DNA from: Stieleria neptunia
GTDB lineage: Bacteria > Planctomycetota > Planctomycetia > Pirellulales > Pirellulaceae
Reading direction: 5' to 3'
Assembly: GCF_007754155.1 (NCBI RefSeq)
Contig: NZ_CP037423.1
Location: forward strand, 8,118,938 to 8,182,937
DNA length: 64,000 nt
Positions 1 through 64,000 of the stretch are shown one piece after another; position 1 is the stretch's first letter, and each line of letters begins with the position of its first letter. Made by a program: the position numbers and the translations under genes. The notes under the pieces are model-generated. The model searched no databases. It was given only the letters and a program-made list of their open reading frames with translations, and was not told where the DNA came from.

Positions 1-218
1 CCTTGGAAATGTATTGCGTCCAACCGGTCAGGATCGTTCCGGGCATGCAGATCTGCCAAATCTACTATCAAGAACTCAGCGGCGACGGTGCCGCGTATTG
101 CAGCGACAAGTACCAGCACAGCCGCGACATTCAGCCCAGTTTGATGTACCGTGAGTTCGGCGGAGCCGTCGACGAAACTCAGTTGGAACTCAACTTCGGT
201 GACTCCCCCGGCCGTTGA
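1..218 (+). CDS. dcd: dCTP deaminase, C-terminal part (gene enters from the left edge)
   Basis: Only the last 72 codons are inside the window; the frame is open to the left edge. The peptide has the dCTP deaminase C-terminus: 'RIVPGMQICQIYY' (the strand holding the conserved PGMxxxQ) and then 'SDKYQ', matching the nucleotide-binding KYQ segment, with a short tail ending 'MYREFG'. Known role of the family: deamination of dCTP to dUTP, the cytosolic first step toward dTMP. The stop lies 4 bases before the next start at 223, so the two genes could be co-transcribed. Bifunctional dCTP deaminase/dUTPase cannot be excluded without the N-terminus. Confidence 0.85.
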   Translation, partial: LEMYCVQPVRIVPGMQICQIYYQELSGDGAAYCSDKYQHSRDIQPSLMYREFGGAVDETQLELNFGDSPGR

Positions 219-222
219 TCGC

Positions 223-810
223 ATGCTAGTTCAGAAAGACAAACTCCCGTTCCGATCTCCGAACGAGAAAGGCCGCTACCGCCGCGCCTGGAAAGAAAGT
301 CACGGCAACCTGTTGCTGTTGTTCGCCGGCATCATTTTCTTGATCGGGTTGGCGATGATTTGGGCCAGCCCGCCCGACCCGACCGAGTTTGACGTCGATC
401 TGGGCGCCGTGGCCGACACCGACCAAGTCCAACCGCTGCCGCCCGACGTGATCCTGATTCGCGTCACGACCAATCAGATCGATTCCGCAGGCCCGATTCG
501 GATCGCGGTTTACGATTCCCCGGAAAGTTTTGGGAATCCCGAACGGGCGATCATCAAGGACTCCCTGGTGCCGATCGACGGATTCGTGGTTTGGGAAATC
601 CAGCTCGCCATTTTGCCGGAACAATTCGCGATCGCGGCCTACCATGATATGGACGACAACGGCGAACTGAACCGGGCGTTGTTCAATGCCCCGGTGGAAC
701 CGTACGGTTTTTCCAATAACGCGCGGAGCCTGGTCGGGCCGCCGACCTACGAGCAAACCATCATGGAACGCCCGAGCGAATCGACGGCCATCGAAATCCG
801 CGTGTATTAG
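223..810 (+). CDS. Membrane-anchored DUF2141-like protein
   Basis: 195 residues. The frame is open from 151, but that start would overlap dcd; ATG 223 lies just after the dcd stop. A basic N-terminus (about residues 1-28) precedes one hydrophobic helix ('LLLLFAGIIFLIGLAMIWA', about 29-47). The soluble domain contains 'IRIAVYDSPESFGNP', a strand rich middle and 'AAYHDMDDNGELNRALFN', the hallmark of DUF2141 (small periplasmic proteins of unknown biochemical role). It is followed at once by an ABC permease, so a role beside that transporter is possible but is inference only. Confidence 0.65.
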   Translation: MLVQKDKLPFRSPNEKGRYRRAWKESHGNLLLLFAGIIFLIGLAMIWASPPDPTEFDVDLGAVADTDQVQPLPPDVILIRVTTNQIDSAGPIRIAVYDSPESFGNPERAIIKDSLVPIDGFVVWEIQLAILPEQFAIAAYHDMDDNGELNRALFNAPVEPYGFSNNARSLVGPPTYEQTIMERPSESTAIEIRVY

Positions 811-813
811 TTG

Positions 814-2346
814 ATGCATTGGTTCCGTCCGCTTCTGTTGACGCTCCAGCTGATGGGGCTCAGCGTTCTGGTCGCCGCGGGGATCGGGATCACGCTGGCG
901 TTTTTCATTTCGTTGGTCCCACGCCAGCGCCGCGTCGGCCGGGCGGTCATCGGGTATTGCCTGATCAGCCTGGTCGCCTGCATCGCCACCCCGATGATTC
1001 TGCACGCGGCCGCTTGGGAGGCGACGGCGGGCAAGTTCGGTTGGCTGACGTTTTCCCAAACCGCCTCACGCACCTACACCGGGCTGGCCGGCCGATACGG
1101 CGGACTGGTCGCCTGCGTTTGGATCCACGGACTGTTGGGGGCCGCCCTGGTGTCGCTGGCGACCTGGTTCGGCACCTCGCGGATCCCTTCTCAAGTGATC
1201 GATCAAAGTCGACTCGACGGCGGACCGATCTGGACTTGGTGGCGGATCCGGTTGCCGATCGCGGCGCCCTGGGTGGTGACGGGGCTGCTGGCGACGGCGA
1301 TTTTGGCCGCCACCGAAATGACGGTCGTCGACCTGTACGGCGTGCGGACCCTGGCCGACGAGTTCTACCTGTTTCATGCCGTCCAACCTTCGATCACGTC
1401 CATCATGATCGTCCTGGTGCTGCCCTGTGTGCTGGCGATCGGGATCATCAGCACCGTCGCCGTGTCTCGCCGCCGTCGGTTGGACGTGCAACTGCTCGAA
1501 TCAAATCGCTCCGCCGGCGACGCGGCCGAACCCTTGGGCATGCTTGGCCACCTCGCCGCGCCGGCCGCGATCGTGCTGGCGACGATGATGTTTGCGTTCC
1601 CGCTGGGCGGTTTGTGGGTCAAGATCGGACACCGGATCACCGTGTCCGCGGATTCCGACCCGGCGTTCACGGTCGGTTGGTCACTGCGGCAGGCGATCGG
1701 GTTGCTGGGGTCGGCGCCGCAAGAATTCTCCAGGGAGTACCTTTGGACGGCGGTCCTGGCGGCGCTGACCGCCGCGGTCTGTCTCCCCCTGGCTTGGGTG
1801 GTCGCGTCGACCACGCGGCAACGCCCCCGGCTGCGCCGCACCGTCGACCTCGTTTCGCTGATCCTGTTTCTGATTCCCGGTCCGGTTGTCGGCTTGACGG
1901 TGGTGCGGTTGTTCACGCTGTCCGTGCCGGGTCTGCAAACCCTCTACCATCAGACGTTACTACCGACCGTGGTGGCCTTGTTGGCCCGCGCCGTGCCGGT
2001 CGCCTACTGGATCCTGCGAGCCGGTTATGCGGGAATCGACACCTCGATCCTGGACAGTGCGAAACTCGATCTGGGCTGGATCGGCCGCGTCTGGTGGATC
2101 GAACGCCCGCTTTTGGCCAAGCCGCTGGCGATCGCGGCGGTCGCCGCGGCGGTGATGGCCAGCGGAGATGTCCCGGCGACGCTGCCCGTCCTGCCACCAG
2201 GTGTCGTGACCGTCGGCACCCGATTGTTCGCGTTGCTGCACAGCGGTGCACGCAATCAGGAAGCCGCTTTGGCGTTCTGGTACGTCATTTCGATCATCGG
2301 GGTGACGATCGTTTGTTCCATTCGTTGGAAGCGCTCTGCCGGATAA
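814..2346 (+). CDS. ABC transporter permease, fused two-domain (FbpB/ThiP type)
   Basis: 510 residues, starting at ATG 814 four bases after the previous stop (TTG 811 is an in-frame alternative). About twelve hydrophobic segments fall in two halves, each with an EAA-like cytoplasmic loop: 'RLDGGPIWTWWRIRLPI' near residue 135 and 'AKLDLGWIGRVWWIERPLL' near 415. That is the layout of fused permeases for ferric iron, thiamine or similar substrates. No ATPase or binding-protein gene is adjacent inside the window; partners may lie upstream. Substrate cannot be read from the permease. The upstream DUF2141 gene is probably in the same operon. Confidence 0.8.
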   Translation: MHWFRPLLLTLQLMGLSVLVAAGIGITLAFFISLVPRQRRVGRAVIGYCLISLVACIATPMILHAAAWEATAGKFGWLTFSQTASRTYTGLAGRYGGLVACVWIHGLLGAALVSLATWFGTSRIPSQVIDQSRLDGGPIWTWWRIRLPIAAPWVVTGLLATAILAATEMTVVDLYGVRTLADEFYLFHAVQPSITSIMIVLVLPCVLAIGIISTVAVSRRRRLDVQLLESNRSAGDAAEPLGMLGHLAAPAAIVLATMMFAFPLGGLWVKIGHRITVSADSDPAFTVGWSLRQAIGLLGSAPQEFSREYLWTAVLAALTAAVCLPLAWVVASTTRQRPRLRRTVDLVSLILFLIPGPVVGLTVVRLFTLSVPGLQTLYHQTLLPTVVALLARAVPVAYWILRAGYAGIDTSILDSAKLDLGWIGRVWWIERPLLAKPLAIAAVAAAVMASGDVPATLPVLPPGVVTVGTRLFALLHSGARNQEAALAFWYVISIIGVTIVCSIRWKRSAG

Positions 2347-2414
2347 CGTACACTGGAGCAGACGGAAGCGGCCACTTGCCGCCTGCCCCCCCTCGATGGA
2401 TTCTCAATCCAAGG

Positions 2415-3545
2415 ATGCTCGAATTGAAGTTGATCAACGCCCACGCGATTGCGATTCGAATTTGTCTTCTCTGCTTCACCGGCCTGACCGTGATGGCGAC
2501 CCCGGCCATCGGCGTGGAAACCGTGACCTTTCGATCGGACAAAAAAGATCTGGTCAATGGTGCGCCGATGCCGACACGCACCGTCGTCGGCGAAATCCTG
2601 GTCGAGGCACAGGACGGGGGGTTGATGCTGCAAAGTGACGACGGCCGGATTTGGATGATCCAGCCCGATCAAATCGTTGAACGCAATTCCGACGACGAAG
2701 CGATGCAGCCGGTGACGGCCGACGAGATGGCCGAACGCATGAAACAGGAGTTGCCCCACGGCTTTTCCATCTATCGAACCGCCCACTATGTGATCGCCCA
2801 CAACACATCCGATGCCTACGTCAAACAGGTCGGATTGCTGTTCGAGCAACTCTACAAAGGCTTTTACACGTTCTGGAAAAACCAACGCTGGCGGCTGCCC
2901 GAGCCCAAGTTTCCGCTGGTCGCCCTGGTGCTGGCCGACCGCAACGACTTTTTAAAACACGCCGGAGCGGAAGTCGGAGACACGGCCCAATTGGTCATCG
3001 GTTACTACCACCTGTCCAGCAACCGGATGACGACGTTCAACATGCCCAACCTGGAACGCAACGTCGCGACCATCATTCACGAAGCCACGCATCAACTGGC
3101 CTACAACTGCGGCCTGCAACGACGATTCGCCGACAACCCGATGTGGATCAGCGAAGGGTTGGCGATGTTTTTTGAATCGCCCGATTTCCAAAGTGCGTCA
3201 CGCTGGCGCGGGATCGGTCGCGTCAACCAGGTGAATCTCAAACGCTGGCGAAATTACTTGCCGGTCCGTCCCCCCAATTCGCTCGTCACGTTGCTGTCCG
3301 ACGACGATCGGTTTCGCAGCTCCGATACCGCCACCGATGCCTACGCCGAGAGCTGGGCACTGACCTATTTCTTGCTCAAAACGCGACGGGAAGAGTACGT
3401 GGAGTATTTGCGGAAACTGAGCAGCGGAAAACCGATGGCCGAATTGACCGCGCGAGAACGTATCGAAATGTTCGAAGAAACCTTCGACGCCTCGGTCGCC
3501 GAGATCGACAAGTACCTCGTCAACTACATGCGCCGCGTCCGCTAG
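2415..3545 (+). CDS. DUF1570 family exported metallopeptidase-like protein
   Basis: 376 residues from ATG 2415 (AAGG lies directly upstream). A hydrophobic stretch near residues 13-32 resembles a signal peptide. The C-terminal two thirds match the DUF1570 pattern common in planctomycetes: 'YRTAHYVIAHN', 'FPLVALVLADRNDF', then H222-E223-A-T-H226 in 'IIHEATHQLAYN', followed by 'WISEGLAMFFES', which would supply the third zinc ligand of a gluzincin. Peptidase activity is inferred from the HExxH...E arrangement; no substrate is known. The gene begins 68 bases after the permease stop and may be transcribed separately. Confidence 0.75.
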   Translation: MLELKLINAHAIAIRICLLCFTGLTVMATPAIGVETVTFRSDKKDLVNGAPMPTRTVVGEILVEAQDGGLMLQSDDGRIWMIQPDQIVERNSDDEAMQPVTADEMAERMKQELPHGFSIYRTAHYVIAHNTSDAYVKQVGLLFEQLYKGFYTFWKNQRWRLPEPKFPLVALVLADRNDFLKHAGAEVGDTAQLVIGYYHLSSNRMTTFNMPNLERNVATIIHEATHQLAYNCGLQRRFADNPMWISEGLAMFFESPDFQSASRWRGIGRVNQVNLKRWRNYLPVRPPNSLVTLLSDDDRFRSSDTATDAYAESWALTYFLLKTRREEYVEYLRKLSSGKPMAELTARERIEMFEETFDASVAEIDKYLVNYMRRVR

Positions 3546-3580
3546 TGCTGCGTCAACTTTTATACTTAGGGTACCGCGGT

Positions 3581-3649
3581 AAAGGGGTCAGGTACCAAAA
3601 ATGCGAAGCACCCTGCGGGCCATTTGGTTTTTGGTACCTGCCCCCTTTT
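3581..3649. repeat. Palindromic intergenic repeat (GGTACC hairpin)
   Basis: Two 20-base arms (3581-3600 and 3630-3649) pair with about one mismatch around a 29-base loop; each arm contains CAGGTACC or GGTACCTG next to a G/C run. It lies between two genes on the same strand. It could serve as a transcription terminator, but it looks like a member of a dispersed REP-like family. The rest of 3650-3822 shows nothing recognisable. Confidence 0.7.
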
Positions 3650-3822
3650 CCGCTCCGAGGGGAAATCAAGTGGAAAAGGCTTCCAGCCTGTCATCCACGG
3701 GCCGACGGTGTAACATAAGGGGCCCCGAGCGGAACACTCTCTGACGCAATCGCTCCCGCTCGGTCCAGAGCGTCGTCCCCCACCCACTCGCACGCCATCC
3801 TCTCCGCGAAACCAGAACAGAA

Positions 3823-6501
3823 ATGAACCCAGCCTCCCTCCGATTGATCCCCTCCCCGGCGGCGCTGACGACCAGCCGGAACGTCGCTGCGATCTGCCTG
3901 TCGGCACTCTGCGTTGCCTTCGTCGTCCCCGATGCGGCGGCCCAAAATGGGGCAGCCAAAGCCAAGGCTCGCAAAGCCGCAGCAAAACCGGCGCGGTCCA
4001 AGACCGTCGGTCCGGCCATCGGCGGCAATACCGCGACTCCGATCGATCGGATCAAGGCTGCCGAGGGGTTTGAAGTGGAACTGCTGTATTCGGTTCCCGG
4101 CGAAGAACAGGGCTCCTGGGTCAATCTCTGCACCGACGACAAAGGCCGGATTCTGGTCAGCGATCAATTCGGCGGCTTGTATCGCATCACACCGCCGCCG
4201 GCCGGCGAAACCCTCCAGACCGCGGACGTCGAAAAAGTCCCGGCCGACATCCGAGCGGTCAACGGAATGGTCTGGGCCTTCGGAGCGCTCTACGTCGGCG
4301 TCAACGACTACGAACAAAAAATCCCCTCCGGACTGTACCGGGTCAGCGATAGTGACGGCGACGACAGCTTGGACAAGGTCGAATTGCTTCACGAAGTCAA
4401 ATCCAGAAGCGATCACGGCGTTCATGCACTGATGCCGACCCCCGACGGAAAAGCACTGTATCTGGTCACCGGCAACAACACGACGCCGCCGCCGCTGGCG
4501 GACAGCTCGCCGGTGCGTCAGGTCTGGGGCGAAGACCACTTGTTGCCCAGCATGCCCGACGGACGCGGACACAACCGCGGCGTGCTCGCCCCCGGCGGCA
4601 TCATCTACCGTGTCTCTCCCGACGGGCAAACCTTCGAAGCCTACGCGTCCGGATTTCGCAACGTGTTTGACGCCGCGGTCAATCGTGACGGCGAGCTGTT
4701 CACCTATGACGCCGACATGGAATACGACTTCAACACGCCGTGGTATCGCCCGACGCGGATTTGCCACGTGACCAGTGGCGCCGAGTTCGGCTGGCGAAAC
4801 GGTGCCGGAAAACGAATGCCGTTTTACGCCGACAACCTGCCCGGCGTCCTTGATATCGGCCCGGGGTCTCCGACCGGCACGACGTTCGGCTACGGTGCCA
4901 AATTCCCCGCCAAGTACCAAGACGCCCTGTACGCACTCGATTGGAGCTGGGGAAAACTGTACGCGATTCACCTGGAACCGAGCGGGTCGTCGTACACCGC
5001 GACCAAAGAAGAGTTCGTGACCGGCGCCCCACTGCCGATCACCGATGCGATCATCTGTCCCCAAGACGGGGCGATGTATTTCACGATCGGCGGGCGACGC
5101 GTGCAATCGGGCCTGTACCGCGTGACCTATGTCGGCGATCAGTCGACCGAACCCGTCCAAGCCAAGGCGGCAAAAAACAAAGCCCGCGACACTCGACACA
5201 TGCTGGAAGCCTTTCATGGTCAACAGGCCCCCCAAGCGATCTCGGTCGCGTGGCCGTACCTTTCCGATCAAGATCGCTTCATTCGATTTGCCGCCCGCAC
5301 CGCCATCGAGCACCAACCGATCGATCAATGGGCCGACAAAGCGTTGAACGAATCGGACCCAGCCAAGCAAGTCGAAGCGCTGCTGGCCCTGGCGCGCGTG
5401 GCGGGCGTTTGCCCACAACATCGCGACGATTCGACTGCCGCGGTCGACACCCAGATGCGAGACAAATTGCTGGACGCAGTGATCGCGATCGACGTGCCAA
5501 GCCTGACCGAAACGCAGCAACTGACACTCCACCGGGCAACGCAAATCATTTTCAATCGATTCGGCCGTCCCGATGACGCCATGGTCGACCGCTTGATCGC
5601 CAAGTTGGACCCGCTGTTTCCGGCCGCGACGCCGGAATTGAATTGGTTGTTGTGCGAAACGCTCGCCTGGCTGCAATCGCCGACGGTCGCTGAAAAGGCA
5701 ATCGCGTTGATCCACGACGCCCCCACGCAAGAAGAGCAGATGCAATATGCTCGTTCGATTCGCATGCTGAAAGCCGGCTGGACGCCCGAGTTGCACACCG
5801 CGTACTTCGAGTGGTTTTTGAAGGCGGCCAATTACAAAGGCGGTGCCAGTTTCGATCAGTTCATCAAATTCATTCGCGACGATGCGGTGGCCTCGCTGAG
5901 TGAAACGCAACGAACCGAGATGGCGGAACTGTTGGCCCGCAAGCCGGTCAAAAAGTCCGCGTTGGAGAACTTGGGCCAGATCTTTGAGGGCCGCCCCGAA
6001 ACGAAGTGGACGCTGGAAGAATTGTCGGCCGCCGCTCGCACCGGGTTGCAGCAACGCGACTTTGAAAATGGTCGAAAAATGTTCGCCGCGACCGGCTGTT
6101 ATGCCTGTCACCGATTCGGCGACCAAGGCGGCATGACCGGACCCGACCTGACGTCGGCCGGACGCCGTTACTCGCCGCACGATCTGTTGGATCAAGTGAT
6201 CCATCCCAGCAAGGTGATCAACGACCAGTTTTCGGCAGTCAAAGTTCTGACCGACGACGGCCGCATTCACGTCGGTGTCGTGGTCAACCTGAACGGCGAT
6301 TCGATGACGCTCAATACCGATCTGACCAATCCCAATGCTCGCGTCAACATCGACCGCAAGACGATCGAAGAAATGATGGTCTCCAAAACGTCGGCGATGC
6401 CGGAAGGATTGTTCAACCGAATGACCCAAGACGAGATCCTGGATCTGGTCGCCTACCTGATCAGTGCCGGCGATCCCAAGCACGAGTTCTTTCAGAACTG
6501 A
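3823..6501 (+). CDS. Secreted PVC-type haem-binding / dehydrogenase-like protein
   Basis: 892 residues with a signal peptide ending near 'PDAAAQ' (about residue 41). Residues about 65-430 form a beta-propeller-like region resembling glucose/sorbosone dehydrogenases ('GTTFGYGAKFPAKYQDALYA'). A helical middle follows (about 455-720), then a c-type cytochrome domain with CYACH near residue 759 and the PVC signature 'TGPDLTSAGRRYSPHDLLD', 'IHPSKVINDQFSAVKVLTDDGR'. The domain order matches the planctomycete putative haem-binding family (TIGR02603 type). It probably acts in the periplasm in oxidative breakdown of sugars or related compounds; the substrate is unknown. Confidence 0.85.
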   Translation: MNPASLRLIPSPAALTTSRNVAAICLSALCVAFVVPDAAAQNGAAKAKARKAAAKPARSKTVGPAIGGNTATPIDRIKAAEGFEVELLYSVPGEEQGSWVNLCTDDKGRILVSDQFGGLYRITPPPAGETLQTADVEKVPADIRAVNGMVWAFGALYVGVNDYEQKIPSGLYRVSDSDGDDSLDKVELLHEVKSRSDHGVHALMPTPDGKALYLVTGNNTTPPPLADSSPVRQVWGEDHLLPSMPDGRGHNRGVLAPGGIIYRVSPDGQTFEAYASGFRNVFDAAVNRDGELFTYDADMEYDFNTPWYRPTRICHVTSGAEFGWRNGAGKRMPFYADNLPGVLDIGPGSPTGTTFGYGAKFPAKYQDALYALDWSWGKLYAIHLEPSGSSYTATKEEFVTGAPLPITDAIICPQDGAMYFTIGGRRVQSGLYRVTYVGDQSTEPVQAKAAKNKARDTRHMLEAFHGQQAPQAISVAWPYLSDQDRFIRFAARTAIEHQPIDQWADKALNESDPAKQVEALLALARVAGVCPQHRDDSTAAVDTQMRDKLLDAVIAIDVPSLTETQQLTLHRATQIIFNRFGRPDDAMVDRLIAKLDPLFPAATPELNWLLCETLAWLQSPTVAEKAIALIHDAPTQEEQMQYARSIRMLKAGWTPELHTAYFEWFLKAANYKGGASFDQFIKFIRDDAVASLSETQRTEMAELLARKPVKKSALENLGQIFEGRPETKWTLEELSAAARTGLQQRDFENGRKMFAATGCYACHRFGDQGGMTGPDLTSAGRRYSPHDLLDQVIHPSKVINDQFSAVKVLTDDGRIHVGVVVNLNGDSMTLNTDLTNPNARVNIDRKTIEEMMVSKTSAMPEGLFNRMTQDEILDLVAYLISAGDPKHEFFQN

Positions 6502-6572
6502 CAGCGGGTCGTCAAAACCCCATTGGCGTCGATGCGGCCCGGGCGTGGGACGTCGATTCTTGGACCGCAAGA

Positions 6573-6698
6573 TTTGGCAACCGAATTAGATTCTCTCCCT
6601 CTGGGAGAGACGGCGTTTGCGCAGCAAGCAAACGCCAGAGAGGGCCGGCGGCTCGCGAAAGTCTTGACGACTTCCGCTACGATCAACTCCGCCACTTC
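6573..6698. repeat. Dispersed palindromic repeat, copy A
   Basis: Shares about 120 bases with 37391-37512. The core is a long hairpin in which CCCTCTGG pairs with CCAGAGAGGG and GGCGTTTGC pairs with GCAAACGCC; the tail 'CTTCCGCTACGATCAA' is also shared. It lies between two convergent genes. The rest of the 6502-6832 gap is the tandem array listed next. Confidence 0.8.
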
Positions 6699-6719
6699 GA
6701 CAATCGACGTCCCGCGCCC

Positions 6720-6849
6720 GGGTCGCTGCGTCAACCGGGTCGCTGCGTCAACCGGGTCGCTGCGTCAACCGGGTCGCTGCGTCAACCGGGTCGCTGCGTC
6801 AACCGGGTCGCTGCGTCAACCGGGTCGCTGCGTCAACCGGGTCGCTGCG
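6720..6849. repeat. Tandem array of a 17-bp unit (7.6 copies)
   Basis: Seven perfect copies of GGGTCGCTGCGTCAACC, from 6720 to 6838, and a partial eighth to 6849. The array runs into the 3' end of the minus-strand gene at 6833-7420 and supplies its last codons and its stop. Confidence 0.95.
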
Positions 6850-7420
6850 ATTGAGCCGTGTTCTGCAAATAGCGACGTCGGATTCGCCTCAAATCTCGCG
6901 CCGATTCTTCGCGCACCAGGTCTCGAAGCGCGCGATTGAAACTCTGTGACATCAATCGCAGATAAAGCAGCATCCCGGCGAAGACCAGCACGGTCGCCAC
7001 CGGGACCAGTCTCCACAACGTCCACATCAGCATTTTGGCGCCGGCTTGTGTTCCACCTTGCATCATATGGTGTTGAGTGAATTGCGAGCTGACGCTGTTC
7101 GGGCCCGCCTTCAAATTCTCCTCCCACGCGGCAGCGTCCGGCTCGAATTTTTCCAGCGCCTCGGCGATGAGCTGCAACTTGATGTAATCGTCGATCCACA
7201 CCGCGGCGATCAGGACGACGCAAGCGACCAGTGACGCGGCAAACAGCATCTGGGCGTAAAACCTGGCGACGGAAAGCATCTCTCGGGCCACGTAGCGAGG
7301 TCTCAAACGTCCCTGCGAATTCCGACAGTTGTCGAGAATCAACGACCGCACCTCCGCAGGCAGAGCGCTGAACGCGGTCAGAGAGACCAAGCAGAAACAC
7401 AACAGATAAACGATCAACAT
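6833..7420 (-). CDS. Hypothetical membrane protein
   Basis: 195 residues from ATG 7420, with AAGG about 9 bases upstream. Hydrophobic helices lie near residues 1-22, 58-78 and 128-152; the stretch between the last two is soluble and acidic, and the C-terminus is strongly basic ('RRIRRRYLQN'). No family recognised. The final residues 'SQRPG' and the stop codon are encoded by the 17-bp tandem array, so the C-terminus has probably been changed by array expansion or insertion. It converges on the haem protein gene to its left. Confidence 0.6.
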   Translation of the reverse strand: MLIVYLLCFCLVSLTAFSALPAEVRSLILDNCRNSQGRLRPRYVAREMLSVARFYAQMLFAASLVACVVLIAAVWIDDYIKLQLIAEALEKFEPDAAAWEENLKAGPNSVSSQFTQHHMMQGGTQAGAKMLMWTLWRLVPVATVLVFAGMLLYLRLMSQSFNRALRDLVREESARDLRRIRRRYLQNTAQSQRPG

Positions 7421-7634
7421 TCAAACGGCCTTCCGGTGTCATGGTGGTAACGTTCCGCCCTATCATAGCCACACCGCCAGGGAGGTGGCCCGCGGATCGC
7501 CGCCGTGAACGAGCCGTTCAACGCCGTTTTCGCCGGGTGGCGCCACCCGTTCACAACATTTGCTGCGATCAAAAAACTCTGTTAGGCTTTCGTTGTGCTG
7601 GAGCGAGTGAGATTCCTTGGCGGAGGTGGGTCCG

Positions 7635-8180
7635 ATGACGTTACGCTGTGATCTGTGTGTTTCGCGAACCAGAAATGGATTTGTGGTTCGTGTTCAGGGA
7701 AAAGGGACGGCGACCCACAGCCCCGCGTTTGCGGAATTCGTCAAGGGATGCCTGGTCGAAGATCCCGCTGCCACGGTGACCGTCGACTTGCTGGGGTGCG
7801 AATACCTGGACAGCACCTTCCTGGGTTGCTTGCTCAAGCTTCAACGCCTGGGCACGATGAAGCGATTTCATGTCGCCGCCGATGAAGCGGCACGGACCAG
7901 GTTGTTGACGGCGACCTCTCTCGATAAATACCTGACACTGCTTTCCAAAGCCCCCAGCTCCACCGGCACGTTTCTGCGGATCGACCCCGGCGAAGTCAGT
8001 AAACAACAGCTCGGCCGGCACATGCAGGAGACGCATCAGGCTCTGGGAGAACTGCCCAGTGCTTCGGCATCGGTCTTCAAGCGGATCGCCGAGCAACTCG
8101 CCCATGACTTGGAACAGCAGGAATCAAACGAACCGAGTCTGTTCGACACCGCGGTGGTCACTCCGCCGCCGCGGCCCTGA
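7635..8180 (+). CDS. STAS-domain protein (anti-sigma factor antagonist type)
   Basis: 181 residues. ATG 7635 is chosen because GGAGG sits at 7622-7626, eight bases upstream; TTG 7617 is in frame but lacks such a site. The first ~100 residues fit a STAS fold: 'VRVQGKGTATHSPAFAEFV', 'VTVDLLGCEYLDSTFLGCL'. Ser60 in 'YLDSTF' sits where anti-anti-sigma factors are phosphorylated. A helical C-terminal extension (about 115-170) follows. Known role of the family: partner-switching with an RsbW-type kinase. The protein at 36450 carries such an ATPase domain, but a link between them is only a guess. Confidence 0.75.
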   Translation: MTLRCDLCVSRTRNGFVVRVQGKGTATHSPAFAEFVKGCLVEDPAATVTVDLLGCEYLDSTFLGCLLKLQRLGTMKRFHVAADEAARTRLLTATSLDKYLTLLSKAPSSTGTFLRIDPGEVSKQQLGRHMQETHQALGELPSASASVFKRIAEQLAHDLEQQESNEPSLFDTAVVTPPPRP

Positions 8181-8204
8181 TGGCATCGCGGGTGGGCCCT
8201 TGGA

Positions 8205-8463
8205 GAAGATGGAGTGATGGAGATAGGGAGACAAGGAGACAAGGAGATAGGGAGATAGGGGTGGAGCGTTCGATCAAAATATGACCTGCGGTGCCGCAGT
8301 TGTCTCCATCATTCTGCCACTCCATCATTCTGCCACTCCATCATTCTGCCACTCCATCATTCTGCCACTCCATCATTCTGCCACTCCATCATTCTGCCAC
8401 TCCATCATTCTGCCACTCCATCATCTTGCCCCCATCGTCTTGCCCCCATCGTCTTGCCCCCAT
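8205..8463. repeat. Purine-rich repeats and a 16-bp tandem array
   Basis: 8209-8262 is a degenerate run of GGAGATA and GGAGACAA units. From 8305 to 8416 there are seven perfect copies of TCCATCATTCTGCCAC, then degenerate copies to about 8463. The array fills the gap before the gene at 8504; no promoter could be picked out with confidence. Confidence 0.9.
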
Positions 8464-8503
8464 CGCCGCGACGCAGTCACCGTTCCAGCTTTAGCCTTCA
8501 ACC

Positions 8504-9217
8504 ATGACGCACTCCCAAGCCCCACTCAATCCGTACGCTCCAACGCAGACGATTCCTGATGACTCGTTTGATCCGATGTCGGCGTTCGCTTTCCCGCAGG
8601 CGATGGCGCGGGTGGCAACCGGGTTGCGTCTCGTTTACTGGAGCATCGCATTGATCGTGCTGTCGGTCGTCGGTGGCCGCTTCGTTTTGCCGCTGATGAT
8701 GCGTGGATCGAGCATGGGCACGATGAACTGGATTTCCTTCGCGATGGGCTTGGTCATGATGCTCGGCATTGTGCTGGGATTGATCGGTCGCGTTTTCTGT
8801 CTGGCGATCCCCCAGGCAAGCCGAGCCAGGGGGTTGATCAACGCCGCGGTCGCGTTCGATTTGGCCGCCATCTTGATTTGGACGATCTCGTGGGTTGTCG
8901 CGGTACCATTTTGGTCGCAAAGCCTAGGGAACTTGCTGTCGTTGACCGCAACGGCGCTGTTTGTCCTCTTTCTAAAACGCCTTTCCGCGCACCTACAACG
9001 TCCTGATTTGGAAGGGAACGCGAAGTCACTGATGGTGATGGTGGCAGTCTTGTTTGTCGTAGGGATCGCTGCCGCGGTCGCCGGCTACTTCGTTGGCATC
9101 ATCGCGGGACTGTTCGGTGTCGTCCTGTTGGTGATCATGGTTCTGCTGCTGCTGCGTTACATCCGACTACTCTCCAATTTGCGGAAAGCAATTCTGGGAC
9201 GGCTGGGAACGCTCTGA
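8504..9217 (+). CDS. Hypothetical polytopic membrane protein with 'NPYAP' N-terminus
   Basis: 237 residues. The short soluble N-terminus carries 'LNPYAPTQ', a proline motif that opens many planctomycete membrane proteins. It is followed by about six hydrophobic helices (near residues 43-65, 75-95, 105-130, 137-152, 175-200, 200-222) and a basic tail. No enzyme motif is visible. The start at ATG 8504 is the first in frame after the tandem array. Confidence 0.65.
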   Translation: MTHSQAPLNPYAPTQTIPDDSFDPMSAFAFPQAMARVATGLRLVYWSIALIVLSVVGGRFVLPLMMRGSSMGTMNWISFAMGLVMMLGIVLGLIGRVFCLAIPQASRARGLINAAVAFDLAAILIWTISWVVAVPFWSQSLGNLLSLTATALFVLFLKRLSAHLQRPDLEGNAKSLMVMVAVLFVVGIAAAVAGYFVGIIAGLFGVVLLVIMVLLLLRYIRLLSNLRKAILGRLGTL

Positions 9218-9314
9218 GCCGGTCGGGAATCCGTCACGCCGCGGCGCAGGTTCCTGGTATGATTGAAAAATCAATCTTGTCGCTGGAGTTCCCGATCCGC
9301 AGAGACCTTTCATC

Positions 9315-12300
9315 GTGCGTACGTTTGGTTCCTTTCTCGCTGTCTGTTTCGTCGCTCTGCCACCCATCGGACTGGTCGGCGAGGAGACGCCACCGGCGCG
9401 GCAGGTGCCTTGGACGAGTTCCAAGATCCAGGGCAGCCCCGCTCCACCATTGCCCTACACCACTCAACGCGTGTTCGCCGGAGTCCAGCTCGATCACCCG
9501 ACGGACATCGTCTGGCTGCCGGAGGCCGAGCGATGGATTGCGACACAGCTCAAGGGTCAGATCGTCTCCTTCGAAAACGATCCAGAAAACGCAACGGCGG
9601 AACCGTGCCTGGACCTGAATGAGTGTCACGAACGTCCGATCTCGCAAGCGCTGGCGACACAGTTTCATCACGACCTTGCGGGCCAGCCTTGGTGTTTCGT
9701 CACCTATTCGTTTCGAGGCGGCGATGACCCGGCCACCATGCTCGTACGTTTCAAGGTACTCGATCCCACCGTCCCGACGATCGATTTGACCAGCCGGGTC
9801 GTGTTGGCGAAATGGAGCGGTTCGGGGCACACCGGCGGCTCGATGCAGTTCGGACCCGATGGCATGTTTTACGTTTCGATCGGCGACGGCCAGCCGCCCT
9901 ATCCGCCGGACGCGAACAACACCGGCCAAGACTTGAGCGACCTTGAATCAGCGGTCTTGCGAATCGACGTCGACAACCCGACCGCCGACCAACCCTATCG
10001 CATTCCGGCGGACAACCCGTTCGTCGGTCGCGACAAAACTCGCCCCGAGATTTGGGCCTACGGATTCCGCAACCCTTGGAAGATCGCGTTTGACCCCGAC
10101 AGCGGCGATCTGTTGGCGGCCGACGTCGGCTGGGAAATGCGCGAAATGATTCACCGCGTCGCTCGGGGCCGCAACCATGGCTGGAGCGTGATGGAGGGCA
10201 GCCAACCGGTCAAGCCAGACGTACAACCCGAGATCCCGATCACACCGCCATTGTTCGAACACACCCACCTGGATTCTCGATCCATCTCGGGCGGCCATTT
10301 TTGGAACAGCGATCGATTGCCGGAACTCAAGGGAGCCTACATCTATGGCGATTGGATGACCGGCAAAGTGTGGGCGCTGAAGCCCGAAGGTGATCGCGTG
10401 TTGTGGCAAAAAGAACTGGTCGACACGCCGCTGCAAGTCATTTGTTTCATGCTGGATCCGAGCGGCGAAGTGCTGATCGTCGGCTACGACGGCACGATCC
10501 TGCGGTTGCAGCCCAATCCGGTCACCGAGGCCAGTCAATCGTTTCCGACGCGACTCAGCCAGACCGGACTGTTCGCCGACGTTGTCTCTCTGACGCCGGC
10601 CGAGGGTGTCGTCGAGTACCGCATCAGCGCGCACCACTGGGCCGATGGAACACGATCCCGTCAGTGGATCGCGATCCCGGGCGACGAACAACTGACGCTG
10701 TACGATCGAGACGATTGGCAAACCGGACAACTGGCGGGGCGCTTCCAATTCCCTCCCGACACCGTCATCGCCAAAACGGTCACCTATCGCAGCGATCCGG
10801 CTGACCCGGCGACCGAGCGGCGTTTGGAAACCCAGTTGCTGCATCTGCTCGGCGACGAATGGCAAGCGTACAACTACGTCTGGAACGACGATCAATCCGA
10901 TGCGGTGCTGCAAGACGACATCGCAACCGAACGCAAGTTAACCATCAAAGACGACCGGTTTCCCGGCGGGATGCGGACGCAGACTTGGCGGCATGCCAGC
11001 CGCAGCGAGTGCCTGCTCTGTCACATCTGGGCTGCCGGGACCGTGCACGCCTTCTGGCCAGAACAATTAAACATCGGTTCCCTGCAAGACAACCAGCTGA
11101 CCCGATTGGCCGAGCTGGGATTGTTTCGCGAACCGGTTCCCGCGAAACCACCGCTCGCATCACCACACGATGAGACCCAGCCGATCCAGGACAGGGCCAG
11201 ATCTTACCTCGCCCTGAACTGTTCGACCTGCCATCGCAAACAGGGCGGCGGCACCGCCAATTTTAATTTCAATGTGACGAAGTCATTGGAATTCAATAAC
11301 TATCTCGACGAACCACCGGCTCAAGGAACGTTCGGCATTGCCGACGCGCGCGTCGTCGCGCCGGGCGATCCGCAGCGCAGCGTGCTGCTCTATCGCGCAC
11401 TGAAATCCGGTCGAGGACACATGCCGCAATTCGGATCCAACGTGATCGACGTGCAAGGCGTGACGCTGTTGCATGACTGGATCGCCTCGATGAACGACAC
11501 GGACAGGACCGACAACAACGTCGCCGATGTGATACAGGGATTGGAACTGGACGATGATTTTGACCACAAATTGAACCGCATGCTTGAGTCGCCCGGAGGA
11601 GCGTTGGCGTTGTCGCTGGCCTGCGGCCAACAAACCGCGACCGACGAGCTTCGCAGTGCCATCATTCGGCGAGCGACCCAGAGCGATGATCCGCTGGTTC
11701 GAGATCTGTTTGAACATTATCTCCCCGAAGACCAACGTGTCACCCGCTTGGGGGCAACGATCGACGAAGACGCTCTGTTGGCGATCGAAGGGTCGGCCGA
11801 GCGTGGCAAGCACCTGTTTGAAAAAGCAAACGACGTCAATTGCCGCCTCTGCCATCGCATCGGAGCGATCGGACAGAACGTCGGCCCCGACCTGAGCGGC
11901 ATCGGAACCCAAAGGACACCCGCCGAATTGTTGGCCAGTCTGGTCCGACCATCAGAAACAATTGACGCGCCATACCGTGCCCGAAAGTTATTAACCAGCG
12001 ACGGCGAAGTGCTCGTCGGAATCGTCACCGAGGAAACAGCGGAGCAACTGACGTTGGCCGATGCGACCGGAAAGTCACACACCCTTGCGACCGACGAAAT
12101 CGAGCTGATGGAACCCTCATCGAAGTCCGTGATGCCCGACCAGTTGCTCTCCGGCATGACGCCCCAGCAGGCGGCCGACTTGTTGGCCTATTTGCAATCA
12201 CAACGCAAGATCGGACCGCTGCAACACAGGCGGGCCATCATCCGGCGGACAGCCGAGCCGGTGGTCATCGATGGAAAACGAAATGAAGCCGCGTGGGAAT

Positions 12301-12881
12301 CGGCGCCCTCGGTCGGCGAGTTTGTCTTTACCTGGTGGAACGAAGGCGATGGTCCGAGACAACAAACGGACGCCAAAATGCTTTGGGACGATCGCTTTCT
12401 CTACGTTTCGTTCCATTGCACCGACAGCGATGTGGCGGCGACGCGAACCGAACGCGACAGCGACGTTTATCGCGATGATTGCGTGGAGGTGTTTGCGTCA
12501 CCCGAACTCGATCATCCCGAGAACTATTTCAACCTGGAAATGAACGCGCTGGGAACCCAGCTCGACAATTATCGCCCGCTGGGAAAGCAGCCTGGCGAGG
12601 AGTGGAACCCGGATGGAATTCGATGCGCGGTCGTTGTCGACGGAACACTGAATGATTCAAGCGACACCGACCGTGGATGGACCCTGGAAGTCGCCATTCC
12701 ATTCCGATTGTTTCCACACGTGCTGCCGGCGGGCCGTCCCGAGGTCGGCGACCGCTGGCGGTTGAACCTGAATCGGTTGGAGGGCAACATGGCGGTCAAG
12801 AGCCAATGGTCGCAAGGTGACCGCAATTACCCTCGCTTCCACCACCCCGACTTTTTCGGCTTCGTCGAGTTCGCCCAGTAG
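9315..12881 (+). CDS. Exported propeller dehydrogenase / multi-haem cytochrome with C-terminal CBM9-like domain
   Basis: 1188 residues from GTG 9315 with a signal peptide (about 1-22). Residues about 50-400 are a sorbosone/PQQ-sugar dehydrogenase-like propeller ('GSMQFGPDGMFYVSIGDGQ', 'WAYGFRNPWKIAFDP'). Three CxxCH motifs follow: CLLCH (C566), CSTCH (C636) and CRLCH (C843); the last sits in a PVC-type haem domain ('VGPDLSGIGTQRTPAELLA'). From about 975 to the end is a family-9-carbohydrate-binding-like beta-sandwich ('VIDGKRNEAAWESAP', 'DDCVEVFASPELDHP'). Inferred role: periplasmic oxidation of a carbohydrate, with electrons passed along its own haems. Confidence 0.82.
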   Translation: MRTFGSFLAVCFVALPPIGLVGEETPPARQVPWTSSKIQGSPAPPLPYTTQRVFAGVQLDHPTDIVWLPEAERWIATQLKGQIVSFENDPENATAEPCLDLNECHERPISQALATQFHHDLAGQPWCFVTYSFRGGDDPATMLVRFKVLDPTVPTIDLTSRVVLAKWSGSGHTGGSMQFGPDGMFYVSIGDGQPPYPPDANNTGQDLSDLESAVLRIDVDNPTADQPYRIPADNPFVGRDKTRPEIWAYGFRNPWKIAFDPDSGDLLAADVGWEMREMIHRVARGRNHGWSVMEGSQPVKPDVQPEIPITPPLFEHTHLDSRSISGGHFWNSDRLPELKGAYIYGDWMTGKVWALKPEGDRVLWQKELVDTPLQVICFMLDPSGEVLIVGYDGTILRLQPNPVTEASQSFPTRLSQTGLFADVVSLTPAEGVVEYRISAHHWADGTRSRQWIAIPGDEQLTLYDRDDWQTGQLAGRFQFPPDTVIAKTVTYRSDPADPATERRLETQLLHLLGDEWQAYNYVWNDDQSDAVLQDDIATERKLTIKDDRFPGGMRTQTWRHASRSECLLCHIWAAGTVHAFWPEQLNIGSLQDNQLTRLAELGLFREPVPAKPPLASPHDETQPIQDRARSYLALNCSTCHRKQGGGTANFNFNVTKSLEFNNYLDEPPAQGTFGIADARVVAPGDPQRSVLLYRALKSGRGHMPQFGSNVIDVQGVTLLHDWIASMNDTDRTDNNVADVIQGLELDDDFDHKLNRMLESPGGALALSLACGQQTATDELRSAIIRRATQSDDPLVRDLFEHYLPEDQRVTRLGATIDEDALLAIEGSAERGKHLFEKANDVNCRLCHRIGAIGQNVGPDLSGIGTQRTPAELLASLVRPSETIDAPYRARKLLTSDGEVLVGIVTEETAEQLTLADATGKSHTLATDEIELMEPSSKSVMPDQLLSGMTPQQAADLLAYLQSQRKIGPLQHRRAIIRRTAEPVVIDGKRNEAAWESAPSVGEFVFTWWNEGDGPRQQTDAKMLWDDRFLYVSFHCTDSDVAATRTERDSDVYRDDCVEVFASPELDHPENYFNLEMNALGTQLDNYRPLGKQPGEEWNPDGIRCAVVVDGTLNDSSDTDRGWTLEVAIPFRLFPHVLPAGRPEVGDRWRLNLNRLEGNMAVKSQWSQGDRNYPRFHHPDFFGFVEFAQ

Positions 12882-12889
12882 GGCGAACA

Positions 12890-12985
12890 GTGGGATAGGC
12901 TTCCAGCCTGACGATCGCGGAGCGCGAGCTGGAAGCCTCGCGTGTTTCACACGCGGAGCGCAAGCTGGAAGCTTACGCCACGGCT
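12890..12985. repeat. Dispersed 'GGCTTCCAGC' repeat
   Basis: Alternating direct and inverted copies of AGGCTTCCAGC / GCTGGAAGCCT near 12897, 12930 and 12968 can form hairpins between convergent genes. Similar short copies occur at 3677, 20648 and 45466. Confidence 0.6.
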
Positions 12986-13006
12986 GGCAGTTTAGGCCAC
13001 TGGTGA

Positions 13007-13840
13007 TCAGTTGTTGGTCGGGATGGCCAGGACGGGGCAGGGTGCGTGACGGACGACTTTGTCAGTCGTCGTGCCGCGAAAGACATCCATGAATCCGTGC
13101 GCCCCGTCGGTCACCATGGCGATCAGGTTGGCCTTCGTTTCGCTCGCCAGTGCGATGATCTCGGTCGCCGGATCGCCCGAGGGAACCACCGTCTGTTCGA
13201 CCTGCCAGGGGCCATCGGGAACCCTGACATCGGGCATCGACGTCGAGCCGACGTGAAACAGTGTCAGCTTCGCGCTTTCGCTTCCAAATGCCGAAATCGC
13301 TCGCAGCCCGCGCTCGATCGCTTCACTGGAGTCGGGCGTCTGATCGACGGGCACGATGACATGATCGAGGTTAACGGCGCCGGTTTCCAACGAAACACAG
13401 CCGTGCCCACCGGCGGGGACAAACAGCGTCGGCACATGCGTCTGATGCGCGATCTTCTCAGCCTTGGATGGCATCAACCACGATGCCAGCCCGTCGCGGC
13501 CGGAGGTGGCGAGCACCATGAAATCGATCGGGCGTTCTTGAAAAAAACCCGTGATCGCCTCGACGACATTTTTCTGCTCGGCGATCACCTTTTCCACACC
13601 GACACCGAGCTTTTCTTGAATGTCGCGACGTTTGGCGTCCGGTGCGATCAACCCCCAACGCACCAGTGTCTTTCGGACCGCCGGAAAGCGATCCCAGTCT
13701 TCATAGGCATCGTCTCCCACATGCAACAACGACAACGTCGATTCATTGCTGAGCGCCAACCGCAAGGCGTGGGCAAATGCCAGATGCGATTGGGCCGAAA
13801 AATCAGTCGGATGCAAGATAAAACGGGCAGGGGCACTCAC
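13007..13840 (-). CDS. Tandem universal stress protein (two UspA domains)
   Basis: 277 residues from GTG 13840. Domain 1 (about 5-145) opens with 'FILHPTDFSAQSHLAFAHAL' and ends 'HVPTLFVPAGG'. Domain 2 (about 158-277) opens with 'HVIVPVDQTPDSSEAIERGL' and ends 'DGAHGFMDVFRGTTTDKVV', 'APCPVLAIPTN'. The glycine-rich stretch of domain 2 resembles the ATP-binding loop G-2x-G-9x-G(S/T) of Usp proteins. Cytosolic; a stress-adaptation role is known for the family only in general terms. Confidence 0.85.
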   Translation of the reverse strand: MSAPARFILHPTDFSAQSHLAFAHALRLALSNESTLSLLHVGDDAYEDWDRFPAVRKTLVRWGLIAPDAKRRDIQEKLGVGVEKVIAEQKNVVEAITGFFQERPIDFMVLATSGRDGLASWLMPSKAEKIAHQTHVPTLFVPAGGHGCVSLETGAVNLDHVIVPVDQTPDSSEAIERGLRAISAFGSESAKLTLFHVGSTSMPDVRVPDGPWQVEQTVVPSGDPATEIIALASETKANLIAMVTDGAHGFMDVFRGTTTDKVVRHAPCPVLAIPTNN

Positions 13841-13953
13841 GATCAGCTCTTCGAATAGTTGAACAGGGGATTTCCGTTGGGAACACGATTCGCCGCATTT
13901 TACTTAACGGGGACGCAAGGTGTGGGCCCATTTTGTCGCGGGCCAGCAGCCTC

Positions 13954-14130
13954 CGTAGGTCACGCTGTGCGTGACGGCTGCCTGCGTAGGTCACGCTCTG
14001 CGTGACGGCAGCCCCGTAGGTCACGCTGTGCGTGACGGCAGACCCGTAGGTCACGCTGTGCGTGACGGCAGACCCGTAGGTCACGCTGTGCGTGACGGCA
14101 GACCCGTAGGTCACGCTGTGCGTGACGGCC
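13954..14130. repeat. Tandem array of a 30-bp palindromic unit (six copies)
   Basis: Period 30, with units beginning at 13954, 13984, 14014, 14044, 14074 and 14104. Each unit contains GTCACGCTGTGCGTGAC, a 7-bp perfect inverted repeat around TGT. There are no unique spacers, so it is not CRISPR. A short hairpin (GGCATGCACAGCATGCC) follows at 14131-14147 and recurs near 37709. The array fills the gap between two minus-strand genes. Confidence 0.95.
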
Positions 14131-14154
14131 GGCATGCACAGCATGCCCTACGCC

Positions 14155-15222
14155 CTAGCCCATCACGACCGGCGGCGACGCCAGAAACTCCGGCAACCGC
14201 TCGCGATTCAAATCGCTGCCACAACCGGCCAACCGGGACGGGACAATCTTGCCCAGATCGACCGCCACACCGACACAGGGTTCGTCTGCCAACAACACTG
14301 CCCCATCCAAATCGGCAAAATCCAACAACGGCGACAACTGCGCCGCGCCGCTGATTCCGACCGAGCTTTCGACCATGCAGCCGATCATCGTTTTCAAGCC
14401 CAGTTGGCGGGCGGTTGTCAGCATTTGCAGCGCCGGGGACAGGCCGCCACACTTACAGAGTTTGACATTGACGCCGTGATACAGACCGCGGCAGCGCTGG
14501 ACGTCCTCGAACACCTGACAATCTTCATCGGCAATGATCGGCAGCACCGATTCGCGATAGACCCGTTGCTTGTCTTCACGCGACGCGTCAATCGGCAGCG
14601 GTTGCTCAATGAACTCCACTCCCAGGTCCGCCAATGGCTTGGAATTGGCAATCGCCTCGTCCGCAGTCCAACCACAATTCGCGTCGACACGGAACACCGC
14701 GTCGCAGTGGCGTCGCAACTCGGTCACGATTTCAATGTCTCGCGTCGTGCCGAGCTTGATCTTATAAACCCTCCACCCCGGCTCTTCGCGCAGTTTTGCG
14801 ATCATTGTTTCGGGTGTGTCGATTCCGATCGTAAAACTCGAATCCACGCCGTCGTTCCATTCCAGCCCCCAATCCTGCCAGGCCGGGATCCCGAGGCTTT
14901 TGCCGCGCCAATCGTGCGCCGCCATGTCCAGCGCCGACAACGCAAACATGTCTCCCGCCGTCTCGTCTCGCATCAGCGGCCACAGTTCCGCAGGAGACGT
15001 CGACGCATACCGATCGAGTGACGCGGGACGAATCCGCTGGAGCGAGTCGATCATCGAATCGTAGCTGTGACGATAGAACGAATCTTCGGTCACTTCGCCA
15101 TAGCCGCGGACGCCCCCATGCTCCAGTTCCACGATCAAGCTGGATTGTGTCTCGATCGAACTGCGTGCGATCGTGAACGCGTGCTTCAGGGGCAGCTTCA
15201 ATCGGTACGCGGTCAGCTTCAT
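14155..15222 (-). CDS. dgcA: Enolase-superfamily epimerase, DgcA / L-Ala-D/L-Glu epimerase type
   Basis: 355 residues. ATG 15222 is chosen because it gives the normal family N-terminus and overlaps the upstream stop by four bases. Catalytic set of the dipeptide-epimerase group: K154-I-K156, metal ligands D180 ('FRVDANCGW'), E206 ('EFIEQPL') and D232 ('IADEDC'), and the second acid/base lysine K257 ('VKLCKCGG'), then 'IGCMVESSVGIS'. Such enzymes racemise the alpha carbon of Glu in N-acyl or dipeptide form. Because the coupled gene is a DUF1611 protein, the N-acetyl-D-Glu racemase role (DgcA) is favoured; murein dipeptide epimerase is the alternative. Confidence 0.8.
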   Translation of the reverse strand: MKLTAYRLKLPLKHAFTIARSSIETQSSLIVELEHGGVRGYGEVTEDSFYRHSYDSMIDSLQRIRPASLDRYASTSPAELWPLMRDETAGDMFALSALDMAAHDWRGKSLGIPAWQDWGLEWNDGVDSSFTIGIDTPETMIAKLREEPGWRVYKIKLGTTRDIEIVTELRRHCDAVFRVDANCGWTADEAIANSKPLADLGVEFIEQPLPIDASREDKQRVYRESVLPIIADEDCQVFEDVQRCRGLYHGVNVKLCKCGGLSPALQMLTTARQLGLKTMIGCMVESSVGISGAAQLSPLLDFADLDGAVLLADEPCVGVAVDLGKIVPSRLAGCGSDLNRERLPEFLASPPVVMG

Positions 15223-16319
15223 CGGCCCAGCACCTCGGCTCGCAATCCGAGACAGGCTTCGACCAACTTGTCGGCACCGGTGCGATAGACGTCGCACGCC
15301 GGCAACCCAAACGTCGCCTCGGCACGCTCGATTTCCGCGATCGCCTGTTCGTCGTTCAAATGACGTGAATTGATCGCGATGCCCACAAACTTGCACGGAT
15401 GCCGCAAATTCGCTGCAACCAAATACGCTTCCATCTGGTCTTTCATCGGCGCAATGGGGATGTCATCGAGTCCCTTGACGTGCGTGCGTCCGGCTTCGTA
15501 ACAAAAGATCAGCCCGTCCGGCGCACTGCCGTGCAACAACCCCAACGTTACCGCGGAAAACGCCGGATGCGATATGCTGCCTTGGCCTTCGATCAGCAAG
15601 AAATCATGCTGTTCGTTTTGCCGGGCCAGTTGCTCGGCGGCACCGCTGATGAAATCCGCGACCACGCAATCGATCGGCACGCCTTCGCCAGAGATCATGA
15701 TGCCGGTTTGACCGGTGGCCAAAAATTTGGAGTTCTCCTTGCGATCGACCAATCCGCGGTGGACCTCCAACGACGTGACCATTTTGCCCAGGCTGCAATC
15801 CTGGCCGACGGTATGGATGCGGGTGCAACCGGGGCGGAACCGGTGGCAATCCGCCGTCGACTTCAATCGATTGCGACGGACATCGATCAAGCGACTCTTG
15901 GATCCCGCCGCCGCGTCGATGTACTCCGCATCCTCGGTCAAAAAATCGTGCAGCCCCGAAACGACATCGATCCCGCGACGGAGTGCTTGGAGGATGATCG
16001 GACGCCACTCTTCTGGCAGTTTTCCCCCGGGAGGTGCGATGCCGATGTACAACGCATCCGCATCCGGAACATCAGACAACGCTTTCACAACCGGAATCTG
16101 ACCACCGACATCCAGCAATTCTTGCGAGGTCGAACCCGCCGCCGCAGCATCGATCAGGCCGGCGACATCCGCGGTGCGATAACGAAGCAGACTGATCGCG
16201 GTCTTGGCCACGAACGGCGTCGAGTAACCATCGGTGAGAATCGCAATGCGACGATGGGACAGCACCGACGTCTCCGATGGTTCAGAACGACCAGGCGTGG
16301 GGTTGGTGTCAATGGACAT
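15219..16319 (-). CDS. dgcN: DUF1611 protein, DgcN-type D-amino-acid N-acetyltransferase
   Basis: 366 residues from ATG 16319; an upstream in-frame extension to 16448 lacks family character. Visible motifs: 'RIAILTDGYSTPFVAKTA' at the N-terminus, 'YIGIAPPGGKLPEEWR', a P-loop-like 'TVGQDCSLGKMVTSLEV' and 'LIEGQGSISHPAF'. DUF1611 members paired with dipeptide-epimerase-like genes have been described as DgcN, acetylating D-Glu before racemisation by DgcA. The stop overlaps the dgcA start (ATGA), so translation is coupled. Naming rests on family and context. Confidence 0.75.
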   Translation of the reverse strand: MSIDTNPTPGRSEPSETSVLSHRRIAILTDGYSTPFVAKTAISLLRYRTADVAGLIDAAAAGSTSQELLDVGGQIPVVKALSDVPDADALYIGIAPPGGKLPEEWRPIILQALRRGIDVVSGLHDFLTEDAEYIDAAAGSKSRLIDVRRNRLKSTADCHRFRPGCTRIHTVGQDCSLGKMVTSLEVHRGLVDRKENSKFLATGQTGIMISGEGVPIDCVVADFISGAAEQLARQNEQHDFLLIEGQGSISHPAFSAVTLGLLHGSAPDGLIFCYEAGRTHVKGLDDIPIAPMKDQMEAYLVAANLRHPCKFVGIAINSRHLNDEQAIAEIERAEATFGLPACDVYRTGADKLVEACLGLRAEVLGR

Positions 16320-16679
16320 AAAGCGAATGTCGATGTTCGACTGGGGAAGGGCAAAAGGGTGGGACGAACCAATATGGTAGCCCATGGCGAGCTTGCCAAC
16401 CATCGACCGGCGTCGGAGTCGCTGGCCGGCCAAGCCATCGCGCCGCATGTTTCGACCGAATCGTTCCCGGTTCGCACCGCGCTTGCTGGAATGCTGTCAC
16501 CTCCGACGGTCGATCTCTGCCGCTGCCACGACGACCCGGCACCGGAACATCGCAACCGAAAAAATGCCCAAGCGTCGCACCGCTCCTTCGCTGTGCCGGC
16601 TGTCGATTACAATTTCAATCAAAACAAAAATCCCACGCGCCGCTGGCGTAACCCCGATCCGATCCAGGCCCGCTGCAAC
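16320..16679. other. Divergent intergenic region
   Basis: About 360 bases between dgcN (leftward) and the beta-lactamase/VanX fusion gene (rightward). Promoters for both must lie here or close by, but no confident -35/-10 pair, operator or hairpin was found. Open frames across it are antisense or upstream extensions without family similarity. Confidence 0.4.
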
Positions 16680-19600
16680 ATGTTTGTGAGATCGCAAATC
16701 CGACGACGTTGGTTCGATGCCCCCGACACGATCTCTGCACACAAGCCTGCCGGTGCAAAAGTGGTGATGTGGTTGTCGCTAGCGATGGTTGTTTTCTTTT
16801 TCCATGCACCTCTCAGCGCTCAACAGGCCCGGTCGACGACGTTAACGCAGATCGATCACATCGTCCAGCGTTTGATGCAGGACCAAGGGGTTGCCGGGAT
16901 GTCGATCGCAGTGGCTCAGGATCATGAATTGATTTACGCCAAGGGGTTCGGGCTGGCGGACGTGGAACACTCCGTTCCGGCCACCGAGACGACGCGGTAC
17001 CGAACCGCATCGATCGCTAAACCGATGACCGCCGCAGTCGTCCTGTCGTTGATGGAAAACGGTCGGCTCACGCTCGATGAACCGGTACAGACCTACGTGC
17101 CGGACTATCCCGAAAAACGTTGGCAAGTCACCACGCGTCAATTGCTCGGTCATCTGGGTGGCGTTCGGCATTACAAATCGTCCGCGGAATCCTCTTCGAC
17201 CGCACACTTCTTCAGCCTCTCCTCGGCCCTGAAAACCTTCGCCGACGATCCGCTGATTCATGAACCGGGCTCGAAATACAGATACTCGTCCTTCGGTTAC
17301 AACCTGCTCGGCTCCGTCGCCGAGGGTGCCGGCGAAGCGGAATTCATGGCGTTGCTACACGAAAAAGTGCTTCAGCCCGCCGAGATGACTCAGACGGTGG
17401 CCGACGATACGTTCGCCATCATCCCCAATCGCGCCCGCGGCTACATCCGAGCCACCAAGTCGCTACTGACCACGCTGCCAGACGACCATCGACTGGTTGA
17501 AGGGGAACTGTACAACGCGACGTTGCACGACACGAGCATGAAAATCCCCGGCGGCGGACTGCTCTCGACCGCGCCTGACTTGGTCCGTTTTGCGTTGGCC
17601 CTGAACCAAGGAAAACTGCTCAATTCAGACACCCGCGATCTGATGTGGACCCGCCAGAAAACGACCGACGGCAAAACGACGAACTACGGACTGGGTTGGA
17701 GCGTGGGTCGCAAGTCGGGACGAAAAGCGGTTTGGCACGGTGGCGCCCAATCCGGCACCTCAACCTTCTTGCTGCTGTATCCAGATACCGGCACGTGCGT
17801 CGCCATCATGAGCAACCTGCAGCGGCTGAGCCTGATGCAAACCGCAGTGGCGATTGCTGATCTCGTCGATCCGCCGAAGTACGACTACCAACCGGCAATC
17901 AAAAAGTTGCGGGCCGCCGTTCGTGCTGAAGTCGAACAAAAGGAATTGCCTGCGTTTTCAATCTCGTTGGTTGATCGTGACCAGATTGTCTGGGCAGACG
18001 GATTCGGATTTCAAGATGCCGAAAACGAGACGCCGGCGACCGCTGAAACGGTCTATCGCGTCGGCTCGGTTTCCAAATTGTTCACGGACATCGCGGTGCT
18101 GCAACTGGTCGAAGCAGGCAAAATCGATCTCGATGCTCCCGTGCAGACGTATCTGCCCGATTTCAAGCCGAACAATCCGTACGACGTTCCACAGACATTG
18201 CGACAGATGATGTCGCATCGTTCCGGTCTTGTCCGCGAATCGCCGGTGGGGAACTACTTCGATCCCGACGAACCGACTCTCGCCGCGACCGTCAAAAGCC
18301 TGAACAAGACCTCGCTGGTTTACAAACCCGAAACCAAAACCAAGTATTCCAACGCGGCGCTCGCGGTCGTCGGAGCCGTATTGGAACAACAGATCGACAC
18401 GTCACACCCGCAACGCGTCCGGCAGACCATTCTTGATCCGCTGGGGATGACGAGCAGCAGTTTTGTGGTCACGCCGGCAATCGACCCCAAGCTGGCCAGC
18501 GGCTGGATGCGGACCTACGACGGGCGGCGTTTCCAGGCACCGACGTTTCTGCTGGGAACCGGACCGGCCGGTAACATGTACTCCAACGTCCTGGACCTGT
18601 CCAAATTTCTCTCTTGCCTGTTTAACGAAGGCCGCACGCCCGACGGTAAAATCCTGGATCGCCGGTCCCTCAGCATGATGACCACACCGATCGAGGATGA
18701 AGACGGGAAACCGCAGGGATTCGGGCTGGGATTTCATATCCGTGATTTGGACGGGGAGACAAAAATTGGACACGGCGGCGCGGTGTACGGATTCTCGACA
18801 CAGCTAGAATCACTGCCCAAACGCAAGCTCGGTGTTGCCGCCGCGTCCTCACTCGATGGCACCAACGGAATGGTCGGGCGGCTGACCGACTACGCCCTGC
18901 GGCTGATGGTCGCCACTCAGGACAGTCGATCGTTGCCCGACTATCCCACAACCGCGCCGATTCCCCCGGCACGCGCGGCCGAACTGATCGGCACCTATCG
19001 AGAACGCGACGGCGACCGAATCACCACGATCACTGAAATCAACGGCGACGTCTTCATGCAGCGGGGTTCCTTCCGATACGAATTGCGCGCGTCGGCCGAC
19101 GACGGTTCCATCGTGACCGACGACGAGATCGGTTTCGGGACAAAAGTCGTTCGAAATGGCTATTCCGAGATTGTGATCGCAGACACGACCTACGAGCGAT
19201 TGCCCGATGAACCCCCGACCGACATCCCCGATCGATGGCGTGGGCTGATCGGCGAGTATGGCTGGGATCACAACACGCTGTACATCCTGGAGCAACAGGG
19301 AAAACTCTACGCATTGATCGAATGGTTCTATTACTACCCGTTGACGGAGGTGAGTGATGACGTTTTTGAATTTCCCGATTACGGACTTTATCACGGTGAA
19401 TCGCTGAACTTTACACGCGATGCCGACGGCGTTGCCACGCAAGTCAATGCCGCCGAAGTCGTCTTCAAACGACGCGAGGTCGGCACGAATGACGGCGAGA
19501 CGTTCAAGATTGTGCCCGTGCAACCGATTGACGACTTGCGCGCCGGCGCTTTGGCCGCTTCGCCGCCGCCAGAACCCGGCGACTTTCGCGCAGCGGACCT

Positions 19601-20150
19601 CATCGAACTGGTGTCGCTCGATTCAACGATCAAGTTAGACATTCGCTACGCGACGACAAACAACTTCACCGGCGCCGTGTTCTACCGCCAACCCAAGGCG
19701 TTCATGCAGAAACCTGCAGCCCAGGCCGTGGCTCGCGCCAACGCAAAACTCAAACCGCTAGGGCTCGGGTTGCTCATTCACGATGCCTATCGCCCGTGGC
19801 ATGTCACCAAGATGTTCTGGGATGCAACGCCCGGCCACCTCAAAGACTTCGTCGCCAATCCCGCCAACGGCTCGCGACACAATCGCGGCTGCGCGGTGGA
19901 CCTGACACTCTACGACCTGGAAACCGGCAACCCGATTCAAATGGTCGCCGGCTACGACGAGTTCTCACCGCGTTCCTTTCCGCAATACCCCGGCGGAACA
20001 TCGCGTCAACGCTGGTACCGGCAACTGCTGCGTCGCACAATGGAATCGGAAGGGTTTACCGTTTACGAATATGAATGGTGGCACTTCGATTTCAAAGACT
20101 GGAAACGGTACCGCATCGGCAACCGTACGTTTGAAGAATTAACGCAATGA
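16680..20150 (+). CDS. Exported fusion: two serine beta-lactamase/DD-peptidase-like domains plus VanX-type D-Ala-D-Ala dipeptidase
   Basis: 1156 residues. ATG 16680 is used; ATG 16767 would give a classic signal peptide ('MWLSLAMVVFFFHAPLSAQQ') and may be the true start. Domain 1: S111-I-A-K114, a YNL motif and HGG. Domain 2: S463-V-S-K466, YSN and HGG. These are the class-C beta-lactamase/DD-peptidase triads. A linker (about 760-970) precedes the M15D dipeptidase domain: 'DAYRPW' (catalytic Arg), H1067 and D1074 in 'SRHNRGCAVD', and E1132-W-W-H1135. Spacing matches VanX zinc ligands H116, D123, H184 and base E181. Likely periplasmic cell-wall peptide processing. Confidence 0.85.
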   Translation: MFVRSQIRRRWFDAPDTISAHKPAGAKVVMWLSLAMVVFFFHAPLSAQQARSTTLTQIDHIVQRLMQDQGVAGMSIAVAQDHELIYAKGFGLADVEHSVPATETTRYRTASIAKPMTAAVVLSLMENGRLTLDEPVQTYVPDYPEKRWQVTTRQLLGHLGGVRHYKSSAESSSTAHFFSLSSALKTFADDPLIHEPGSKYRYSSFGYNLLGSVAEGAGEAEFMALLHEKVLQPAEMTQTVADDTFAIIPNRARGYIRATKSLLTTLPDDHRLVEGELYNATLHDTSMKIPGGGLLSTAPDLVRFALALNQGKLLNSDTRDLMWTRQKTTDGKTTNYGLGWSVGRKSGRKAVWHGGAQSGTSTFLLLYPDTGTCVAIMSNLQRLSLMQTAVAIADLVDPPKYDYQPAIKKLRAAVRAEVEQKELPAFSISLVDRDQIVWADGFGFQDAENETPATAETVYRVGSVSKLFTDIAVLQLVEAGKIDLDAPVQTYLPDFKPNNPYDVPQTLRQMMSHRSGLVRESPVGNYFDPDEPTLAATVKSLNKTSLVYKPETKTKYSNAALAVVGAVLEQQIDTSHPQRVRQTILDPLGMTSSSFVVTPAIDPKLASGWMRTYDGRRFQAPTFLLGTGPAGNMYSNVLDLSKFLSCLFNEGRTPDGKILDRRSLSMMTTPIEDEDGKPQGFGLGFHIRDLDGETKIGHGGAVYGFSTQLESLPKRKLGVAAASSLDGTNGMVGRLTDYALRLMVATQDSRSLPDYPTTAPIPPARAAELIGTYRERDGDRITTITEINGDVFMQRGSFRYELRASADDGSIVTDDEIGFGTKVVRNGYSEIVIADTTYERLPDEPPTDIPDRWRGLIGEYGWDHNTLYILEQQGKLYALIEWFYYYPLTEVSDDVFEFPDYGLYHGESLNFTRDADGVATQVNAAEVVFKRREVGTNDGETFKIVPVQPIDDLRAGALAASPPPEPGDFRAADLIELVSLDSTIKLDIRYATTNNFTGAVFYRQPKAFMQKPAAQAVARANAKLKPLGLGLLIHDAYRPWHVTKMFWDATPGHLKDFVANPANGSRHNRGCAVDLTLYDLETGNPIQMVAGYDEFSPRSFPQYPGGTSRQRWYRQLLRRTMESEGFTVYEYEWWHFDFKDWKRYRIGNRTFEELTQ

Positions 20151-20284
20151 GAATCCCAACCGAGTTCATCGATCCGAGCGACGATCGACTGGGCAACAAG
20201 CTCCGCCTGTTCGGCGTCAATGACAACTACCTGGCCTCAAGATATGCGATGGAAATTCTGTCGCTGATTCAACCAGGACGCTAA
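20147..20284 (+). CDS. Small ORF coupled to the fusion gene (45 aa, unknown)
   Basis: ATG 20147 overlaps the previous stop (ATGA). It encodes 45 residues beginning 'MRIPTEFIDPSDDRLGNKL', with no recognised family. It may be a genuine leader-like peptide or the truncated head of a lost gene. A second 40-codon frame begins at 20287 and runs into the inverted repeat at 20364, so gene erosion is plausible. Confidence 0.3.
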   Translation: MRIPTEFIDPSDDRLGNKLRLFGVNDNYLASRYAMEILSLIQPGR

Positions 20285-20363
20285 CGATGAGCAAAACGGC
20301 CGTCCAGGAAGTACCGAGACTCGAACGTCTTACCGAGCCAGATCGAACCACCCCGGCAGCCAA

Positions 20364-20453
20364 AAAGGGGAAGGGGGTTTTTAATAAGCATTCGGGCACC
20401 GTGTCTTAGTTGTCTTCCGTGACGATGCCCCGAATAAAACCCCCTTCCCCTTT
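20364..20453. repeat. Long inverted repeat, terminator-like or MITE-like
   Basis: The left arm (20364-20395, with AAGGGGAAGGGGGTTTT) pairs with the right arm (20427-20453, with AAAACCCCCTTCCCCTTT), apart from a few unpaired bases, around a ~30-base loop. It follows the small frames above and could end transcription of the fusion gene. The remaining 20454-20527 shows nothing clear. Confidence 0.7.
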
Positions 20454-20527
20454 AATTCTCTAAGCAGGTGTGGAAGAGTCAGTCGGCCTGCTTGACAGAC
20501 TGGGTAAGAGCCGTGGGGAGTTTTGAA

Positions 20528-20627
20528 GGTAGGAAGATTTTGGGCAAGAAAGATGGATGCTGAAAAAAACGTGACCAGCGGATCAGCTGTCGAAGCTGAG
20601 ATTTTTCCTACCCATAATTTTCCTACC
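20528..20627. repeat. Divergent 'GTAGGAA' palindromic element
   Basis: Begins AAGGTAGGAAGATTTTGGG and ends TTTCCTACCC...TTTTCCTACCT, the same inverted layout as the 95-bp elements at 49171, 51443, 53771, 55353 and 58215, but with a different interior. Confidence 0.65.
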
Positions 20628-20792
20628 TCTTCTCACGGACCGTCGGAAGAACAAGTGGCGTAAGCTTCCAGCTTGCGGTGCCAAAATGTGATCGATCCGC
20701 CCGGCGAGGCTTGCCATTGGTTGTGGTTCGCAGGACAATCAATCTGCCCCCCGCTCGTTCCCCTACTCAAGCAACCCTTGCAGGGCGTTGCA

Positions 20793-20978
20793 ATGACGAT
20801 CGACACTAAGAACAAGAGTACGACGTTTCATGGAAAGCATCCGGACAAGTTTCATCTGACGAATCCGCAGTGGCAACCGTTTGTCGAGTCCGTTGTCTGC
20901 GACATCCAGGAAGAACTTGGCTTGGTCGACCAGAAGCTGAAAGCACAACTCTACTCTGATCGCTCGATGAGCACTTGA
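20793..20978 (+). pseudogene. Truncated 2OG-Fe(II) oxygenase-like gene (N-terminal fragment)
   Basis: 61 codons from ATG 20793. The sequence 'GKHPDKFHLTNPQWQPFV' followed by 'DIQEELGLVDQKLKAQLY' resembles the region just before the iron-binding HxD motif of a bacterial/fungal 2OG-Fe(II) dioxygenase-like family, where '...LYKLLLYEPGSFFLPHRD' would be expected. Instead the frame switches to 'SDRSMST' and stops one base before the next ATG. No catalytic HxD...H is present, so the piece is non-functional as an oxygenase. Family assignment is from memory of the motif. Confidence 0.45.
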
Positions 20979-20979
20979 A

Positions 20980-22230
20980 ATGGCCCGGAGATTGAGTCGA
21001 GAAGCGGCGAAGCTGGCGACGGCGTTCGCGATGATGCTGCTAGCAGGTGTCATCGTGCAGGTCGCCGTGCCATTGCTGCTGCCATCGGTGACGGTCGCGT
21101 TCGTCGACGCCCGAGTTTTCCGATCCTGGTGGGGATTCGGCTTGCGAGAAACTTTTGTCCAGGCCCTATGTGCCAGCGTTCTCCTTGGCGTCTGGTACAA
21201 CGCGTTTGGTCCTCAACAGACAGATGGGAGCAGACGACAACATGCGCTGATGATGATCGCTGCCTTTTTCTCCGGTGCCGCACTGCTATCCATTCCCGTT
21301 TGCCTTGCATTGCGAGTCCCCACGCTGGTGATCTTCGTGTGGGTCGCTCAAACACTGCTCCAACTGATCGTCGGTGGTATGACCACTGTCAAACTGTCCC
21401 ATACGGTCCGACCATGGCGATGGACCGCCTTTCTCACGGCGACCTCGATGGTCTGCATCGCTGCCGCGTTGGCGGTCGGCTACTACCTTCCGGCCCCGCG
21501 TCCTGACGGGACGTTCACGGTCACTGGCCCCAACGGCAGCCCTATCGCGATTGACTATTTCTCTCCACCTGAAAACGCAGACAATGGCACGGCCGTCGTC
21601 ATTTTTCATGGCGTGGAGGGAGCAACGCCATTGGTCAGAAGGGCAGTTCACTATGTCAATGCGAAAGCGATTAGCGAACGCGGGCATCCGACCTTCTTCG
21701 TGCGTTATTTCGATGACTTTGATTACGACAACTTGATGCTGCTGAAGAACGGAAAACTTGATGTGGACGAGATCGAAAGGATCCGCCTTGAGGATTGGAG
21801 AAAATGGGTTTCGATCGCCTGCGATGCGATAGAGGAAGTCAAAAAGCGCGATCACGATCGAATCGCGATCATCGGCTATTCACTCGGCTGTTACGTTGCC
21901 ACCGCAGCCACCGCGGAGCTGTGCGAAAAGGGTTATCCCGACGTCGTGGTGGGAAATTTTGGAGCCGTCTGGCCGGAGGTGCAAACCGGCCCGGGCTTTC
22001 CGCCGATTCACTTTTTCCACGGTGAGAAGGACGAAGTCATCCCGATCGCCAATGTGTTCGCGGCGGTCCAGCGGATGCGTGCCTCTGGCGTCCCGAGCGT
22101 CGAACTCACAACGATCCCCGGTCAGGGGCATACTCCGGAAGGACCTGCTTCGTATCAACTCCGAATCGACACCGAGAAGATCCTCGGGAAGCTATCTTCG
22201 CCGCACGAAGCTTCGCAGGCCGGGCAATGA
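20980..22230 (+). CDS. Membrane-anchored alpha/beta hydrolase (dienelactone hydrolase-like)
   Basis: 416 residues from ATG 20980. Residues 1-175 hold about five hydrophobic helices. The C-terminal half is an alpha/beta hydrolase: 'AVVIFHGVEGATPLV' (oxyanion region), nucleophile Ser301 in 'IGYSLGCYV', acid Asp in 'HGEKDEVIP' and His in 'GQGHTPEG'. That layout fits dienelactone-hydrolase-like esterases tethered to the membrane; substrate unknown. It begins one base after the stop of the oxygenase relic, so it may use that gene's former promoter. Confidence 0.7.
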   Translation: MARRLSREAAKLATAFAMMLLAGVIVQVAVPLLLPSVTVAFVDARVFRSWWGFGLRETFVQALCASVLLGVWYNAFGPQQTDGSRRQHALMMIAAFFSGAALLSIPVCLALRVPTLVIFVWVAQTLLQLIVGGMTTVKLSHTVRPWRWTAFLTATSMVCIAAALAVGYYLPAPRPDGTFTVTGPNGSPIAIDYFSPPENADNGTAVVIFHGVEGATPLVRRAVHYVNAKAISERGHPTFFVRYFDDFDYDNLMLLKNGKLDVDEIERIRLEDWRKWVSIACDAIEEVKKRDHDRIAIIGYSLGCYVATAATAELCEKGYPDVVVGNFGAVWPEVQTGPGFPPIHFFHGEKDEVIPIANVFAAVQRMRASGVPSVELTTIPGQGHTPEGPASYQLRIDTEKILGKLSSPHEASQAGQ

Positions 22231-22300
22231 CATCAGTCGCGCAAGGGCAAGCGGCCCCCGTTTTTTAGCCGTAGTAAGATAAAGGGGCCACCGGTAAATG

Positions 22301-22735
22301 GCACGGGCTTAAATGTTGGTGTGCAGGTTTTAGCCGCCCAATGTCGCTGCGTTGTCGCGACCGGGATGGCAGAAAAATGGCGGGCAGAAAAACGGGAGAC
22401 TCGGAAAACAGAAGGACAAGAAAATCGGTGGCAAGAAGACGGAACGCCTGCAGCAGTTTCCAATGGCGTTACTCAGTCATACCTGGGCGCCGCACAGCAT
22501 CTGCACGTTCAGCTCTTTCCAGGACCTATTTTCTTGTCAGCCATTTTCTTGTCGCCCGCTCTCTCCGCAGCCCCCACCCATTTTTCTGCCCCTCGTTTTT
22601 CTGCCATCTCAGCAGATTCAAGCCCACCCTCCTCATCTCCGGAAGACGGAGAAAACTTCTAACTTGAAGGGCACGGGCTTAAGTGTTGGCGTGCAGGTTT
22701 GAGCCGCCCAATGTCGCTGTGTAGCAGCGACCGGG
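22301..22735. repeat. 65-bp direct repeats flanking a large imperfect palindrome
   Basis: 22301-22365 and 22671-22735 are near-identical direct repeats, 370 bases apart, beginning GCACGGGCTTAA and ending GCGACCGGG. Between them 22369-22605 is an imperfect palindrome built of GGCAGAAAAATGG / CCATTTTTCTGCC and ACAAGAAAAT / ATTTTCTTGT blocks. No protein family was recognised in 22231-22813. It could be a duplication caused by insertion of a non-autonomous element. Confidence 0.7.
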
Positions 22736-22813
22736 AATCGCCTAAAGGCTAGACACCAACGAGTCACGTAAAGAGCAAGGGGGTTTTATTTGAGCTTGAA
22801 CCCGTCCTGCTAC

Positions 22814-23143
22814 CTAGTGCCAGCTTTGAAACACCATCCCCTCCCGGTCTGGAAGCTGTCCAGAGTCGAGAAACTGGAGCATCAAATCACGTGCTTCCTC
22901 AAGCGTTCCGAACGATTGCCGTGAACCGCCCAGCGACTCGTCCGGCGTGTCGAAAAGCATTCTACCGTCAAGCTCTCGACGGAACTGAAACGTTTGTCCG
23001 TGATCGTTGACCAAACCGAAAAATGATTTTGGAAGAAATGTGAATCGCTCCCAAGTTTCAAGGATCTCTACCTTGTCTCCATCGGCGGGTTCCGCGGGAT
23101 CGATCAAATACCCGGTACCGACATCGTGGCGAAACCAATGCAT
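22814..23143 (-). CDS. Small immunity-like protein (unknown family)
   Basis: 109 residues. ATG 23143 is preferred because GAGGTGA lies about seven bases upstream, within the end of the upstream gene; TTG 23149 is the alternative. The protein is soluble and acidic, starting 'MHWFRHDVGTGYLIDPAE', with many aromatic residues. Size, composition and coupling to an ankyrin gene resemble immunity proteins of polymorphic toxin loci, but no family was recognised and no toxin gene is nearby. Confidence 0.5.
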   Translation of the reverse strand: MHWFRHDVGTGYLIDPAEPADGDKVEILETWERFTFLPKSFFGLVNDHGQTFQFRRELDGRMLFDTPDESLGGSRQSFGTLEEARDLMLQFLDSGQLPDREGMVFQSWH

Positions 23144-23145
23144 GC

Positions 23146-23655
23146 TCAATCACCTCGCTCTTTTGTTTTTGAGAAGAGATCGAGGACCGCCTTCTTCTCA
23201 GGAAACTCGGCTCCGTCAACCAGCTTTCGTGCCGAACCATATTCTCCTGCGTCTGGATCCGCGCCGTACTCCAACAGTACCCTGACAGCCTCAATCGACA
23301 CGGGCTTTTCTTTCAAGCAGAGCTGCAATGCGGTGACTCCCTGGGCATTGACCGGGTTTGGATCAGCGCCGTTTTGAAGCAGCAGTTCCATGGAGGAGAG
23401 ATCTTTCTTTCGAGAGGCGAAATGTAGGGGCGTAAACCCTTCTTGATCTTGAGCATCGACGTTCACTCCACTCGCAACCAATAACTCTAACGCTTCGTGA
23501 GATGGGGATTCGTAGATCGACACCAAAGAAAGATGCAGCAGGTTCCAATGATCTTCATCCGTGACTGCATTGACATCCTTCATTTTGCGAAGTCCTTCTG
23601 ACAACTCCTTCAAGTTACCATCCAAGACGTCGTCTAGAATTTGGTCGGGCACCAT
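23146..23655 (-). CDS. Ankyrin-repeat protein
   Basis: 169 residues from ATG 23655 ('MVPDQILDDVLDGNL'); an 11-residue upstream extension is possible. At least three ankyrin repeats are visible: 'HWNLLHLSLVSI...LELLVASGVNVDAQ', 'EGFTPLHFASRKKDL...LLLQNGADPNPV' and 'QGVTALQLCLKEK...VLLEYGADPDAG'. Ankyrin repeats bind other proteins; similar stand-alone proteins occur as immunity proteins. The stop overlaps the alternative start of the next gene, indicating an operon. Confidence 0.75.
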   Translation of the reverse strand: MVPDQILDDVLDGNLKELSEGLRKMKDVNAVTDEDHWNLLHLSLVSIYESPSHEALELLVASGVNVDAQDQEGFTPLHFASRKKDLSSMELLLQNGADPNPVNAQGVTALQLCLKEKPVSIEAVRVLLEYGADPDAGEYGSARKLVDGAEFPEKKAVLDLFSKTKERGD

Positions 23656-23806
23656 GCGTTTAGTCCTATAGGCTGAAAAGCGTCGCAAGTCGCGAAGGAT
23701 TGATCATTGCATAAGTCTTCGGTCCACTTTACCGAACTCGCGAATTGACGAAACCCACTGCAGTGCCGTCGCTCCGCCCAACAGGACCTTGCCCCGATCA
23801 GGTCCA

Positions 23807-24304
23807 TCAATCCGGCTTTCGTTTGTCGAACAACTCGATAACCTTTGAATCCTCTAGCGCCGACGCAAGCTTCCTCGCACTGCCCGGCGTGCCAAGATCA
23901 GGATCAGCTCCTGCTTGCAGGAATTCCTGGACAGCCTCAACGCTATATCTCCCTGACCCCAGGAGCTTCTGAAGGGGAGTCCGGCCTTCACTGTTGACCG
24001 CATTCGGGTCCGCACCGGAGCTCAACAAGATCCCAATGGACGCCTCGTCACACTTTCTTGCCGCATAGTGCAGTGCCGTGTTTCCACTGGCATCGACGGC
24101 ATTCACATGACAGCCTGAATCGATCAGCAGTGCGATCAGATCTGGGTTCGTAGCCGCATGGGGCAAGAGCAAAGCTTTGTGAAGTAGCGTCCACTTCTCA
24201 GTCTTTGTCGTCGTGTTCGCATCGAAACCGCTCGCAAAATAGCCCTGTAGTCTCTCGATGTCACCGGCAGCATTTGTTTGTGACACCTCGTCGAACGACA
24301 CCAT
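23807..24304 (-). CDS. Ankyrin-repeat protein, paralogue of the neighbour
   Basis: 165 residues. ATG 24304 is chosen because AAAAAGGGGGGG lies directly upstream; longer in-frame starts add unrelated sequence. Repeats: 'EKWTLLHKALLLPH...IALLIDSGCHVNAV', 'SGNTALHYAARKC...ILLSSGADPNAV', 'EGRTPLQKLLGSG...FLQAGADPDLG'. The ending 'GTPGSARKLASALEDSKVIELF' parallels 'GEYGSARKLVDGAEFPEKKAVLDLF' of the ankyrin protein at 23146-23655, so the two are duplicates that have diverged. Confidence 0.75.
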   Translation of the reverse strand: MVSFDEVSQTNAAGDIERLQGYFASGFDANTTTKTEKWTLLHKALLLPHAATNPDLIALLIDSGCHVNAVDASGNTALHYAARKCDEASIGILLSSGADPNAVNSEGRTPLQKLLGSGRYSVEAVQEFLQAGADPDLGTPGSARKLASALEDSKVIELFDKRKPD

Positions 24305-24490
24305 CGCCCCCCCTTTTTTGATCAAACCACGCATGTCTTCCGTTAAGCCATCGACTTCACCGCGACCGTCCCTCAAACAACCTTCCCCGAGTATCCGGGA
24401 GCAGCCTCTCAAGTCGCGGAAGAACCCTACTTTCTCGGGCGCCAGCACGCACGGCTCACACGATTACACCGCAACTTTCCTGCTGACGTG

Positions 24491-24961
24491 CTATTGGTCT
24501 ATCTCTGTATCAAAATTGGCTAGATCGCTGATGGGTTCGCCTTGTTGCGGGAAATTCAAATCTTGCCAGTTCACCCATCCCTCTTTGGTTCCAACCCAAT
24601 CGCCATTCGCAAAAACTCGGATTTCTGACTCAATCTCCCCGATTTTGGCAAACAGGCTTGTCGGTTCGAGAGAATAGTCGCCGCCGGTAAACACGGCGAC
24701 CAATCCCGGCTGATTCGGGCGAAAAACCCTTACCGATATCCCATCAGACTTGGGGGACGACCACGCCAAACGAAACATCTGTCGAGGAATTCTTTTGACA
24801 AGGAGAAAGCCATTCTTGCGATCAACGGTCGATGCTTCAATCTCGCCGGTACCAGTCAGCCAATAAGCGTCTTCCGAATTGCGAAGCACGTCAATGAATT
24901 GCTCCACCTCTAGCAATTGCACGTTGCCAGATGGAGATTCAGTTCGAAGTTGAATGGTCAT
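24491..24961 (-). CDS. Hypothetical small acidic protein (immunity-like)
   Basis: 156 residues from ATG 24961 ('MTIQLRTESPSGNVQLL'). It is soluble and strand-rich, with several tryptophans in the C-terminal half ('NGDWVGTKEGWVNWQDL'). No family recognised. It is grouped with two ankyrin genes on the same strand; context suggests a stand-alone immunity gene cluster, which is inference. Confidence 0.5.
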   Translation of the reverse strand: MTIQLRTESPSGNVQLLEVEQFIDVLRNSEDAYWLTGTGEIEASTVDRKNGFLLVKRIPRQMFRLAWSSPKSDGISVRVFRPNQPGLVAVFTGGDYSLEPTSLFAKIGEIESEIRVFANGDWVGTKEGWVNWQDLNFPQQGEPISDLANFDTEIDQ

Positions 24962-25531
24962 GATTAATTTGCTAGAAATGCCAAATGTTCCCACCGCCGT
25001 CGAGCACAGCTATCTTATCTCTATCCAAGAACCGCTTGATTGCTGCAATTCCCGGGTGCGATCCTCGTGATGCGCGGGGTAGCCTGCTAATCAAGCGTCG
25101 TTGGTGGCGATGAGGTCGCTGACGACCTGCTTGCAAGCTGATTCCACCACACCGCTGCCAATTGGGCAACCACGCGACTTCACGGACGGGTCGTTCATGA
25201 AACGACGATGGAAAAATGGGGCCCCCAACTTTTTCGACACGCGGCCGTTGTTTTGGTCTACTTTTGCCTTGCCCAGTTCGCTTTGGGCGAGATCGCCGTG
25301 GCTCGGAAGTGAAGTGCATCGACTGCAGGGGAATCCAAGTGTCTCGGAAGCGCACGCATGCGGTCGTGATGCCGTGGCATTTCATGGCCGCCTCCAGCAC
25401 CACGAACCCATCGGGCCGGAGTTATATTGGGTATCAACCTCTGTTTCTGACTCGGTTTGTCGCTCGACGACGACCTTTACCCATATACTTTCAACGAACT
25501 CTCCGGCGTCGCGAGCAGCGACGGGTGACCC
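24962..25531. other. Gap with transposase remnant, otherwise featureless
   Basis: About 570 bases without an intact gene. A 35-codon transposase scrap lies at 25091-25198; the rest codes for nothing recognisable in any frame. The promoter of the gene at 25532 should be in the right part, but no convincing motif was seen. Confidence 0.5.
25091..25198 (-). pseudogene. ISKra4-like transposase C-terminal fragment
   Basis: 35 codons read leftward: 'SRGCPIGSGVVESACKQVV' then 'SDLIATNDA' and a stop. 'PIGSGVVEAACK' is the conserved block around the last catalytic Glu in ISKra4-type transposases. The piece breaks off right after it, and nothing upstream restores the rest of the enzyme, so it is a remnant. 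Confidence 0.6.
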
Positions 25532-26704
25532 ATGAATTTACAATCTGTCCTGACCATGATCCTGTGCCTGGGAGTTTTGTTAGCGGATGCCGTTGACGCC
25601 CCAGCACAATCACCCCCAGCACAATCACCCCCAGCACAATCACCCCAAGGGCAAACGCCCCAAACTCAAACGCCACGAATTCCGTTTGCCGAAGTGCTGC
25701 GTCGCGAAGATGCCAATCGTGATGGAAAGGTGAGCAAGGACGAATTCAAAGGCCCACCGCGGCTGTTTCAGCGTCTCGATCGAAATCGAGATGACGTGCT
25801 GACCCGGGAGGATTTTCCAATCGCCAATCGCCCCAATACGAATCGCCGTAATGCCGGTCGGCTGAACACGCCGGACGATGTCACCGTCGAGCGCGACGTC
25901 GTTTTCGGCACCGGCGGAGGGCGTGATCTGACGATGCATCTGGTGTTGCCGAAGGAAAAGTCTGAAAAGCCGCTGCCGGTGTACGTCTGGATCCACGGCG
26001 GGGGATGGCAGGGCGGCACGAAAGACGGTGGCGTTCGCCAAGTCCTTCCGCTGGTACGCAGCGGGTTCGTCGGAGCCACGATCGAATACCGCTTGACCGG
26101 CGAAGCCCCCTTTCCGGCCCAGATCGAAGACTGCAAGTGCGCGATCCGCTATCTGCGCGCCCATGCAGCCAAGTACAACCTCGATGTCGACCGAATCGCC
26201 GTGGGCGGCAGCTCCGCCGGCGGGCATCTGGTCGCACTACTGGGCACCTCCGGCGGCGTCAAAGAACTCGAAGGCAACGGGGGCTGGCCGGATCAATCCA
26301 GCCGAGTCCACGCGGTCGTGGACCTCTACGGACCGACCGACTTCAAGACCTTTGTCACCACGCCGGGATACGAACGCCATAACGAAGCGGGTTCCCCCGA
26401 ATCGAAGCTACTCGGCGGCGGCGAAGTGCTGAAAAAACCCGAGGGCATCAAACGAGTCAACCCGATCACCTATGTCGACCAGGACGATCCCCCCTTCCTG
26501 ATCATCCACGGCAGCGACGACCGCACGGTGCCGCCGAACCAAAGTGAATTGATGCACAAGGCGTTGCAAGCGGCCAAGGTCGACAGCACCCTGCACATCA
26601 TCGAAGGTGCCGGCCACGGCGGTCCAAAGTTCTCTGAGCCCGAGATCCGTCAAATGCAAGTCGACTTCTTGCTCAAGACGTTCCAGATGGCAAGTCCGGA
26701 GTGA
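25532..26704 (+). CDS. Secreted EF-hand / carbohydrate-esterase-like alpha/beta hydrolase
   Basis: 390 residues with a signal peptide to about residue 25. A Gln/Pro-rich linker contains three copies of PAQSP, encoded by a 15-base tandem repeat near 25605-25645. EF-hand-like loops follow: 'DANRDGKVSKDEF' and 'DRNRDDVLTREDF'. From about residue 110 is an alpha/beta hydrolase with oxyanion 'IHGGGW', nucleophile Ser228 in 'GGSSAGGHL', acid in 'HGSDDRTVPP' and His in 'GAGHGG'. This BD-FAE/esterase-type architecture is common in planctomycetes, acting outside the cytoplasm on esterified polysaccharides or small esters (family inference). Confidence 0.82.
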   Translation: MNLQSVLTMILCLGVLLADAVDAPAQSPPAQSPPAQSPQGQTPQTQTPRIPFAEVLRREDANRDGKVSKDEFKGPPRLFQRLDRNRDDVLTREDFPIANRPNTNRRNAGRLNTPDDVTVERDVVFGTGGGRDLTMHLVLPKEKSEKPLPVYVWIHGGGWQGGTKDGGVRQVLPLVRSGFVGATIEYRLTGEAPFPAQIEDCKCAIRYLRAHAAKYNLDVDRIAVGGSSAGGHLVALLGTSGGVKELEGNGGWPDQSSRVHAVVDLYGPTDFKTFVTTPGYERHNEAGSPESKLLGGGEVLKKPEGIKRVNPITYVDQDDPPFLIIHGSDDRTVPPNQSELMHKALQAAKVDSTLHIIEGAGHGGPKFSEPEIRQMQVDFLLKTFQMASPE

Positions 26705-26757
26705 TTGCAGGATGAAACGCTCGCGAAGGAAGGCAAAATGATTCGGGGCAGAATGGT

Positions 26758-29700
26758 TCAGCTCCAATTCTCATCGGCAACAAACCCGCGGTAACGACGC
26801 AGAATCCGTTCTCGGTGGATGTTGAAAAAGATCATCGCCATCAGCACAAGCACGCCGAAGCCGATCAGGATCACGGCCCGAATGACGCCTCCTTCGCGGT
26901 GGAATTGCAACCCGAGCTGGCCCAGAACGTTGATCACCAGAAAGGCGATCCCGATCGAAACGAACGGCCGAATCCGTAGCGAAATCCCCGCCGCGATTCC
27001 GATCAGGCTGAGCATCAGGACGACAATAAACTGCGTCAACCCCGCGTCGTCCTGGAAGAACACCTCGAACGTCGAGACCGCCAGGATAGCGCCCGCGGCT
27101 GTCGACCGAATTCCACTGAGTGCTCGCGGTTCCAAATCGTTGCGATGCAACTGCGCAAAGATCAACACCGTGACGGCGGCCGGGATCACATAGACCTGAG
27201 CCAGCCCCGTCAATTGCTCGGCTTCGGGAATCCAAAGATAGATCGCCAAATTGTACAGGGCTGCGGCAATGTACATCGTCCATCGAGCGTGCGTGCGATG
27301 CGAAACCACCAGATAGAACGAACCGGCCGCCAGAGACGTGAATGCGGCCACCCCTTTCTGATCAAGTGGCGTCACCAGCATCAAAACGACGGGCGAAACG
27401 AGCGCCATGTGATAGGTCGGATTCAAGAACACACCGGCCCGCGGGTTCTGCGTGCGACCGATCAGGATATTCAGCCCGTACAGCGCAAAGCTGTAACCGA
27501 CGACGAAAAATGCCGCAATGGTACTGCGTTCAAACGTGATTCCCAGCAGTGAAGTGCACAGGTAAATCAACGACGTGAAGGTCGCGGCGACCGACAAATA
27601 GACCAACCACTCCCGTCCCGATTCCCAAGCCATCCACAACCAACTGACCGCGACCAACGCCATTGCGATGGCGAACACGGGCGACGGGGCCAACATCGTC
27701 ATTGACGCTGCGGTGATCACGACCGCGATCGACGCCATCACGTTGGAAAGCGTGATCATCCACCGGCTGACATCTCGGGTGTAGTCGTCTGCCGAGACAT
27801 CGGACGTCCCGGCTTTGAAACTCGCATGGCGCCGAAAGACGAACTCGATCGCGACATAACCGAATGCGAATCCGGCGGTTGCCAGTGCGGCAAAGTCGCG
27901 TGACAGCATCGGGTCCACGTAAAGCACGACGGTCGCCACCAGACAAGTCGGCCACAAGATCGCCGACGCGATGGTGGCGTAGACGTTGCGCCAACTCACG
28001 CCCGTCAACAGGCAACTGATCGACGCGAAAAGTAACGTGACGGACAAGTTCGGAAACTCTGGACGAACGATCCGAAAAATCGGAAACGTGATTGCAACGG
28101 CCAAACTGGTCATCCCGATGGCCCAGCCGACCAAAGCGCGAGCCGCAGCCGCCTCTTCGGCCGCTGGCATCGGCATGCGAAGTATCGACAAGACGCGTTT
28201 TCCGATGTCACGATGAAATTGAACCGCGATCATCCCCCAAACAAAGCCCATCACCGATAACGCGACATCCGGAGTGACGTCCCAACCGCGTTTCAGGCAG
28301 GCCCCGAAGAAGCTGATCACCGTGCTGGCAACCATCAGGTGCAACAACGCCGCATGTGGCCGCAGGTACATGACGTGGAAGAACAGCGCGGCGCACAGTC
28401 CGCCGCCCAACAACCAATTCCAGTTGGGGTCGGGTTCCGCCACGCCCGAACGAATCAGCAACAGACTGACCGACTGCACGACCAAACATCCCGACGCGAC
28501 CACCAACGGCCAGCGATAAAACGAGCGTTCACAGCACGCATCCGAAAGCCCCAACCACACCTGGAAACGCCGTGATCCGAATTGGACCAGGCGAGCCATG
28601 ACGACCAGTCCGTTCATCGTGATCAAAGCCATCAACATCAACGAGGCTGCCGACCCATCCATCGCTTGATTGGCCAACAACAAGGGGCCGGTGCTTCCCA
28701 GCACCACGGCCACGTCCAACCAGATCGCGTTGCGTGATGCCCGGACCGTCAGCAAACTGACCGCCGCAGCCAACGTCAACGTCACCGCAATCGGGCCCAG
28801 TGCCAGACGCTGCAACCAAGGCGCCAGACTCGTGATCAGCAGCGGCCCCGTGTCATAGCCGGCCGTACCAACCGCGACCAGGATTGCCGCCAGCGACGCC
28901 GCCATCGCAAGTCCCACACCAAAATTGGACAGTGGTCGGGCGAAGGTCAAAATGCCGGCCGCTCGATGTGGTTTCTTCACGCTCTCCATTCGTCCCCATT
29001 CCATCGTCAACAAACCGAGTCCCGAGAGGATCACGGCAGTCCATGCCGCGGCGGGACCGATCGACGCCAGGCCGGCGTGGGTGGACGCGACAACCAAGAC
29101 ACACACCGTGACCGCCAGACACGCCAGGTAGACCAGCAGCCGCCCCAGCGAAAACCGGTGCAAGACGTTCATCGAGCGGGCGCCCAACAACAGCGTCAAC
29201 GTGCCGACGCCGCCGGCCACCAGCATCGGCATCAGCGAAGCGGACGCTGAATCAACCTTCCACGCGTACAGACTGTGAGCAATCGCGATGATCGCCAGCA
29301 CCGCCGAGGACCGGATCAGCGGGCGCTCGTAAACACGCATCAACGGAAGTTCGGCCGGTCCGTCCGTGTCATCTGCCAAGGCGGCACTGGTGAATCGTTC
29401 GACACCATAGCCGACTCCCCAGAAAACGATCGCGATCAGCGACCAAACGACGCCCAGGCCCGGATCCGACTCCGCGACGGCTGGGAACCACGGAAAAACG
29501 GCCCCGGCAATCAGAACGGCGGCGATGTAGGTCAACACGGCGCTGTCATAAAGTTTTGCACCGATGGCACAGACCATCGCAGCAGCGATCAGTGTGCCGA
29601 AACCCGGCATTGCCCAGCCCGCCCACGATCCATGCCACACGATGTTGGACACGACCATCGTGACGCCGATCTGAGCAAACAGCAGCCCAGCCTGACGCAA

Positions 29701-32700
29701 CGGATTGAACCACAGCGATGGCCACGAATCACCGCGAAGCGGCAACGGAGGTGAAAGCCATGCGGTGGGCAACAACCCATGCCTCGGAGAGGACAATTGT
29801 GGGGGACGATCCACGGGAAGGTTGCCCCAGGCAATCGCCATCCATATCAATCCGAGCAATCCACAGGACGTGGCGATCATGGCTGCGACCGGCCCCCAAC
29901 CATCTGGGAACGTCGTGGTCAGCTGCGTGACCGTCCACCCCAATGATGCCAGACAGAGATAGCTACCAACCTGACTTCGATACGTAGCTCCTGACAAGGC
30001 AAAGAACACTGCCAGGATGCCGCAAGCGATCGCCAGCGGAGGCGCGAAGTTTTCATCGATCAGACCTAGCATCATCGTCACCGTCAGGACGCAAACTCCG
30101 ACCAACGCGATGACGTGTTGCAGGACACCACTGTAAAGCTCTCGAGATTCGCGACTGCGTGATGTTTCGGCGTCGGTGTCGATCGGAACCGGTCGTTGCG
30201 CGGCGATCATCGTTGCCACACACCATCCCAAGAGCGACAAACCGGCTGCAATGGCGAGGTGCCAGGCGAGGGCCATCGAATCAGAGAACGTCGCAAATGT
30301 GTACAAGTGCGTTGTCAAGTGAACGCCCGCACCGAACGCAAGAACGGACGCCGCATAAAGCAATCGGCGTTCGGTCAAATCGGATCGCAATCCAGCGTTG
30401 GATCTGCCCGATGGACTGGCAACGTGATCCAGACCCGCGAGCATGCCGAAGCCGTAAGTAAAAGTGGCGATCAACCAAACCAACGACGCCAGGAAGACGG
30501 GCAGCACGACCATCCAAATCGGTGTTTGCCCCCAAAGCGTCGCCAGCGGCACCAGCGCGGCCGCGGCCACGATCGTCGAGGTGTGGGCCAGCGGCTGGGC
30601 CCACAACGTTCGGTCGCGCGAAACAAAGGGTAGCGGCGGACGCTCCCAGCACGAGTTGAATCGCCACGCCATGCCGACGCCCTGCGTCTCGTCTTCTTCG
30701 ACCGCGCCGGTTTGACCCGAAGGAACCATGGACCACGACGCGATGCCAAAGACAGTCGCCGTCAACGCCACCGCAAGCGTTTGGTCGGCCCAGTGTTGGG
30801 CCCAGTGTTCGGACGGACCGACCCACATGGCGACTCCGGCCAGTACCGCGATCAAGATCGAAATCAACGCCGCATACGATTGCAAACGTGACAGGTAGAC
30901 GATACCGGAAACTGCAAATGCGGTTGCCAGGACCGACGCCGTCAAAAGCTGGACGGACGCCGAAGCCGCAAACGATCCCGAATCGAGAAAGCACTTGCCG
31001 GCCAAACCGGTCAAGCAAAACGCGGCCACCAGCAACGCCAGATGCTGCAGGATCCCGCAGTAAAACTCCCGATTGGCACTCAGCACCGACTGAAGTGGTT
31101 CGTCGACGCGTGAGAGCCGCCGGTTGATTGCCCAGGTCAACGCACTCGCGATCAAGCAACTCGTCAATGCAGTGATGGCCCCGACCAAAATGTGAACGCC
31201 ACTGACATCCACATCGAACCAGCCTGCGTTCAACCCCACTTGGGCTGCCGAATGAATCGCCGCAATGGCCATGGTGACGCTGGCGATGTAGATGGCCCCA
31301 ACGCGACAAGCACGGGTGCTCAACAGATACGTGACGCTTGCCAGGGCGAACGTCAGCGGCGCTGGCCGGATCCACAGATGACTCAACGACCATGTCGCAT
31401 CGCTGTACATCGACGCCAGCACGGCCATCGGACTGCACACCAACGCATAGGTGGCCAAGGGGCGGATCCACAGTTCCAACCCGCCCGCCGGCAGCGCCTC
31501 GATGGCGGCCAGCCACGACGTCGACGGCTGCTTCGATCGCCCCGCATCCGATCGCCCCGCATCCGATCGCCGCCGGCCCCCAAAGCAAGAAACCAGGGCG
31601 GCGAGAAGACTGAGACCGGCGAGGAGGGTCGACGGCTCGGGTGCGAACCACGCCGCCGCTTCCATCCCGCTGAACACCGCCAGCGTCAGGGCGGTCAACG
31701 AGCAGTAGGTTGCCAACTGAGTCCGGTAGACCGATGCCGCCCGTGCAAACAGAATCGCCACCAACGAAGCCGACACCATCGTCCACCACGGCATCTCAGT
31801 CTGCAGCCAGATGGCCCAGTTTCCCGCCAGGGGGACCAGCGCGACGAGCGCCGTGACATGAAACAGCCAACCGCTGTAATACGCCCGATCGGCGACAACC
31901 GACGGCTCCTTCTCCTCCGCACAACGCCGCAGCCGTGCCGTGCACCACCACGCATAACCGCCGGCGATCAGCCATCCGAGCAACGAGACCGCTGAGAGAA
32001 TCGTCAGCTGACCGGCCACGGTTTCATCGACCGGCCAACCTGTGAACCACTGTCCCTGGGCAACCGCACCGACAACGAAGTACGTGGCCAGAATGCCCGT
32101 GATGTACAGCCAAGGCTGGCGGTAATTGCGTGTCAGCAACAACAGCACCGACGCCGCGATCGCGGCCCCCAACAACACACCGACGGAAAAATCAGCGTGC
32201 ATCACATGCACGATCGAAATCGCCAGCCCCAGTAACGCCAACGGAATCCCACCCAGCGAAAGGGGACGCGACAGCAGTCCTGGCAATTCATCAGCCAGGG
32301 GCAGATCGATTCGATCGAACCAACGGACTCGATCATCCACCCTGAAGCGGCCATCTCGTGTAAACCGGTGATCGATCCACGTGGCGGCAATCGCGGCCAA
32401 CAGCCCCAGGCCCGCACTCCATACCGGAATCAAGGTGATCGCGGCGATCATCAGAAAATAGATCGGCAATTGCGATCGATACTGCACCGCGCACGCGATG
32501 CAGCCCAACATCGATCCCGCCAAGGCGATCGCGTCCAGCACTCCGACGGCGTGAAAGTGGTACGGATCAGCGCCGATGATGTGGCGTGAAAACACCAAGC
32601 CGATGACCAGCACCGACGCGACCATCGAAACATCGGCCAGCGGCGTCCTCCAACAGCGTATGAGTCCACGTCGCTCACCCACCCAGGCCAGCAGTCCGGC

Positions 32701-33936
32701 GAACGAACCGATACCCGCCAGCACGACCGTCGCGACGGGGCCGCCGGCAGGGGCGACGCCAAAGAACGCGGCAAGCCCCGCAAGGCCGCCGGCCAGATAG
32801 ACCAGCGAAGGTTGCCGTCTGACAAACGCTGTCAGCGAAAAGAAAACGCCGTACACGGCAAACGTGACACCCAGCCAATTCGGACCGACATCCGGGGTGT
32901 AGAAATGCGTCCAAAAGGTGACACCGAACAGCGCCGCCGCTAACCCCCATTGAACGATCCGAAATGGCGTGGCAAATCGCAGTGCTTCGATCGATGCCAT
33001 CGATGATCGCTCACCCGCAACGATCCGCCATTGGTCGGCGTCCCGCTTTCGCTGATCCCAATGGCTGAAGTAGTGGTCCAGCAACGTGATCCCGGCAAAC
33101 AACGGCAACGATGCCAGACCCCAGCTTTCCGGCCCGAACGCTTGCAGCACCCACTGAGTGACCAGCACATGGTATTCGGCAATGATCGCCAGCAGCAACA
33201 AAAACAACGGCGGGATCGATTCGTAACGCCAAACCAGCCAACCATATAAACCGATCGCGATCAACAACGCCTCCGCCGAACTCACGCTCTGAATCCACGG
33301 TGAATCCACCGCCAGGGAACTCAGTCGATGCAACGCGTCGGCAACAAACGGAACCGTGGAAACCAAAACGCCCAAAAAGGAAATCGCATAACCGACGAAC
33401 GTGAATCGGCTGAAGCGCCGGCGTTCATCACGCAACGATTTCAATCGGTTGTCCGTGTCGAACAGCATCACGGCCAGCAACACGAGCAGCGGTCCATAAT
33501 GCGCCGCCGTGATCGAGCCGTGTCCGTGGCCCGCCCAGGACGGTGTGCCGCCGACCGCAACGTGCAGAAACGTCAGCGTCACCACCGTCGCGTAGGCCAG
33601 CGTGCCGAAAATGAAGAACGTCGTGGTCCGTCGCCGCAGAAAGACGCGTTTGATGAAGTCGCGATTGAATCGGTAGACCCCGTAACCCAGAATCGCCATC
33701 GCCAGATATTGAGCCATCGCCAATCCGATCGCTCCCGCCATCGGATTCGACGAAGCGAGTAGGCGCAAACCCGGTGCGAGCAACATCACACAACAGATGC
33801 CGATCAAGACCCGTGAGTAAGTCCGATAGAACGGCCGGGCGAACAAACCCGATGTGATCATCGAGACGCCATAAAAGGCCGCTGCGGAGACGACACCGAA
33901 CACGAGCCCGATAGCGATAGCCAGTGGATTCATCAT
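26758..33936 (-). CDS. Giant polytopic membrane protein (2392 aa)
   Basis: 2392 residues from ATG 33936. Nearly the whole length alternates hydrophobic helices of about 20 residues with short loops, so dozens of transmembrane segments are expected. Loops repeatedly have the form 'RxxxELYSGVLQHV' (for example 'SRELYSGVLQHVIALV' and 'NREFYCGILQHLALLV'), pointing to internal duplication of a multi-helix unit. No catalytic motif was seen. It follows the zinc-ribbon gene without a gap (TAA then ATGATG, with GAGGTAA as ribosome site), so the two are translated together and may form one complex. Function unknown. Confidence 0.75.
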   Translation of the reverse strand: MMNPLAIAIGLVFGVVSAAAFYGVSMITSGLFARPFYRTYSRVLIGICCVMLLAPGLRLLASSNPMAGAIGLAMAQYLAMAILGYGVYRFNRDFIKRVFLRRRTTTFFIFGTLAYATVVTLTFLHVAVGGTPSWAGHGHGSITAAHYGPLLVLLAVMLFDTDNRLKSLRDERRRFSRFTFVGYAISFLGVLVSTVPFVADALHRLSSLAVDSPWIQSVSSAEALLIAIGLYGWLVWRYESIPPLFLLLLAIIAEYHVLVTQWVLQAFGPESWGLASLPLFAGITLLDHYFSHWDQRKRDADQWRIVAGERSSMASIEALRFATPFRIVQWGLAAALFGVTFWTHFYTPDVGPNWLGVTFAVYGVFFSLTAFVRRQPSLVYLAGGLAGLAAFFGVAPAGGPVATVVLAGIGSFAGLLAWVGERRGLIRCWRTPLADVSMVASVLVIGLVFSRHIIGADPYHFHAVGVLDAIALAGSMLGCIACAVQYRSQLPIYFLMIAAITLIPVWSAGLGLLAAIAATWIDHRFTRDGRFRVDDRVRWFDRIDLPLADELPGLLSRPLSLGGIPLALLGLAISIVHVMHADFSVGVLLGAAIAASVLLLLTRNYRQPWLYITGILATYFVVGAVAQGQWFTGWPVDETVAGQLTILSAVSLLGWLIAGGYAWWCTARLRRCAEEKEPSVVADRAYYSGWLFHVTALVALVPLAGNWAIWLQTEMPWWTMVSASLVAILFARAASVYRTQLATYCSLTALTLAVFSGMEAAAWFAPEPSTLLAGLSLLAALVSCFGGRRRSDAGRSDAGRSKQPSTSWLAAIEALPAGGLELWIRPLATYALVCSPMAVLASMYSDATWSLSHLWIRPAPLTFALASVTYLLSTRACRVGAIYIASVTMAIAAIHSAAQVGLNAGWFDVDVSGVHILVGAITALTSCLIASALTWAINRRLSRVDEPLQSVLSANREFYCGILQHLALLVAAFCLTGLAGKCFLDSGSFAASASVQLLTASVLATAFAVSGIVYLSRLQSYAALISILIAVLAGVAMWVGPSEHWAQHWADQTLAVALTATVFGIASWSMVPSGQTGAVEEDETQGVGMAWRFNSCWERPPLPFVSRDRTLWAQPLAHTSTIVAAAALVPLATLWGQTPIWMVVLPVFLASLVWLIATFTYGFGMLAGLDHVASPSGRSNAGLRSDLTERRLLYAASVLAFGAGVHLTTHLYTFATFSDSMALAWHLAIAAGLSLLGWCVATMIAAQRPVPIDTDAETSRSRESRELYSGVLQHVIALVGVCVLTVTMMLGLIDENFAPPLAIACGILAVFFALSGATYRSQVGSYLCLASLGWTVTQLTTTFPDGWGPVAAMIATSCGLLGLIWMAIAWGNLPVDRPPQLSSPRHGLLPTAWLSPPLPLRGDSWPSLWFNPLRQAGLLFAQIGVTMVVSNIVWHGSWAGWAMPGFGTLIAAAMVCAIGAKLYDSAVLTYIAAVLIAGAVFPWFPAVAESDPGLGVVWSLIAIVFWGVGYGVERFTSAALADDTDGPAELPLMRVYERPLIRSSAVLAIIAIAHSLYAWKVDSASASLMPMLVAGGVGTLTLLLGARSMNVLHRFSLGRLLVYLACLAVTVCVLVVASTHAGLASIGPAAAWTAVILSGLGLLTMEWGRMESVKKPHRAAGILTFARPLSNFGVGLAMAASLAAILVAVGTAGYDTGPLLITSLAPWLQRLALGPIAVTLTLAAAVSLLTVRASRNAIWLDVAVVLGSTGPLLLANQAMDGSAASLMLMALITMNGLVVMARLVQFGSRRFQVWLGLSDACCERSFYRWPLVVASGCLVVQSVSLLLIRSGVAEPDPNWNWLLGGGLCAALFFHVMYLRPHAALLHLMVASTVISFFGACLKRGWDVTPDVALSVMGFVWGMIAVQFHRDIGKRVLSILRMPMPAAEEAAAARALVGWAIGMTSLAVAITFPIFRIVRPEFPNLSVTLLFASISCLLTGVSWRNVYATIASAILWPTCLVATVVLYVDPMLSRDFAALATAGFAFGYVAIEFVFRRHASFKAGTSDVSADDYTRDVSRWMITLSNVMASIAVVITAASMTMLAPSPVFAIAMALVAVSWLWMAWESGREWLVYLSVAATFTSLIYLCTSLLGITFERSTIAAFFVVGYSFALYGLNILIGRTQNPRAGVFLNPTYHMALVSPVVLMLVTPLDQKGVAAFTSLAAGSFYLVVSHRTHARWTMYIAAALYNLAIYLWIPEAEQLTGLAQVYVIPAAVTVLIFAQLHRNDLEPRALSGIRSTAAGAILAVSTFEVFFQDDAGLTQFIVVLMLSLIGIAAGISLRIRPFVSIGIAFLVINVLGQLGLQFHREGGVIRAVILIGFGVLVLMAMIFFNIHRERILRRYRGFVADENWS

Positions 33937-35121
33937 TTACCTCATGCCGGCTTGGATGATGACGTCGCCGGTCGCACCGGGCACCAACGTCGTTAACACC
34001 GCGGCCGCGAACACCAAAGGGATCAACAGCGCAACGATCACCAGAAGCACGTTGCTGGAACTTTCCAGTTGCGGGTACTTCAACCGCATGAAATACGCCA
34101 TCGCGAAAAACACGCCGGTCGTCGTGGCCAGGGACAGGTACACCAGCGAGTGCATCAGAACCCGGTTCTGCTCGATGTTGCCCCAGAACGAAACGATCAA
34201 GACGACAAAACCGGCGATCACCAGAAACGCACCGACGAACCAGCCGACGTTGTCCAACAGAAACGGCTTGAGCACCGTGGACCATTGCGATGCCGAATCG
34301 ATCAATCGCTGCGTCGCACTGGGGATCTCTTCTTCCTCGACGTCAAAACTTCGCCGCACCGTTGCACCGGCCGACGTCGGCGCTGACGGTGTCAGTGACG
34401 GACTCACTCCAGGCACCGCAGCATGCTCGTCAGCGTGTTCGTCAGCGGGCACAACCAGCTGCGGTACAACCGGCTGATCGGGCGCGACCGGCTGGGGCGC
34501 GACCGGCTCCTCTTCGACAGCAGGGAGCGCCTCGGTCGCCTTGGTTTCCCGCTCGCGGGCTGTCGATTGAAGCCCGCATGCGTTAGCAAGGGGCGACGAG
34601 CCGCTCCTCCCTAACGCGCCGGGCTGGCATGAACGCGTTGATTTCGGAATATCGACTTCACGTTCGGCCCGCTCTTGAACGTCCCGGGCTTGAATCTCCT
34701 GCGTCAGGGATTCGATCGGAAAGACGCCGGGATGTTTTTGATCGAATGCGCGTAGGGTCTCGACGGCTTGTTGGTAGCGTCCGGCGTGCGCCGCAACGCG
34801 TGCGCCGCGAATCAGATTGTCAATCGAGCGAGCCTTTGATCGCTCTGCTTGGCGATGTTCAATCTGATCGACCTGCGTTTGATAGAACGCCTTGACCGCC
34901 TCGGTCTGATCCCGCGGCACTTCGCGTGACTGTTCGAGTTGCTCCAGGTCGTCCAAGACGCGCCCGTAGAGTTGCTTCCTCTCGGACTGTTTCGCAATGA
35001 TGTCACCCGGCGTCGGCTCGCTAGCCGGATGCGGCAGGGGAGCCCGGCAGCGTTCGCACCAGAACCGAAAGCCGGAGTTCCGATGGCTGCAGTGGGGGCA
35101 AGCGAGGTCGGCAGCATTCAT
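33937..35121 (-). CDS. Zinc-ribbon membrane protein, partner of the giant membrane protein
   Basis: 394 residues. The N-terminal zinc ribbon has C8-P-H-C11 and C22-E-R-C25. A helical/coiled region (about 45-155) follows, then a disordered Pro/Glu/Ala linker (about 160-270) and three hydrophobic helices (about 290-312, 320-340, 355-380). The linker includes 'CQPGALGRSGSSPLANACG', which is encoded by a dispersed intergenic-type repeat inserted in frame. 'DNVGWFVGAFLVIAGFVVLI' resembles the first helix of DUF2157-like membrane proteins. The gene abuts the 2392-residue gene and is probably its obligate partner. Role unknown. Confidence 0.7.
   Translation of the reverse strand: MNAADLACPHCSHRNSGFRFWCERCRAPLPHPASEPTPGDIIAKQSERKQLYGRVLDDLEQLEQSREVPRDQTEAVKAFYQTQVDQIEHRQAERSKARSIDNLIRGARVAAHAGRYQQAVETLRAFDQKHPGVFPIESLTQEIQARDVQERAEREVDIPKSTRSCQPGALGRSGSSPLANACGLQSTARERETKATEALPAVEEEPVAPQPVAPDQPVVPQLVVPADEHADEHAAVPGVSPSLTPSAPTSAGATVRRSFDVEEEEIPSATQRLIDSASQWSTVLKPFLLDNVGWFVGAFLVIAGFVVLIVSFWGNIEQNRVLMHSLVYLSLATTTGVFFAMAYFMRLKYPQLESSSNVLLVIVALLIPLVFAAAVLTTLVPGATGDVIIQAGMR
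34551..34627. repeat. Dispersed repeat inserted in frame inside a coding region
   Basis: This stretch has GCGGGCTGTCGATTGAAGC, CTAACGC and GGAGCGGCTCG hairpin blocks like intergenic repeats, yet it is read through as part of the linker of the zinc-ribbon protein. Confidence 0.55.
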
Positions 35122-35167
35122 GAAAGGATCGGCTCACGTTAGGATCATGCGACCGGTTGAATCAAAC

Positions 35168-35240
35168 CTGTTAGCGGAACGGCGCGAGCGGGCTGTCCGG
35201 TGCCGCAAGACCGGAGGGCTCGCGCCCTGCCGCTAACACG
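35168..35240. repeat. 'TTAGCGG...CCGCTAA' hairpin repeat
   Basis: The left arm TGTTAGCGGAACGGCGCGAG pairs with the right arm CTCGCGCCCTGCCGCTAACA. Related copies occur at 37560-37640, 42837-43040, 45560-45622 and 47007-47055. Probably a REP-like family, and possibly a terminator between pspA and the zinc-ribbon gene. Confidence 0.75.
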
Positions 35241-35340
35241 AAACACTCCGTTGGTGGCATGGGACGCCAGCCGACGTGCCCCCATCATTCGGCCCCCCCA
35301 TCATTCTGCCATCCTTCCCAAATTCCGATTGATTCTCCGC

Positions 35341-36018
35341 TCAACCAGAATTTGTTTTCGCTTCCTGCTTCAGGGCCGCCAGTTCCAGTTCGACCTCCGC
35401 ATCACGCTGGGCCTGTTCGACATCGCGATCCAGATCGGACGACAAATCGGACAGCTCTGCATAGGCCGCCGCTTCCGCTTCCATGCCTTCGATCTTGCGT
35501 TCCATGCGGTCGAATTTGTCAAAGCTGCGTTGGACACGATTCATCGAAGGTGCAACGCCCTGGACTTCGCGCGACGCCTCGGCCGCCATCTGGCGAGCGA
35601 TCAGACTGTCGCGACGGCGAACCGCTTCCTCCAGTTTTTCTTCGATGCGTCGCAAGTCCGACTTGAGCGCGTCGCTGGTCCGGCGGGCCGCTTCCCATTG
35701 AGGCTGCAAGCTGGCGGCGATCTGATCGTATTCCTTTTTCCTAGCCAAACACTTCCGCGCCAGATCTTCGTCGTCACGACCAACGGCCGCTCCGGCTTTC
35801 CCACGCCACTGCTCCGCCAGACCGCGATTCTTCTCTAGATTCGCCTCCAGTTGCTTTTCACCGGCAATCGCCTTGGCCACACCCTCTCGTGCGACGGCGA
35901 TTTGTTCTTCCATTTCAAAGATCAACATCTTGACCATCTTTTCGGGGTCTTCTGCCCGATCCAGCATGTCGCTGACGTTGGCATTGATGATGTCTGACAC
36001 TCTCGAGAAAAAGCTCAT
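35341..36018 (-). CDS. pspA: PspA/IM30 family membrane-stress protein
   Basis: 225 residues. ATG 36018 is chosen because AGGAG lies seven bases upstream and the protein then begins 'MSFFSRVSDIINANVSDML', the membrane-binding amphipathic helix of PspA. 'DRAEDPEKMVKMLIFEMEE' is the conserved family block, and residues 25-215 are a long coiled coil. Known role: an ESCRT-III-like membrane scaffold that protects the inner membrane. No pspF or pspBC-like gene is adjacent. The gene is divergent from the response-regulator gene at 36450. Confidence 0.9.
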   Translation of the reverse strand: MSFFSRVSDIINANVSDMLDRAEDPEKMVKMLIFEMEEQIAVAREGVAKAIAGEKQLEANLEKNRGLAEQWRGKAGAAVGRDDEDLARKCLARKKEYDQIAASLQPQWEAARRTSDALKSDLRRIEEKLEEAVRRRDSLIARQMAAEASREVQGVAPSMNRVQRSFDKFDRMERKIEGMEAEAAAYAELSDLSSDLDRDVEQAQRDAEVELELAALKQEAKTNSG

Positions 36019-36449
36019 CGTCAGGCTCCTGCGAATTTGGGAAACAGGGAAGCCGGCATTCACAGACGCTTCGTTCCTGGCTGCATTGCAGAGACTAAGT
36101 CACGTCGCCGGACTGATCCGGGGAAGCGTCGTGATCCCCGTGACACGCGTCCCCTTCACCTACACCAGAGTCTTCCGGAGAAATCGTGTTGCGCACCGAA
36201 TGGCGATTTTTTTGAAGTCGGTTTCGACTGGCTCGTATTGGTGGCGGGTTGACGACGGGTCCGATGTGACGATTTCGCCCCAAAACCAATAGTGTGCGAA
36301 TGGCCAGTCCTGTGGCGACCTCCCCCGGAACTGTGGAATGCACCCTTTTTTCGTGCTTTTGTTGCGGCCATCCACTAGCATAGATCGTTACCGGCGTGGT
36401 TCCGGGCAATCGTCACGGAGACCGTTCCCTCGACATGCAGGTGTATTCA
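36019..36449. other. Divergent intergenic region
   Basis: About 430 bases between pspA (leftward) and the response-regulator gene (rightward). No hairpin array or repeat stood out, and no confident promoter motif could be assigned, though at least two promoters are expected. Confidence 0.35.
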
Positions 36450-37349
36450 ATGACCACGATATTGATCGTCGACGACTCTCCGGTCGACAGGTACTTCACG
36501 CGCGACCTGATTGCGGATCAGCCAGGCTTTCAAATCATCTTTGCCGAACACGGTCTCGACGCGTTGCAGCAGATGCGTCAATCGGCTCCCGACCTGGTCA
36601 TCACCGATCTGGTCATGCCCGAAATGGATGGATTGGAATTGGTGCGGGCTTCGCGCCGCGAGTTTCCCGAGATTCCCGTGGTGCTGATGACTGCCTACGG
36701 GAATGAATCGTTGGCGGTCGACGCCTTGTACGAGGGCGCGGCCAGCTATGTCCCCAAGTCCAAACGCGTGGAACGACTGGTGGAAACCGTCTACCGCGTG
36801 CTGGCCCGTGCCCGCGCCAACCGCAATCGCAACCGGTCGACCAAGTTTTATGGCAAGGTCGAAGCAACGTTCTATCTGGAGAACGATCCCGACAAGATCC
36901 CCGCGCTGTTGGATTACGTTCAGCAGATCATTGGCGGTCTGGAACTGAGCGACGAGACCGAGCACATCCGTGTCGGCGTGGCTCTCGAAGAAGCGCTACT
37001 CCACTCGATCTGGCACGGCAACCTGGAATTGACCAGTGACGAACTCGATCGCAGTCGCGCCGCCGGCTGGGAAGGGCTCAAGGAACTGATTTCCCAACGT
37101 CGTTCCGAGTCGCCCTATCGTGATCGACAGATCGTGCTGGAAGTCCATGTCACCAACAGCACGGCGCGGTTCGTCATTCGTGACGGCGGGATCGGCAACC
37201 AACGGCTCTCCGCCCGCACCTTCACACGCGAAGACTATTTCGGGACCGGAGACGGAATCGGAATCGCGCTGATGAGCACGCTGATGGACAAGGTCACCTA
37301 CAACGAAGCCGGGAACGAGTTGACACTGATCAAGGTCAGCCAGAATTAA
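36450..37349 (+). CDS. Response regulator fused to an RsbW-like HATPase domain
   Basis: 299 residues. ATG 36450 (AGGTG about six bases upstream) gives a normal receiver start 'MTTILIVDDSPVDRYFTRDL'. Receiver domain about 1-120: phospho-acceptor Asp53 in 'VITDLVMP', then 'VLMTAYGN' and Lys in 'YVPKSKRV'. Residues about 150-299 are a GHKL ATPase of the anti-sigma (HATPase_c_2) type: N-box 'EEALLHSIWHGNLEL', G1-like 'VIRDGGIGNQ', then 'GDGIGIALM'. Such fusions probably switch a serine-kinase/anti-sigma output by phosphorelay. No histidine kinase is adjacent. A partner STAS protein (such as the one at 7635) is expected but not shown. Confidence 0.82.
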   Translation: MTTILIVDDSPVDRYFTRDLIADQPGFQIIFAEHGLDALQQMRQSAPDLVITDLVMPEMDGLELVRASRREFPEIPVVLMTAYGNESLAVDALYEGAASYVPKSKRVERLVETVYRVLARARANRNRNRSTKFYGKVEATFYLENDPDKIPALLDYVQQIIGGLELSDETEHIRVGVALEEALLHSIWHGNLELTSDELDRSRAAGWEGLKELISQRRSESPYRDRQIVLEVHVTNSTARFVIRDGGIGNQRLSARTFTREDYFGTGDGIGIALMSTLMDKVTYNEAGNELTLIKVSQN

Positions 37350-37390
37350 CAGTGAGTCGCGTTGGGGAGATCGATTGTCTAACGGCAGTG

Positions 37391-37512
37391 TTTGGCAACC
37401 CATCAGACTCTCTCCCTCTGGGAGAGACGGCGTTTGCGCAGCAAGCAAACGCCAGAGAGGGCTCACGCTGCAAAACTCTTGGCACCTTCCGCTACGATCA
37501 AATCCGTCACTT
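37391..37512. repeat. Dispersed palindromic repeat, copy B
   Basis: Matches 6573-6698, including the TCTCTCCCTCTGGGAGAGAC core, the GGCGTTTGC...GCAAACGCC stem and the CTTCCGCTACGATCAA tail. It lies directly after the response-regulator gene. Confidence 0.8.
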
Positions 37513-37559
37513 TGCGACTTGTTCCCAGGCTCCGCCAGGAACAAGCGAATGTGACGAGG

Positions 37560-37640
37560 CATTAGCGGAAGGGCGCAAGCCCTCCGGTTCCGCAACTGCG
37601 CCAAGACACCGGAGGGCTCGCGCCCTGCCGTTAAAATCAT
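37560..37640. repeat. 'TTAGCGG...CCGTTAA' hairpin repeat
   Basis: Same family as 35168-35240: arms ATTAGCGGAAGGGCGCAAGC and GCTCGCGCCCTGCCGTTAA. With copy B above it fills the 37350-37731 gap; a GGCATGCACAGCATGCC hairpin follows at 37709. Confidence 0.75.
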
Positions 37641-37731
37641 TCACGGCATAGGGCTCCGCCGGGGTACAAATCGCGACATCTACCGCTAGACGGACCAGTA
37701 GGCGATCGGCATGCACAGCATGCCCATCTGC

Positions 37732-40700
37732 CTACTCTCCCTTCAAACGCACCGCATCGATTTCTTCATAACTTGACGAATGCGTCGTATCGATCGTGAT
37801 ACGAATCGCGTCGACGCGATAACTGGTCAGCGGCCACGACACATCGTAGTCCACCGGCGTGCCAGGCTGGCTGGGATCGGGACCGATCGGCATCACGTGA
37901 AATTGTCCGCTGACCGCATCCCGGACTTCCACCCCGCGCACGAATCCGTTGCCAAACGTTTCGCGAATGACCGCGCCGGAGGAGTAGACCGGAATGTCAA
38001 ACCCGACGGTCAGGGTTTGATCACCACTATTTGCGTAACGCGGTGCCCACGCGGTTCTGGCGTCGCCATAGTCGAACGTGTTCGGTTCGCCCAACGCATC
38101 GGCGGCTGACCATCCGAAGGGGCTGTACTGGGAACTGAAGTCGATCACGGTCGAGGCGTATTGCCAGAGTTCCACCGTAAACGACGAGGAAAACACGTCG
38201 TCCACCGATTCGCCGCCGACGCCGTTTGCATTTTGATCCATCTCGTTTCCAGCCACATCGCGAATTTCCGGCCGGATCGAATAAGCATAGACGCCGAAGT
38301 CGGTTTGTGTCGCGAACCGGATTTGGTAGGTGTCTTCGCTCAGCTGGACGACCTCCTCGACCGCCAACGCTCCACCGGGACCGGACAGGCCGACGACATC
38401 GTCCGAAGTGAAACTGTTGGGATCGATCGGTTCATTGAACGTGACCTCGATACGGTCGATCGGCCCGGAATGCGTTGCGTCGGGAACCGTTGCGACGATC
38501 CGGGGGCCGCTGGTATCGGGTGCGACGATGCCACGCAGACGCACCGCATCGATTTCCTCGTACGAGAATGAATGGCTGGTATCGATCGTGATCCGCAACG
38601 CGTCGACGTTGTAGGTCGTCATCGGCCATGAAACCACGTAGTCGACTGGCGTTCCCGGCTGGCTGTCATCGGTTTCGGTCGACACGATGTGGAATGTGCC
38701 GGTATCGCTGTCACGGGCTTCCACCGTTCGCACAAATCCGTTGCCGTAGGTTTCGCGAATGATCGCGCCGATCGCCAACACGGGAGTGTCGAACGCGACG
38801 GTCAGTGTTTCGGTCGTCCCGTTGACCGAACCCGGGGCCCACGCGGTGCGTTGATCGGCGTAGACAAACGTGTCCGGCGGTCCAAGGGTTTGTGCCGCGG
38901 ACCACGACGTCGCACTATACTGCGAACTGAAATCGACGACGGCACTCGCGTCTTGCCAAAGCTCCAGGTCGAACGACAGTTCAAACATGTCGGTGAAAGG
39001 ATCGCCGGAAACACCGTCGCCGTTTTGATCCATCGCGTTGCCTGCCAGGTCGACGACATCGGGACCGACGGCCAACGAATACGTTCCCCAATCGGTCTGC
39101 GTTGCGAAACGGACCCGATAAACCGTCTCGGAAACAGTTTCGATCGAGTCGATCGTGATCGGGCCGCCTGGGCCATCAAACGATGCGATGTCGTCCAGCG
39201 ACAGACTCTCCCCGACGATCGGTTCGTTAAACGTCAATTCCACATGATCCACCGGTCCGGGATGCCCGGCGTCGGGCAACCAGGCGACCACGCGTGGGCC
39301 AGACGTATCCGGTGGCACAATGCCCCGCAATCGCACCGAATCAATTTCTTCATACGACAACGAGTGATCCGTATCGACGGTGATTCGAACCGCGTCGACC
39401 AGGTAGTCGGTCATCGGCCACGACACGTTGTAATCCACCGGCGTGCCCGCTTGGCTGTCATCCTGGGCAGTCGAAACCAAATGGAACACGCCGCTGTCGG
39501 CATCACGGGCATGCACCGCCGTGACAAAACCGTTGCCGAAGGTTTCGCGAATGATCACGCCGGTCGATTGAACAGGCGTTTCGAATCCGACGGTCAGCGT
39601 TTCGCTGGTCCCATTGATGGTCCGCGGCGCCCAAGCCTGCCGCGAGTCACCGTAGACCAACGTGTCAGATTCCCCGAGTGCTTGTTCGGCCGACCACGAC
39701 GTCGGACTGTACTGAGAACTAAAATCGACAACCGACTCGGCAAACTGCCACAGTTCGACCGTGAATTGGACGGCGTAGGCATCCTCCAACGGTTCTCCAT
39801 CGATCGCATCCTGGTCTTGGTTCATCGGCCGCCCTTCCAGGTCCAGCACATCGGGTCCGATCAACAGCGAGTAATCGCCGAATGTGGTCTGTGGCGGGAA
39901 GGTGATTTCGTACCGTGTGCTGGTCAGTCGATTGACCGCAGTGGCCTGGATCGCGCCGTCGGGGCCAACAAAGCTGGACACGTCGTCGAGCGTGAAAGAA
40001 CCGTCCTGAATCGGCTCGTCGAACGTCAGTTCGACACGGCTGACCGGACCGTTGACGCTGCCCTGGAGCGTCGATGCGAGGATCCGAGCACCGTCGGCGT
40101 CTGGAACCGTCACACCGCGCAGTTGAACCGCATCGATCTCCTCGTACGCGTTCTGGTTGTGATCGGTGTCGATCGTGATCCGCACGGCGTCGACCGGATA
40201 GTTGGTTTGCGGCCACGTCACCAGGAAATCAAAAGGGACGTTGGCCAAACTGTTGTCTTGTGGCTCAGCCACCGTGACGAACGCTCCGGTCGTCGCATTG
40301 CGGGCTTCGACTTGCCGGACGAATCCATTTCCAAACGTTTCCCGAATCACGACGCCGCTGGCCAGCAAGGGTTCTGCAAATCCGACCGTCAAAAACTCCT
40401 CGGTCCCGTTCTCCGATCGCGGCGCCCAAGCCGTTTGCAAATCACCGTAGCTGAACGTATCCGGCGCCCCGAGTGCTTGGGCAGCTGACCAGGCCGTGGT
40501 CGTGTACTGGGAACTGAACTCGATCACTCGGTCCGCGTACAACCATTTTTGCAGCGTGAATTCAACGTCATACCGATCGTCGTCCGTTTCGCCACCGATG
40601 CCGTCCTGATCCTGATCGAACAAGTTCCCGGCCGGATCAGTGATCGCGCCGCCGATTGTCAGTCGATACGTTCCCAGCACATCCTGCGTCGGAAAAACGA

Positions 40701-42585
40701 CGTCGAACTCGGTATCCGAAACCGACTCGATCGCGGAAACACTGATCGGTCCGGCCGGTCCGACGAACTCGCTGATCCGATCAATCCCGAACGAATCAAC
40801 GGCGATCGGTTCGTCAAACGTGATCCGCACCCGGCTGACCGGAACATTGACGGCGCCTTCGGGCGAGGCGGCGACGACAAACGGTCCGACGGTGTCGGGC
40901 ACGATCGTAAAGCCGCCGATGAATCGGTCTGCCGTCGCTTCGCCGTTGATTCCGTTCCCGTTTTGGTCCATCGCATTGCCGAACGGATCAGCGATTTCCG
41001 GCCCCAAGGTGATCACGTAGTCGCCGAGTGCGGTTTGCGGTTGAAAAGCGATCTCAAACTCTCGCCCGGCGGTACTCGCAACAGGCTGCACTCCGCTGAC
41101 CACGATCGATCCCAGCGGCCCTTGGAAATCCACCACGTCATCGGTCGTAAAGGAATCGACGTCGATGCGTTCGTCAAAGGTGATGCGAAGTCGATCTTGC
41201 ACCTTCATCACCTCGCCGGCGGGGACGTTTGCCACGACGACCGGTCCGTCGGAATCGAGTGCCACCGCCGTGGCGACGTTCAATCGTCCGCCCGTCGTCG
41301 TTCGTGACTCCAGGGCGGGGATCGGATCAACCGTATCCAGAATGCGATCACGAATCTTCTCTGACGGCCAATCGGGATGCTGACTTCGCAGCAACGCGAC
41401 GGCACCGGCGACATGGGGCGTCGCCATCGAGGTTCCGTTGAACGTGCTGTACGTGTTGTTTCGAGTCGTGCTGTAGATGCCCACGCCGGGCGCCCCCAGG
41501 TCGACCTGGGTGGCGCCATAGTTGGAGAATGTCGCCAATTGATCGTCGTGATCGGTCGCCGCAACCGCGATCAGATTGTCATGGGGAAAGTTCGCGGGGT
41601 AAAAGGGCCGCACCTCGTTGTCGTCGCCGACTTGGTCGCCGCCGCCGTTGCCCGCCGCCGCGACCACGATGTGATCGGCCGCCCGCGCGTACTCGATCGC
41701 GTCGGCGAGTGCCTGAGACGCGTTGCCGTTGAATCCCCAACTGTGGTTCGAGATCGTGGCACCGTTGTCGACCGCATATTGGATGGCGCTAACCGCGGCG
41801 GCCGTCGATCCGCCTCCGGAGGCGTTCAAAAATTTGACGGCCATGATTCGCACGTTCCAACTGACGCCGACCACGCCGATCCCGTTGTTTGCCACCGCGC
41901 CAATCGTGCCGGCCACGTGTGTCCCGTGATTGTGGTCGTCCATCGGGTCCCCATCGCCGGAAACAAAGTCGAACCCATGAACGTCGTCGATAAAGCCGTT
42001 GCCGTCATTGTCGATCCCGTCACCGGCGATTTCACCCGGGTTGGACCACATGTTCGCGGCTAAATCCGGATGCAGATAATCGACTCCGGTATCGATCACC
42101 GCGACGACCGTGCTCGCGTCGCCCGTCGTGATCTCCCACGCTTCGCTTCCATCGATGTCGGCGTCCGCGGTGCCACCGGTTTGTCCATCATTGTGCAGCC
42201 CCCACAGACTGCCAAAATCCGGATCATTGGGGACCGCCGAGAGATGAATCTGGTAGTTGGGTTCGGCATAGATCACGCCGGGATGATGTCGATAAAACTC
42301 GAGCGACTGGTCGACATCAAGCCCCTGCGGTAACCCGACCTGCTTGAGCCCCGGCAACGACGAAAACTCGGTGATCGGGTCGCTTGACGAAGTCGCCGCA
42401 CCGGCGTGAAACCGCACGAGCACGCTGGTGCTGTCAAACGCATTGGAGTCGATGTCCAGCACAGGTGACGGGGCCCCCAGGGCGGCGTCCAACAGACAAC
42501 GCGTCTCCAAGACTTCGAGACGTCCGGCGCGGCGGCGCCGCCAACGTTCTGCCATTGGTTTGCGGCGTCGTTTGAGTGATCCCAT
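37732..42585 (-). CDS. Large secreted subtilisin-family protease with four C-terminal repeats
   Basis: 1617 residues from ATG 42585. The N-terminus 'MGSLKRRRKPMAERW', then 'LEVLETRCLLDA', is the planctomycete export-type signature. A fervidolysin-like propeptide is followed by an S8 domain with D165 ('VIDTGVDYLHPDL'), H220 ('HNHGTHVAGTIG') and S386 ('NGTSMATPHVAGA'). After about residue 460 come Ig-like (SbsA/Big type) domains alternating with discoidin-like modules ('VDFSSQYS...WSAAQALG'), repeated with a period of 264 residues (about 792 bp), four times. It probably works as a surface or extracellular protease/adhesin. No C-terminal anchor was recognised. Confidence 0.88.
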   Translation of the reverse strand: MGSLKRRRKPMAERWRRRRAGRLEVLETRCLLDAALGAPSPVLDIDSNAFDSTSVLVRFHAGAATSSSDPITEFSSLPGLKQVGLPQGLDVDQSLEFYRHHPGVIYAEPNYQIHLSAVPNDPDFGSLWGLHNDGQTGGTADADIDGSEAWEITTGDASTVVAVIDTGVDYLHPDLAANMWSNPGEIAGDGIDNDGNGFIDDVHGFDFVSGDGDPMDDHNHGTHVAGTIGAVANNGIGVVGVSWNVRIMAVKFLNASGGGSTAAAVSAIQYAVDNGATISNHSWGFNGNASQALADAIEYARAADHIVVAAAGNGGGDQVGDDNEVRPFYPANFPHDNLIAVAATDHDDQLATFSNYGATQVDLGAPGVGIYSTTRNNTYSTFNGTSMATPHVAGAVALLRSQHPDWPSEKIRDRILDTVDPIPALESRTTTGGRLNVATAVALDSDGPVVVANVPAGEVMKVQDRLRITFDERIDVDSFTTDDVVDFQGPLGSIVVSGVQPVASTAGREFEIAFQPQTALGDYVITLGPEIADPFGNAMDQNGNGINGEATADRFIGGFTIVPDTVGPFVVAASPEGAVNVPVSRVRITFDEPIAVDSFGIDRISEFVGPAGPISVSAIESVSDTEFDVVFPTQDVLGTYRLTIGGAITDPAGNLFDQDQDGIGGETDDDRYDVEFTLQKWLYADRVIEFSSQYTTTAWSAAQALGAPDTFSYGDLQTAWAPRSENGTEEFLTVGFAEPLLASGVVIRETFGNGFVRQVEARNATTGAFVTVAEPQDNSLANVPFDFLVTWPQTNYPVDAVRITIDTDHNQNAYEEIDAVQLRGVTVPDADGARILASTLQGSVNGPVSRVELTFDEPIQDGSFTLDDVSSFVGPDGAIQATAVNRLTSTRYEITFPPQTTFGDYSLLIGPDVLDLEGRPMNQDQDAIDGEPLEDAYAVQFTVELWQFAESVVDFSSQYSPTSWSAEQALGESDTLVYGDSRQAWAPRTINGTSETLTVGFETPVQSTGVIIRETFGNGFVTAVHARDADSGVFHLVSTAQDDSQAGTPVDYNVSWPMTDYLVDAVRITVDTDHSLSYEEIDSVRLRGIVPPDTSGPRVVAWLPDAGHPGPVDHVELTFNEPIVGESLSLDDIASFDGPGGPITIDSIETVSETVYRVRFATQTDWGTYSLAVGPDVVDLAGNAMDQNGDGVSGDPFTDMFELSFDLELWQDASAVVDFSSQYSATSWSAAQTLGPPDTFVYADQRTAWAPGSVNGTTETLTVAFDTPVLAIGAIIRETYGNGFVRTVEARDSDTGTFHIVSTETDDSQPGTPVDYVVSWPMTTYNVDALRITIDTSHSFSYEEIDAVRLRGIVAPDTSGPRIVATVPDATHSGPIDRIEVTFNEPIDPNSFTSDDVVGLSGPGGALAVEEVVQLSEDTYQIRFATQTDFGVYAYSIRPEIRDVAGNEMDQNANGVGGESVDDVFSSSFTVELWQYASTVIDFSSQYSPFGWSAADALGEPNTFDYGDARTAWAPRYANSGDQTLTVGFDIPVYSSGAVIRETFGNGFVRGVEVRDAVSGQFHVMPIGPDPSQPGTPVDYDVSWPLTSYRVDAIRITIDTTHSSSYEEIDAVRLKGE

Positions 42586-43226
42586 GGCGGACAACCTCGC
42601 TGAGCAAAACGAAAACAAAAGTGCCCCACATCAACGAGTCTAGTCGCTACCGATTTGCGTCTCAGTGCTTCCCAACGACTCTGCTGAGTTTGGCAAAACT
42701 TTCGTATTGCAGAAGCGGCGGACCATCGGTCGACCGTGCGGGCTGCGGCAAGCAGCCGTACGCGCCATCCTGCCCAGACGAAATCAGGCCGTAGCAGTCA
42801 ACGCCGAGTAGCATTTTCCCACTGTGTTTCTTGAGGTGTTAGCGGAACGGCGCGAGCGGGCCGTCGATTTAGTGAGCCGCGACGCGTAAGCGGCCGGGCA
42901 CTGCGACGAAAGCCCGAGGCCTTACGGCCAGCGGCTCACCATTAACTCCGCAGAACCCGACTAAAACGACAGCCCGCGAGCCGTCCGGTTGCGTTTCAAA
43001 AACTCCGTGAAAGACCGGAGGGCTCGCGCCCTGCCGCTAAAAAATGCGTCACAGCGATGCCGTTCGGGGTCAGCCTGACGTTCCGCCAGACTTACGGGCA
43101 GATCATTTCGGCGACTCACCAAGTCCTCCTTCGCGCCCAAACGGCCACTTCCTTCTCGTCTACGATACTCCCAGTTCATCGCTCCGTGCCGTTTTAAACC
43201 ACTTTGCCCTTCGCCGCAGAAATCTT
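42586..43226. other. Divergent intergenic region with hairpin repeats
   Basis: About 640 bases between the protease (leftward) and the DUF2867 gene (rightward). 42837-43040 is a compound member of the 'TTAGCGG' hairpin family (AGCGGAACGGCGCGAGCGGGC on the left, GGGCTCGCGCCCTGCCGCTAA on the right) with an inserted segment. The remainder holds no recognisable gene. Confidence 0.6.
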
Positions 43227-44684
43227 ATGGATATGCCACCGTTGACGATTCTTGTGTGTGGGGCGACCGGTTACGTGGGCGGCCGGCTGGTGCGGTTGCT
43301 CTTGGACGAGGGCCACACCGTGCGTTGTCTGGTCCGTAATAAGGAGAAACTGACCAAATTCAGTTGGCGAGATCGCCCGCGATTGCAGGTGCTCGAAGGC
43401 GACCTGCAAGACCCGGAAGCGGTCAAGGCGGCGGTCGTCGACATCGACGTGGCGTATTACCTGGTGCATTCCATGATCGCCGCCAGCGACAAATACGCAC
43501 AGCGCGATCGTGAATTGGCCGAAAACTTCGTTGCGGCAATCGATCAATCGCCGTGTCGCCAGATCGTCTACCTGGGAGGCCTCGGTGAACTCGGTCCCGA
43601 TCTCAGTCACCACCTGAGAAGCCGTCGCGAGGTGGCCGAGATTTTGCAAACCAGCACGGTGCCCGTCACCGTGCTGCGGGCCGCGATGATCATCGGGTCG
43701 GGTTCGGCATCGTTCGAAATCCTGCGGTACCTGGTCGAACGGCTGCCGATCATGGTGACGCCGAAATGGGTCAACACGGAGACTCAGCCGATCGCGATTC
43801 GTGACGTGTTGCGGTACTCGGTGGAGTGCATCGGCGTCCCAGAGACACGTGGGCGAACGATCGATATCGGCGGATTAGACGTGATGACGTATCGTGAACT
43901 GATGCAAGCGATGGCCAAGGCGATCGGGCTGCCGCGACGCATCATCGTGCCCGTGCCCGTGTTGACGCCGCGACTGAGTTCGCTGTGGATTTCGTTGGTC
44001 ACGCCCGTCAGCAGCGCGATCGGACGCCCACTTGCCGAAGGACTTCGCAACCGCACGGTGTGCCGTAACGATGTGGCCAAACAATTGATGCCGGGAACGC
44101 TGCTGAATGTGCCACAAGCACTCGACGCCGCGCTGGGCAAAATTGAAACTCACGACATCGAAACCCGTTGGTCGACCGCCGGCGTGATGCCGGGCGATCC
44201 CGATTGGGCCGGCGGGACCACCAAGCTCGATGAGCGTTCGATCACCGTCGACGCCTCTCCGGAACAAACGTTTCGCGTGATCGAAAGAATCGGAGGCGGT
44301 CACGGATACTGGGGCGCCGGCTGGCTATGGCGGGTGCGTGGCTGGATGGATCAACTGGTCGGGGGCCCGGGGCTGCGGCGCGGACGTCGCCACCCGGACG
44401 ACCTCCATTTCGGCGAAGCGGTCGATTTTTGGCGGGTCACGGCTCACCAATCCAACCGGCGACTGCGATTGAGGGCGGAAATGAAACTGCCCGGTGACGC
44501 CGAACTCGATTTCCAACTCACTCCGGCGGAAAACGATTCCACGGTCGTCACGATGACCGCCAGGTTTCGCCCCAGTGGCTTGCTCGGGTTGGCCTACTGG
44601 TACAGCGTTCTCCCGCTGCACGGACTGGTCTTTCCCGTCATGCTGCGCGGGATCAAACGCGACGCCGAATCGAACTCGGTATGA
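43227..44684 (+). CDS. NAD(P)-binding epimerase-like protein with DUF2867 C-terminus
   Basis: 485 residues. ATG 43227 ('MDMPPLTILVCGATGYVGG') places the Rossmann glycine motif GATGYVGGRL at the N-terminus; upstream codons are not conserved-looking. Residues about 5-290 resemble atypical SDR/NmrA-like NAD(P)-binding proteins ('HTVRCLVRNKEKL', 'DVAYYLVHSM'). Residues about 320-485 contain the DUF2867 pattern ('GGGHGYWGAGWLWRVRGWMD', then 'LRLRAEMKLPGDAELDFQL'). This two-domain type is widespread in bacteria with no firmly known substrate. Cytosolic. The following DUF1080 gene starts 62 bases downstream. Confidence 0.82.
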   Translation: MDMPPLTILVCGATGYVGGRLVRLLLDEGHTVRCLVRNKEKLTKFSWRDRPRLQVLEGDLQDPEAVKAAVVDIDVAYYLVHSMIAASDKYAQRDRELAENFVAAIDQSPCRQIVYLGGLGELGPDLSHHLRSRREVAEILQTSTVPVTVLRAAMIIGSGSASFEILRYLVERLPIMVTPKWVNTETQPIAIRDVLRYSVECIGVPETRGRTIDIGGLDVMTYRELMQAMAKAIGLPRRIIVPVPVLTPRLSSLWISLVTPVSSAIGRPLAEGLRNRTVCRNDVAKQLMPGTLLNVPQALDAALGKIETHDIETRWSTAGVMPGDPDWAGGTTKLDERSITVDASPEQTFRVIERIGGGHGYWGAGWLWRVRGWMDQLVGGPGLRRGRRHPDDLHFGEAVDFWRVTAHQSNRRLRLRAEMKLPGDAELDFQLTPAENDSTVVTMTARFRPSGLLGLAYWYSVLPLHGLVFPVMLRGIKRDAESNSV

Positions 44685-44746
44685 TGGTGGGGGCTCCATC
44701 CCTGTCCATCACCCGATTTCCCCCCCACCCCCACGAGGCCGCCGCA

Positions 44747-45415
44747 ATGCTTCTGCGATCCGCTACCTTTGTTCTTTTGATGCTCTCCGCCCTCTCCCTT
44801 TCGGCCGGCGATTGGGTGTCCTTGATCGGCACCGATTCACTCGACGGCTGGACGAAAGTCGGTGGGGAGGCGAGTTACAGTTTGAGCGATGGCGTGATCA
44901 CCGGCAAAACCGGGCCGGGAAAAAACACGTTCTTGACCAAGGGGCCGTACGGGGATTTCGAGTTGGAATTTGAGGTCAAGTGCGACCAAGAACTCAATTC
45001 CGGAGTGCAAATTCGCAGCCATCTTTATCCCAAACCGACGCCTCAAGAATCAAAACCCGATCGCATCCGCGAACAGGGTGAAATGTACGGCTACCAATGC
45101 GAGATCACCGGGAAAACGAATGGAGCCAACGGCTGTTCGGGGAATTTCTGGGACGAAGGCCGACGGACGAAGTGGCTGGATGAAACCGTCAACGCGGAAG
45201 AAAAGCAAGCCGTTTACAAGCCCGGTCAGTGGAATCAATTTCGCATCGTCGCCAAAGGTGATCGGATCCAAAGCTTCGTCAACGGCGTTCCCGTCGCCGA
45301 CTTCACCGACGACCGCGACGCGGAAGGCGTGATCGGTCTGCAAGTCCACTCGATCAAGAAAGGCACCGGCCCCTACCAGGTTTCCTGGCGCAACATCCGA
45401 CTACGTGAGCTGTAG
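44747..45415 (+). CDS. Secreted DUF1080 (3-keto-disaccharide hydrolase-like) protein
   Basis: 222 residues. ATG 44747 gives a signal peptide 'MLLRSATFVLLMLSALSLSA'. The mature part is a concanavalin-like sandwich with DUF1080 landmarks: 'WVSLIGTDSLDGWTKVGG', 'SDGVITGKTG', 'FELEFEVKCDQELNSGVQI', 'GYQCEI' and 'IGLQVHS...VSWRNIRLREL'. The family includes 3-keto-disaccharide hydrolases and is greatly expanded in planctomycetes, acting in the periplasm on sugars. Substrate not predictable. Confidence 0.88.
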   Translation: MLLRSATFVLLMLSALSLSAGDWVSLIGTDSLDGWTKVGGEASYSLSDGVITGKTGPGKNTFLTKGPYGDFELEFEVKCDQELNSGVQIRSHLYPKPTPQESKPDRIREQGEMYGYQCEITGKTNGANGCSGNFWDEGRRTKWLDETVNAEEKQAVYKPGQWNQFRIVAKGDRIQSFVNGVPVADFTDDRDAEGVIGLQVHSIKKGTGPYQVSWRNIRLREL

Positions 45416-45865
45416 GCAAACCGGCTCGGGAGTGCCGACGGCCCGCGGAAAAATAAGTGGGATAGGCTTCCAGCCTGTCGATGCTGAAATGACGAGCCTG
45501 GAAGCCTGTCCCACCTTAAGAGATCTGACCCTTCTATTCCGCTCGTTGCGATATCAACAGCCCGCGAGCCGCCCGGTTCAAGATTGAAAAACCGGAGGGC
45601 TCGCGTGCCCGACCGCTAACACAAGACACCCAGCGTAGATGGAACTGGGAACGGGTGCCCGAGCCTCAAACGTGCCGCTACGTCACAGACTGTCGACGTT
45701 TGGCCTGGAATTGAATTTCAATTCATGCGGGTTTCACCGCTGACACCATCAAACTGTAGGATTTGGGGACTTGATAAGCCCTCCAGTTTTTGCTGTCGCC
45801 TGAACGGGTGTGCGTTTTCCGAAGAGAAAAGACAATCGACGGAACTTTTCTCACGGACGCGAACC
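45416..45865. other. Intergenic region with dispersed repeats
   Basis: About 450 bases. It holds a GGCTTCCAGCCTGTC-type repeat (45466-45515) and a partial 'TTAGCGG' family hairpin (45560-45622). The leader of the next gene occupies the right part; no clear promoter motif was found. Confidence 0.5.
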
Positions 45866-46984
45866 ATGATTCATTCACTCATCCCCCCATTCATTCGGCC
45901 CAAATTCGTCGCACTCGTACTGGGACTGGCCGCCGCCGCAACCGGCTCGCCTTCCCATGCCGATGCCGGCGGGCTTGGTTTGTTCAACCATTCCGCCTGT
46001 GACGCCGGATGTGTCACGGCACCCTGCGACGCAGACGCCTGTGGCAGTGCTTGCGGCGACCCGCTGTGTTGCGACGCGGCCGACGGCAGCGGACTGGGTT
46101 GCGACGGATGTGTCAGCTGTGTTTCCAGCTGCTGTGACCCGGGACTGCTGGGCGGCCTGATCAAACCGAGTGACCGATGCTTTGACGACTTCGTCAGCCC
46201 GATGATCAACTTCGTTCACTTCGAAGACCCAAGAACCGTCACCGAAATCCGTCCGATCTTCGTCAATCACTGGGTTCCAGATCGGATCGGAAACAACATT
46301 CCCGCCGGCGGATCGATTCAATTGCTCGCCATGCAATTCCGCATCGCGCTGACCGAACGACTGAGCTTGATCGGGACCAAGGACGGTTACATTTGGGACA
46401 ACACCAACGGAGCGTTGGACACGCTGTTGGATGACGGCTGGGCTTCGGTCACGGCAGGTTTGAAATACAACGTTCTGCGCGACACACAAAGCGGCACGAT
46501 CGCTTCGATCGGGGGCACGTATGAATTGCCAATCGGCAGCAGCGATGCGTTGCAAGACGTCGGCGATGGCGAGTTCCATTTGTTCGCCACCGGTGGTCAA
46601 CGGCTGATGTGCGGCAAGGCCCACCTGATGTCGGCCTTCGGCTGGCGTGTTCCCAGCGACGGGTTCCTGCAGTCAGAATCGATCCATTGGTCCAACCACT
46701 TCGACCTCAAGCTGACCGAGAAAACTTACTTCGTGACGGAGGTCGCGTGGTGGCACTGGATCGACAGCGCCGAAGGCGGCGCGGCGCTGGGTGTTGCCGG
46801 ACAAGACTTGTTCAATCTCTCCACCAGCGACGTGACCGGCAACGATCTGGTCACGCAAAACGTCGGCTTGAAATTCAAACCCAACGCCAAGACGGAATGG
46901 GGCATCGCATACGAATTCCCGCTGACCGAATTCAAAGACGTGATCGAAGGCCGGCTGCAAACCGAGTTGATCGTTCGATACTAA
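45866..46984 (+). CDS. Cysteine-rich outer-membrane beta-barrel-like protein
   Basis: 372 residues. ATG 45866 gives a signal peptide ('FVALVLGLAAAATGSPSHADA'). Residues about 35-95 contain around fifteen cysteines in short CD/CG/CC clusters ('CDADACGSACGDPLCC', 'CDGCVSCVSSCC'). The remaining ~270 residues have alternating amphipathic strands ('NPIFVNHWVPD'-like turns, 'GIAYEFPLTEF') and end 'LQTELIVRY', with the C-terminal aromatic residue expected for a barrel. Similar cysteine-patch plus barrel proteins occur in Rhodopirellula; no function is known. The Cys patch may bind metal or cross-link at the surface (inference). Confidence 0.65.
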   Translation: MIHSLIPPFIRPKFVALVLGLAAAATGSPSHADAGGLGLFNHSACDAGCVTAPCDADACGSACGDPLCCDAADGSGLGCDGCVSCVSSCCDPGLLGGLIKPSDRCFDDFVSPMINFVHFEDPRTVTEIRPIFVNHWVPDRIGNNIPAGGSIQLLAMQFRIALTERLSLIGTKDGYIWDNTNGALDTLLDDGWASVTAGLKYNVLRDTQSGTIASIGGTYELPIGSSDALQDVGDGEFHLFATGGQRLMCGKAHLMSAFGWRVPSDGFLQSESIHWSNHFDLKLTEKTYFVTEVAWWHWIDSAEGGAALGVAGQDLFNLSTSDVTGNDLVTQNVGLKFKPNAKTEWGIAYEFPLTEFKDVIEGRLQTELIVRY

Positions 46985-47006
46985 GTCGCCAACCGGGTTG
47001 TTCTTG

Positions 47007-47055
47007 TTAGCGGTAGGGCGCGAGCCCTCCGGTGCCTCATCGTTTCCCAAACACC
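47007..47055. repeat. Half 'TTAGCGG' hairpin repeat overlapping a gene end
   Basis: TGTTAGCGGTAGGGCGCGAGC at 47007 belongs to the 35168 family, and its pairing arm runs into the 3' end of the minus-strand hydrolase gene at 47037. Confidence 0.5.
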
Positions 47056-47936
47056 CCGGGGCTCGCCGGAGCCTCGCGATCACCGCGCAGGTACTCGTCG
47101 AAGAAACCGACGATCCGTTCTCGGTACTGGATCGGATCCTTTCGGAACAGATCCACGTGCTCCGCCCCATCGACCAACCAAAGCCGTTTCGGTTCTGGTG
47201 CGGCGGAAAACATCGCTTGCGTTTCTGACGCCGTCGTGTGCCGGTCTTCCGATCCCGAAGCGACGCAAACCGGGCATCCGACGCCGGGGAGATGGTCGAT
47301 CGGCCGAAGCTCCTGCGGCGAAAAACCCAAGCGGGGTTGAAACTGCAGCAGCAGCATCGACGCGGGAATCGACGCAAGCGGGCCAAGCTTGGCGGCGACA
47401 CGATTGTGGATGGCGTCGTGGATGTTCGGATAGACGGATTCGAGCACGAGTGCGTCGATCTGCAACGGCGACGCGAGTAAAGCCGCCGCCCCTCCCAACG
47501 AAACACCGATCACGCCGATCGGTTCCCCCGGGTGTTCGCGTCGTGCGAATTCAACCGCGGCACGGACATCGTGCTGCTCAAGGTATCCAATGGTGATGGT
47601 GTCTCCGGGGCTCTCGCCGTGTGCCTGGAAATCGATCATCACCGTCGCATACCCCGCGTCATGAAGCATTCGCGCACGTTCCAACATCGACAAACGCGAA
47701 CCATGGATGCCGTGCAGCAAGACGATCACTCCGTTGCCGGAGTGGGGCTGCGTCTGCCAGCCCGAGACCACTGACCCAGACTCGCTGTTCACGGTAAAAC
47801 TGGTCGCGTTCAGTTCGCGTGGCGGATCGCCGATCACACGAGGACTCGGCGCGACCAGAGCGCCGGCGACAAACCACGACGCGATCAAGCCCGCCATGAT
47901 CGAACACGACGTGGCGATCATCGCCCGGCGGATCAT
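47037..47936 (-). CDS. Membrane-anchored alpha/beta hydrolase
   Basis: 299 residues from ATG 47936 (TTG 47963 also in frame). An N-terminal helix ('IMAGLIASWFVAGALVA') serves as anchor or signal. Hydrolase fold: 'VIVLLHGIHGSRLSM', nucleophile in 'IGVIGVSLGGAAAL', acid region 'VASGSEDRHTTAS', His in 'VDGAEHVDLF'. This matches the serine aminopeptidase / BAAT-like hydrolase group; substrate unknown. The last codons overlap a hairpin repeat. It converges on the barrel gene at 45866. Confidence 0.78.
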   Translation of the reverse strand: MIRRAMIATSCSIMAGLIASWFVAGALVAPSPRVIGDPPRELNATSFTVNSESGSVVSGWQTQPHSGNGVIVLLHGIHGSRLSMLERARMLHDAGYATVMIDFQAHGESPGDTITIGYLEQHDVRAAVEFARREHPGEPIGVIGVSLGGAAALLASPLQIDALVLESVYPNIHDAIHNRVAAKLGPLASIPASMLLLQFQPRLGFSPQELRPIDHLPGVGCPVCVASGSEDRHTTASETQAMFSAAPEPKRLWLVDGAEHVDLFRKDPIQYRERIVGFFDEYLRGDREAPASPGVFGKR

Positions 47937-48248
47937 TCGTCTTCGTCGTCTGAGTGGCCCCAAGGTGCCGATTCCCTCGTCCAGCAGAACTTCGTTCGTC
48001 AGCGTTCATGATAAACAAATCCGCTGCCCCGGAGCGGTGATTTGGCAAAATCTGTCGCAGAGGACTCGCAGAAGACGGATCCCCACCAATCTGTCGCAGA
48101 ACGGTTGCCAACGGGTCTTGACATGGGGGTCCGCCACACGCAATCTAGGAAGTGGTGGTGATCGACAGTGCGTCGCCACTGCAATCCTGGTCACGCGCAT
48201 TGCAAACCTGTACAGGCGCAGAGTTCAACAACATCATAGGCAAGTATC

Positions 48249-48818
48249 ATGGCAACGGATCGTTTGGCATTCATCCCTTGGAACGAATCCCAGGCCGGGA
48301 ACTTCAAGACTGAATATGAAATCAACCAGGCGAATCGCGGCACGAGCCATCACAAGCGAAAATGGTCCATCGTCTATCTCGATAGCCCGGGCAAGCCTCT
48401 CGCTGACATCGGCTTCGGCTTTGGCACACGAATTTGCGTAGCCGGCCATGGTAACATCGGCTGGGATTCGATCGCCGCCGATCACGGCACCGGTGGCGCC
48501 AACCGCAGCTACACCGAAGTGGTGGAGCTGATGTTCCAAAAGGGCTTGAAGAAACGCTACGTCGGCACCATCGCCTGCGACGTCTGCTACAGCGCACTGG
48601 GCTCACCGCCCTTCGCCAAACTGCTGGCTCGAGAACTATGGAAGAGCGGCGTCAAAGCCAGCTGTGTGCTCGGCTACAAAGCCTCCATGTATGCCCAGTA
48701 CTACAACTGGTCCGGCGGCAAATACACGCACCGCGTGGTCGACAGCCAAGACAAAGACGGCAATGCCATCAAGGTCAAAACGAAGGACATGCAGGAGCGG
48801 TTCTACGGCTGGACCTAA
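48249..48818 (+). CDS. Small Cys/His protein resembling clan CD (C80/caspase-like) peptidases
   Basis: 189 residues, no signal peptide. His67 in 'ICVAGHGNIGW' and Cys110 in 'GTIACDVCYSALGSP', each after a hydrophobic strand, recall the His-Gly...Cys dyad of caspase-fold peptidases such as the C80/MARTX group. The segment between them is helical ('YTEVVELMFQKG'). Assignment to the clan is from motif spacing only; a non-peptidase is possible. It is the last gene before the cassette-like region and is on the opposite strand. The 48000-48248 leader shows imperfect GAAGTGG/CCACTTC symmetry but no clear promoter. Confidence 0.45.
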   Translation: MATDRLAFIPWNESQAGNFKTEYEINQANRGTSHHKRKWSIVYLDSPGKPLADIGFGFGTRICVAGHGNIGWDSIAADHGTGGANRSYTEVVELMFQKGLKKRYVGTIACDVCYSALGSPPFAKLLARELWKSGVKASCVLGYKASMYAQYYNWSGGKYTHRVVDSQDKDGNAIKVKTKDMQERFYGWT

Positions 48819-49794
48819 ACAGTCACTCCATCCTGTAGTCGCTCCATCCTGCATGCGCTCGGTTCCGCCTCTGCGCAGCGTCTCTTCCCGACGTGGCGTA
48901 GCGCCTCGTGGACGTGTAGTGAACGACACGACGCAAACGGGGAATCCTGTCGTTATCCCCAAGGGATCACAACGAGTAGTCGGAGGTCAGCGCAGCGCCA
49001 CCTCCGGGCAACGCCCTTAACCCTCCCCTCGACCCCGGATGGGGTCGCAGCGAATCCCGGCACCCCGCCGTGTTCAGCCTCCCGCTCAATGGCCCCCCAA
49101 ATTCCGACCTGAAAATCGGTAACGATCACTGTCCGCAAGCCGTTTTTCCGCCCCACAGAACGCAGCAGTAAGGTAGGAAAATTTTGGGTAGGAAAACGGA
49201 TGCCCGAAAAACGACACACCCGGCAAACACCTCGCTCTCTTTTCCTACCCAAAATATTCCTACCTCCATCTCCAGCCGATGCTTCATCCGCGCTTCGTCA
49301 TCAGAACCCCCGCTCCTCCTCGCGTTGAGGAAGTTGGCAAGCACGCCACCGTGACCTCTCGCAATGACGCACCACAAAACGCCGGGTCACGTCGAACGAT
49401 CTGCCGCTCCGAACACCGTCCGCTTCTGAAGTCTCTTGCACGCAGCTTATCAGCGTCGCAGTGCTGACCGCGTTTTGATCTCATTGGTGCACCTCAAACA
49501 TCCCAAGGCGCTCGACTCCCAAGCAACGGCGCATCGTGCGTTCGATCGGATTCGTCTCTTAGTCAAAGAAAAACACCCTCGACCACACGACGCGAGTGAC
49601 GGGGGAGTCATGCGCCGTTGAATCACACGATGGGCCACAAGAGATCAAGACGCTTGTCGCACCAAAACGCAGACGACCAACGGCCAGTGGATCCAAGATG
49701 CGGGCGTTAGCCTTACCGCCCGGACTCCCACGCTGTCCTCACCCCACCGCGACCGCACGTCAACCGTCGAAGCGGAAAGCAATTCAATTCAGTT
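48819..49794. mobile_element. IS91-derived non-coding block (right end only) with nested palindromes
   Basis: From about 48955 this gap matches the non-coding blocks ending at 54283, 55821 and 58840: an ATCCCnAAGGGATCAC segment, a GGAGGT...ACCTCC hairpin (about 48980-49006), the 95-bp palindrome (49171-49265) and roughly 500 shared bases ending AAGCAATTC...AGTT directly before the first attC-like site. The oriIS-type hairpin end seen in the other copies is missing. No gene was recognised. Confidence 0.65.
49171..49265. repeat. 95-bp palindromic element, copy 1
   Basis: AGGTAGGAAAATTTTGGGTA at the left end pairs with TACCCAAAATATTCCTACCT at the right end; the interior has GATGCCCGAAAAACGACAC. 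Confidence 0.85.
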
Positions 49795-49879
49795 CAACGA
49801 CGGTCGTCACCGGGCACGGAGAGACGACTTTCCACCTGCAAAACCTCGCAAGCCGTGCTCCGTGTGCACGGCATTGTTG
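49795..49879 (-). other. attC-like recombination site 1
   Basis: 85 bp from CAAC to GTTG. Arms CGTCACCGGGCACGG and CCGTGCTCCGTGTGCACGG pair with an unpaired base at GTGCAC. It follows the ankyrin gene in its reading direction. Confidence 0.65.
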
Positions 49880-49887
49880 CACTTTTT

Positions 49888-50469
49888 TCAGGTTGACGCC
49901 TTCGACGTCAGCGCTCCGTGTTGCCGCAATATACTTGCGACGGCATCATTTTCGTTGTCGATCGCTTCATCCAACGGCGTTCGCTGCTGATTTGTTCGCC
50001 GGTTGATGTCTGCACCATTGCGGATCAGTATTTCAGTGGTTTTTTCATACGCGTCCGGATCGCGTTTGCCCTGGGTTGCCCCACCCATCGCGACCGCGTG
50101 AAGCGCCGTTGTTCCGACAATGGCATCTTGATTGACGTCGGCACCGCGCTTCAGCAGTAGCTCAACGGCTTCGGCGCTACCAGCGTCAGCGCCCCACGAG
50201 AGAGGAGTCAGCCACCAATCACTTGCCGAGTCGTTCACATTTGCGCCTCGTTCGATGAGACGTTGACAGACTTCCGTGGCATTCCGATGCGCGGCCCAAT
50301 GAAGCGGTGTAGCGCCGTGAAGTTGTCCCAATCGATCGGAGTGCTCCCTGGCCAGTGCTGGAGACGCTTTCAGCATTTCCAACGCTTCCGTGGTCCGATG
50401 GTCACGAATGAGTTCAATCAAGGTGTCGACATCTGGCATTGTCGTGTCGAACGTTTTCAAGGTGTGCAT
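49888..50469 (-). CDS. Cassette gene: ankyrin-repeat protein
   Basis: 193 residues from ATG 50469 (ATG 50439, 'MPDVDTLIELIRDHR', is an alternative). Four ankyrin units: 'GATPLHWAAHRN...LIERGANVND', 'WLTPLSWGADAG...LLLKRGADVNQD', 'GTTALHAVAMGG...ILIRNGADINRR' and 'QRTPLDEAIDNE...ILRQHGALTS'. The protein is soluble and probably binds another protein. It starts 15 bases from attC-like site 2 and ends 9 bases from site 1, the tight packing expected for a gene cassette. Confidence 0.78.
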   Translation of the reverse strand: MHTLKTFDTTMPDVDTLIELIRDHRTTEALEMLKASPALAREHSDRLGQLHGATPLHWAAHRNATEVCQRLIERGANVNDSASDWWLTPLSWGADAGSAEAVELLLKRGADVNQDAIVGTTALHAVAMGGATQGKRDPDAYEKTTEILIRNGADINRRTNQQRTPLDEAIDNENDAVASILRQHGALTSKAST

Positions 50470-50483
50470 TCCAACGTTGCTGC

Positions 50484-50572
50484 AAAACGGTACCGATCAG
50501 CGGGCCGGGAGTATTGATTTTCCATTTGTGAAATCTTGCAAGCCCGGCTCCGTTGCAACCGATAGTACTGCC
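50484..50572 (-). other. attC-like site 2 (degenerate outer end)
   Basis: The arm CGATCAGCGGGCCGGG pairs with CCCGGCTCCGTTGCAACCG. The expected terminal GTTC at the right is replaced by GTAC. The stop of the next gene lies inside the left arm. Confidence 0.5.
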
Positions 50573-51084
50573 TCTTCGTTGGTGACGTTAACATGGACAC
50601 CAAGAATGTCGAGCTGTTCATCAAGCAGCGGTTGCATATAGTGGGCATATTCGGGCATGCGTTCCATGGTATCACGTAAACCGCGCACGTGGCCAACTGC
50701 TTCCGCAACGCCGATGGGCGTGTTGTCAAAAAACGACCATTGCCAAGTGCAGCTACCGACACGTGCGGATGCAACACGACCGTCAACCGTCACGATCGTT
50801 TGATGATCGTAGCTGCGCTCAGGTGTGAAGCCATAGACAACGCAGCGTCCGTAGCTCTCGGACCACTGTGGTGACGCAATTGCGAGCATTTCTTGCGTCG
50901 TAGCTCCAGCGGTCAAAGTCTCTTCCGCAAGCGCGACAACGATCGGATCATCCACGGATTGCATCGCACGATAGTCGTGAAAGTCATCAACCGATCGAAT
51001 CCCGATTGAACCACAGTAGATCACTAGCGCAATCACAGAAGCGACTGTAAGCAACGCGATAGTCTGTAGCGTGCGAACGAGCAT
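50497..51084 (-). CDS. Cassette gene: single-helix membrane protein
   Basis: 195 residues. ATG 51084 ('MLVRTLQTIALLTVASVIAL') is used; the frame stays open upstream only because it runs through the IS91-derived block. One N-terminal helix anchors a soluble domain with 'GRCVVYGFTPERSYDHQTIV' and 'GSCTWQWSFFDNTPIG'. No family recognised. The stop codon lies within attC-like site 2, so the last residues are encoded by the site. Confidence 0.65.
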   Translation of the reverse strand: MLVRTLQTIALLTVASVIALVIYCGSIGIRSVDDFHDYRAMQSVDDPIVVALAEETLTAGATTQEMLAIASPQWSESYGRCVVYGFTPERSYDHQTIVTVDGRVASARVGSCTWQWSFFDNTPIGVAEAVGHVRGLRDTMERMPEYAHYMQPLLDEQLDILGVHVNVTNEEAVLSVATEPGLQDFTNGKSILPAR

Positions 51085-51188
51085 TGGTCTGATGGTAGAA
51101 CGAATCGCGATCGATCCGCGCATGTGGAGGCAGGCGATAGATCGTGCGCCAGAACTTTGCCGCCCCTCGGGTGGCCGGTCACAGGACC

Positions 51189-51350
51189 TGATTAGAGCGG
51201 ATCCTGTCAGACGGTGCCAGTTTCTCAGGCCCAGGCGACGACGAGCTGGGTGGCGGAAGCACGGTCCGGTTCGGACTACGGCTCCTTTGCACTGACTTGT
51301 CCACTTATCAGGTACCAGTCGTGCCAGGTGCGAAAAACCTCCCCCCATCG
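51189..51350 (-). pseudogene. IS91-family transposase C-terminal remnant
   Basis: Reading leftward gives 'MGGGFS', then after a frameshift 'WHDWYLISGQVSAKEP' and, past stops, 'ETGTV', 'QDPL'. These match 'MGEGFSEWYEWYLKSGIES' and 'ETGMQQLMLF' of the longer transposase piece at 62250-62762. Confidence 0.7.
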
Positions 51351-51442
51351 CGGCCTCCCAGCTATCCCGGAGGGATCACAGCGAGTAGCCGGAGGTCAGC
51401 GCAGCGCCACCTCCGGACCACGCCCCACAGAACGCAGCAGGA

Positions 51443-51537
51443 AGGTAGGAAAATTTCGGGTAGGAAAACGGATGCCCGAAAAACGACACACCCGGCAAAC
51501 ACACGGCTCTCTTTTCCTACCCCAAATCTTCCTACCT
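51443..51537. repeat. 95-bp palindromic element, copy 2
   Basis: Same length and ends as copy 1; interior nearly identical. Confidence 0.85.
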
Positions 51538-51681
51538 CCATCTCCAGCCGATGCAACACCCGCACTTCACCATCAGAACCCCCGCTCCTCTTCGCCTTGA
51601 GGAAGCTGGCGATAGCCTGACGACCTCAGCCCACCGCGACCGCACATCAGCCGCCGAAGCGGTAAGCAATTCGATTAAGTT

Positions 51682-51766
51682 CAATGGCACGGATCACGCG
51701 GTCGCCGCGAGTGATCATCCACTTCAATGTCCACGACTCGGCGAATCGTCGTGCATGGCACGGTTC
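51682..51766 (-). other. attC-like site 3
   Basis: 85 bp from CAAT to GTTC. Inner arms GTCGCCG and CGGCGA pair; outer arms pair poorly, so the site may be chimeric or decayed after the IS91-type insertion at its left end. Confidence 0.5.
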
Positions 51767-51879
51767 ATCCGATTCCTACCGGCTTGTCTCAACGATGGAG
51801 CCGAGAATGAGAAACGTAGTTGCCACCATGTCGACAAGCGTTTCAAGTCCGTTCCCTCGCCGCAATCGTCGTTTTTCAT
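51724..51879 (-). CDS. Possible small cassette gene (51 aa)
   Basis: ATG 51879, 51 residues, beginning 'MKNDDCGEGTDLKRLSTWWQ' and ending 'MHDDSPSRGH', the ending being encoded inside attC-like site 3. It is the only frame that fills the stretch between sites 3 and 4. No family recognised; it may be a decayed cassette. Confidence 0.35.
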   Translation of the reverse strand: MKNDDCGEGTDLKRLSTWWQLRFSFSAPSLRQAGRNRMNRAMHDDSPSRGH

Positions 51880-51919
51880 TTTGCTGTGCGGTTACTGTCA
51901 AATCAAACCTCTTTGGGGC

Positions 51920-52004
51920 GAACGTCGGCCGTCACCGGGCGGCGACACAAGATTGTCAATTTGAACTCACCTGACTTCGCCGCTCCGGTTCACGGCAGTA
52001 CCCT
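51920..52004 (-). other. attC-like site 4
   Basis: Starts GAAC at 51920. The arm CGTCACCGGGCGGCG pairs with CGCCGCTCCGGTTCACGG. The right terminus reads AGTACCC instead of GTTC. It lies 15 bases beyond the lipoprotein stop. Confidence 0.6.
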
Positions 52005-52018
52005 GCGATCATTTCGGG

Positions 52019-52864
52019 TCAGTTGTCAGGTAGCAATTTCTTGGGTATCTGATCTTCCAATCGTTTGTCTCGAATCTCGATCAAACGATCCAATTCAGCT
52101 TTCACGTCGTCGCCGTTTTCCAACCGGCGTTCCAAGATTCGGATTTCCAGTGGAAGAATATTGAGGAAATAGCTGTCGGCATCCGAGGCTCCGATCAGTT
52201 TCTCTCGGTCGAGCAGCCATTGAACGCATTCGATTTGCATTTCCAAGTAATTCAGTTCTTTGTTTGCATCTAGCCACTCCTTCAGGCCTCCCGCATCATC
52301 GAACGGCGTTCCTTCCCAATACGGTTTAGGATGATTCTCGCCGTCACGCCCTTTTCGGCTGTACCCGTATTTGGAATAGTCTCTTGGTTGATCAACCAAT
52401 TGGAAATAGATATTCCAAAAGCAGGCGTCACCGACGGAGTTTCCCATGTAGTGATTGCGAAAATTGATCGACTGACGTTTGTCGTCGAGATGTTCGACCA
52501 ATAATGGAATCGCAGCATCTTTCAGCTCATAGAGCTTGGTAAATGCCTCTTGGCACGAGTTAAACTTCTGGCGTTTCTTTTCGGCGTCTTCAGAATCACC
52601 GTTGATTGGGCGGACGTTCCCATTGGAGTCGGCAATTTTGATATTGGGATTGACAACAGGCTGGTTGCTGGCCTCGTCATCAGAATACACCAGCTGTTCT
52701 ATCAATTTGCGAATGTCCGCCTCGCTGGTCTGTTCCCGAACACGATTTGCCTTTTCGTTTGTGATTGCAGATGCCGTCGATACTTGAGAACCGCGTTCGG
52801 TGTTGTTGTTCTCGCAACCAACAACGAAAGCGAAGATCAAGAGAAGGAAAGTGAATTGCCACAT
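52019..52864 (-). CDS. Cassette gene: lipoprotein of unknown function
   Basis: 281 residues. ATG 52864 gives 'MWQFTFLLLIFAFVVGCENN', a lipoprotein signal with Cys17 in a VVGC lipobox. The mature part has a low-complexity N-terminus, then a helical domain ('ADIRKLIEQLVYSDDEAS', 'AAIPLLVEHLDDKRQSINF'), whose 'PLLVEHLDD' resembles HEAT-like repeat proteins, and a charged C-terminus. Probably attached to the periplasmic or outer membrane face. No family recognised. It is flanked by sites 4 and 5. Confidence 0.68.
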   Translation of the reverse strand: MWQFTFLLLIFAFVVGCENNNTERGSQVSTASAITNEKANRVREQTSEADIRKLIEQLVYSDDEASNQPVVNPNIKIADSNGNVRPINGDSEDAEKKRQKFNSCQEAFTKLYELKDAAIPLLVEHLDDKRQSINFRNHYMGNSVGDACFWNIYFQLVDQPRDYSKYGYSRKGRDGENHPKPYWEGTPFDDAGGLKEWLDANKELNYLEMQIECVQWLLDREKLIGASDADSYFLNILPLEIRILERRLENGDDVKAELDRLIEIRDKRLEDQIPKKLLPDN

Positions 52865-52945
52865 TTGAAACCCCTCAAGCTTGCGACGACGGAACGGTGG
52901 AACCAACGCCAAAGAATGTTCATGGGTGGGGGAAATTCTGTGCGA

Positions 52946-53029
52946 TAACGGTACGGTTCAGTCGGGACGCGAGGGAGATTGCCCACTTCAAAATCGCTTT
53001 CTCGCGTCCTACGTTGCAACCGATGGTTT
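52946..53029 (-). other. attC-like site 5
   Basis: 84 bp. TAACGGTACGGTT pairs with AACCGATGGTTT, and CGGGACGCG pairs with CGCGTCCTA, with one bulged base at TTGCAAC. Confidence 0.68.
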
Positions 53030-53080
53030 GTCATTTCATTGCCCTGGTCGGTCACGAGCAAGCGGTTCGAAAACCGCTCC

Positions 53081-53419
53081 TCATTGTCGGACCACACTGA
53101 GCAGCCCGTCTAGCGTTTCTGCATGCTCGGACTTTAGGTCTCTGAGTGACTGTAGGTCCGATTCCGCCTTCGCGACTTCACCGATTTCGGCGTACGTTAG
53201 GGCGCGATTGAAGTAGGCTTCGTCCATGCTTGGGTCAGCCTGAATCGCGGCACCATAGTGCTCGATCGCCTTTGGTTTATCGGTCTCCCGTAAGCTGTTT
53301 GCCGTATTGAACTCCGTTGCGGCCTTTGCGGAATCAATGCCACTTCCGCATCCGAGCACCATGAATGAAACCGCAAGACACAGCACGATTGTTGGCAATG
53401 TTTTCATCTTCTCGATCAT
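53081..53419 (-). CDS. Cassette gene: small TPR lipoprotein
   Basis: 112 residues from ATG 53419 (ATG 53407 is an equally plausible start, giving 'MKTLPTIVLCLAVSFMVLGC'). The lipobox 'MVLGC' is followed by a tetratricopeptide pattern: 'ATEFNTANSLRETDKPKAIE', 'DPSMDEAYFNRALTYAEIG' and 'KAESDLQSLRDLK'. TPRs mediate protein-protein contact; membrane-attached. The start codon is four bases from the GAAC where an IS91-type element is inserted. Confidence 0.72.
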   Translation of the reverse strand: MIEKMKTLPTIVLCLAVSFMVLGCGSGIDSAKAATEFNTANSLRETDKPKAIEHYGAAIQADPSMDEAYFNRALTYAEIGEVAKAESDLQSLRDLKSEHAETLDGLLSVVRQ

Positions 53420-53518
53420 GACGAACGAATCGCGATCTATCCGAGCACACGGAGGAACGAGAATCCATCGGGCGACAGAACTTTGTCGGCCTGCAGGCGG
53501 GCCGCTCACAGGACCTGA

Positions 53519-53690
53519 TTAGAACGGATCCTGCCGGACGGTGCCAGTTTCTCTGGCCCATGTGAACTCAAGATGGGTGGCGGCAGCACGATCCGGCTCG
53601 GACTACGACTCCTTTGCACCTCTCATCTTCGTTTTTCAGGTACCAGTCGTACCACGTGCGAAAAACCTCCCCCCATCGCGGCGTCCCAGC
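53519..53690 (-). pseudogene. IS91-family transposase C-terminal remnant
   Basis: 'MGGGFS', then in the shifted frame 'WYDWYLKNEDERCKG', matching 'WYEWYLKSG' of the 62.3-kb transposase piece. The same frameshift is present in the copies at 51.2 and 57.8 kb. Confidence 0.7.
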
Positions 53691-53770
53691 TATCCCGGAG
53701 GGATCACAGCGATTAGCCGGAGGTCAGCGCAGCGCCACCTCCGGACCACGCCCCACAGAACGCAGCAGGA

Positions 53771-53865
53771 AGGTAGGAAAATTTCGGGTAGGAAAACGGA
53801 TGCCCGAAAAACGACACACCCGGCAAACACCCCGCTCTCTTTTCCTACCCCAAATTTTCCTACCT
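53771..53865. repeat. 95-bp palindromic element, copy 3
   Basis: Ends AGGTAGGAAAATTTCGGGTA and TACCCCAAATTTTCCTACCT. Confidence 0.85.
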
Positions 53866-54283
53866 CCATCTCCAGCCGATGCTTCCTCCGCGCTTCATCA
53901 TCAGAATCCCCGCTTCACCAATCACTTGCACGCCGTTCATCAGCGTCGCCGTGCTAGCCGCGTCTTGATCTCACTGGTGCACTTCAGACATCCAAAGGCG
54001 CTCGACTCCCAAGCAACGGCGTGAGCGTGAACAGAGTCGGATTCGTCTTTGAGTCAAAGAAAAACAACCTCGACCACACGACGCGAGTGACGGGGGAGTC
54101 AAGCGTCTCAGGATCGCTCGATGGGCCACAGGAGATCAAGACGGCTATCGCACAAAACGCTGACGACCTACGGCCCGAGGACTAAAGAAGCTGGCGTCAG
54201 CCCTACTGTTGTGAGTTCCACACCACCTCAACCCACCGTGACCGCACGTCAACGTTCGAAGCGGTAAGCAATTCGTTTAAGTT

Positions 54284-54350
54284 CAACGTCAGCGATTACG
54301 ACATTGAGAACGTTCTAGCAGTCACATCGCACGAGAGTAATCGACGGTTG
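54284..54350 (-). other. attC-like site 6 (short, atypical)
   Basis: CAACGTCAGCGATTAC pairs with GTAATCGACGGTTG; total only 67 bp, with an inner GAACGTTC palindrome. It lies 13 bases beyond the stop of the next gene. Confidence 0.45.
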
Positions 54351-54362
54351 CGAGCGAGACCT

Positions 54363-54695
54363 TCAGTCCTCTTGTGCCCATTGGTAGGAAATAAACGCGA
54401 AGTACCCGGCCATTCCCACGCGGAGAAGGCGATACGCACGTTGGGATAGGGTATTGTCAACCGTGACCAATGCGATCAGAGCAAGGGGAATCGTTATCGC
54501 GAGAATTGCCGCGAGCAGGTAACCACACCAGCGTTGGTCGAACCACATTCCAAGTGCGGGTAAGCCGACGAGAGCACCAATGAAGTAGTATCCGGTCAAA
54601 CCCATTGTCGTAGCGGCGACACACGCAGCAATACCGAAGAGAACCCAAACCGCAGACCAAAACGTTAGTTCACCACCAGGAGGTTTGAATTGCAT
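54363..54695 (-). CDS. Cassette gene: four-helix membrane protein
   Basis: 110 residues from ATG 54695 ('MQFKPPGGELTFWSAVWVLF'). Four hydrophobic segments (about 10-32, 34-50, 56-78, 90-105) with short loops and a 'QWAQED' tail. No family recognised. It is bounded by sites 6 and 7. Confidence 0.6.
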   Translation of the reverse strand: MQFKPPGGELTFWSAVWVLFGIAACVAATTMGLTGYYFIGALVGLPALGMWFDQRWCGYLLAAILAITIPLALIALVTVDNTLSQRAYRLLRVGMAGYFAFISYQWAQED

Positions 54696-54751
54696 CGGCG
54701 TCGAATGGAGTCTTGGTGTGCAGCGTCAGGTCGGAATGAACTCGTGCCGGC

Positions 54752-54835
54752 GAACGGTACGCGTCACTTGGCACGAGCGGAAACACTTGAACTCAAAACT
54801 GACTCGAACGAGTGCTCAGGTGCACGGCATTGTTC
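54752..54835 (-). other. attC-like site 7
   Basis: 84 bp from GAAC to GTTC. CGTCACTTGGCACGAG pairs with CGAGTGCTCAGGTGCACG, with an extra base at GTGCAC. Confidence 0.72.
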
Positions 54836-55821
54836 CTCGGATCTCGTCGAGTGTTCGGCGGCAGCGTTGAATGCGACCGATGCATGAGGATACCGCGGCG
54901 AGACAGACGAAGCAAATTCTCGCCCGCGAAACGAGCGGCACGAGTCTGGCGAACCGATACAGCGGTGGGTAGCCACGAAAAACACGAGAAGACACAAAAA
55001 GAAAAAGCGATGGTGGCGACCGGAAAGTTTGACATGCGATCCATTGGGACCGCAGCACAGCCCCGTCGTGGCGCGGACCAAGTCTCCATTTTGCGTCAGC
55101 CAAGAGGCCGTGTCGATTGTCGCGGCGTCCAAGCTATCCCGGAGGGATCACAGCGAGTAGCCGGAGGTCAGCGCAGCGCCACCTCCGGAACACACTCCCT
55201 AATCCGCCCCTCGACCCCGGACGGGGTCGCAGCAAATCCCAGCATCCCGGCGAGCGTCTCGGCTTGCTGCTCGGAATCCCAGAGACCCACCAACAAATCG
55301 GGAGCGATCACTGGAGGCAAGTCGTTTTCGCAACCCACAGAACGCAGCAGGAAGGTAGGAAAATTTCGGGTAGGAAAACGGATACCCGAAAAACCACACA
55401 CAAGACAAACACCCGGCTCTCTTTTCCTACCCAAAATCTTCCTACCTCCATCTCCAGCCAATGCTTCATCCGCGATTCATCATCAGAATCCCCGCTTCAC
55501 CAATCACTTGCACGCCGTTCATCAGCGTCGCCGTGCTAGCCGCGTCTTGATCTCATTGGTGCACATCAGACATCCAAAGGCGCTCGACTCCCAAGCAACG
55601 GCGTGAGCGGGTACAGAGTCGGATTCGTCTTTGAGTCAAGCACCTCTGAATCGCTCGATGGGCCACAAGAGATCAAGACGCTCATCGCATCAAAACGCTG
55701 ACGACCTACGGCCAGTGGATTTAAGAAGCTGGCGTCAGCCTACGGTCGCAAGTCCCACGCTGGCCTCAGCCCACCGCGACTGCAAGTCAACCTTCGAAGC
55801 GGTAAGCAATTCGATTAAGTT
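54836..55821. mobile_element. IS91-derived non-coding block (right end) in a gene-less cassette position
   Basis: No convincing gene in 986 bases. 55130-55821 matches the shared right part of the other IS91-type blocks (palindromes, GGAGGT...ACCTCC hairpin, end CGATTAAGTT before CAAC). 54836-55129 is unrelated to their left ends and includes a CACGAAAAACACGAGAAGACA stretch of low complexity. The left boundary was not located. Confidence 0.55.
55353..55447. repeat. 95-bp palindromic element, copy 4
   Basis: Same ends as copies 2 and 3; the interior has ATACCCGAAAAACCACACA. Confidence 0.85.
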
Positions 55822-55893
55822 CAACGTATGCGATCAATGCCCCAGTCCTCAATCACAACCTCGACTGGATGTTCAACATTCCATGACGTGTTG
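55822..55893 (-). other. attC-like site 8 (doubtful)
   Basis: CAACGTATGCGATCAATG partly pairs with CATTCCATGACGTGTTG. It sits where a site is expected after the IS91-type right end, but pairing is weak. Confidence 0.3.
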
Positions 55894-55959
55894 AAGTATA
55901 GCGAGAATTGAGTCGGATTGAATCTCACTGTAGGTCATGTTGCAGCGTCGGTGTCCGAC

Positions 55960-56042
55960 GAACGGCAGTCGTAACCGGGCGACCGCCGACGATTGTCCAT
56001 TTGCAAAAGCGTTATCGGTCGATCCGGTTCACGACATGGTTC
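55960..56042 (-). other. attC-like site 9
   Basis: 83 bp from GAAC to GTTC. CGAACGGCAGTCGTAACCGG pairs with CCGGTTCACGACATGGTTCG except for one bulge. The YcxB-like stop lies inside. Confidence 0.78.
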
Positions 56043-56608
56043 GTCGGCAGTTTTTCAGCCACAAGCTTGCGTATCCGAAACGGCCCATCGGCACTATCGA
56101 GTGTAGCGTCAGGAACCCAGTTTACCATTTTTGGCCCGCGGTAAAGAAGCACGCCATCATGGAAGATCACTGCCTTTGAAAAAGCTGCCCATTTGAGATC
56201 GGTTTGCTCGATTTCAGATTCGGCGCGAAATCCGTCACCCGACAGGTGAATGATTTGCTGAGCATTACAGTGCGGTGATTTGCGAAAATTGCGTGTGGCA
56301 AGATAGTCGTCAATCTTGTGCGGAAAGAACGCAAAGATCGCGAGAGCAAACATGAAAGCCGAGGCGAAGTATTGTGGAATGAACAGTCCGACAATTGCGA
56401 CGATTACGAAAATGAGCGCAGCAACGCATCGAAACCAACGCCACAGCCGGCGTCCCGAATGTTGCGACCGGAATCGCGTAAGCGTGTCGACCAGGTGTTG
56501 CGATGTGAACGAGAATTGGGAGGTAATGGTGCCGACAGAACTCGAATCAACGTCGCCAATCTCGTGCGACTCAGCTAGCGGCGGATCGTAGGGATTCACG
56601 TTTTCCAT
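56012..56608 (-). CDS. Cassette gene: YcxB-like membrane protein
   Basis: 198 residues from ATG 56608 ('MENVNPYDPPLAESHEIG'); a nine-residue longer start exists. The 'NPYDPP' opening is typical of planctomycete membrane proteins. Two adjacent helices (about 72-112) precede a domain with 'LKWAAFSKAVIFHDGVLLYR' and 'NWVPDATL', like the YcxB C-terminal domain (unknown role, membrane-associated). The C-terminal 'NHVVNRIDR' is encoded within attC-like site 9. Confidence 0.68.
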   Translation of the reverse strand: MENVNPYDPPLAESHEIGDVDSSSVGTITSQFSFTSQHLVDTLTRFRSQHSGRRLWRWFRCVAALIFVIVAIVGLFIPQYFASAFMFALAIFAFFPHKIDDYLATRNFRKSPHCNAQQIIHLSGDGFRAESEIEQTDLKWAAFSKAVIFHDGVLLYRGPKMVNWVPDATLDSADGPFRIRKLVAEKLPTNHVVNRIDR

Positions 56609-57105
56609 GTTCGGCGAACGACATTGTTTTTTCAATGGACGCCGACTCCGTGCCTGCGTGTGCGGGCGGATGGTTCGCGCGTCCGGCCACGACGACAGCC
56701 CGAGTCATCGCCGCTGACGGCCAATGTACTCCATCGGAATCGCCGTGGGAAATTTCACTCCCCTTGCTGTACCGATCTCTTTGTGGAGTCGCGATGAAGC
56801 CCGGAGAGGCTGGCACAATGCTTGCCGGTGGTGTCAGCCACCGGTATCGAAAGTACAGATTTGCTGAGGCCTGGAAGGCCGGCACAATGGGTCCCCCGGT
56901 CCACTCCAAGCCCGGGCATTGTGTCGGCCCGCTGGGCCTTGAGCATCCCTTGGAATCCGCCCCCGGTGGCTGACGCCACCGACAGACACTCTACCGGCCC
57001 TCCGGGCCTAAGACACATCGCACCGCCAGCCAAATCCGCTCCATCGATCCCGTTGGATTTGGCAAACACTGAGCAGTCACTATTTCGGGCGTCGGTTAGC
57101 AGCGT
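56609..57105. other. Gap with a dispersed GGTGGCGTCAGCCACC-type repeat
   Basis: About 500 bases. 56825-56985 carries inverted copies of GTGTCAGCCACCGGTA and GGTGGCTGACGCCACC and several GGGCCTTGAG/GGCCTTCC-like hairpins. The block is bounded by GAAC on both sides (56616-56619 and 57106-57109), as if another element had entered the cassette junction. No IS91-type hairpin and no gene was recognised. Confidence 0.5.
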
Positions 57106-57189
57106 GAACGGTAACGATCACGTGGCCGCCGCGAACGACTGGCCATTTCTATAAAGTCAACTCGGCGGCTCACGTGCATCGTCTGGTCC
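57106..57189 (-). other. attC-like site 10
   Basis: 84 bp from GAAC to GTCC. ACGATCACGTG pairs with CACGTGCATCGT (one bulged base) and CCGCC with GGCGG. The next gene's stop is inside. Confidence 0.72.
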
Positions 57190-57684
57190 GCCGCTTCGTG
57201 ACTTGTTTTCAGTCTCGATGCGTCCCATCATACTACGACGGTGGCGTGCTCTGAACGAAACCTCGATCGGTCCCATCACAGTGCTCTGAAACATAGCCCT
57301 GATCTTGTCAATCGGAATCCCGCTTTCGATCAGCTTGTTCTTGGCCACCTTTTTCGGTTTAAATCCTTGCCAATCGGAAGGGCACACCAGAAAGCGGTAG
57401 GCACGTTTGAGGGGAATCCGTTCAATCACTGCATTTGTTGTGGGACAGAATAGAACAGCTCCCTTCCACTCGGCTTTATCAGAGTGAGCAGCAGCCGCGA
57501 TAGCATTCTTCACAGCATTCGGCATCCAATCAGGTGGGTTTTCCAGACTGAACGTGTGATGCCGACACTCGCAAAGTGGCGCTGCCTCGGAGCCCGCGAA
57601 TAAGTCATCGAGGTCTTGCGCGAGCAAAGCGTTGGCAACACACAGAAACCAAGTCAAGGCTGCGAAGCGGAATAGTGTCGGCAT
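57157..57684 (-). CDS. Cassette gene: exported protein of unknown function
   Basis: 175 residues from ATG 57684 with signal peptide 'MPTLFRFAALTWFLCVANAL'. A Cys/His pair 'CECRHH' lies near residue 38. The domain contains 'PPDWMPNAVKNAIAAAAH' and 'YRFLVCPSDWQGFKPKK'. No family recognised. The C-terminal 'GGPDDAREPPS' is encoded by the attC-like site and recurs on unrelated cassette proteins. Confidence 0.62.
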   Translation of the reverse strand: MPTLFRFAALTWFLCVANALLAQDLDDLFAGSEAAPLCECRHHTFSLENPPDWMPNAVKNAIAAAAHSDKAEWKGAVLFCPTTNAVIERIPLKRAYRFLVCPSDWQGFKPKKVAKNKLIESGIPIDKIRAMFQSTVMGPIEVSFRARHRRSMMGRIETENKSRSGGPDDAREPPS

Positions 57685-57811
57685 GTTTAGAAAACGCAGG
57701 TACGCGGCGGTCGGCGAACGAATTGCGATCTATCCGCGCACGCGGAGGAACGGGGATCGATCGTGTGCCAGAACTTTGTCGCTCTTCAATGGGCCGGTCC
57801 CAGGACCTGAT

Positions 57812-57975
57812 TAGAGCGGATCCTGCCAGACGGTGCCAGTTTCTCTGGCCCAGGCGAACTCGAACTGGGTGGCGGGAGGACGGTCAGGTTCGGACTCTCG
57901 TTCCTTTGCACTTTCTTGTTCACTTTTCGCACGACCAGTCGTACCAAGTGTGAAAAACCTTCACCCATCGCGATG
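57812..57975 (-). pseudogene. IS91-family transposase C-terminal remnant
   Basis: 'MGEGFS', then in the shifted frame 'WYDWSCEK' and a stop; the tail 'ETGTVWQDPL' corresponds to 'ETGMQQLMLF'. Confidence 0.7.
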
Positions 57976-58214
57976 CCACCGACGCAGCGTCCACGGTATC
58001 CCGAAGGGATTTCAGCGAGTAGCCGGAGGTCAGCGCAGCGCCACCTCCGGAACACACTCCCTAATCCGCCCCTCGACCCCGGACGGGGTCGCAGCAAATC
58101 CCAGCATCCCGGCGAGCGTCTCGGCTTGCTGCTCGGAATCCCAGAGACCCACCAACAAATCGGGAGCGATCACTGTCGGCAAGTCGTTTTTCAAACCCAC
58201 AGAACGCAGCAGGA

Positions 58215-58309
58215 AGGTAGGAAAATTTCGGGTAGGAAAACGGATACCCGAAAAACGACACACAAGACAAACACCCGGCTCTCTTTTCCTACCCAAAATT
58301 CCCCTACCT
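58215..58309. repeat. 95-bp palindromic element, copy 5
   Basis: Ends AGGTAGGAAAATTTCGGGTA and TACCCAAAATTCCCCTACCT. Confidence 0.85.
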
Positions 58310-58840
58310 CCATCTCCGACCGATGCATCCCCCGCGGATCATCATGAATGCCCCCCAATCCTCTTCCCGTTGAGGAGGTTGGGGAGAATGCCGACGCAAT
58401 CTCTCACAAGGGTGCACTACACGGCTCTTGGTCACGCCGAACGACCTGGCCCTCCGAACACCGTCCGCTTCACCAATCACTTGCACGCAGTTCATCGGCG
58501 TCGCGGTGCAAACCGCGTTCTGATCTCACTGGTGCACTTCAAACATCTGAAGGCGCTCGACTCCCAAGGATCGGCGTGAGCGTGTGCAGAGTCGGATTCG
58601 TCTCTTCGTCAAAGAAAAACCCCCTCGGTCCACACAACGTGAGTGACGGGGGAGTCATGCGCCGCAGGATCACACGTTGGGCCACAACAGATCAAGACGC
58701 TGGTCGCACCAAAACGCGGACGACCTACGGCCAGTCGATTCAAGAATCTGGCGTCAGCTTTTCGGCCCGGAGTCCCACGCAACCTGAGCCCGCCGCGACC
58801 GCACATCAACCGCCGAAGCGGTAAGCAATTCGATTAGGTT

Positions 58841-58924
58841 CAACGCTACGGATCACACGGTCGCCGCGATCGACTGACCACTTCAATAAACTCAACTCGG
58901 CGGCTCGTGTGCATCCGATGGTTC
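58841..58924 (-). other. attC-like site 11
   Basis: 84 bp from CAAC to GTTC. CGGATCACACG pairs with CGTGTGCATCCG (one bulged base), GCCGC with GCGGC. Confidence 0.78.
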
Positions 58925-59356
58925 GTCGTTCTCTGCTGCGGAATCGTGATGTGCGGAGATGGGTCCGATCAGCCCGCAACCAATGATCATGGCCGCTACG
59001 GTAGTCATCAGGAATACCCAATGATACCAAGACAGAGGTCCATGAAACGAGTTACCCAGAACGAAAGTGTCGAACACGAAGAAGCAAGCGGTCCACACCA
59101 AGATGAGTCCCAACCAACCCAATAGTCGAATCGTCGCTGGATTTCCTTCAATCGTGTCCATACGTATGCCTGATCTCGGTGTTGATCGTCGGAAATAGAG
59201 CCACATGCCAACGAAAACAACAGGCACGACGAGAAAACGCAATCCACCAGTTAGATACATGCAGAAAAGCGCAGCACTGGACGCGACCAATGTTGCAATC
59301 GCAAAGATTCGGTCCCAGCGTCCACGCGTAAACACGATTGTCTTTGGTCGTGACAA
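58892..59356 (-). CDS. Cassette gene: four-helix membrane protein
   Basis: 154 residues from TTG 59356 ('MSRPKTIVFTRGRWDRIFAI'). Hydrophobic segments near 18-36, 38-55, 76-97 and 108-130, then a hydrophilic tail. The terminal 'SDAHEPPS' is encoded within attC-like site 11. No family recognised. The start codon is 20 bases from site 12. Confidence 0.6.
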   Translation of the reverse strand: MSRPKTIVFTRGRWDRIFAIATLVASSAALFCMYLTGGLRFLVVPVVFVGMWLYFRRSTPRSGIRMDTIEGNPATIRLLGWLGLILVWTACFFVFDTFVLGNSFHGPLSWYHWVFLMTTVAAMIIGCGLIGPISAHHDSAAENDEPSDAHEPPS

Positions 59357-59375
59357 TCAACTGCTCCTCATCGAG

Positions 59376-59460
59376 GAACGGCGGACATCACGGGGCACGG
59401 AGAGTTGACTCTCCATCGCGAAAAACACCGCAAGCCGTGCTCCCGTTCATGTCATTGTTC
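59376..59460 (-). other. attC-like site 12
   Basis: 85 bp from GAAC to GTTC. CACGGGGCACGG pairs with CCGTGCTCCCGTTC; terminal GGAAC and GTTCC pair. Confidence 0.72.
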
Positions 59461-59465
59461 CCCGT

Positions 59466-60164
59466 TTATTCGTATCCAAGGTCACGAATCAGGTGAGCAT
59501 CAGGTGTAATCTTATTGCGGTCAACACCGAGCTGATCCATCAATATTAGTGTCAGAATGGTCCAAACGTCACGATGGCTAAAAGCGTTGTGCCGGTCTGC
59601 AAGCTTCGTGACATTTCGAGCCAGCACTTGTTCGGTCAAGCCGCGAAGCGTGTCAAATGTGGCATCCGGTAGTGTCGCAAGCGGTCGTGTGGCGAAAAAG
59701 ATAATCGCTGCTGTCACAACGAAGCATCCAACAGAGACCAGTGTTGAAAATGTCGAACTACCAAGCATCAAAAAGAAAGTGATTGATGCGGCAAGAGAAA
59801 CAGCGAAGCCAACGAAGGTGACGTATCGAGGGCGGCACAACGGAGGAAGCCGAATCAACAAGTCGTCAGCCATGCGTGCCCATGCTTCACGGCGTTTGGC
59901 TCGGGGAAGTGCTTCAAGGAGCGGTGTCGAAGGAGAGATTCGACGAGCGGTCGGTGAGGGTAGGTCGTGAGAGTGAAGCAGCAAATGGCGCCGCAGAGAG
60001 TGAAAAACGCGAGCGGAGAGGCACGCTTCAGGATTTCGGGTACGACTAGCAGTCGCCAGCAAGACAAAGGCATAAAGATCGCCGACCGTGACAATGTCCG
60101 CCGCTGGGCCGTCAGGGATTTCGATTCCGAACGACTCTTCGAGTTCAAAAACTAGTTCGCACAT
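59466..60164 (-). CDS. Cassette gene: membrane protein with split acyl-carrier-protein-like halves
   Basis: 232 residues from ATG 60164. Residues 1-34 ('LVFELEESFGIEIPD...VTVGDLYAFV') look like the second half of an acyl carrier protein (helix II to IV). Residues about 197-232 ('DVWTILTLILMDQLGVD', 'KITPDAHLIRDLGYE') look like the first half, ending just where the phosphopantetheine DSL motif should begin. Between them lie a basic helical part and two hydrophobic helices (about 118-165). The order is thus circularly permuted and the modification serine is absent. Function unknown; it may be a distinct planctomycete family. Confidence 0.6.
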   Translation of the reverse strand: MCELVFELEESFGIEIPDGPAADIVTVGDLYAFVLLATASRTRNPEACLSARVFHSLRRHLLLHSHDLPSPTARRISPSTPLLEALPRAKRREAWARMADDLLIRLPPLCRPRYVTFVGFAVSLAASITFFLMLGSSTFSTLVSVGCFVVTAAIIFFATRPLATLPDATFDTLRGLTEQVLARNVTKLADRHNAFSHRDVWTILTLILMDQLGVDRNKITPDAHLIRDLGYE

Positions 60165-60200
60165 GGGAAGCGGTTGGAATTGAGGTTTTGCTCAGTCGGG

Positions 60201-60284
60201 GAACGGTAGCCGTCACCGAGGACGGACGATGGATTTTCCACTTCAAAAACCGCGCAAGCCGTCCTTCGGTGCACGGCATGGTTC
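60201..60284 (-). other. attC-like site 13
   Basis: 84 bp from GAAC to GTTC. GGGGAACGGTAGCCGTCACCG pairs with CGGTGCACGGCATGGTTCCCC; the extra base lies at GTGCAC. Confidence 0.8.
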
Positions 60285-60298
60285 CCCGTGATTCTTGG

Positions 60299-60895
60299 TT
60301 ATTTGAATGGGTCGCCGCCGAATGGATCGCCAAATGAGTCCTCACTTGCAGCGGCCACTTGCTTATCGAATAGTTTACACCAGTGGCCTGACTCAAGTGC
60401 GTCTTGGGCGTCGGAGCCCCATACGGAAACAGCCAAATCATTCGACAACGCATGGACCGCGGCGGACACAAATGAGTTTTCAGCGACCGATGACCTTCTA
60501 CCGCTCATTTCAGCGATGCGGACTCTCGACCATGCCGAAACCGATTTTGAGGTCAATTGAACGAATTTACCATCGGCGGATGAGAGAACGATTGCCCTAT
60601 CTCGCTCGCGTTCGATGGAAATCCCCGTTCGCTTGACCATGGCGTCTGCGGCCGAAGGAAAAACGATCATCGCTACGTGAGGTGTCGCATTCCGATCTGA
60701 CACACCAAACGTACATCGCAACGTTCCGCCATCGAAAGCAAACGTTACTGAACCAGGGATGGTCTGGCCTTTCGTCGTTGCATCGTCAACTGCGTCCTCA
60801 ACTGGACCAAATGGATTGCCTTCTGCCGCAGGCTCTTGCGCATTGACAGACGCAAAACCGAGTGAGACCGCGACAAAACAGAGGACGTAACGCAT
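60299..60895 (-). CDS. Cassette gene: exported protein of unknown function
   Basis: 198 residues from ATG 60895 with signal peptide 'MRYVLCFVAVSLGFASVNAQ'. A strand-rich core ('VTFAFDGGTLRCTFGVSD', 'PHVAMIVFP') is followed by a helical part and a C-terminal 'DSFGDPFGGDPFK'; the N-terminal region also has 'GNPFGPVED'. No family recognised. Bounded by sites 13 and 14. Confidence 0.65.
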   Translation of the reverse strand: MRYVLCFVAVSLGFASVNAQEPAAEGNPFGPVEDAVDDATTKGQTIPGSVTFAFDGGTLRCTFGVSDRNATPHVAMIVFPSAADAMVKRTGISIERERDRAIVLSSADGKFVQLTSKSVSAWSRVRIAEMSGRRSSVAENSFVSAAVHALSNDLAVSVWGSDAQDALESGHWCKLFDKQVAAASEDSFGDPFGGDPFK

Positions 60896-60914
60896 TCAAG
60901 GAATCTTTATCGGG

Positions 60915-60998
60915 GAACGGTAACGATCACGTGGTCGCCGCGAACGACTCACCACTTCAACAAACTCAACTCGGCGACTCACGTGCATCGTCTGGTTC
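60915..60998 (-). other. attC-like site 14
   Basis: 84 bp from GAAC to GTTC. ACGATCACGTG pairs with CACGTGCATCGT, and TCGCCG with CGGCGA; the loop has CACTTCAACAAACTCAACTC. Confidence 0.8.
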
Positions 60999-61427
60999 GC
61001 CGCTTTCTCCGCGAGCAACGCACAGGCGGCGCCAAACGTCCGCAGTCATTCGATATTGGTAGCAACCCCTTAACATATTAGCAAACCCGGGATCTTCAGC
61101 GGCTGATTTTTCGACAACCGAGATGTAGTCATTTCCGTGATTCCCAAGCAAGTGCTCAACTGGTCCCGCTGCGAGGTGTCCGTGAGTATCCACGTTTCCG
61201 TGCGAGTACGCAGCAAGAATGAATTTCCATTGAGCGTTCGGCGATGCCGTAAAGTTCATTGGAACGACGAAGTCGCTTGCGCCGCTCGGCGGATCATCGA
61301 GCAACCAAGGAAGGCGCGGAAGCGGATGTGATTCTTCACTTCCGTTGAGTTCAGCATTCCAAGCAATAGCGAATTGATCCCATTCGGCATCGGTGAGTTC
61401 ATCCCAGCGAGGATCAAGGAATGTCAT
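60966..61427 (-). CDS. Cassette gene: DUF6869 family protein
   Basis: 153 residues from ATG 61427. The central block 'NAQWKFILAAYSHGNVDTHG', 'HLAAGPVEHLLGNHGNDYIS' and the following 'EDPGFANMLRGCYQYRM...VWRRL' match the DUF6869 pattern (small soluble proteins, biochemical role unknown, scattered in accessory regions). No signal peptide, so cytosolic. The C-terminal 'PDDARESPS' is encoded in attC-like site 14. Confidence 0.72.
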   Translation of the reverse strand: MTFLDPRWDELTDAEWDQFAIAWNAELNGSEESHPLPRLPWLLDDPPSGASDFVVPMNFTASPNAQWKFILAAYSHGNVDTHGHLAAGPVEHLLGNHGNDYISVVEKSAAEDPGFANMLRGCYQYRMTADVWRRLCVARGESGEPDDARESPS

Positions 61428-61445
61428 ATGATGCCTTCAGTCAGC

Positions 61446-61531
61446 GAACGTTACGGATCACGCGGTCGGCGCGATAGATCAACCACTGCAATCCAACCCG
61501 ACTCGCCGACTCGTCGTGCATCCGATTGTTA
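61446..61531 (-). other. attC-like site 15
   Basis: 86 bp from GAAC to GTTA. TACGGATCACG pairs with CGTGCATCCGA, and GTCGGCG with CGCCGAC. Confidence 0.76.
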
Positions 61532-62146
61532 CCCGCCGTCGTTCGGTCCCGCAACAAACGGATCGGACCACGTCTTCGATTTGTCTTTGTAGAGAATTTT
61601 GATCGACGGATGCGTAATTTTTTCGATATCGAACATCGTGCGCATCCCCCGATAGTCGGCCACTCGTATCAGGACTCCGTAATCGTATAGCTTTTTGTCT
61701 TTCTTGTACGCTCTAAGAGCGTCGTCTCGAAGCAAAACGGTTTTGCCATTGATTTCCACACGCGTATATCGAGAGATACTCGCCATCAATGAAATCTGAC
61801 CATCCCTTTTTCTTCCATGCGCAAGCGGAACGTAGATTTTGTCTTTATCGGTCAGCACAGTGCCGTGCAGCGTGTCTTGTCGAATGTCATCGACACTGCC
61901 AACATCTGTCGTAAACTTCATGTTGTAGGCAATGTGCCCCACTGAGCCGTCATCAATCACTAGCACCGTCGACGTGAACATCCCAACTTCGCTTGTCGAT
62001 GCGTAGACCCCGGACCAACGTTTTCCGTCTGGGTGCGGTTGAAACATGGCGTCGCGAGTTTGTGTCAGCAACTCCTTTGGCTCATCGCCGGCAACAGGGC
62101 AAGCGACTACAAGCAGCGCTAAACTTAAGGCGATGGAAATCTTCAT
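61529..62146 (-). CDS. Cassette gene: exported protein of unknown function
   Basis: 205 residues from ATG 62146 with signal peptide 'MKISIALSLALLVVACPVAG'. The mature protein is strand-rich and Asp/Lys-rich ('VLVIDDGSVGHIAYNMKF', 'LTDKDKIYVPLAHGRK'). No cysteine remains after the signal. No family recognised. The stop lies at the edge of site 15. The start is 12 bases from GAAC, where the IS91-type element is inserted. Confidence 0.65.
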   Translation of the reverse strand: MKISIALSLALLVVACPVAGDEPKELLTQTRDAMFQPHPDGKRWSGVYASTSEVGMFTSTVLVIDDGSVGHIAYNMKFTTDVGSVDDIRQDTLHGTVLTDKDKIYVPLAHGRKRDGQISLMASISRYTRVEINGKTVLLRDDALRAYKKDKKLYDYGVLIRVADYRGMRTMFDIEKITHPSIKILYKDKSKTWSDPFVAGPNDGG

Positions 62147-62249
62147 TTTTAGTCGGTGAACGAAATGCGATCTATCCGGGTACGGAGTACACGGATAGAT
62201 CGTGCGTTGAAGTTTGTCGGCACGACTTGGCCGCTTCTGGGGGACGCTA

Positions 62250-62762
62250 TTAGAACAGCATGAGTTGCTGCATGCCAGTTTCTGCGGTCGTCTCGGTCAT
62301 GGCGCCCATGCCCGGGGACTCTCCTGCACTTTCAATGCCACTTTTCAGATACCACTCGTACCACTCCGAAAAACCTTCCCCCATCGCATCGTCCCAGAAC
62401 CGAATCTCATCAAGTTTTTGGCTCTCACGGTACCAACCTGGGCTACACTCCGAATCGCGTCCCAAGATCTCGCTCCAGGATCGCTTCGGATACTCGTGCG
62501 TCAGACGAAGCGACTCGCTGCCACAGTGCTCACAGCATCGCTCCGGCTCGGTCTCCAACTCGGCCTCCGCTTCTTCCACCGCAGCCATCACGGCCATGCG
62601 AGCCTCCGCACCGTCGGCTGCACTCAGGGAGGCAAGGCAGCGTTGCTGATACGCCACCGCTTTCGTGCTCGACCAACCTCCGAATTGACGCGTTTTGGTT
62701 AGCTGATTGGGCTGGATGTGCAAGCAGCAGCGGCGAATGAACTCCGCGGTCGAAAGAGTCAA
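62250..62762 (-). pseudogene. IS91-family transposase, C-terminal part
   Basis: 170 codons. 'LSTAEFIRRCCLHIQPNQL' and 'KTRQFGGWSSTKAVAYQQR' match the region after the catalytic core in IS91/Transposase_32 proteins. A CxxC pair 'CCEHCG' and the end 'ETGMQQLMLF' follow. The N-terminal zinc finger and the rolling-circle tyrosines are missing. The frame is open at its left limit near the recombinase fragment, showing that the two were joined by deletion. Confidence 0.78.
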
Positions 62763-63022
62763 CGGAACTTGAATCGACTCACCGCCCGTCGTGTATCCTT
62801 CACGTGCCCAGAGCCGTAGGCAAGCTTTCGTTCTCGGATCAGATGGAGCTGGAAGGTTCTAACGTCTTCGACGGTTGCCTGGTCGAGCGGTTTTTGGATA
62901 AAGTCGGCAAACTTTCGCACGTGATAGGTGTAGGCGTCGATGGTGGCTTCGGCCATGTTGCGGATCAACATGTCTTCGGCGAGTCGCTTGGTGAGTTTGC
63001 AGGTTCGTTTTTTGTGTGACAT
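62759..63022 (-). pseudogene. Tyrosine recombinase, N-terminal (SAM-like) part
   Basis: 87 codons from ATG 63022. 'LAEDMLIRNMAEATIDAYTY' and 'VRKFADFIQKPLDQATVED' then 'LHLIRERKLAYGSG' match the core-binding domain of IS91-associated phage-type integrases. The catalytic domain (R...HxxR...Y) is absent; the frame ends in 'SRFKFR' at the junction with the transposase fragment. It is not an integron integrase. Confidence 0.72.
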
Positions 63023-63300
63023 CACGGTTGCTTGTCCTTGTTGTGAAACAGAGTTCAAAAGAAGTTCGCGCCGCAGCGTGCGGGGAACACAACAAGGGTG
63101 CGTCAACGAGCAAAAAGCGCAAGTTAAAACGCAAGGCAAGGCACCAAGAAAGAGACCGTAAGAACGCCTAGCGCGCACAACTGGCTAACCGCAAAAGCGC
63201 CTACAGGCGCGCCGAAAGACAGACACGTTGTGACCCTCACACACTCACCGCACTGACAAGAGAAAACGGTCACGCCAATGAAGTCGCTGCCGATTAAGTT

Positions 63301-63387
63301 CAACGGTAGAAATCACGCGGGACGGGCGAACGACTCGCAAGCAGACCAGAAACCGCGACTCCCGTCCTCCCGTGCAATTCATTGTTC
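63301..63387 (-). other. attC-like site 16
   Basis: 87 bp from CAAC to GTTC. AAATCACGCGGGACGGG pairs with CCCGTCCTCCCGTGCAATT, with one bulged base. Confidence 0.72.
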
Positions 63388-63951
63388 CCCGCCGTCATTG
63401 CCCTGGTCGCTGCCTGGGGAAACTTCCATCGTCCCCATTCCCATTCCCATTCCCATTCCCATTGGCTGGCCGGAAGTCCGCAGCGCCGCCATTCGCTGAG
63501 ATTCTTGTAGCGCGTAGCCAATCGTTTTTCTTGCAATGTCAGGTTTGTTGAGGAAGTCAGAGATCTGTTCGTGAACGTAGGGTCGCTGTGTAACGGCGAT
63601 AGCATTTTCTCCCATCGGGCGCATCGTGCCGTCGCCTCCCATTGACTCCCAGGTGCCAGGCTCAATCGTTGTTTCAATTGCCATGAAAACCAAGTCGAGC
63701 CGACCAATTCCGGCGTCATCTAGTTGAGATTGTTGTAGCTGAGATTCGCCAAAGAGTTTACCAATGTCGTAAATCGTCACGATGGGGAGCTCTGATCGTC
63801 GTTTCTCAATTCCGCTGGAGTAACCGTTGCTAAATCCGGTCCGGTAGCCCGCCAGCAACCCCGCAACGCATGCAGCCAACAGTAAGATCGTCGCAATTGA
63901 GTACCGGAATACGCGTGTTCGTGATTTGGAAACATCCATAGAGCGAGTCAC
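63379..63951 (-). CDS. Cassette gene: single-helix protein with secretin-like segment
   Basis: 190 residues from ATG 63951 (ATG 63939 possible). One helix (about 17-38: 'IATILLLAACVAGLLAGYRT') anchors a domain with 'IVTIYDIGKLFG', then 'TTIEPGTWESMGGDGTMRPM' and 'IAVTQRPYVHEQISDFL', a pattern seen in planctomycete secretin/N-domain-like proteins. A Met-Gly repeat near 164-173 is encoded by a (CCCATT)n hexanucleotide repeat at about 63434-63463. The stop lies in attC-like site 16. Confidence 0.65.
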   Translation of the reverse strand: MTRSMDVSKSRTRVFRYSIATILLLAACVAGLLAGYRTGFSNGYSSGIEKRRSELPIVTIYDIGKLFGESQLQQSQLDDAGIGRLDLVFMAIETTIEPGTWESMGGDGTMRPMGENAIAVTQRPYVHEQISDFLNKPDIARKTIGYALQESQRMAALRTSGQPMGMGMGMGMGTMEVSPGSDQGNDGGEQ

Positions 63952-63966
63952 TATTCTTTGGTCGGG

Positions 63967-64000
63967 GAACGGCCCGCGTCACCGAGGACGGACGATTGAT
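63967..64000 (-). other. attC-like site 17 (cut by the window edge)
   Basis: Left arm only: GAACGGCCCGCGTCACCGAG and GACGGACGATTG, closely matching the left arm of site 13. The array therefore continues beyond the window. Confidence 0.65.

Follow-up and report, generated by a model that had tools for sequence, protein, structure and literature searches.

A cassette array without an adjacent integrase in Stieleria neptunia, probably served by an integron integrase some 840 kb away

Small genes on one strand with imperfect palindromes between them raise the question of whether they form an array of integron cassettes and, if so, which integrase would move them. We addressed this question in a stretch of 64,000 nt from Stieleria neptunia (GCF_007754155.1, NZ_CP037423.1, positions 8,118,938-8,182,937 of the forward strand), hereafter the window, whose coordinates are used below unless genome positions are stated.

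Recombination sites of the window and the genome

A simple scan for GAAC..GTTC followed by folding returned many chance hairpins and was abandoned for a covariance model, R1, built from 14 aligned window attC sites (the initial annotation had advised one made from its sites 9-16) and run over the 10.98 Mb genome. The seven weakest of 163 matches were dropped, and the two halves of the site cut by the right window edge were replaced by the whole site (genome 8182899-8182992). R1 finds 15 sites in the window. On the minus strand the 14 whole ones score 64.0-99.7 bits; scored at the same places, the plus strand does not exceed 15.2 bits. Outside the known sites, the top match between 48000 and 64000 reaches 16.5 bits, and positions 1-48000 gave no match with default filters and E up to 10.

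The sites, all on the minus strand, lie at 49790..49884 (the last of the array, 82.1 bits), 50480..50573 (AAC altered, no AAC/GTT anchor pair, 79.9 bits), 51677..51771 (ATT for GTT, followed at its 3' end by an IS91-like remnant with its left end at 51682, 67.0 bits), 51915..52008 (AAC altered, 72.1 bits), 52941..53034 (71.2 bits), 54747..54840 (the site of a gene-less stretch, 64.0 bits), 55955..56047 (86.4 bits), 57101..57194 (AAC altered, 88.4 bits), 58836..58929 (90.1 bits, with the left end of an IS91-like remnant, 58841, at its GTT), 59371..59465 (82.7 bits), 60196..60289 (99.7 bits), 60910..61003 (96.1 bits), 61441..61536 (77.7 bits), 63296..63392 (74.2 bits, its GTT joined to an IS91-like element in the junction sequence) and 63962..64000 (across the edge, 76.4 bits for the whole site). 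Two degenerate half sites (3' halves, minus strand), each a junction ending in GTT that adjoins an IS91-like remnant, were recognized by eye near 54284 and 55822 (54285..54350 and 55823..55895, outer bounds approximate), and R1 misses both. Added to the 15 R1 sites, they account for the "up to 17" palindromes first counted.

Genome-wide, R1 finds 284 sites in ten arrays. Together these take up 2.3% of the genome, ~255 kb, and within each array the sites share one strand (284/284). The array with the window sites holds 37, all on the minus strand, and runs ~14 kb beyond the right window edge, where a continuation had been suspected.

Structure of the sites

The initial annotation had named two outcomes that would refute it, the first being the lack of an attC-like fold on one strand. 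The palindromes do fold on one strand, with compensatory changes: the consensus fold of the 14 window sites shows two-sided change in 13 of 17 pairs. Outside the window, standard pairs fill 92.5% of pair cells vs 67.6% after shuffling and 27.8-47.0% after sliding, in an alignment fitted to the model and made of the best 150 of 191 non-window matches (14 loci, 146 distinct sequences). The bottom strand carries two extrahelical bases on one arm, spaced T-N6-C or T-N7-C, in 144 of these 150 sites and in 14/14 window sites; T-N6-C is a named attC class (PMC3053210). An AAC and a GTT are both anchored in 262 of the 284 sites (11/15 in the window), and in 211 of the 262 the AAC-to-GTT length is 82-84 bp. 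The sites thus show the features by which an attC is recognized: a one-strand hairpin, AAC/GTT R boxes, an unpaired spacer and a pair of extrahelical bases.

Typical attC sites have the seven-base cores RYYYAAC and GTTRRRY (PMC3053210, PMC8876359). These are rare here (GTTRRRY in 31/262 sites and RYYYAAC in 8/262), and only the inner AAC and GTT are constant. The seven-base consensus was drawn mostly from Proteobacteria. We treat such cores as a consensus and not as a defining feature of attC; a stricter wording would be that the sites "work like attC".

Cassettes and their movement

All 13 cassette genes of the window are on the minus strand. This is one gene fewer than the 14 of the initial annotation, which was right about their common strand and had most of them start within 60 bp of a site: 8/13 do so with respect to the upstream site, and for four of the other five the start lies within an IS91-like remnant or behind one. 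The genes encode an ankyrin-repeat protein (49888..50469, Pfam), a TPR-repeat protein (53081..53509, PF13414), a YcxB-like protein (56012..56635, PF14317) and a DUF6869 protein (60966..61427, PF21746). The gene at 59466..60164 has a weak phosphopantetheine-site match below cut-off, and that at 58892..59356 has no Pfam family above cut-off. No Pfam family was found for the genes at 52019..52912, 54363..54695, 57157..57684, 60299..60895, 61529..62146 and 63379..63951. The remaining frame, ORF 50497 (50497..51348), overlaps an IS91-like remnant in its first part and probably has its true start later. The same layout holds across the genome. Among 112 cassettes whose frame is at least 100 aa long, drawn from families with no more than three copies and counting one per family, 102 read in the array direction, and the median distance between the start of the cassette and that of the frame is 29 nt.

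In a gene cassette, whose circle is formed by recombination at G^TT, the cassette's own start should match its own R'' arm. We compared the bases flanking each site's AAC with the start of its own and of the next cassette. Leaving out the 22 of 284 sites that have no clear AAC or GTT anchor (4/15 in the window) makes 10 of the 248 resulting cassette pairs skip a site. In a strict set, from which IS91-like starts and neighbours (248 to 203) and then the abundant CACGC class (203 to 147) had been removed, the match to the own start is perfect in 108/147 cassettes and that to the next cassette in 12/147; shuffles reached the former value in 0/10000 trials and the latter in 1313/10000. Without filtering, the perfect matches number 169 and 33 among all 248 pairs, and 169 and 32 among the 238 pairs with no skipped site. 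In the window, 7 of 11 testable cassettes match their own start at 4 or more of five bases, and in 5/11 the next cassette also matches at this level. Two of the remaining four come after IS91-like ends, and in a third the pairing spans dropped sites.

The cassette is also a unit independent of its neighbours. The one at 60915..61451 (minus strand), a gene for a 153-aa DUF6869 protein with the attC at 60910..61003, is identical over 537/537 bp to genome 9058784-9059320 in the array linked to the integrase gene, and its flanks there are unrelated (14/40 and 9/40). Whole cassettes 97-100% identical are common to distant arrays, including others of the window array beyond the edge. Single cassettes occur without their window neighbours in the related genomes G013 and G010 (loci of 3.6-3.7 kb), and for the gene at 60299..60895 one related species has a DNA match (83%) as long as the cassette. 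Fixed gene order, the second outcome that the initial annotation had named as refuting, is not seen. The neighbouring sppA flank is kept in two related species at 79-88% DNA identity with attC sites adjoining, and a tblastn search of 16 stretches from those two genomes with the 13 window proteins gave only short matches, all to ORF 50497. As far as sequence can tell, the own-start signature and the exact cassette copy indicate movement as circles.

The integrase

A single protein in the genome scores above the integron integrase family cut-off (380 bits vs 265). Its gene, intI (genome 9036714-9037652, minus strand), is ~840 kb from the window array, in keeping with the proposal of a cassette array without a nearby integrase, and stands beside an array on the plus strand whose first R1 site is at 9039758. 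The closest solved protein is 2a3v, the V. cholerae integron integrase, and the residues P232, H240, H241, K209, Y210 and W219, listed as contacts (PMC3053210), are all kept in the alignment. An attI was located beside intI: the leader is common to this genome and three relatives up to a GTT, and exactly there the four genomes diverge into four different cassettes. With its integrase gene, its attI and an array running divergently from intI, this locus has the layout of a complete integron. A recombinase fragment in the window was considered as a broken intI and rejected, as it aligns to an IS91-like element and its place is absent from the TIGR02249 list.

The window array has same-orientation attC sites between single genes, with no intI beside it. 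With a probability of about 95%, and judging from sequence, we regard 49790-64000 as the downstream part of a 37-site CALIN whose cassettes the sole above-cut-off IntI likely cuts out and inserts as single-stranded circles. A typical cassette consists of one small gene and an attC. Folding of the bottom strand of this attC would give a hairpin from which two bases are flipped out and in which IntI would cleave at G^TT; an attC of the window array, or attI beside intI, would then take up the circle. We infer that IntI works at present and reaches the window array in trans. Against this reading stand the rarity of the seven-base cores, the two degenerate half sites and the incomplete own-start signature in the window.

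An alternative that we consider improbable, though not negligible, is that the window array is a fossil, with true cassettes that are no longer recombined because intI is distant and IS91-like elements have broken the array. Signs of decay are indeed present: the 14 kb hold the two half sites, one truncated element and gene-less IS91-like remnants with five left ends among them, AAC or GTT is altered in 4/15 sites, and 4/11 testable cassettes have no circle signature. However, a fossil would not readily account for the 537-bp identity with the intI-linked array, for the near-identical cassettes shared by distant arrays or for the high scores of all 14 whole sites.

IS91-type elements at attC sites

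The remnants just mentioned, all on the minus strand, are a truncated IS91-like element of 1147 bp (62159..63305, with remnants of a Y2 transposase at 62250-62762 and of a tyrosine recombinase at 62759-63178), three gene-less remnants with both ends (51099..51682, 53424..54284 and 57717..58841), one with its left end at 55822 and its right end not found (55334..55822, extent approximate) and a left-end piece at the array border (49415..49798). The window transposase fragment aligns with the end of PF04986 at a score slightly below the cut-off. In the genome a 1.5-kb subfamily is of the IS91 type, with a Y2 HUH transposase and Zn_Tnp_IS91 (L024:18376-19578 matches PF04986 and PF14319), and a 2.7-kb subfamily has Y2_Tnp matches, PF04986 being the one profile tried.

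Such elements keep close company with attC: for 17 of the genome's 19 Y2-transposase matches, a site is no more than 1.7 kb away. One subfamily has a cassette layout, complete with a full attC. In another, 11 of the 13 copies, whole or broken, in the stretches fetched for comparison are joined at the GTT of an attC; the count is not 13/13 because two elements outside the arrays (397888 and 10326607) have no attC above 14.1 bits in a filters-off scan. Twenty of 23 older left ends follow GTT, and 16 of the 23 are at one of the 284 sites. The IS91 family targets a tetranucleotide of the GTTC/CTTG class without duplication. Since the 2.7-kb subfamily has a hairpin at its right end, with GTTC, GTTA or in one case GTTG after it, and left ends mostly follow GTT, IS91-type and cassette-type insertion both fit. 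The association is looser in relatives, where R1 sites (E up to 0.05) lie within 1.5 kb of 18/30 Y2-transposase loci taken from 49 matches listed in ten genomes. The GC skew of the flanks was too weak to tell the replication strand.

Could the palindromes then be no more than places where IS91-like rolling-circle transposons end or insert, these elements alone having built the array? Their proximity to Y2 transposases and the element joined at GTT would be expected from this, but we consider it very unlikely and already disfavoured: R1-type sites adjoin intI at 12/30 scanned IntI loci, with 71/71 sites on the strand opposite, the sites carry the attC pair of extrahelical bases, and the circle signature holds with IS91-like ends left out. 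An ordinary cluster of small genes with terminators or RNA elements between them, suggested by the close spacing on one strand, was rejected as hardly credible: an Rfam scan at gathering score gave no match, the window genes differ although hairpin sequence and asymmetry are common to ten arrays, copies exact to the cassette exist elsewhere, and conserved gene order was sought in two genomes and not found. A tRNA scan likewise gave nothing.

Returning to a CALIN served by IntI, we offer a tentative proposal, to which we give slightly less than an even chance. In this lineage IS91-type rolling-circle transposons may have become passengers of the integron, with the attC cross-over point as their place of entry. 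One subfamily, having acquired a full attC, would travel as a cassette, and another, which ends in an attC-like hairpin, would bring its own tyrosine recombinase. From one ancestral integron, the two single-strand systems together might have produced the spread of ten arrays with a single intI to serve them. The presence of IS91-type elements at attC would connect two kinds of mobile system, each of which operates on single-stranded DNA.

Comparison with known systems

Planctomycete attC sites are known already, and the S. neptunia array adds another case. A covariance model for planctomycete attC and intI in Planctomycetes, the phylum studied here, have been published (PMC8352920, PMC2426708); the passages compared give no array map, R-box description or IS91 link. 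CALIN is the IntegronFinder term for a cluster of attC sites lacking an integron integrase (PMC9024848). The window array resembles one in its ordered same-strand cassettes with attC and no adjoining intI, and differs in that an intI of matching type is found in the same genome, beside another of the ten arrays of this site family, with single cassettes common to both. The 284 sites on ten arrays with one intI above cut-off offer a natural test of whether an integrase acts in trans on distant arrays. The own-start comparison, which is applicable to any array, provides evidence of circle insertion from sequence alone.

ISCR1 is known beside class 1 integrons (PMC8876359). The elements described here resemble the IS91/ISCR family in their transposase domains, but differ in their position at attC cross-over points and in that one subfamily is itself an attC-bearing cassette. 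In a published case of an HUH transposon beside a CALIN, a single-strand transposon likewise lies next to an array; that was one IS of another family at the array end, whereas here nearly all Y2 matches are near attC.

The sedentary chromosomal integron of V. cholerae has 179 cassettes, some with embedded IS (PMC11023631). S. neptunia shares with it a very large number of attC sites that resemble one another, genes that are for the most part unknown and IS-holding cassettes (PMC11023631), as well as gene-less cassettes (PMC11014356). Its attC total exceeds that of this superintegron (PMC11023631), and unlike in V. cholerae the sites are split over ten arrays spread along the chromosome and have R-box cores that are mostly GAAC/GTTC instead of RYYYAAC/GTTRRRY.

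Attachment sites of the window

The window covers positions 8118938–8182937 of a single contig of 10,975,817 bp. Fourteen palindromes from the first reading were aligned in the minus-strand orientation, in which they carry AAC towards the 5′ end and GTT towards the 3′ end, and a covariance model (R1) was built from them after the R-box pairs had been added. The initial annotation had noted these palindromes between small minus-strand genes. They form one family, sharing the AAC and GTT ends and a common hairpin, and two-sided changes are seen at 13 of its 17 pairs. The proposed attC-like fold on one strand was also borne out. With the filters off, R1 scores the 14 sites at 64.0–99.7 bits on the minus strand, whereas the plus strand of those positions yields no more than 15.2 bits; the strongest match elsewhere in 48000–64000 reaches 16.5 bits. 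With default filters, R1 finds no match in positions 1–48000. A fifteenth site straddles the right edge of the window, and two half sites near 54284 and 55822, of which only the 3′ halves are present next to IS91-like remnants, are missed by R1.

Fold statistics come from 14 loci beyond the window: of the 191 R1 matches there, the best 150 were used, 146 of which are distinct. Standard pairs fill 92.5% of the pair cells, versus 67.6% after shuffling and 27.8–47.0% when the partners are slid, and the covariation score is 0.568 versus 0.144; as this alignment was fitted to R1, both figures lean towards the model. The 5′ arm has two unpaired bases, which are T and C on the bottom strand, at a distance of six in 123 and seven in 21 of the 150 matches, and of six in 11 and seven in 3 of the 14 window sites. 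The two sides of the unpaired spacer measure three and four bases. Judged from sequence and predicted folding, the structure of the sites is that of attC.

Arrays across the genome

The R1 matches, at least 150 in number, are clustered along the genome. Scanning these clusters and their surroundings with R1 gave 284 sites in ten arrays of 4 to 60 sites, with a uniform strand inside each array (284/284 sites) and with spans that add up to about 255 kb (2.3% of the genome). Beyond the scanned stretches there are at least seven isolated sites. The array of the window comprises 37 sites (8168727–8197125) and runs 14 kb past the right window edge, as had been suspected. The GC content of the arrays is 54–56% versus 58–60% in their flanks.

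DnaA-like genes are present at 106–1095 and 4771579–4773132 of the contig, the latter being the stronger match and both being below the cut-off. If the origin is placed near coordinate 1, eight of the ten arrays would be co-directional with replication and two, the intI-linked and the 1.43-Mb arrays, would be opposed to it. This assignment is shaky, and the GC skew of the flanks is too weak to indicate the replication strand.

Integrase and attI

A single integron-integrase match in the genome exceeds the cut-off (380 bits, cut-off 265). It is encoded by the minus strand at 9036714–9037652, and 840 kb separate it from the window array, in agreement with the earlier expectation that no integrase would be found nearby. 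The array of 60 sites begins beside this intI on the opposite strand. The IntI frame encodes 453 amino acids, and its closest solved protein is 2a3v, the V. cholerae integron integrase. Alignment to 2a3v shows that R, H, R, H and Y, which we take to be the catalytic residues of the active site, are retained. The positions of P232, H240, H241, K209, Y210 and W219, which are listed among the residues contacting extrahelical bases (PMC3053210), are retained as well. At its N terminus, IntI (16702–18063 of L024, a stretch of the same genome) is extended by about 135 residues; by the matched ranges among the matches listed, this extension is shared by the majority of its closest relatives in planctomycetes and by few other bacteria.

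Among the best 80 of 190 stretches with IntI relatives, identity is 99% in Stieleria sedimenti and Rhodopirellula sp. SM50 and 81% in TBK1r, which points to Stieleria as the probable genus of the host. At 30 of these 80 loci scanned with R1, 12 have sites, all on the strand opposite to intI (71/71); in several of the 18 negative loci the sequence ends shortly upstream of intI. An intI gene was found in 22 of 60 genomes (E up to 1e-60) and R1 sites in 41 of 60, including all 14 of the genus (own genome counted). One same-genus genome, on one contig, has six integron-integrase matches over the cut-off.

Our genome, S. sedimenti, SM50 and TBK1r have a common leader sequence, which separates intI from the first cassette. 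It ends in ...TAATTAATGGTT, the TBK1r version being ...TAATTGATTGTT, and the four sequences begin to diverge directly 3′ of GTT. The first cassette after attI is an IS91-transposase cassette in our genome; in SM50 its start resembles that of the 469-bp gene-less cassette.

Probable traces of circular cassettes

If a cassette circle is inserted at G^TT, the attC bases preceding AAC should be complementary to the start of their own cassette and should match that of the next cassette by chance only. Across the full set of 248 neighbouring pairs, the match to the own start averages 4.26 of 5 bases (169 perfect) versus 2.29 for the next (33 perfect); for the 238 pairs without a skipped site, the values are 4.39 (169 perfect) and 2.31 (32 perfect). 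In a strict set (n = 147), from which IS91-like ends were removed along with the most abundant class, they are 4.48 (108 perfect) and 2.27 (12 perfect), with shuffled means of 2.24 and 2.16. The observed value was attained in none of 10,000 shuffles for the own start and in 1313 of 10,000 for the next. As R1 was trained on pairing within the array, its bias runs counter to this outcome. Eleven cassettes of the window were testable: seven agree with their own start at 4 or more of 5 bases, and in five of the 11 the next start likewise agrees at 4 or more of 5; two of the four failing cassettes lie behind IS91-like ends and one was paired over dropped sites.

The DUF6869 gene and its attC at 60915–61451 of the window are identical in 537/537 bases to 9058784–9059320 of the intI-linked array, while the 40-base flanks of the two copies agree in only 14 and 9 bases. 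Further whole cassettes are 97–100% identical between arrays. Fixed synteny in distant relatives, which the initial annotation had named as a refutation, was not seen in the two genomes compared: the right-hand sppA flank is kept at 79–88% in two related species, G001 and G012, where the 20-kb stretch with this flank holds 23 and 4 sites, respectively, but tblastn (E up to 1e-5) matched none of the 13 proteins of the window in 16 stretches of these two genomes except short pieces of ORF 50497, the first part of which overlaps an IS91-like remnant. Single window cassettes recur at short loci of two other related species, G013 (83%) and G010 (75%), without their window neighbours, and another recurs in G010 at 72%.

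Cassette contents

The layout was counted in 112 cassettes with a frame of at least 100 amino acids, taking one per family from families of at most three copies. The frame is oriented along the array in 102 of them, and the median start and stop lie 29 nt into the cassette and 87 nt before its end. The window proteins include ankyrin, TPR, YcxB-like and DUF6869 proteins, the others being below the family cut-off.

Gene-less repeated cassettes of 401–715 bp, in families of 45, 18, 10, 9 and 6 copies, are interspersed in most arrays; in L025, another stretch of this genome, their spacing is near 469 bp. In Vibrionaceae, promoter activity has been described for cassettes without genes (PMC11014356), and by analogy the present ones may resemble that sort.

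IS91-type elements at attC

The genome has 19 Y2-transposase hits, of which two are partial and lie near each other. For 17 of the 19, the distance to one of the 284 sites is no more than 1.7 kb, whereas the arrays occupy 2.3% of the genome. In the scanned stretches, 13 element copies share a left end. Eight are whole (2721 or 2726 bp) and carry both a tyrosine recombinase and a Y2 transposase, three are cut down to 1146–1147 bp and two have no right end at the expected distance. The junction is an attC GTT, in a single orientation, in 11 copies; R1 finds no site at the other two. An IS91-type element occupies 62159–63305 of the window. The left end of older gene-less derivatives follows GTT in 20 of 23 cases and lies at one of the 284 sites in 16.

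A second subfamily of about 1.5 kb combines a transposase gene with a full attC, the arm of which matches its own start (L024:18332–19852; genome positions 9054902, 9183945, 9857432, 9869112, 9875827 and 9877357), and one copy is the first cassette behind attI. Over the transposase part of six units compared, five are 97–100% identical and one is about 82% identical; their attC ends come in two versions.

Comparison with known systems

The accessible text of the literature searched, mainly outside subscription journals (including PMC7923331, PMC8876359 and PMC2754498), yielded no description of IS91 with attC. The neighbours known are ISCR1 by class 1 integrons, IS200/605 behind a CALIN (an attC cluster without neighbouring intI) and IS embedded in V. 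cholerae cassettes. V. cholerae carries 179 cassettes (PMC11023631). Since both intI in Planctomycetes (PMC2426708) and a planctomycete attC covariance model (PMC8352920) have been published, the array belongs to a kind already known. Classes of attC are defined by the extrahelical bases, and T-N6-C sites are well recombined by several integrases (PMC3053210). Of 262 sites, few have the classical outer cores GTTRRRY (31) and RYYYAAC (8), the majority forms being GTTC (194) and GAAC (206); it is in these outer cores only that the present sites deviate from the attC consensus.
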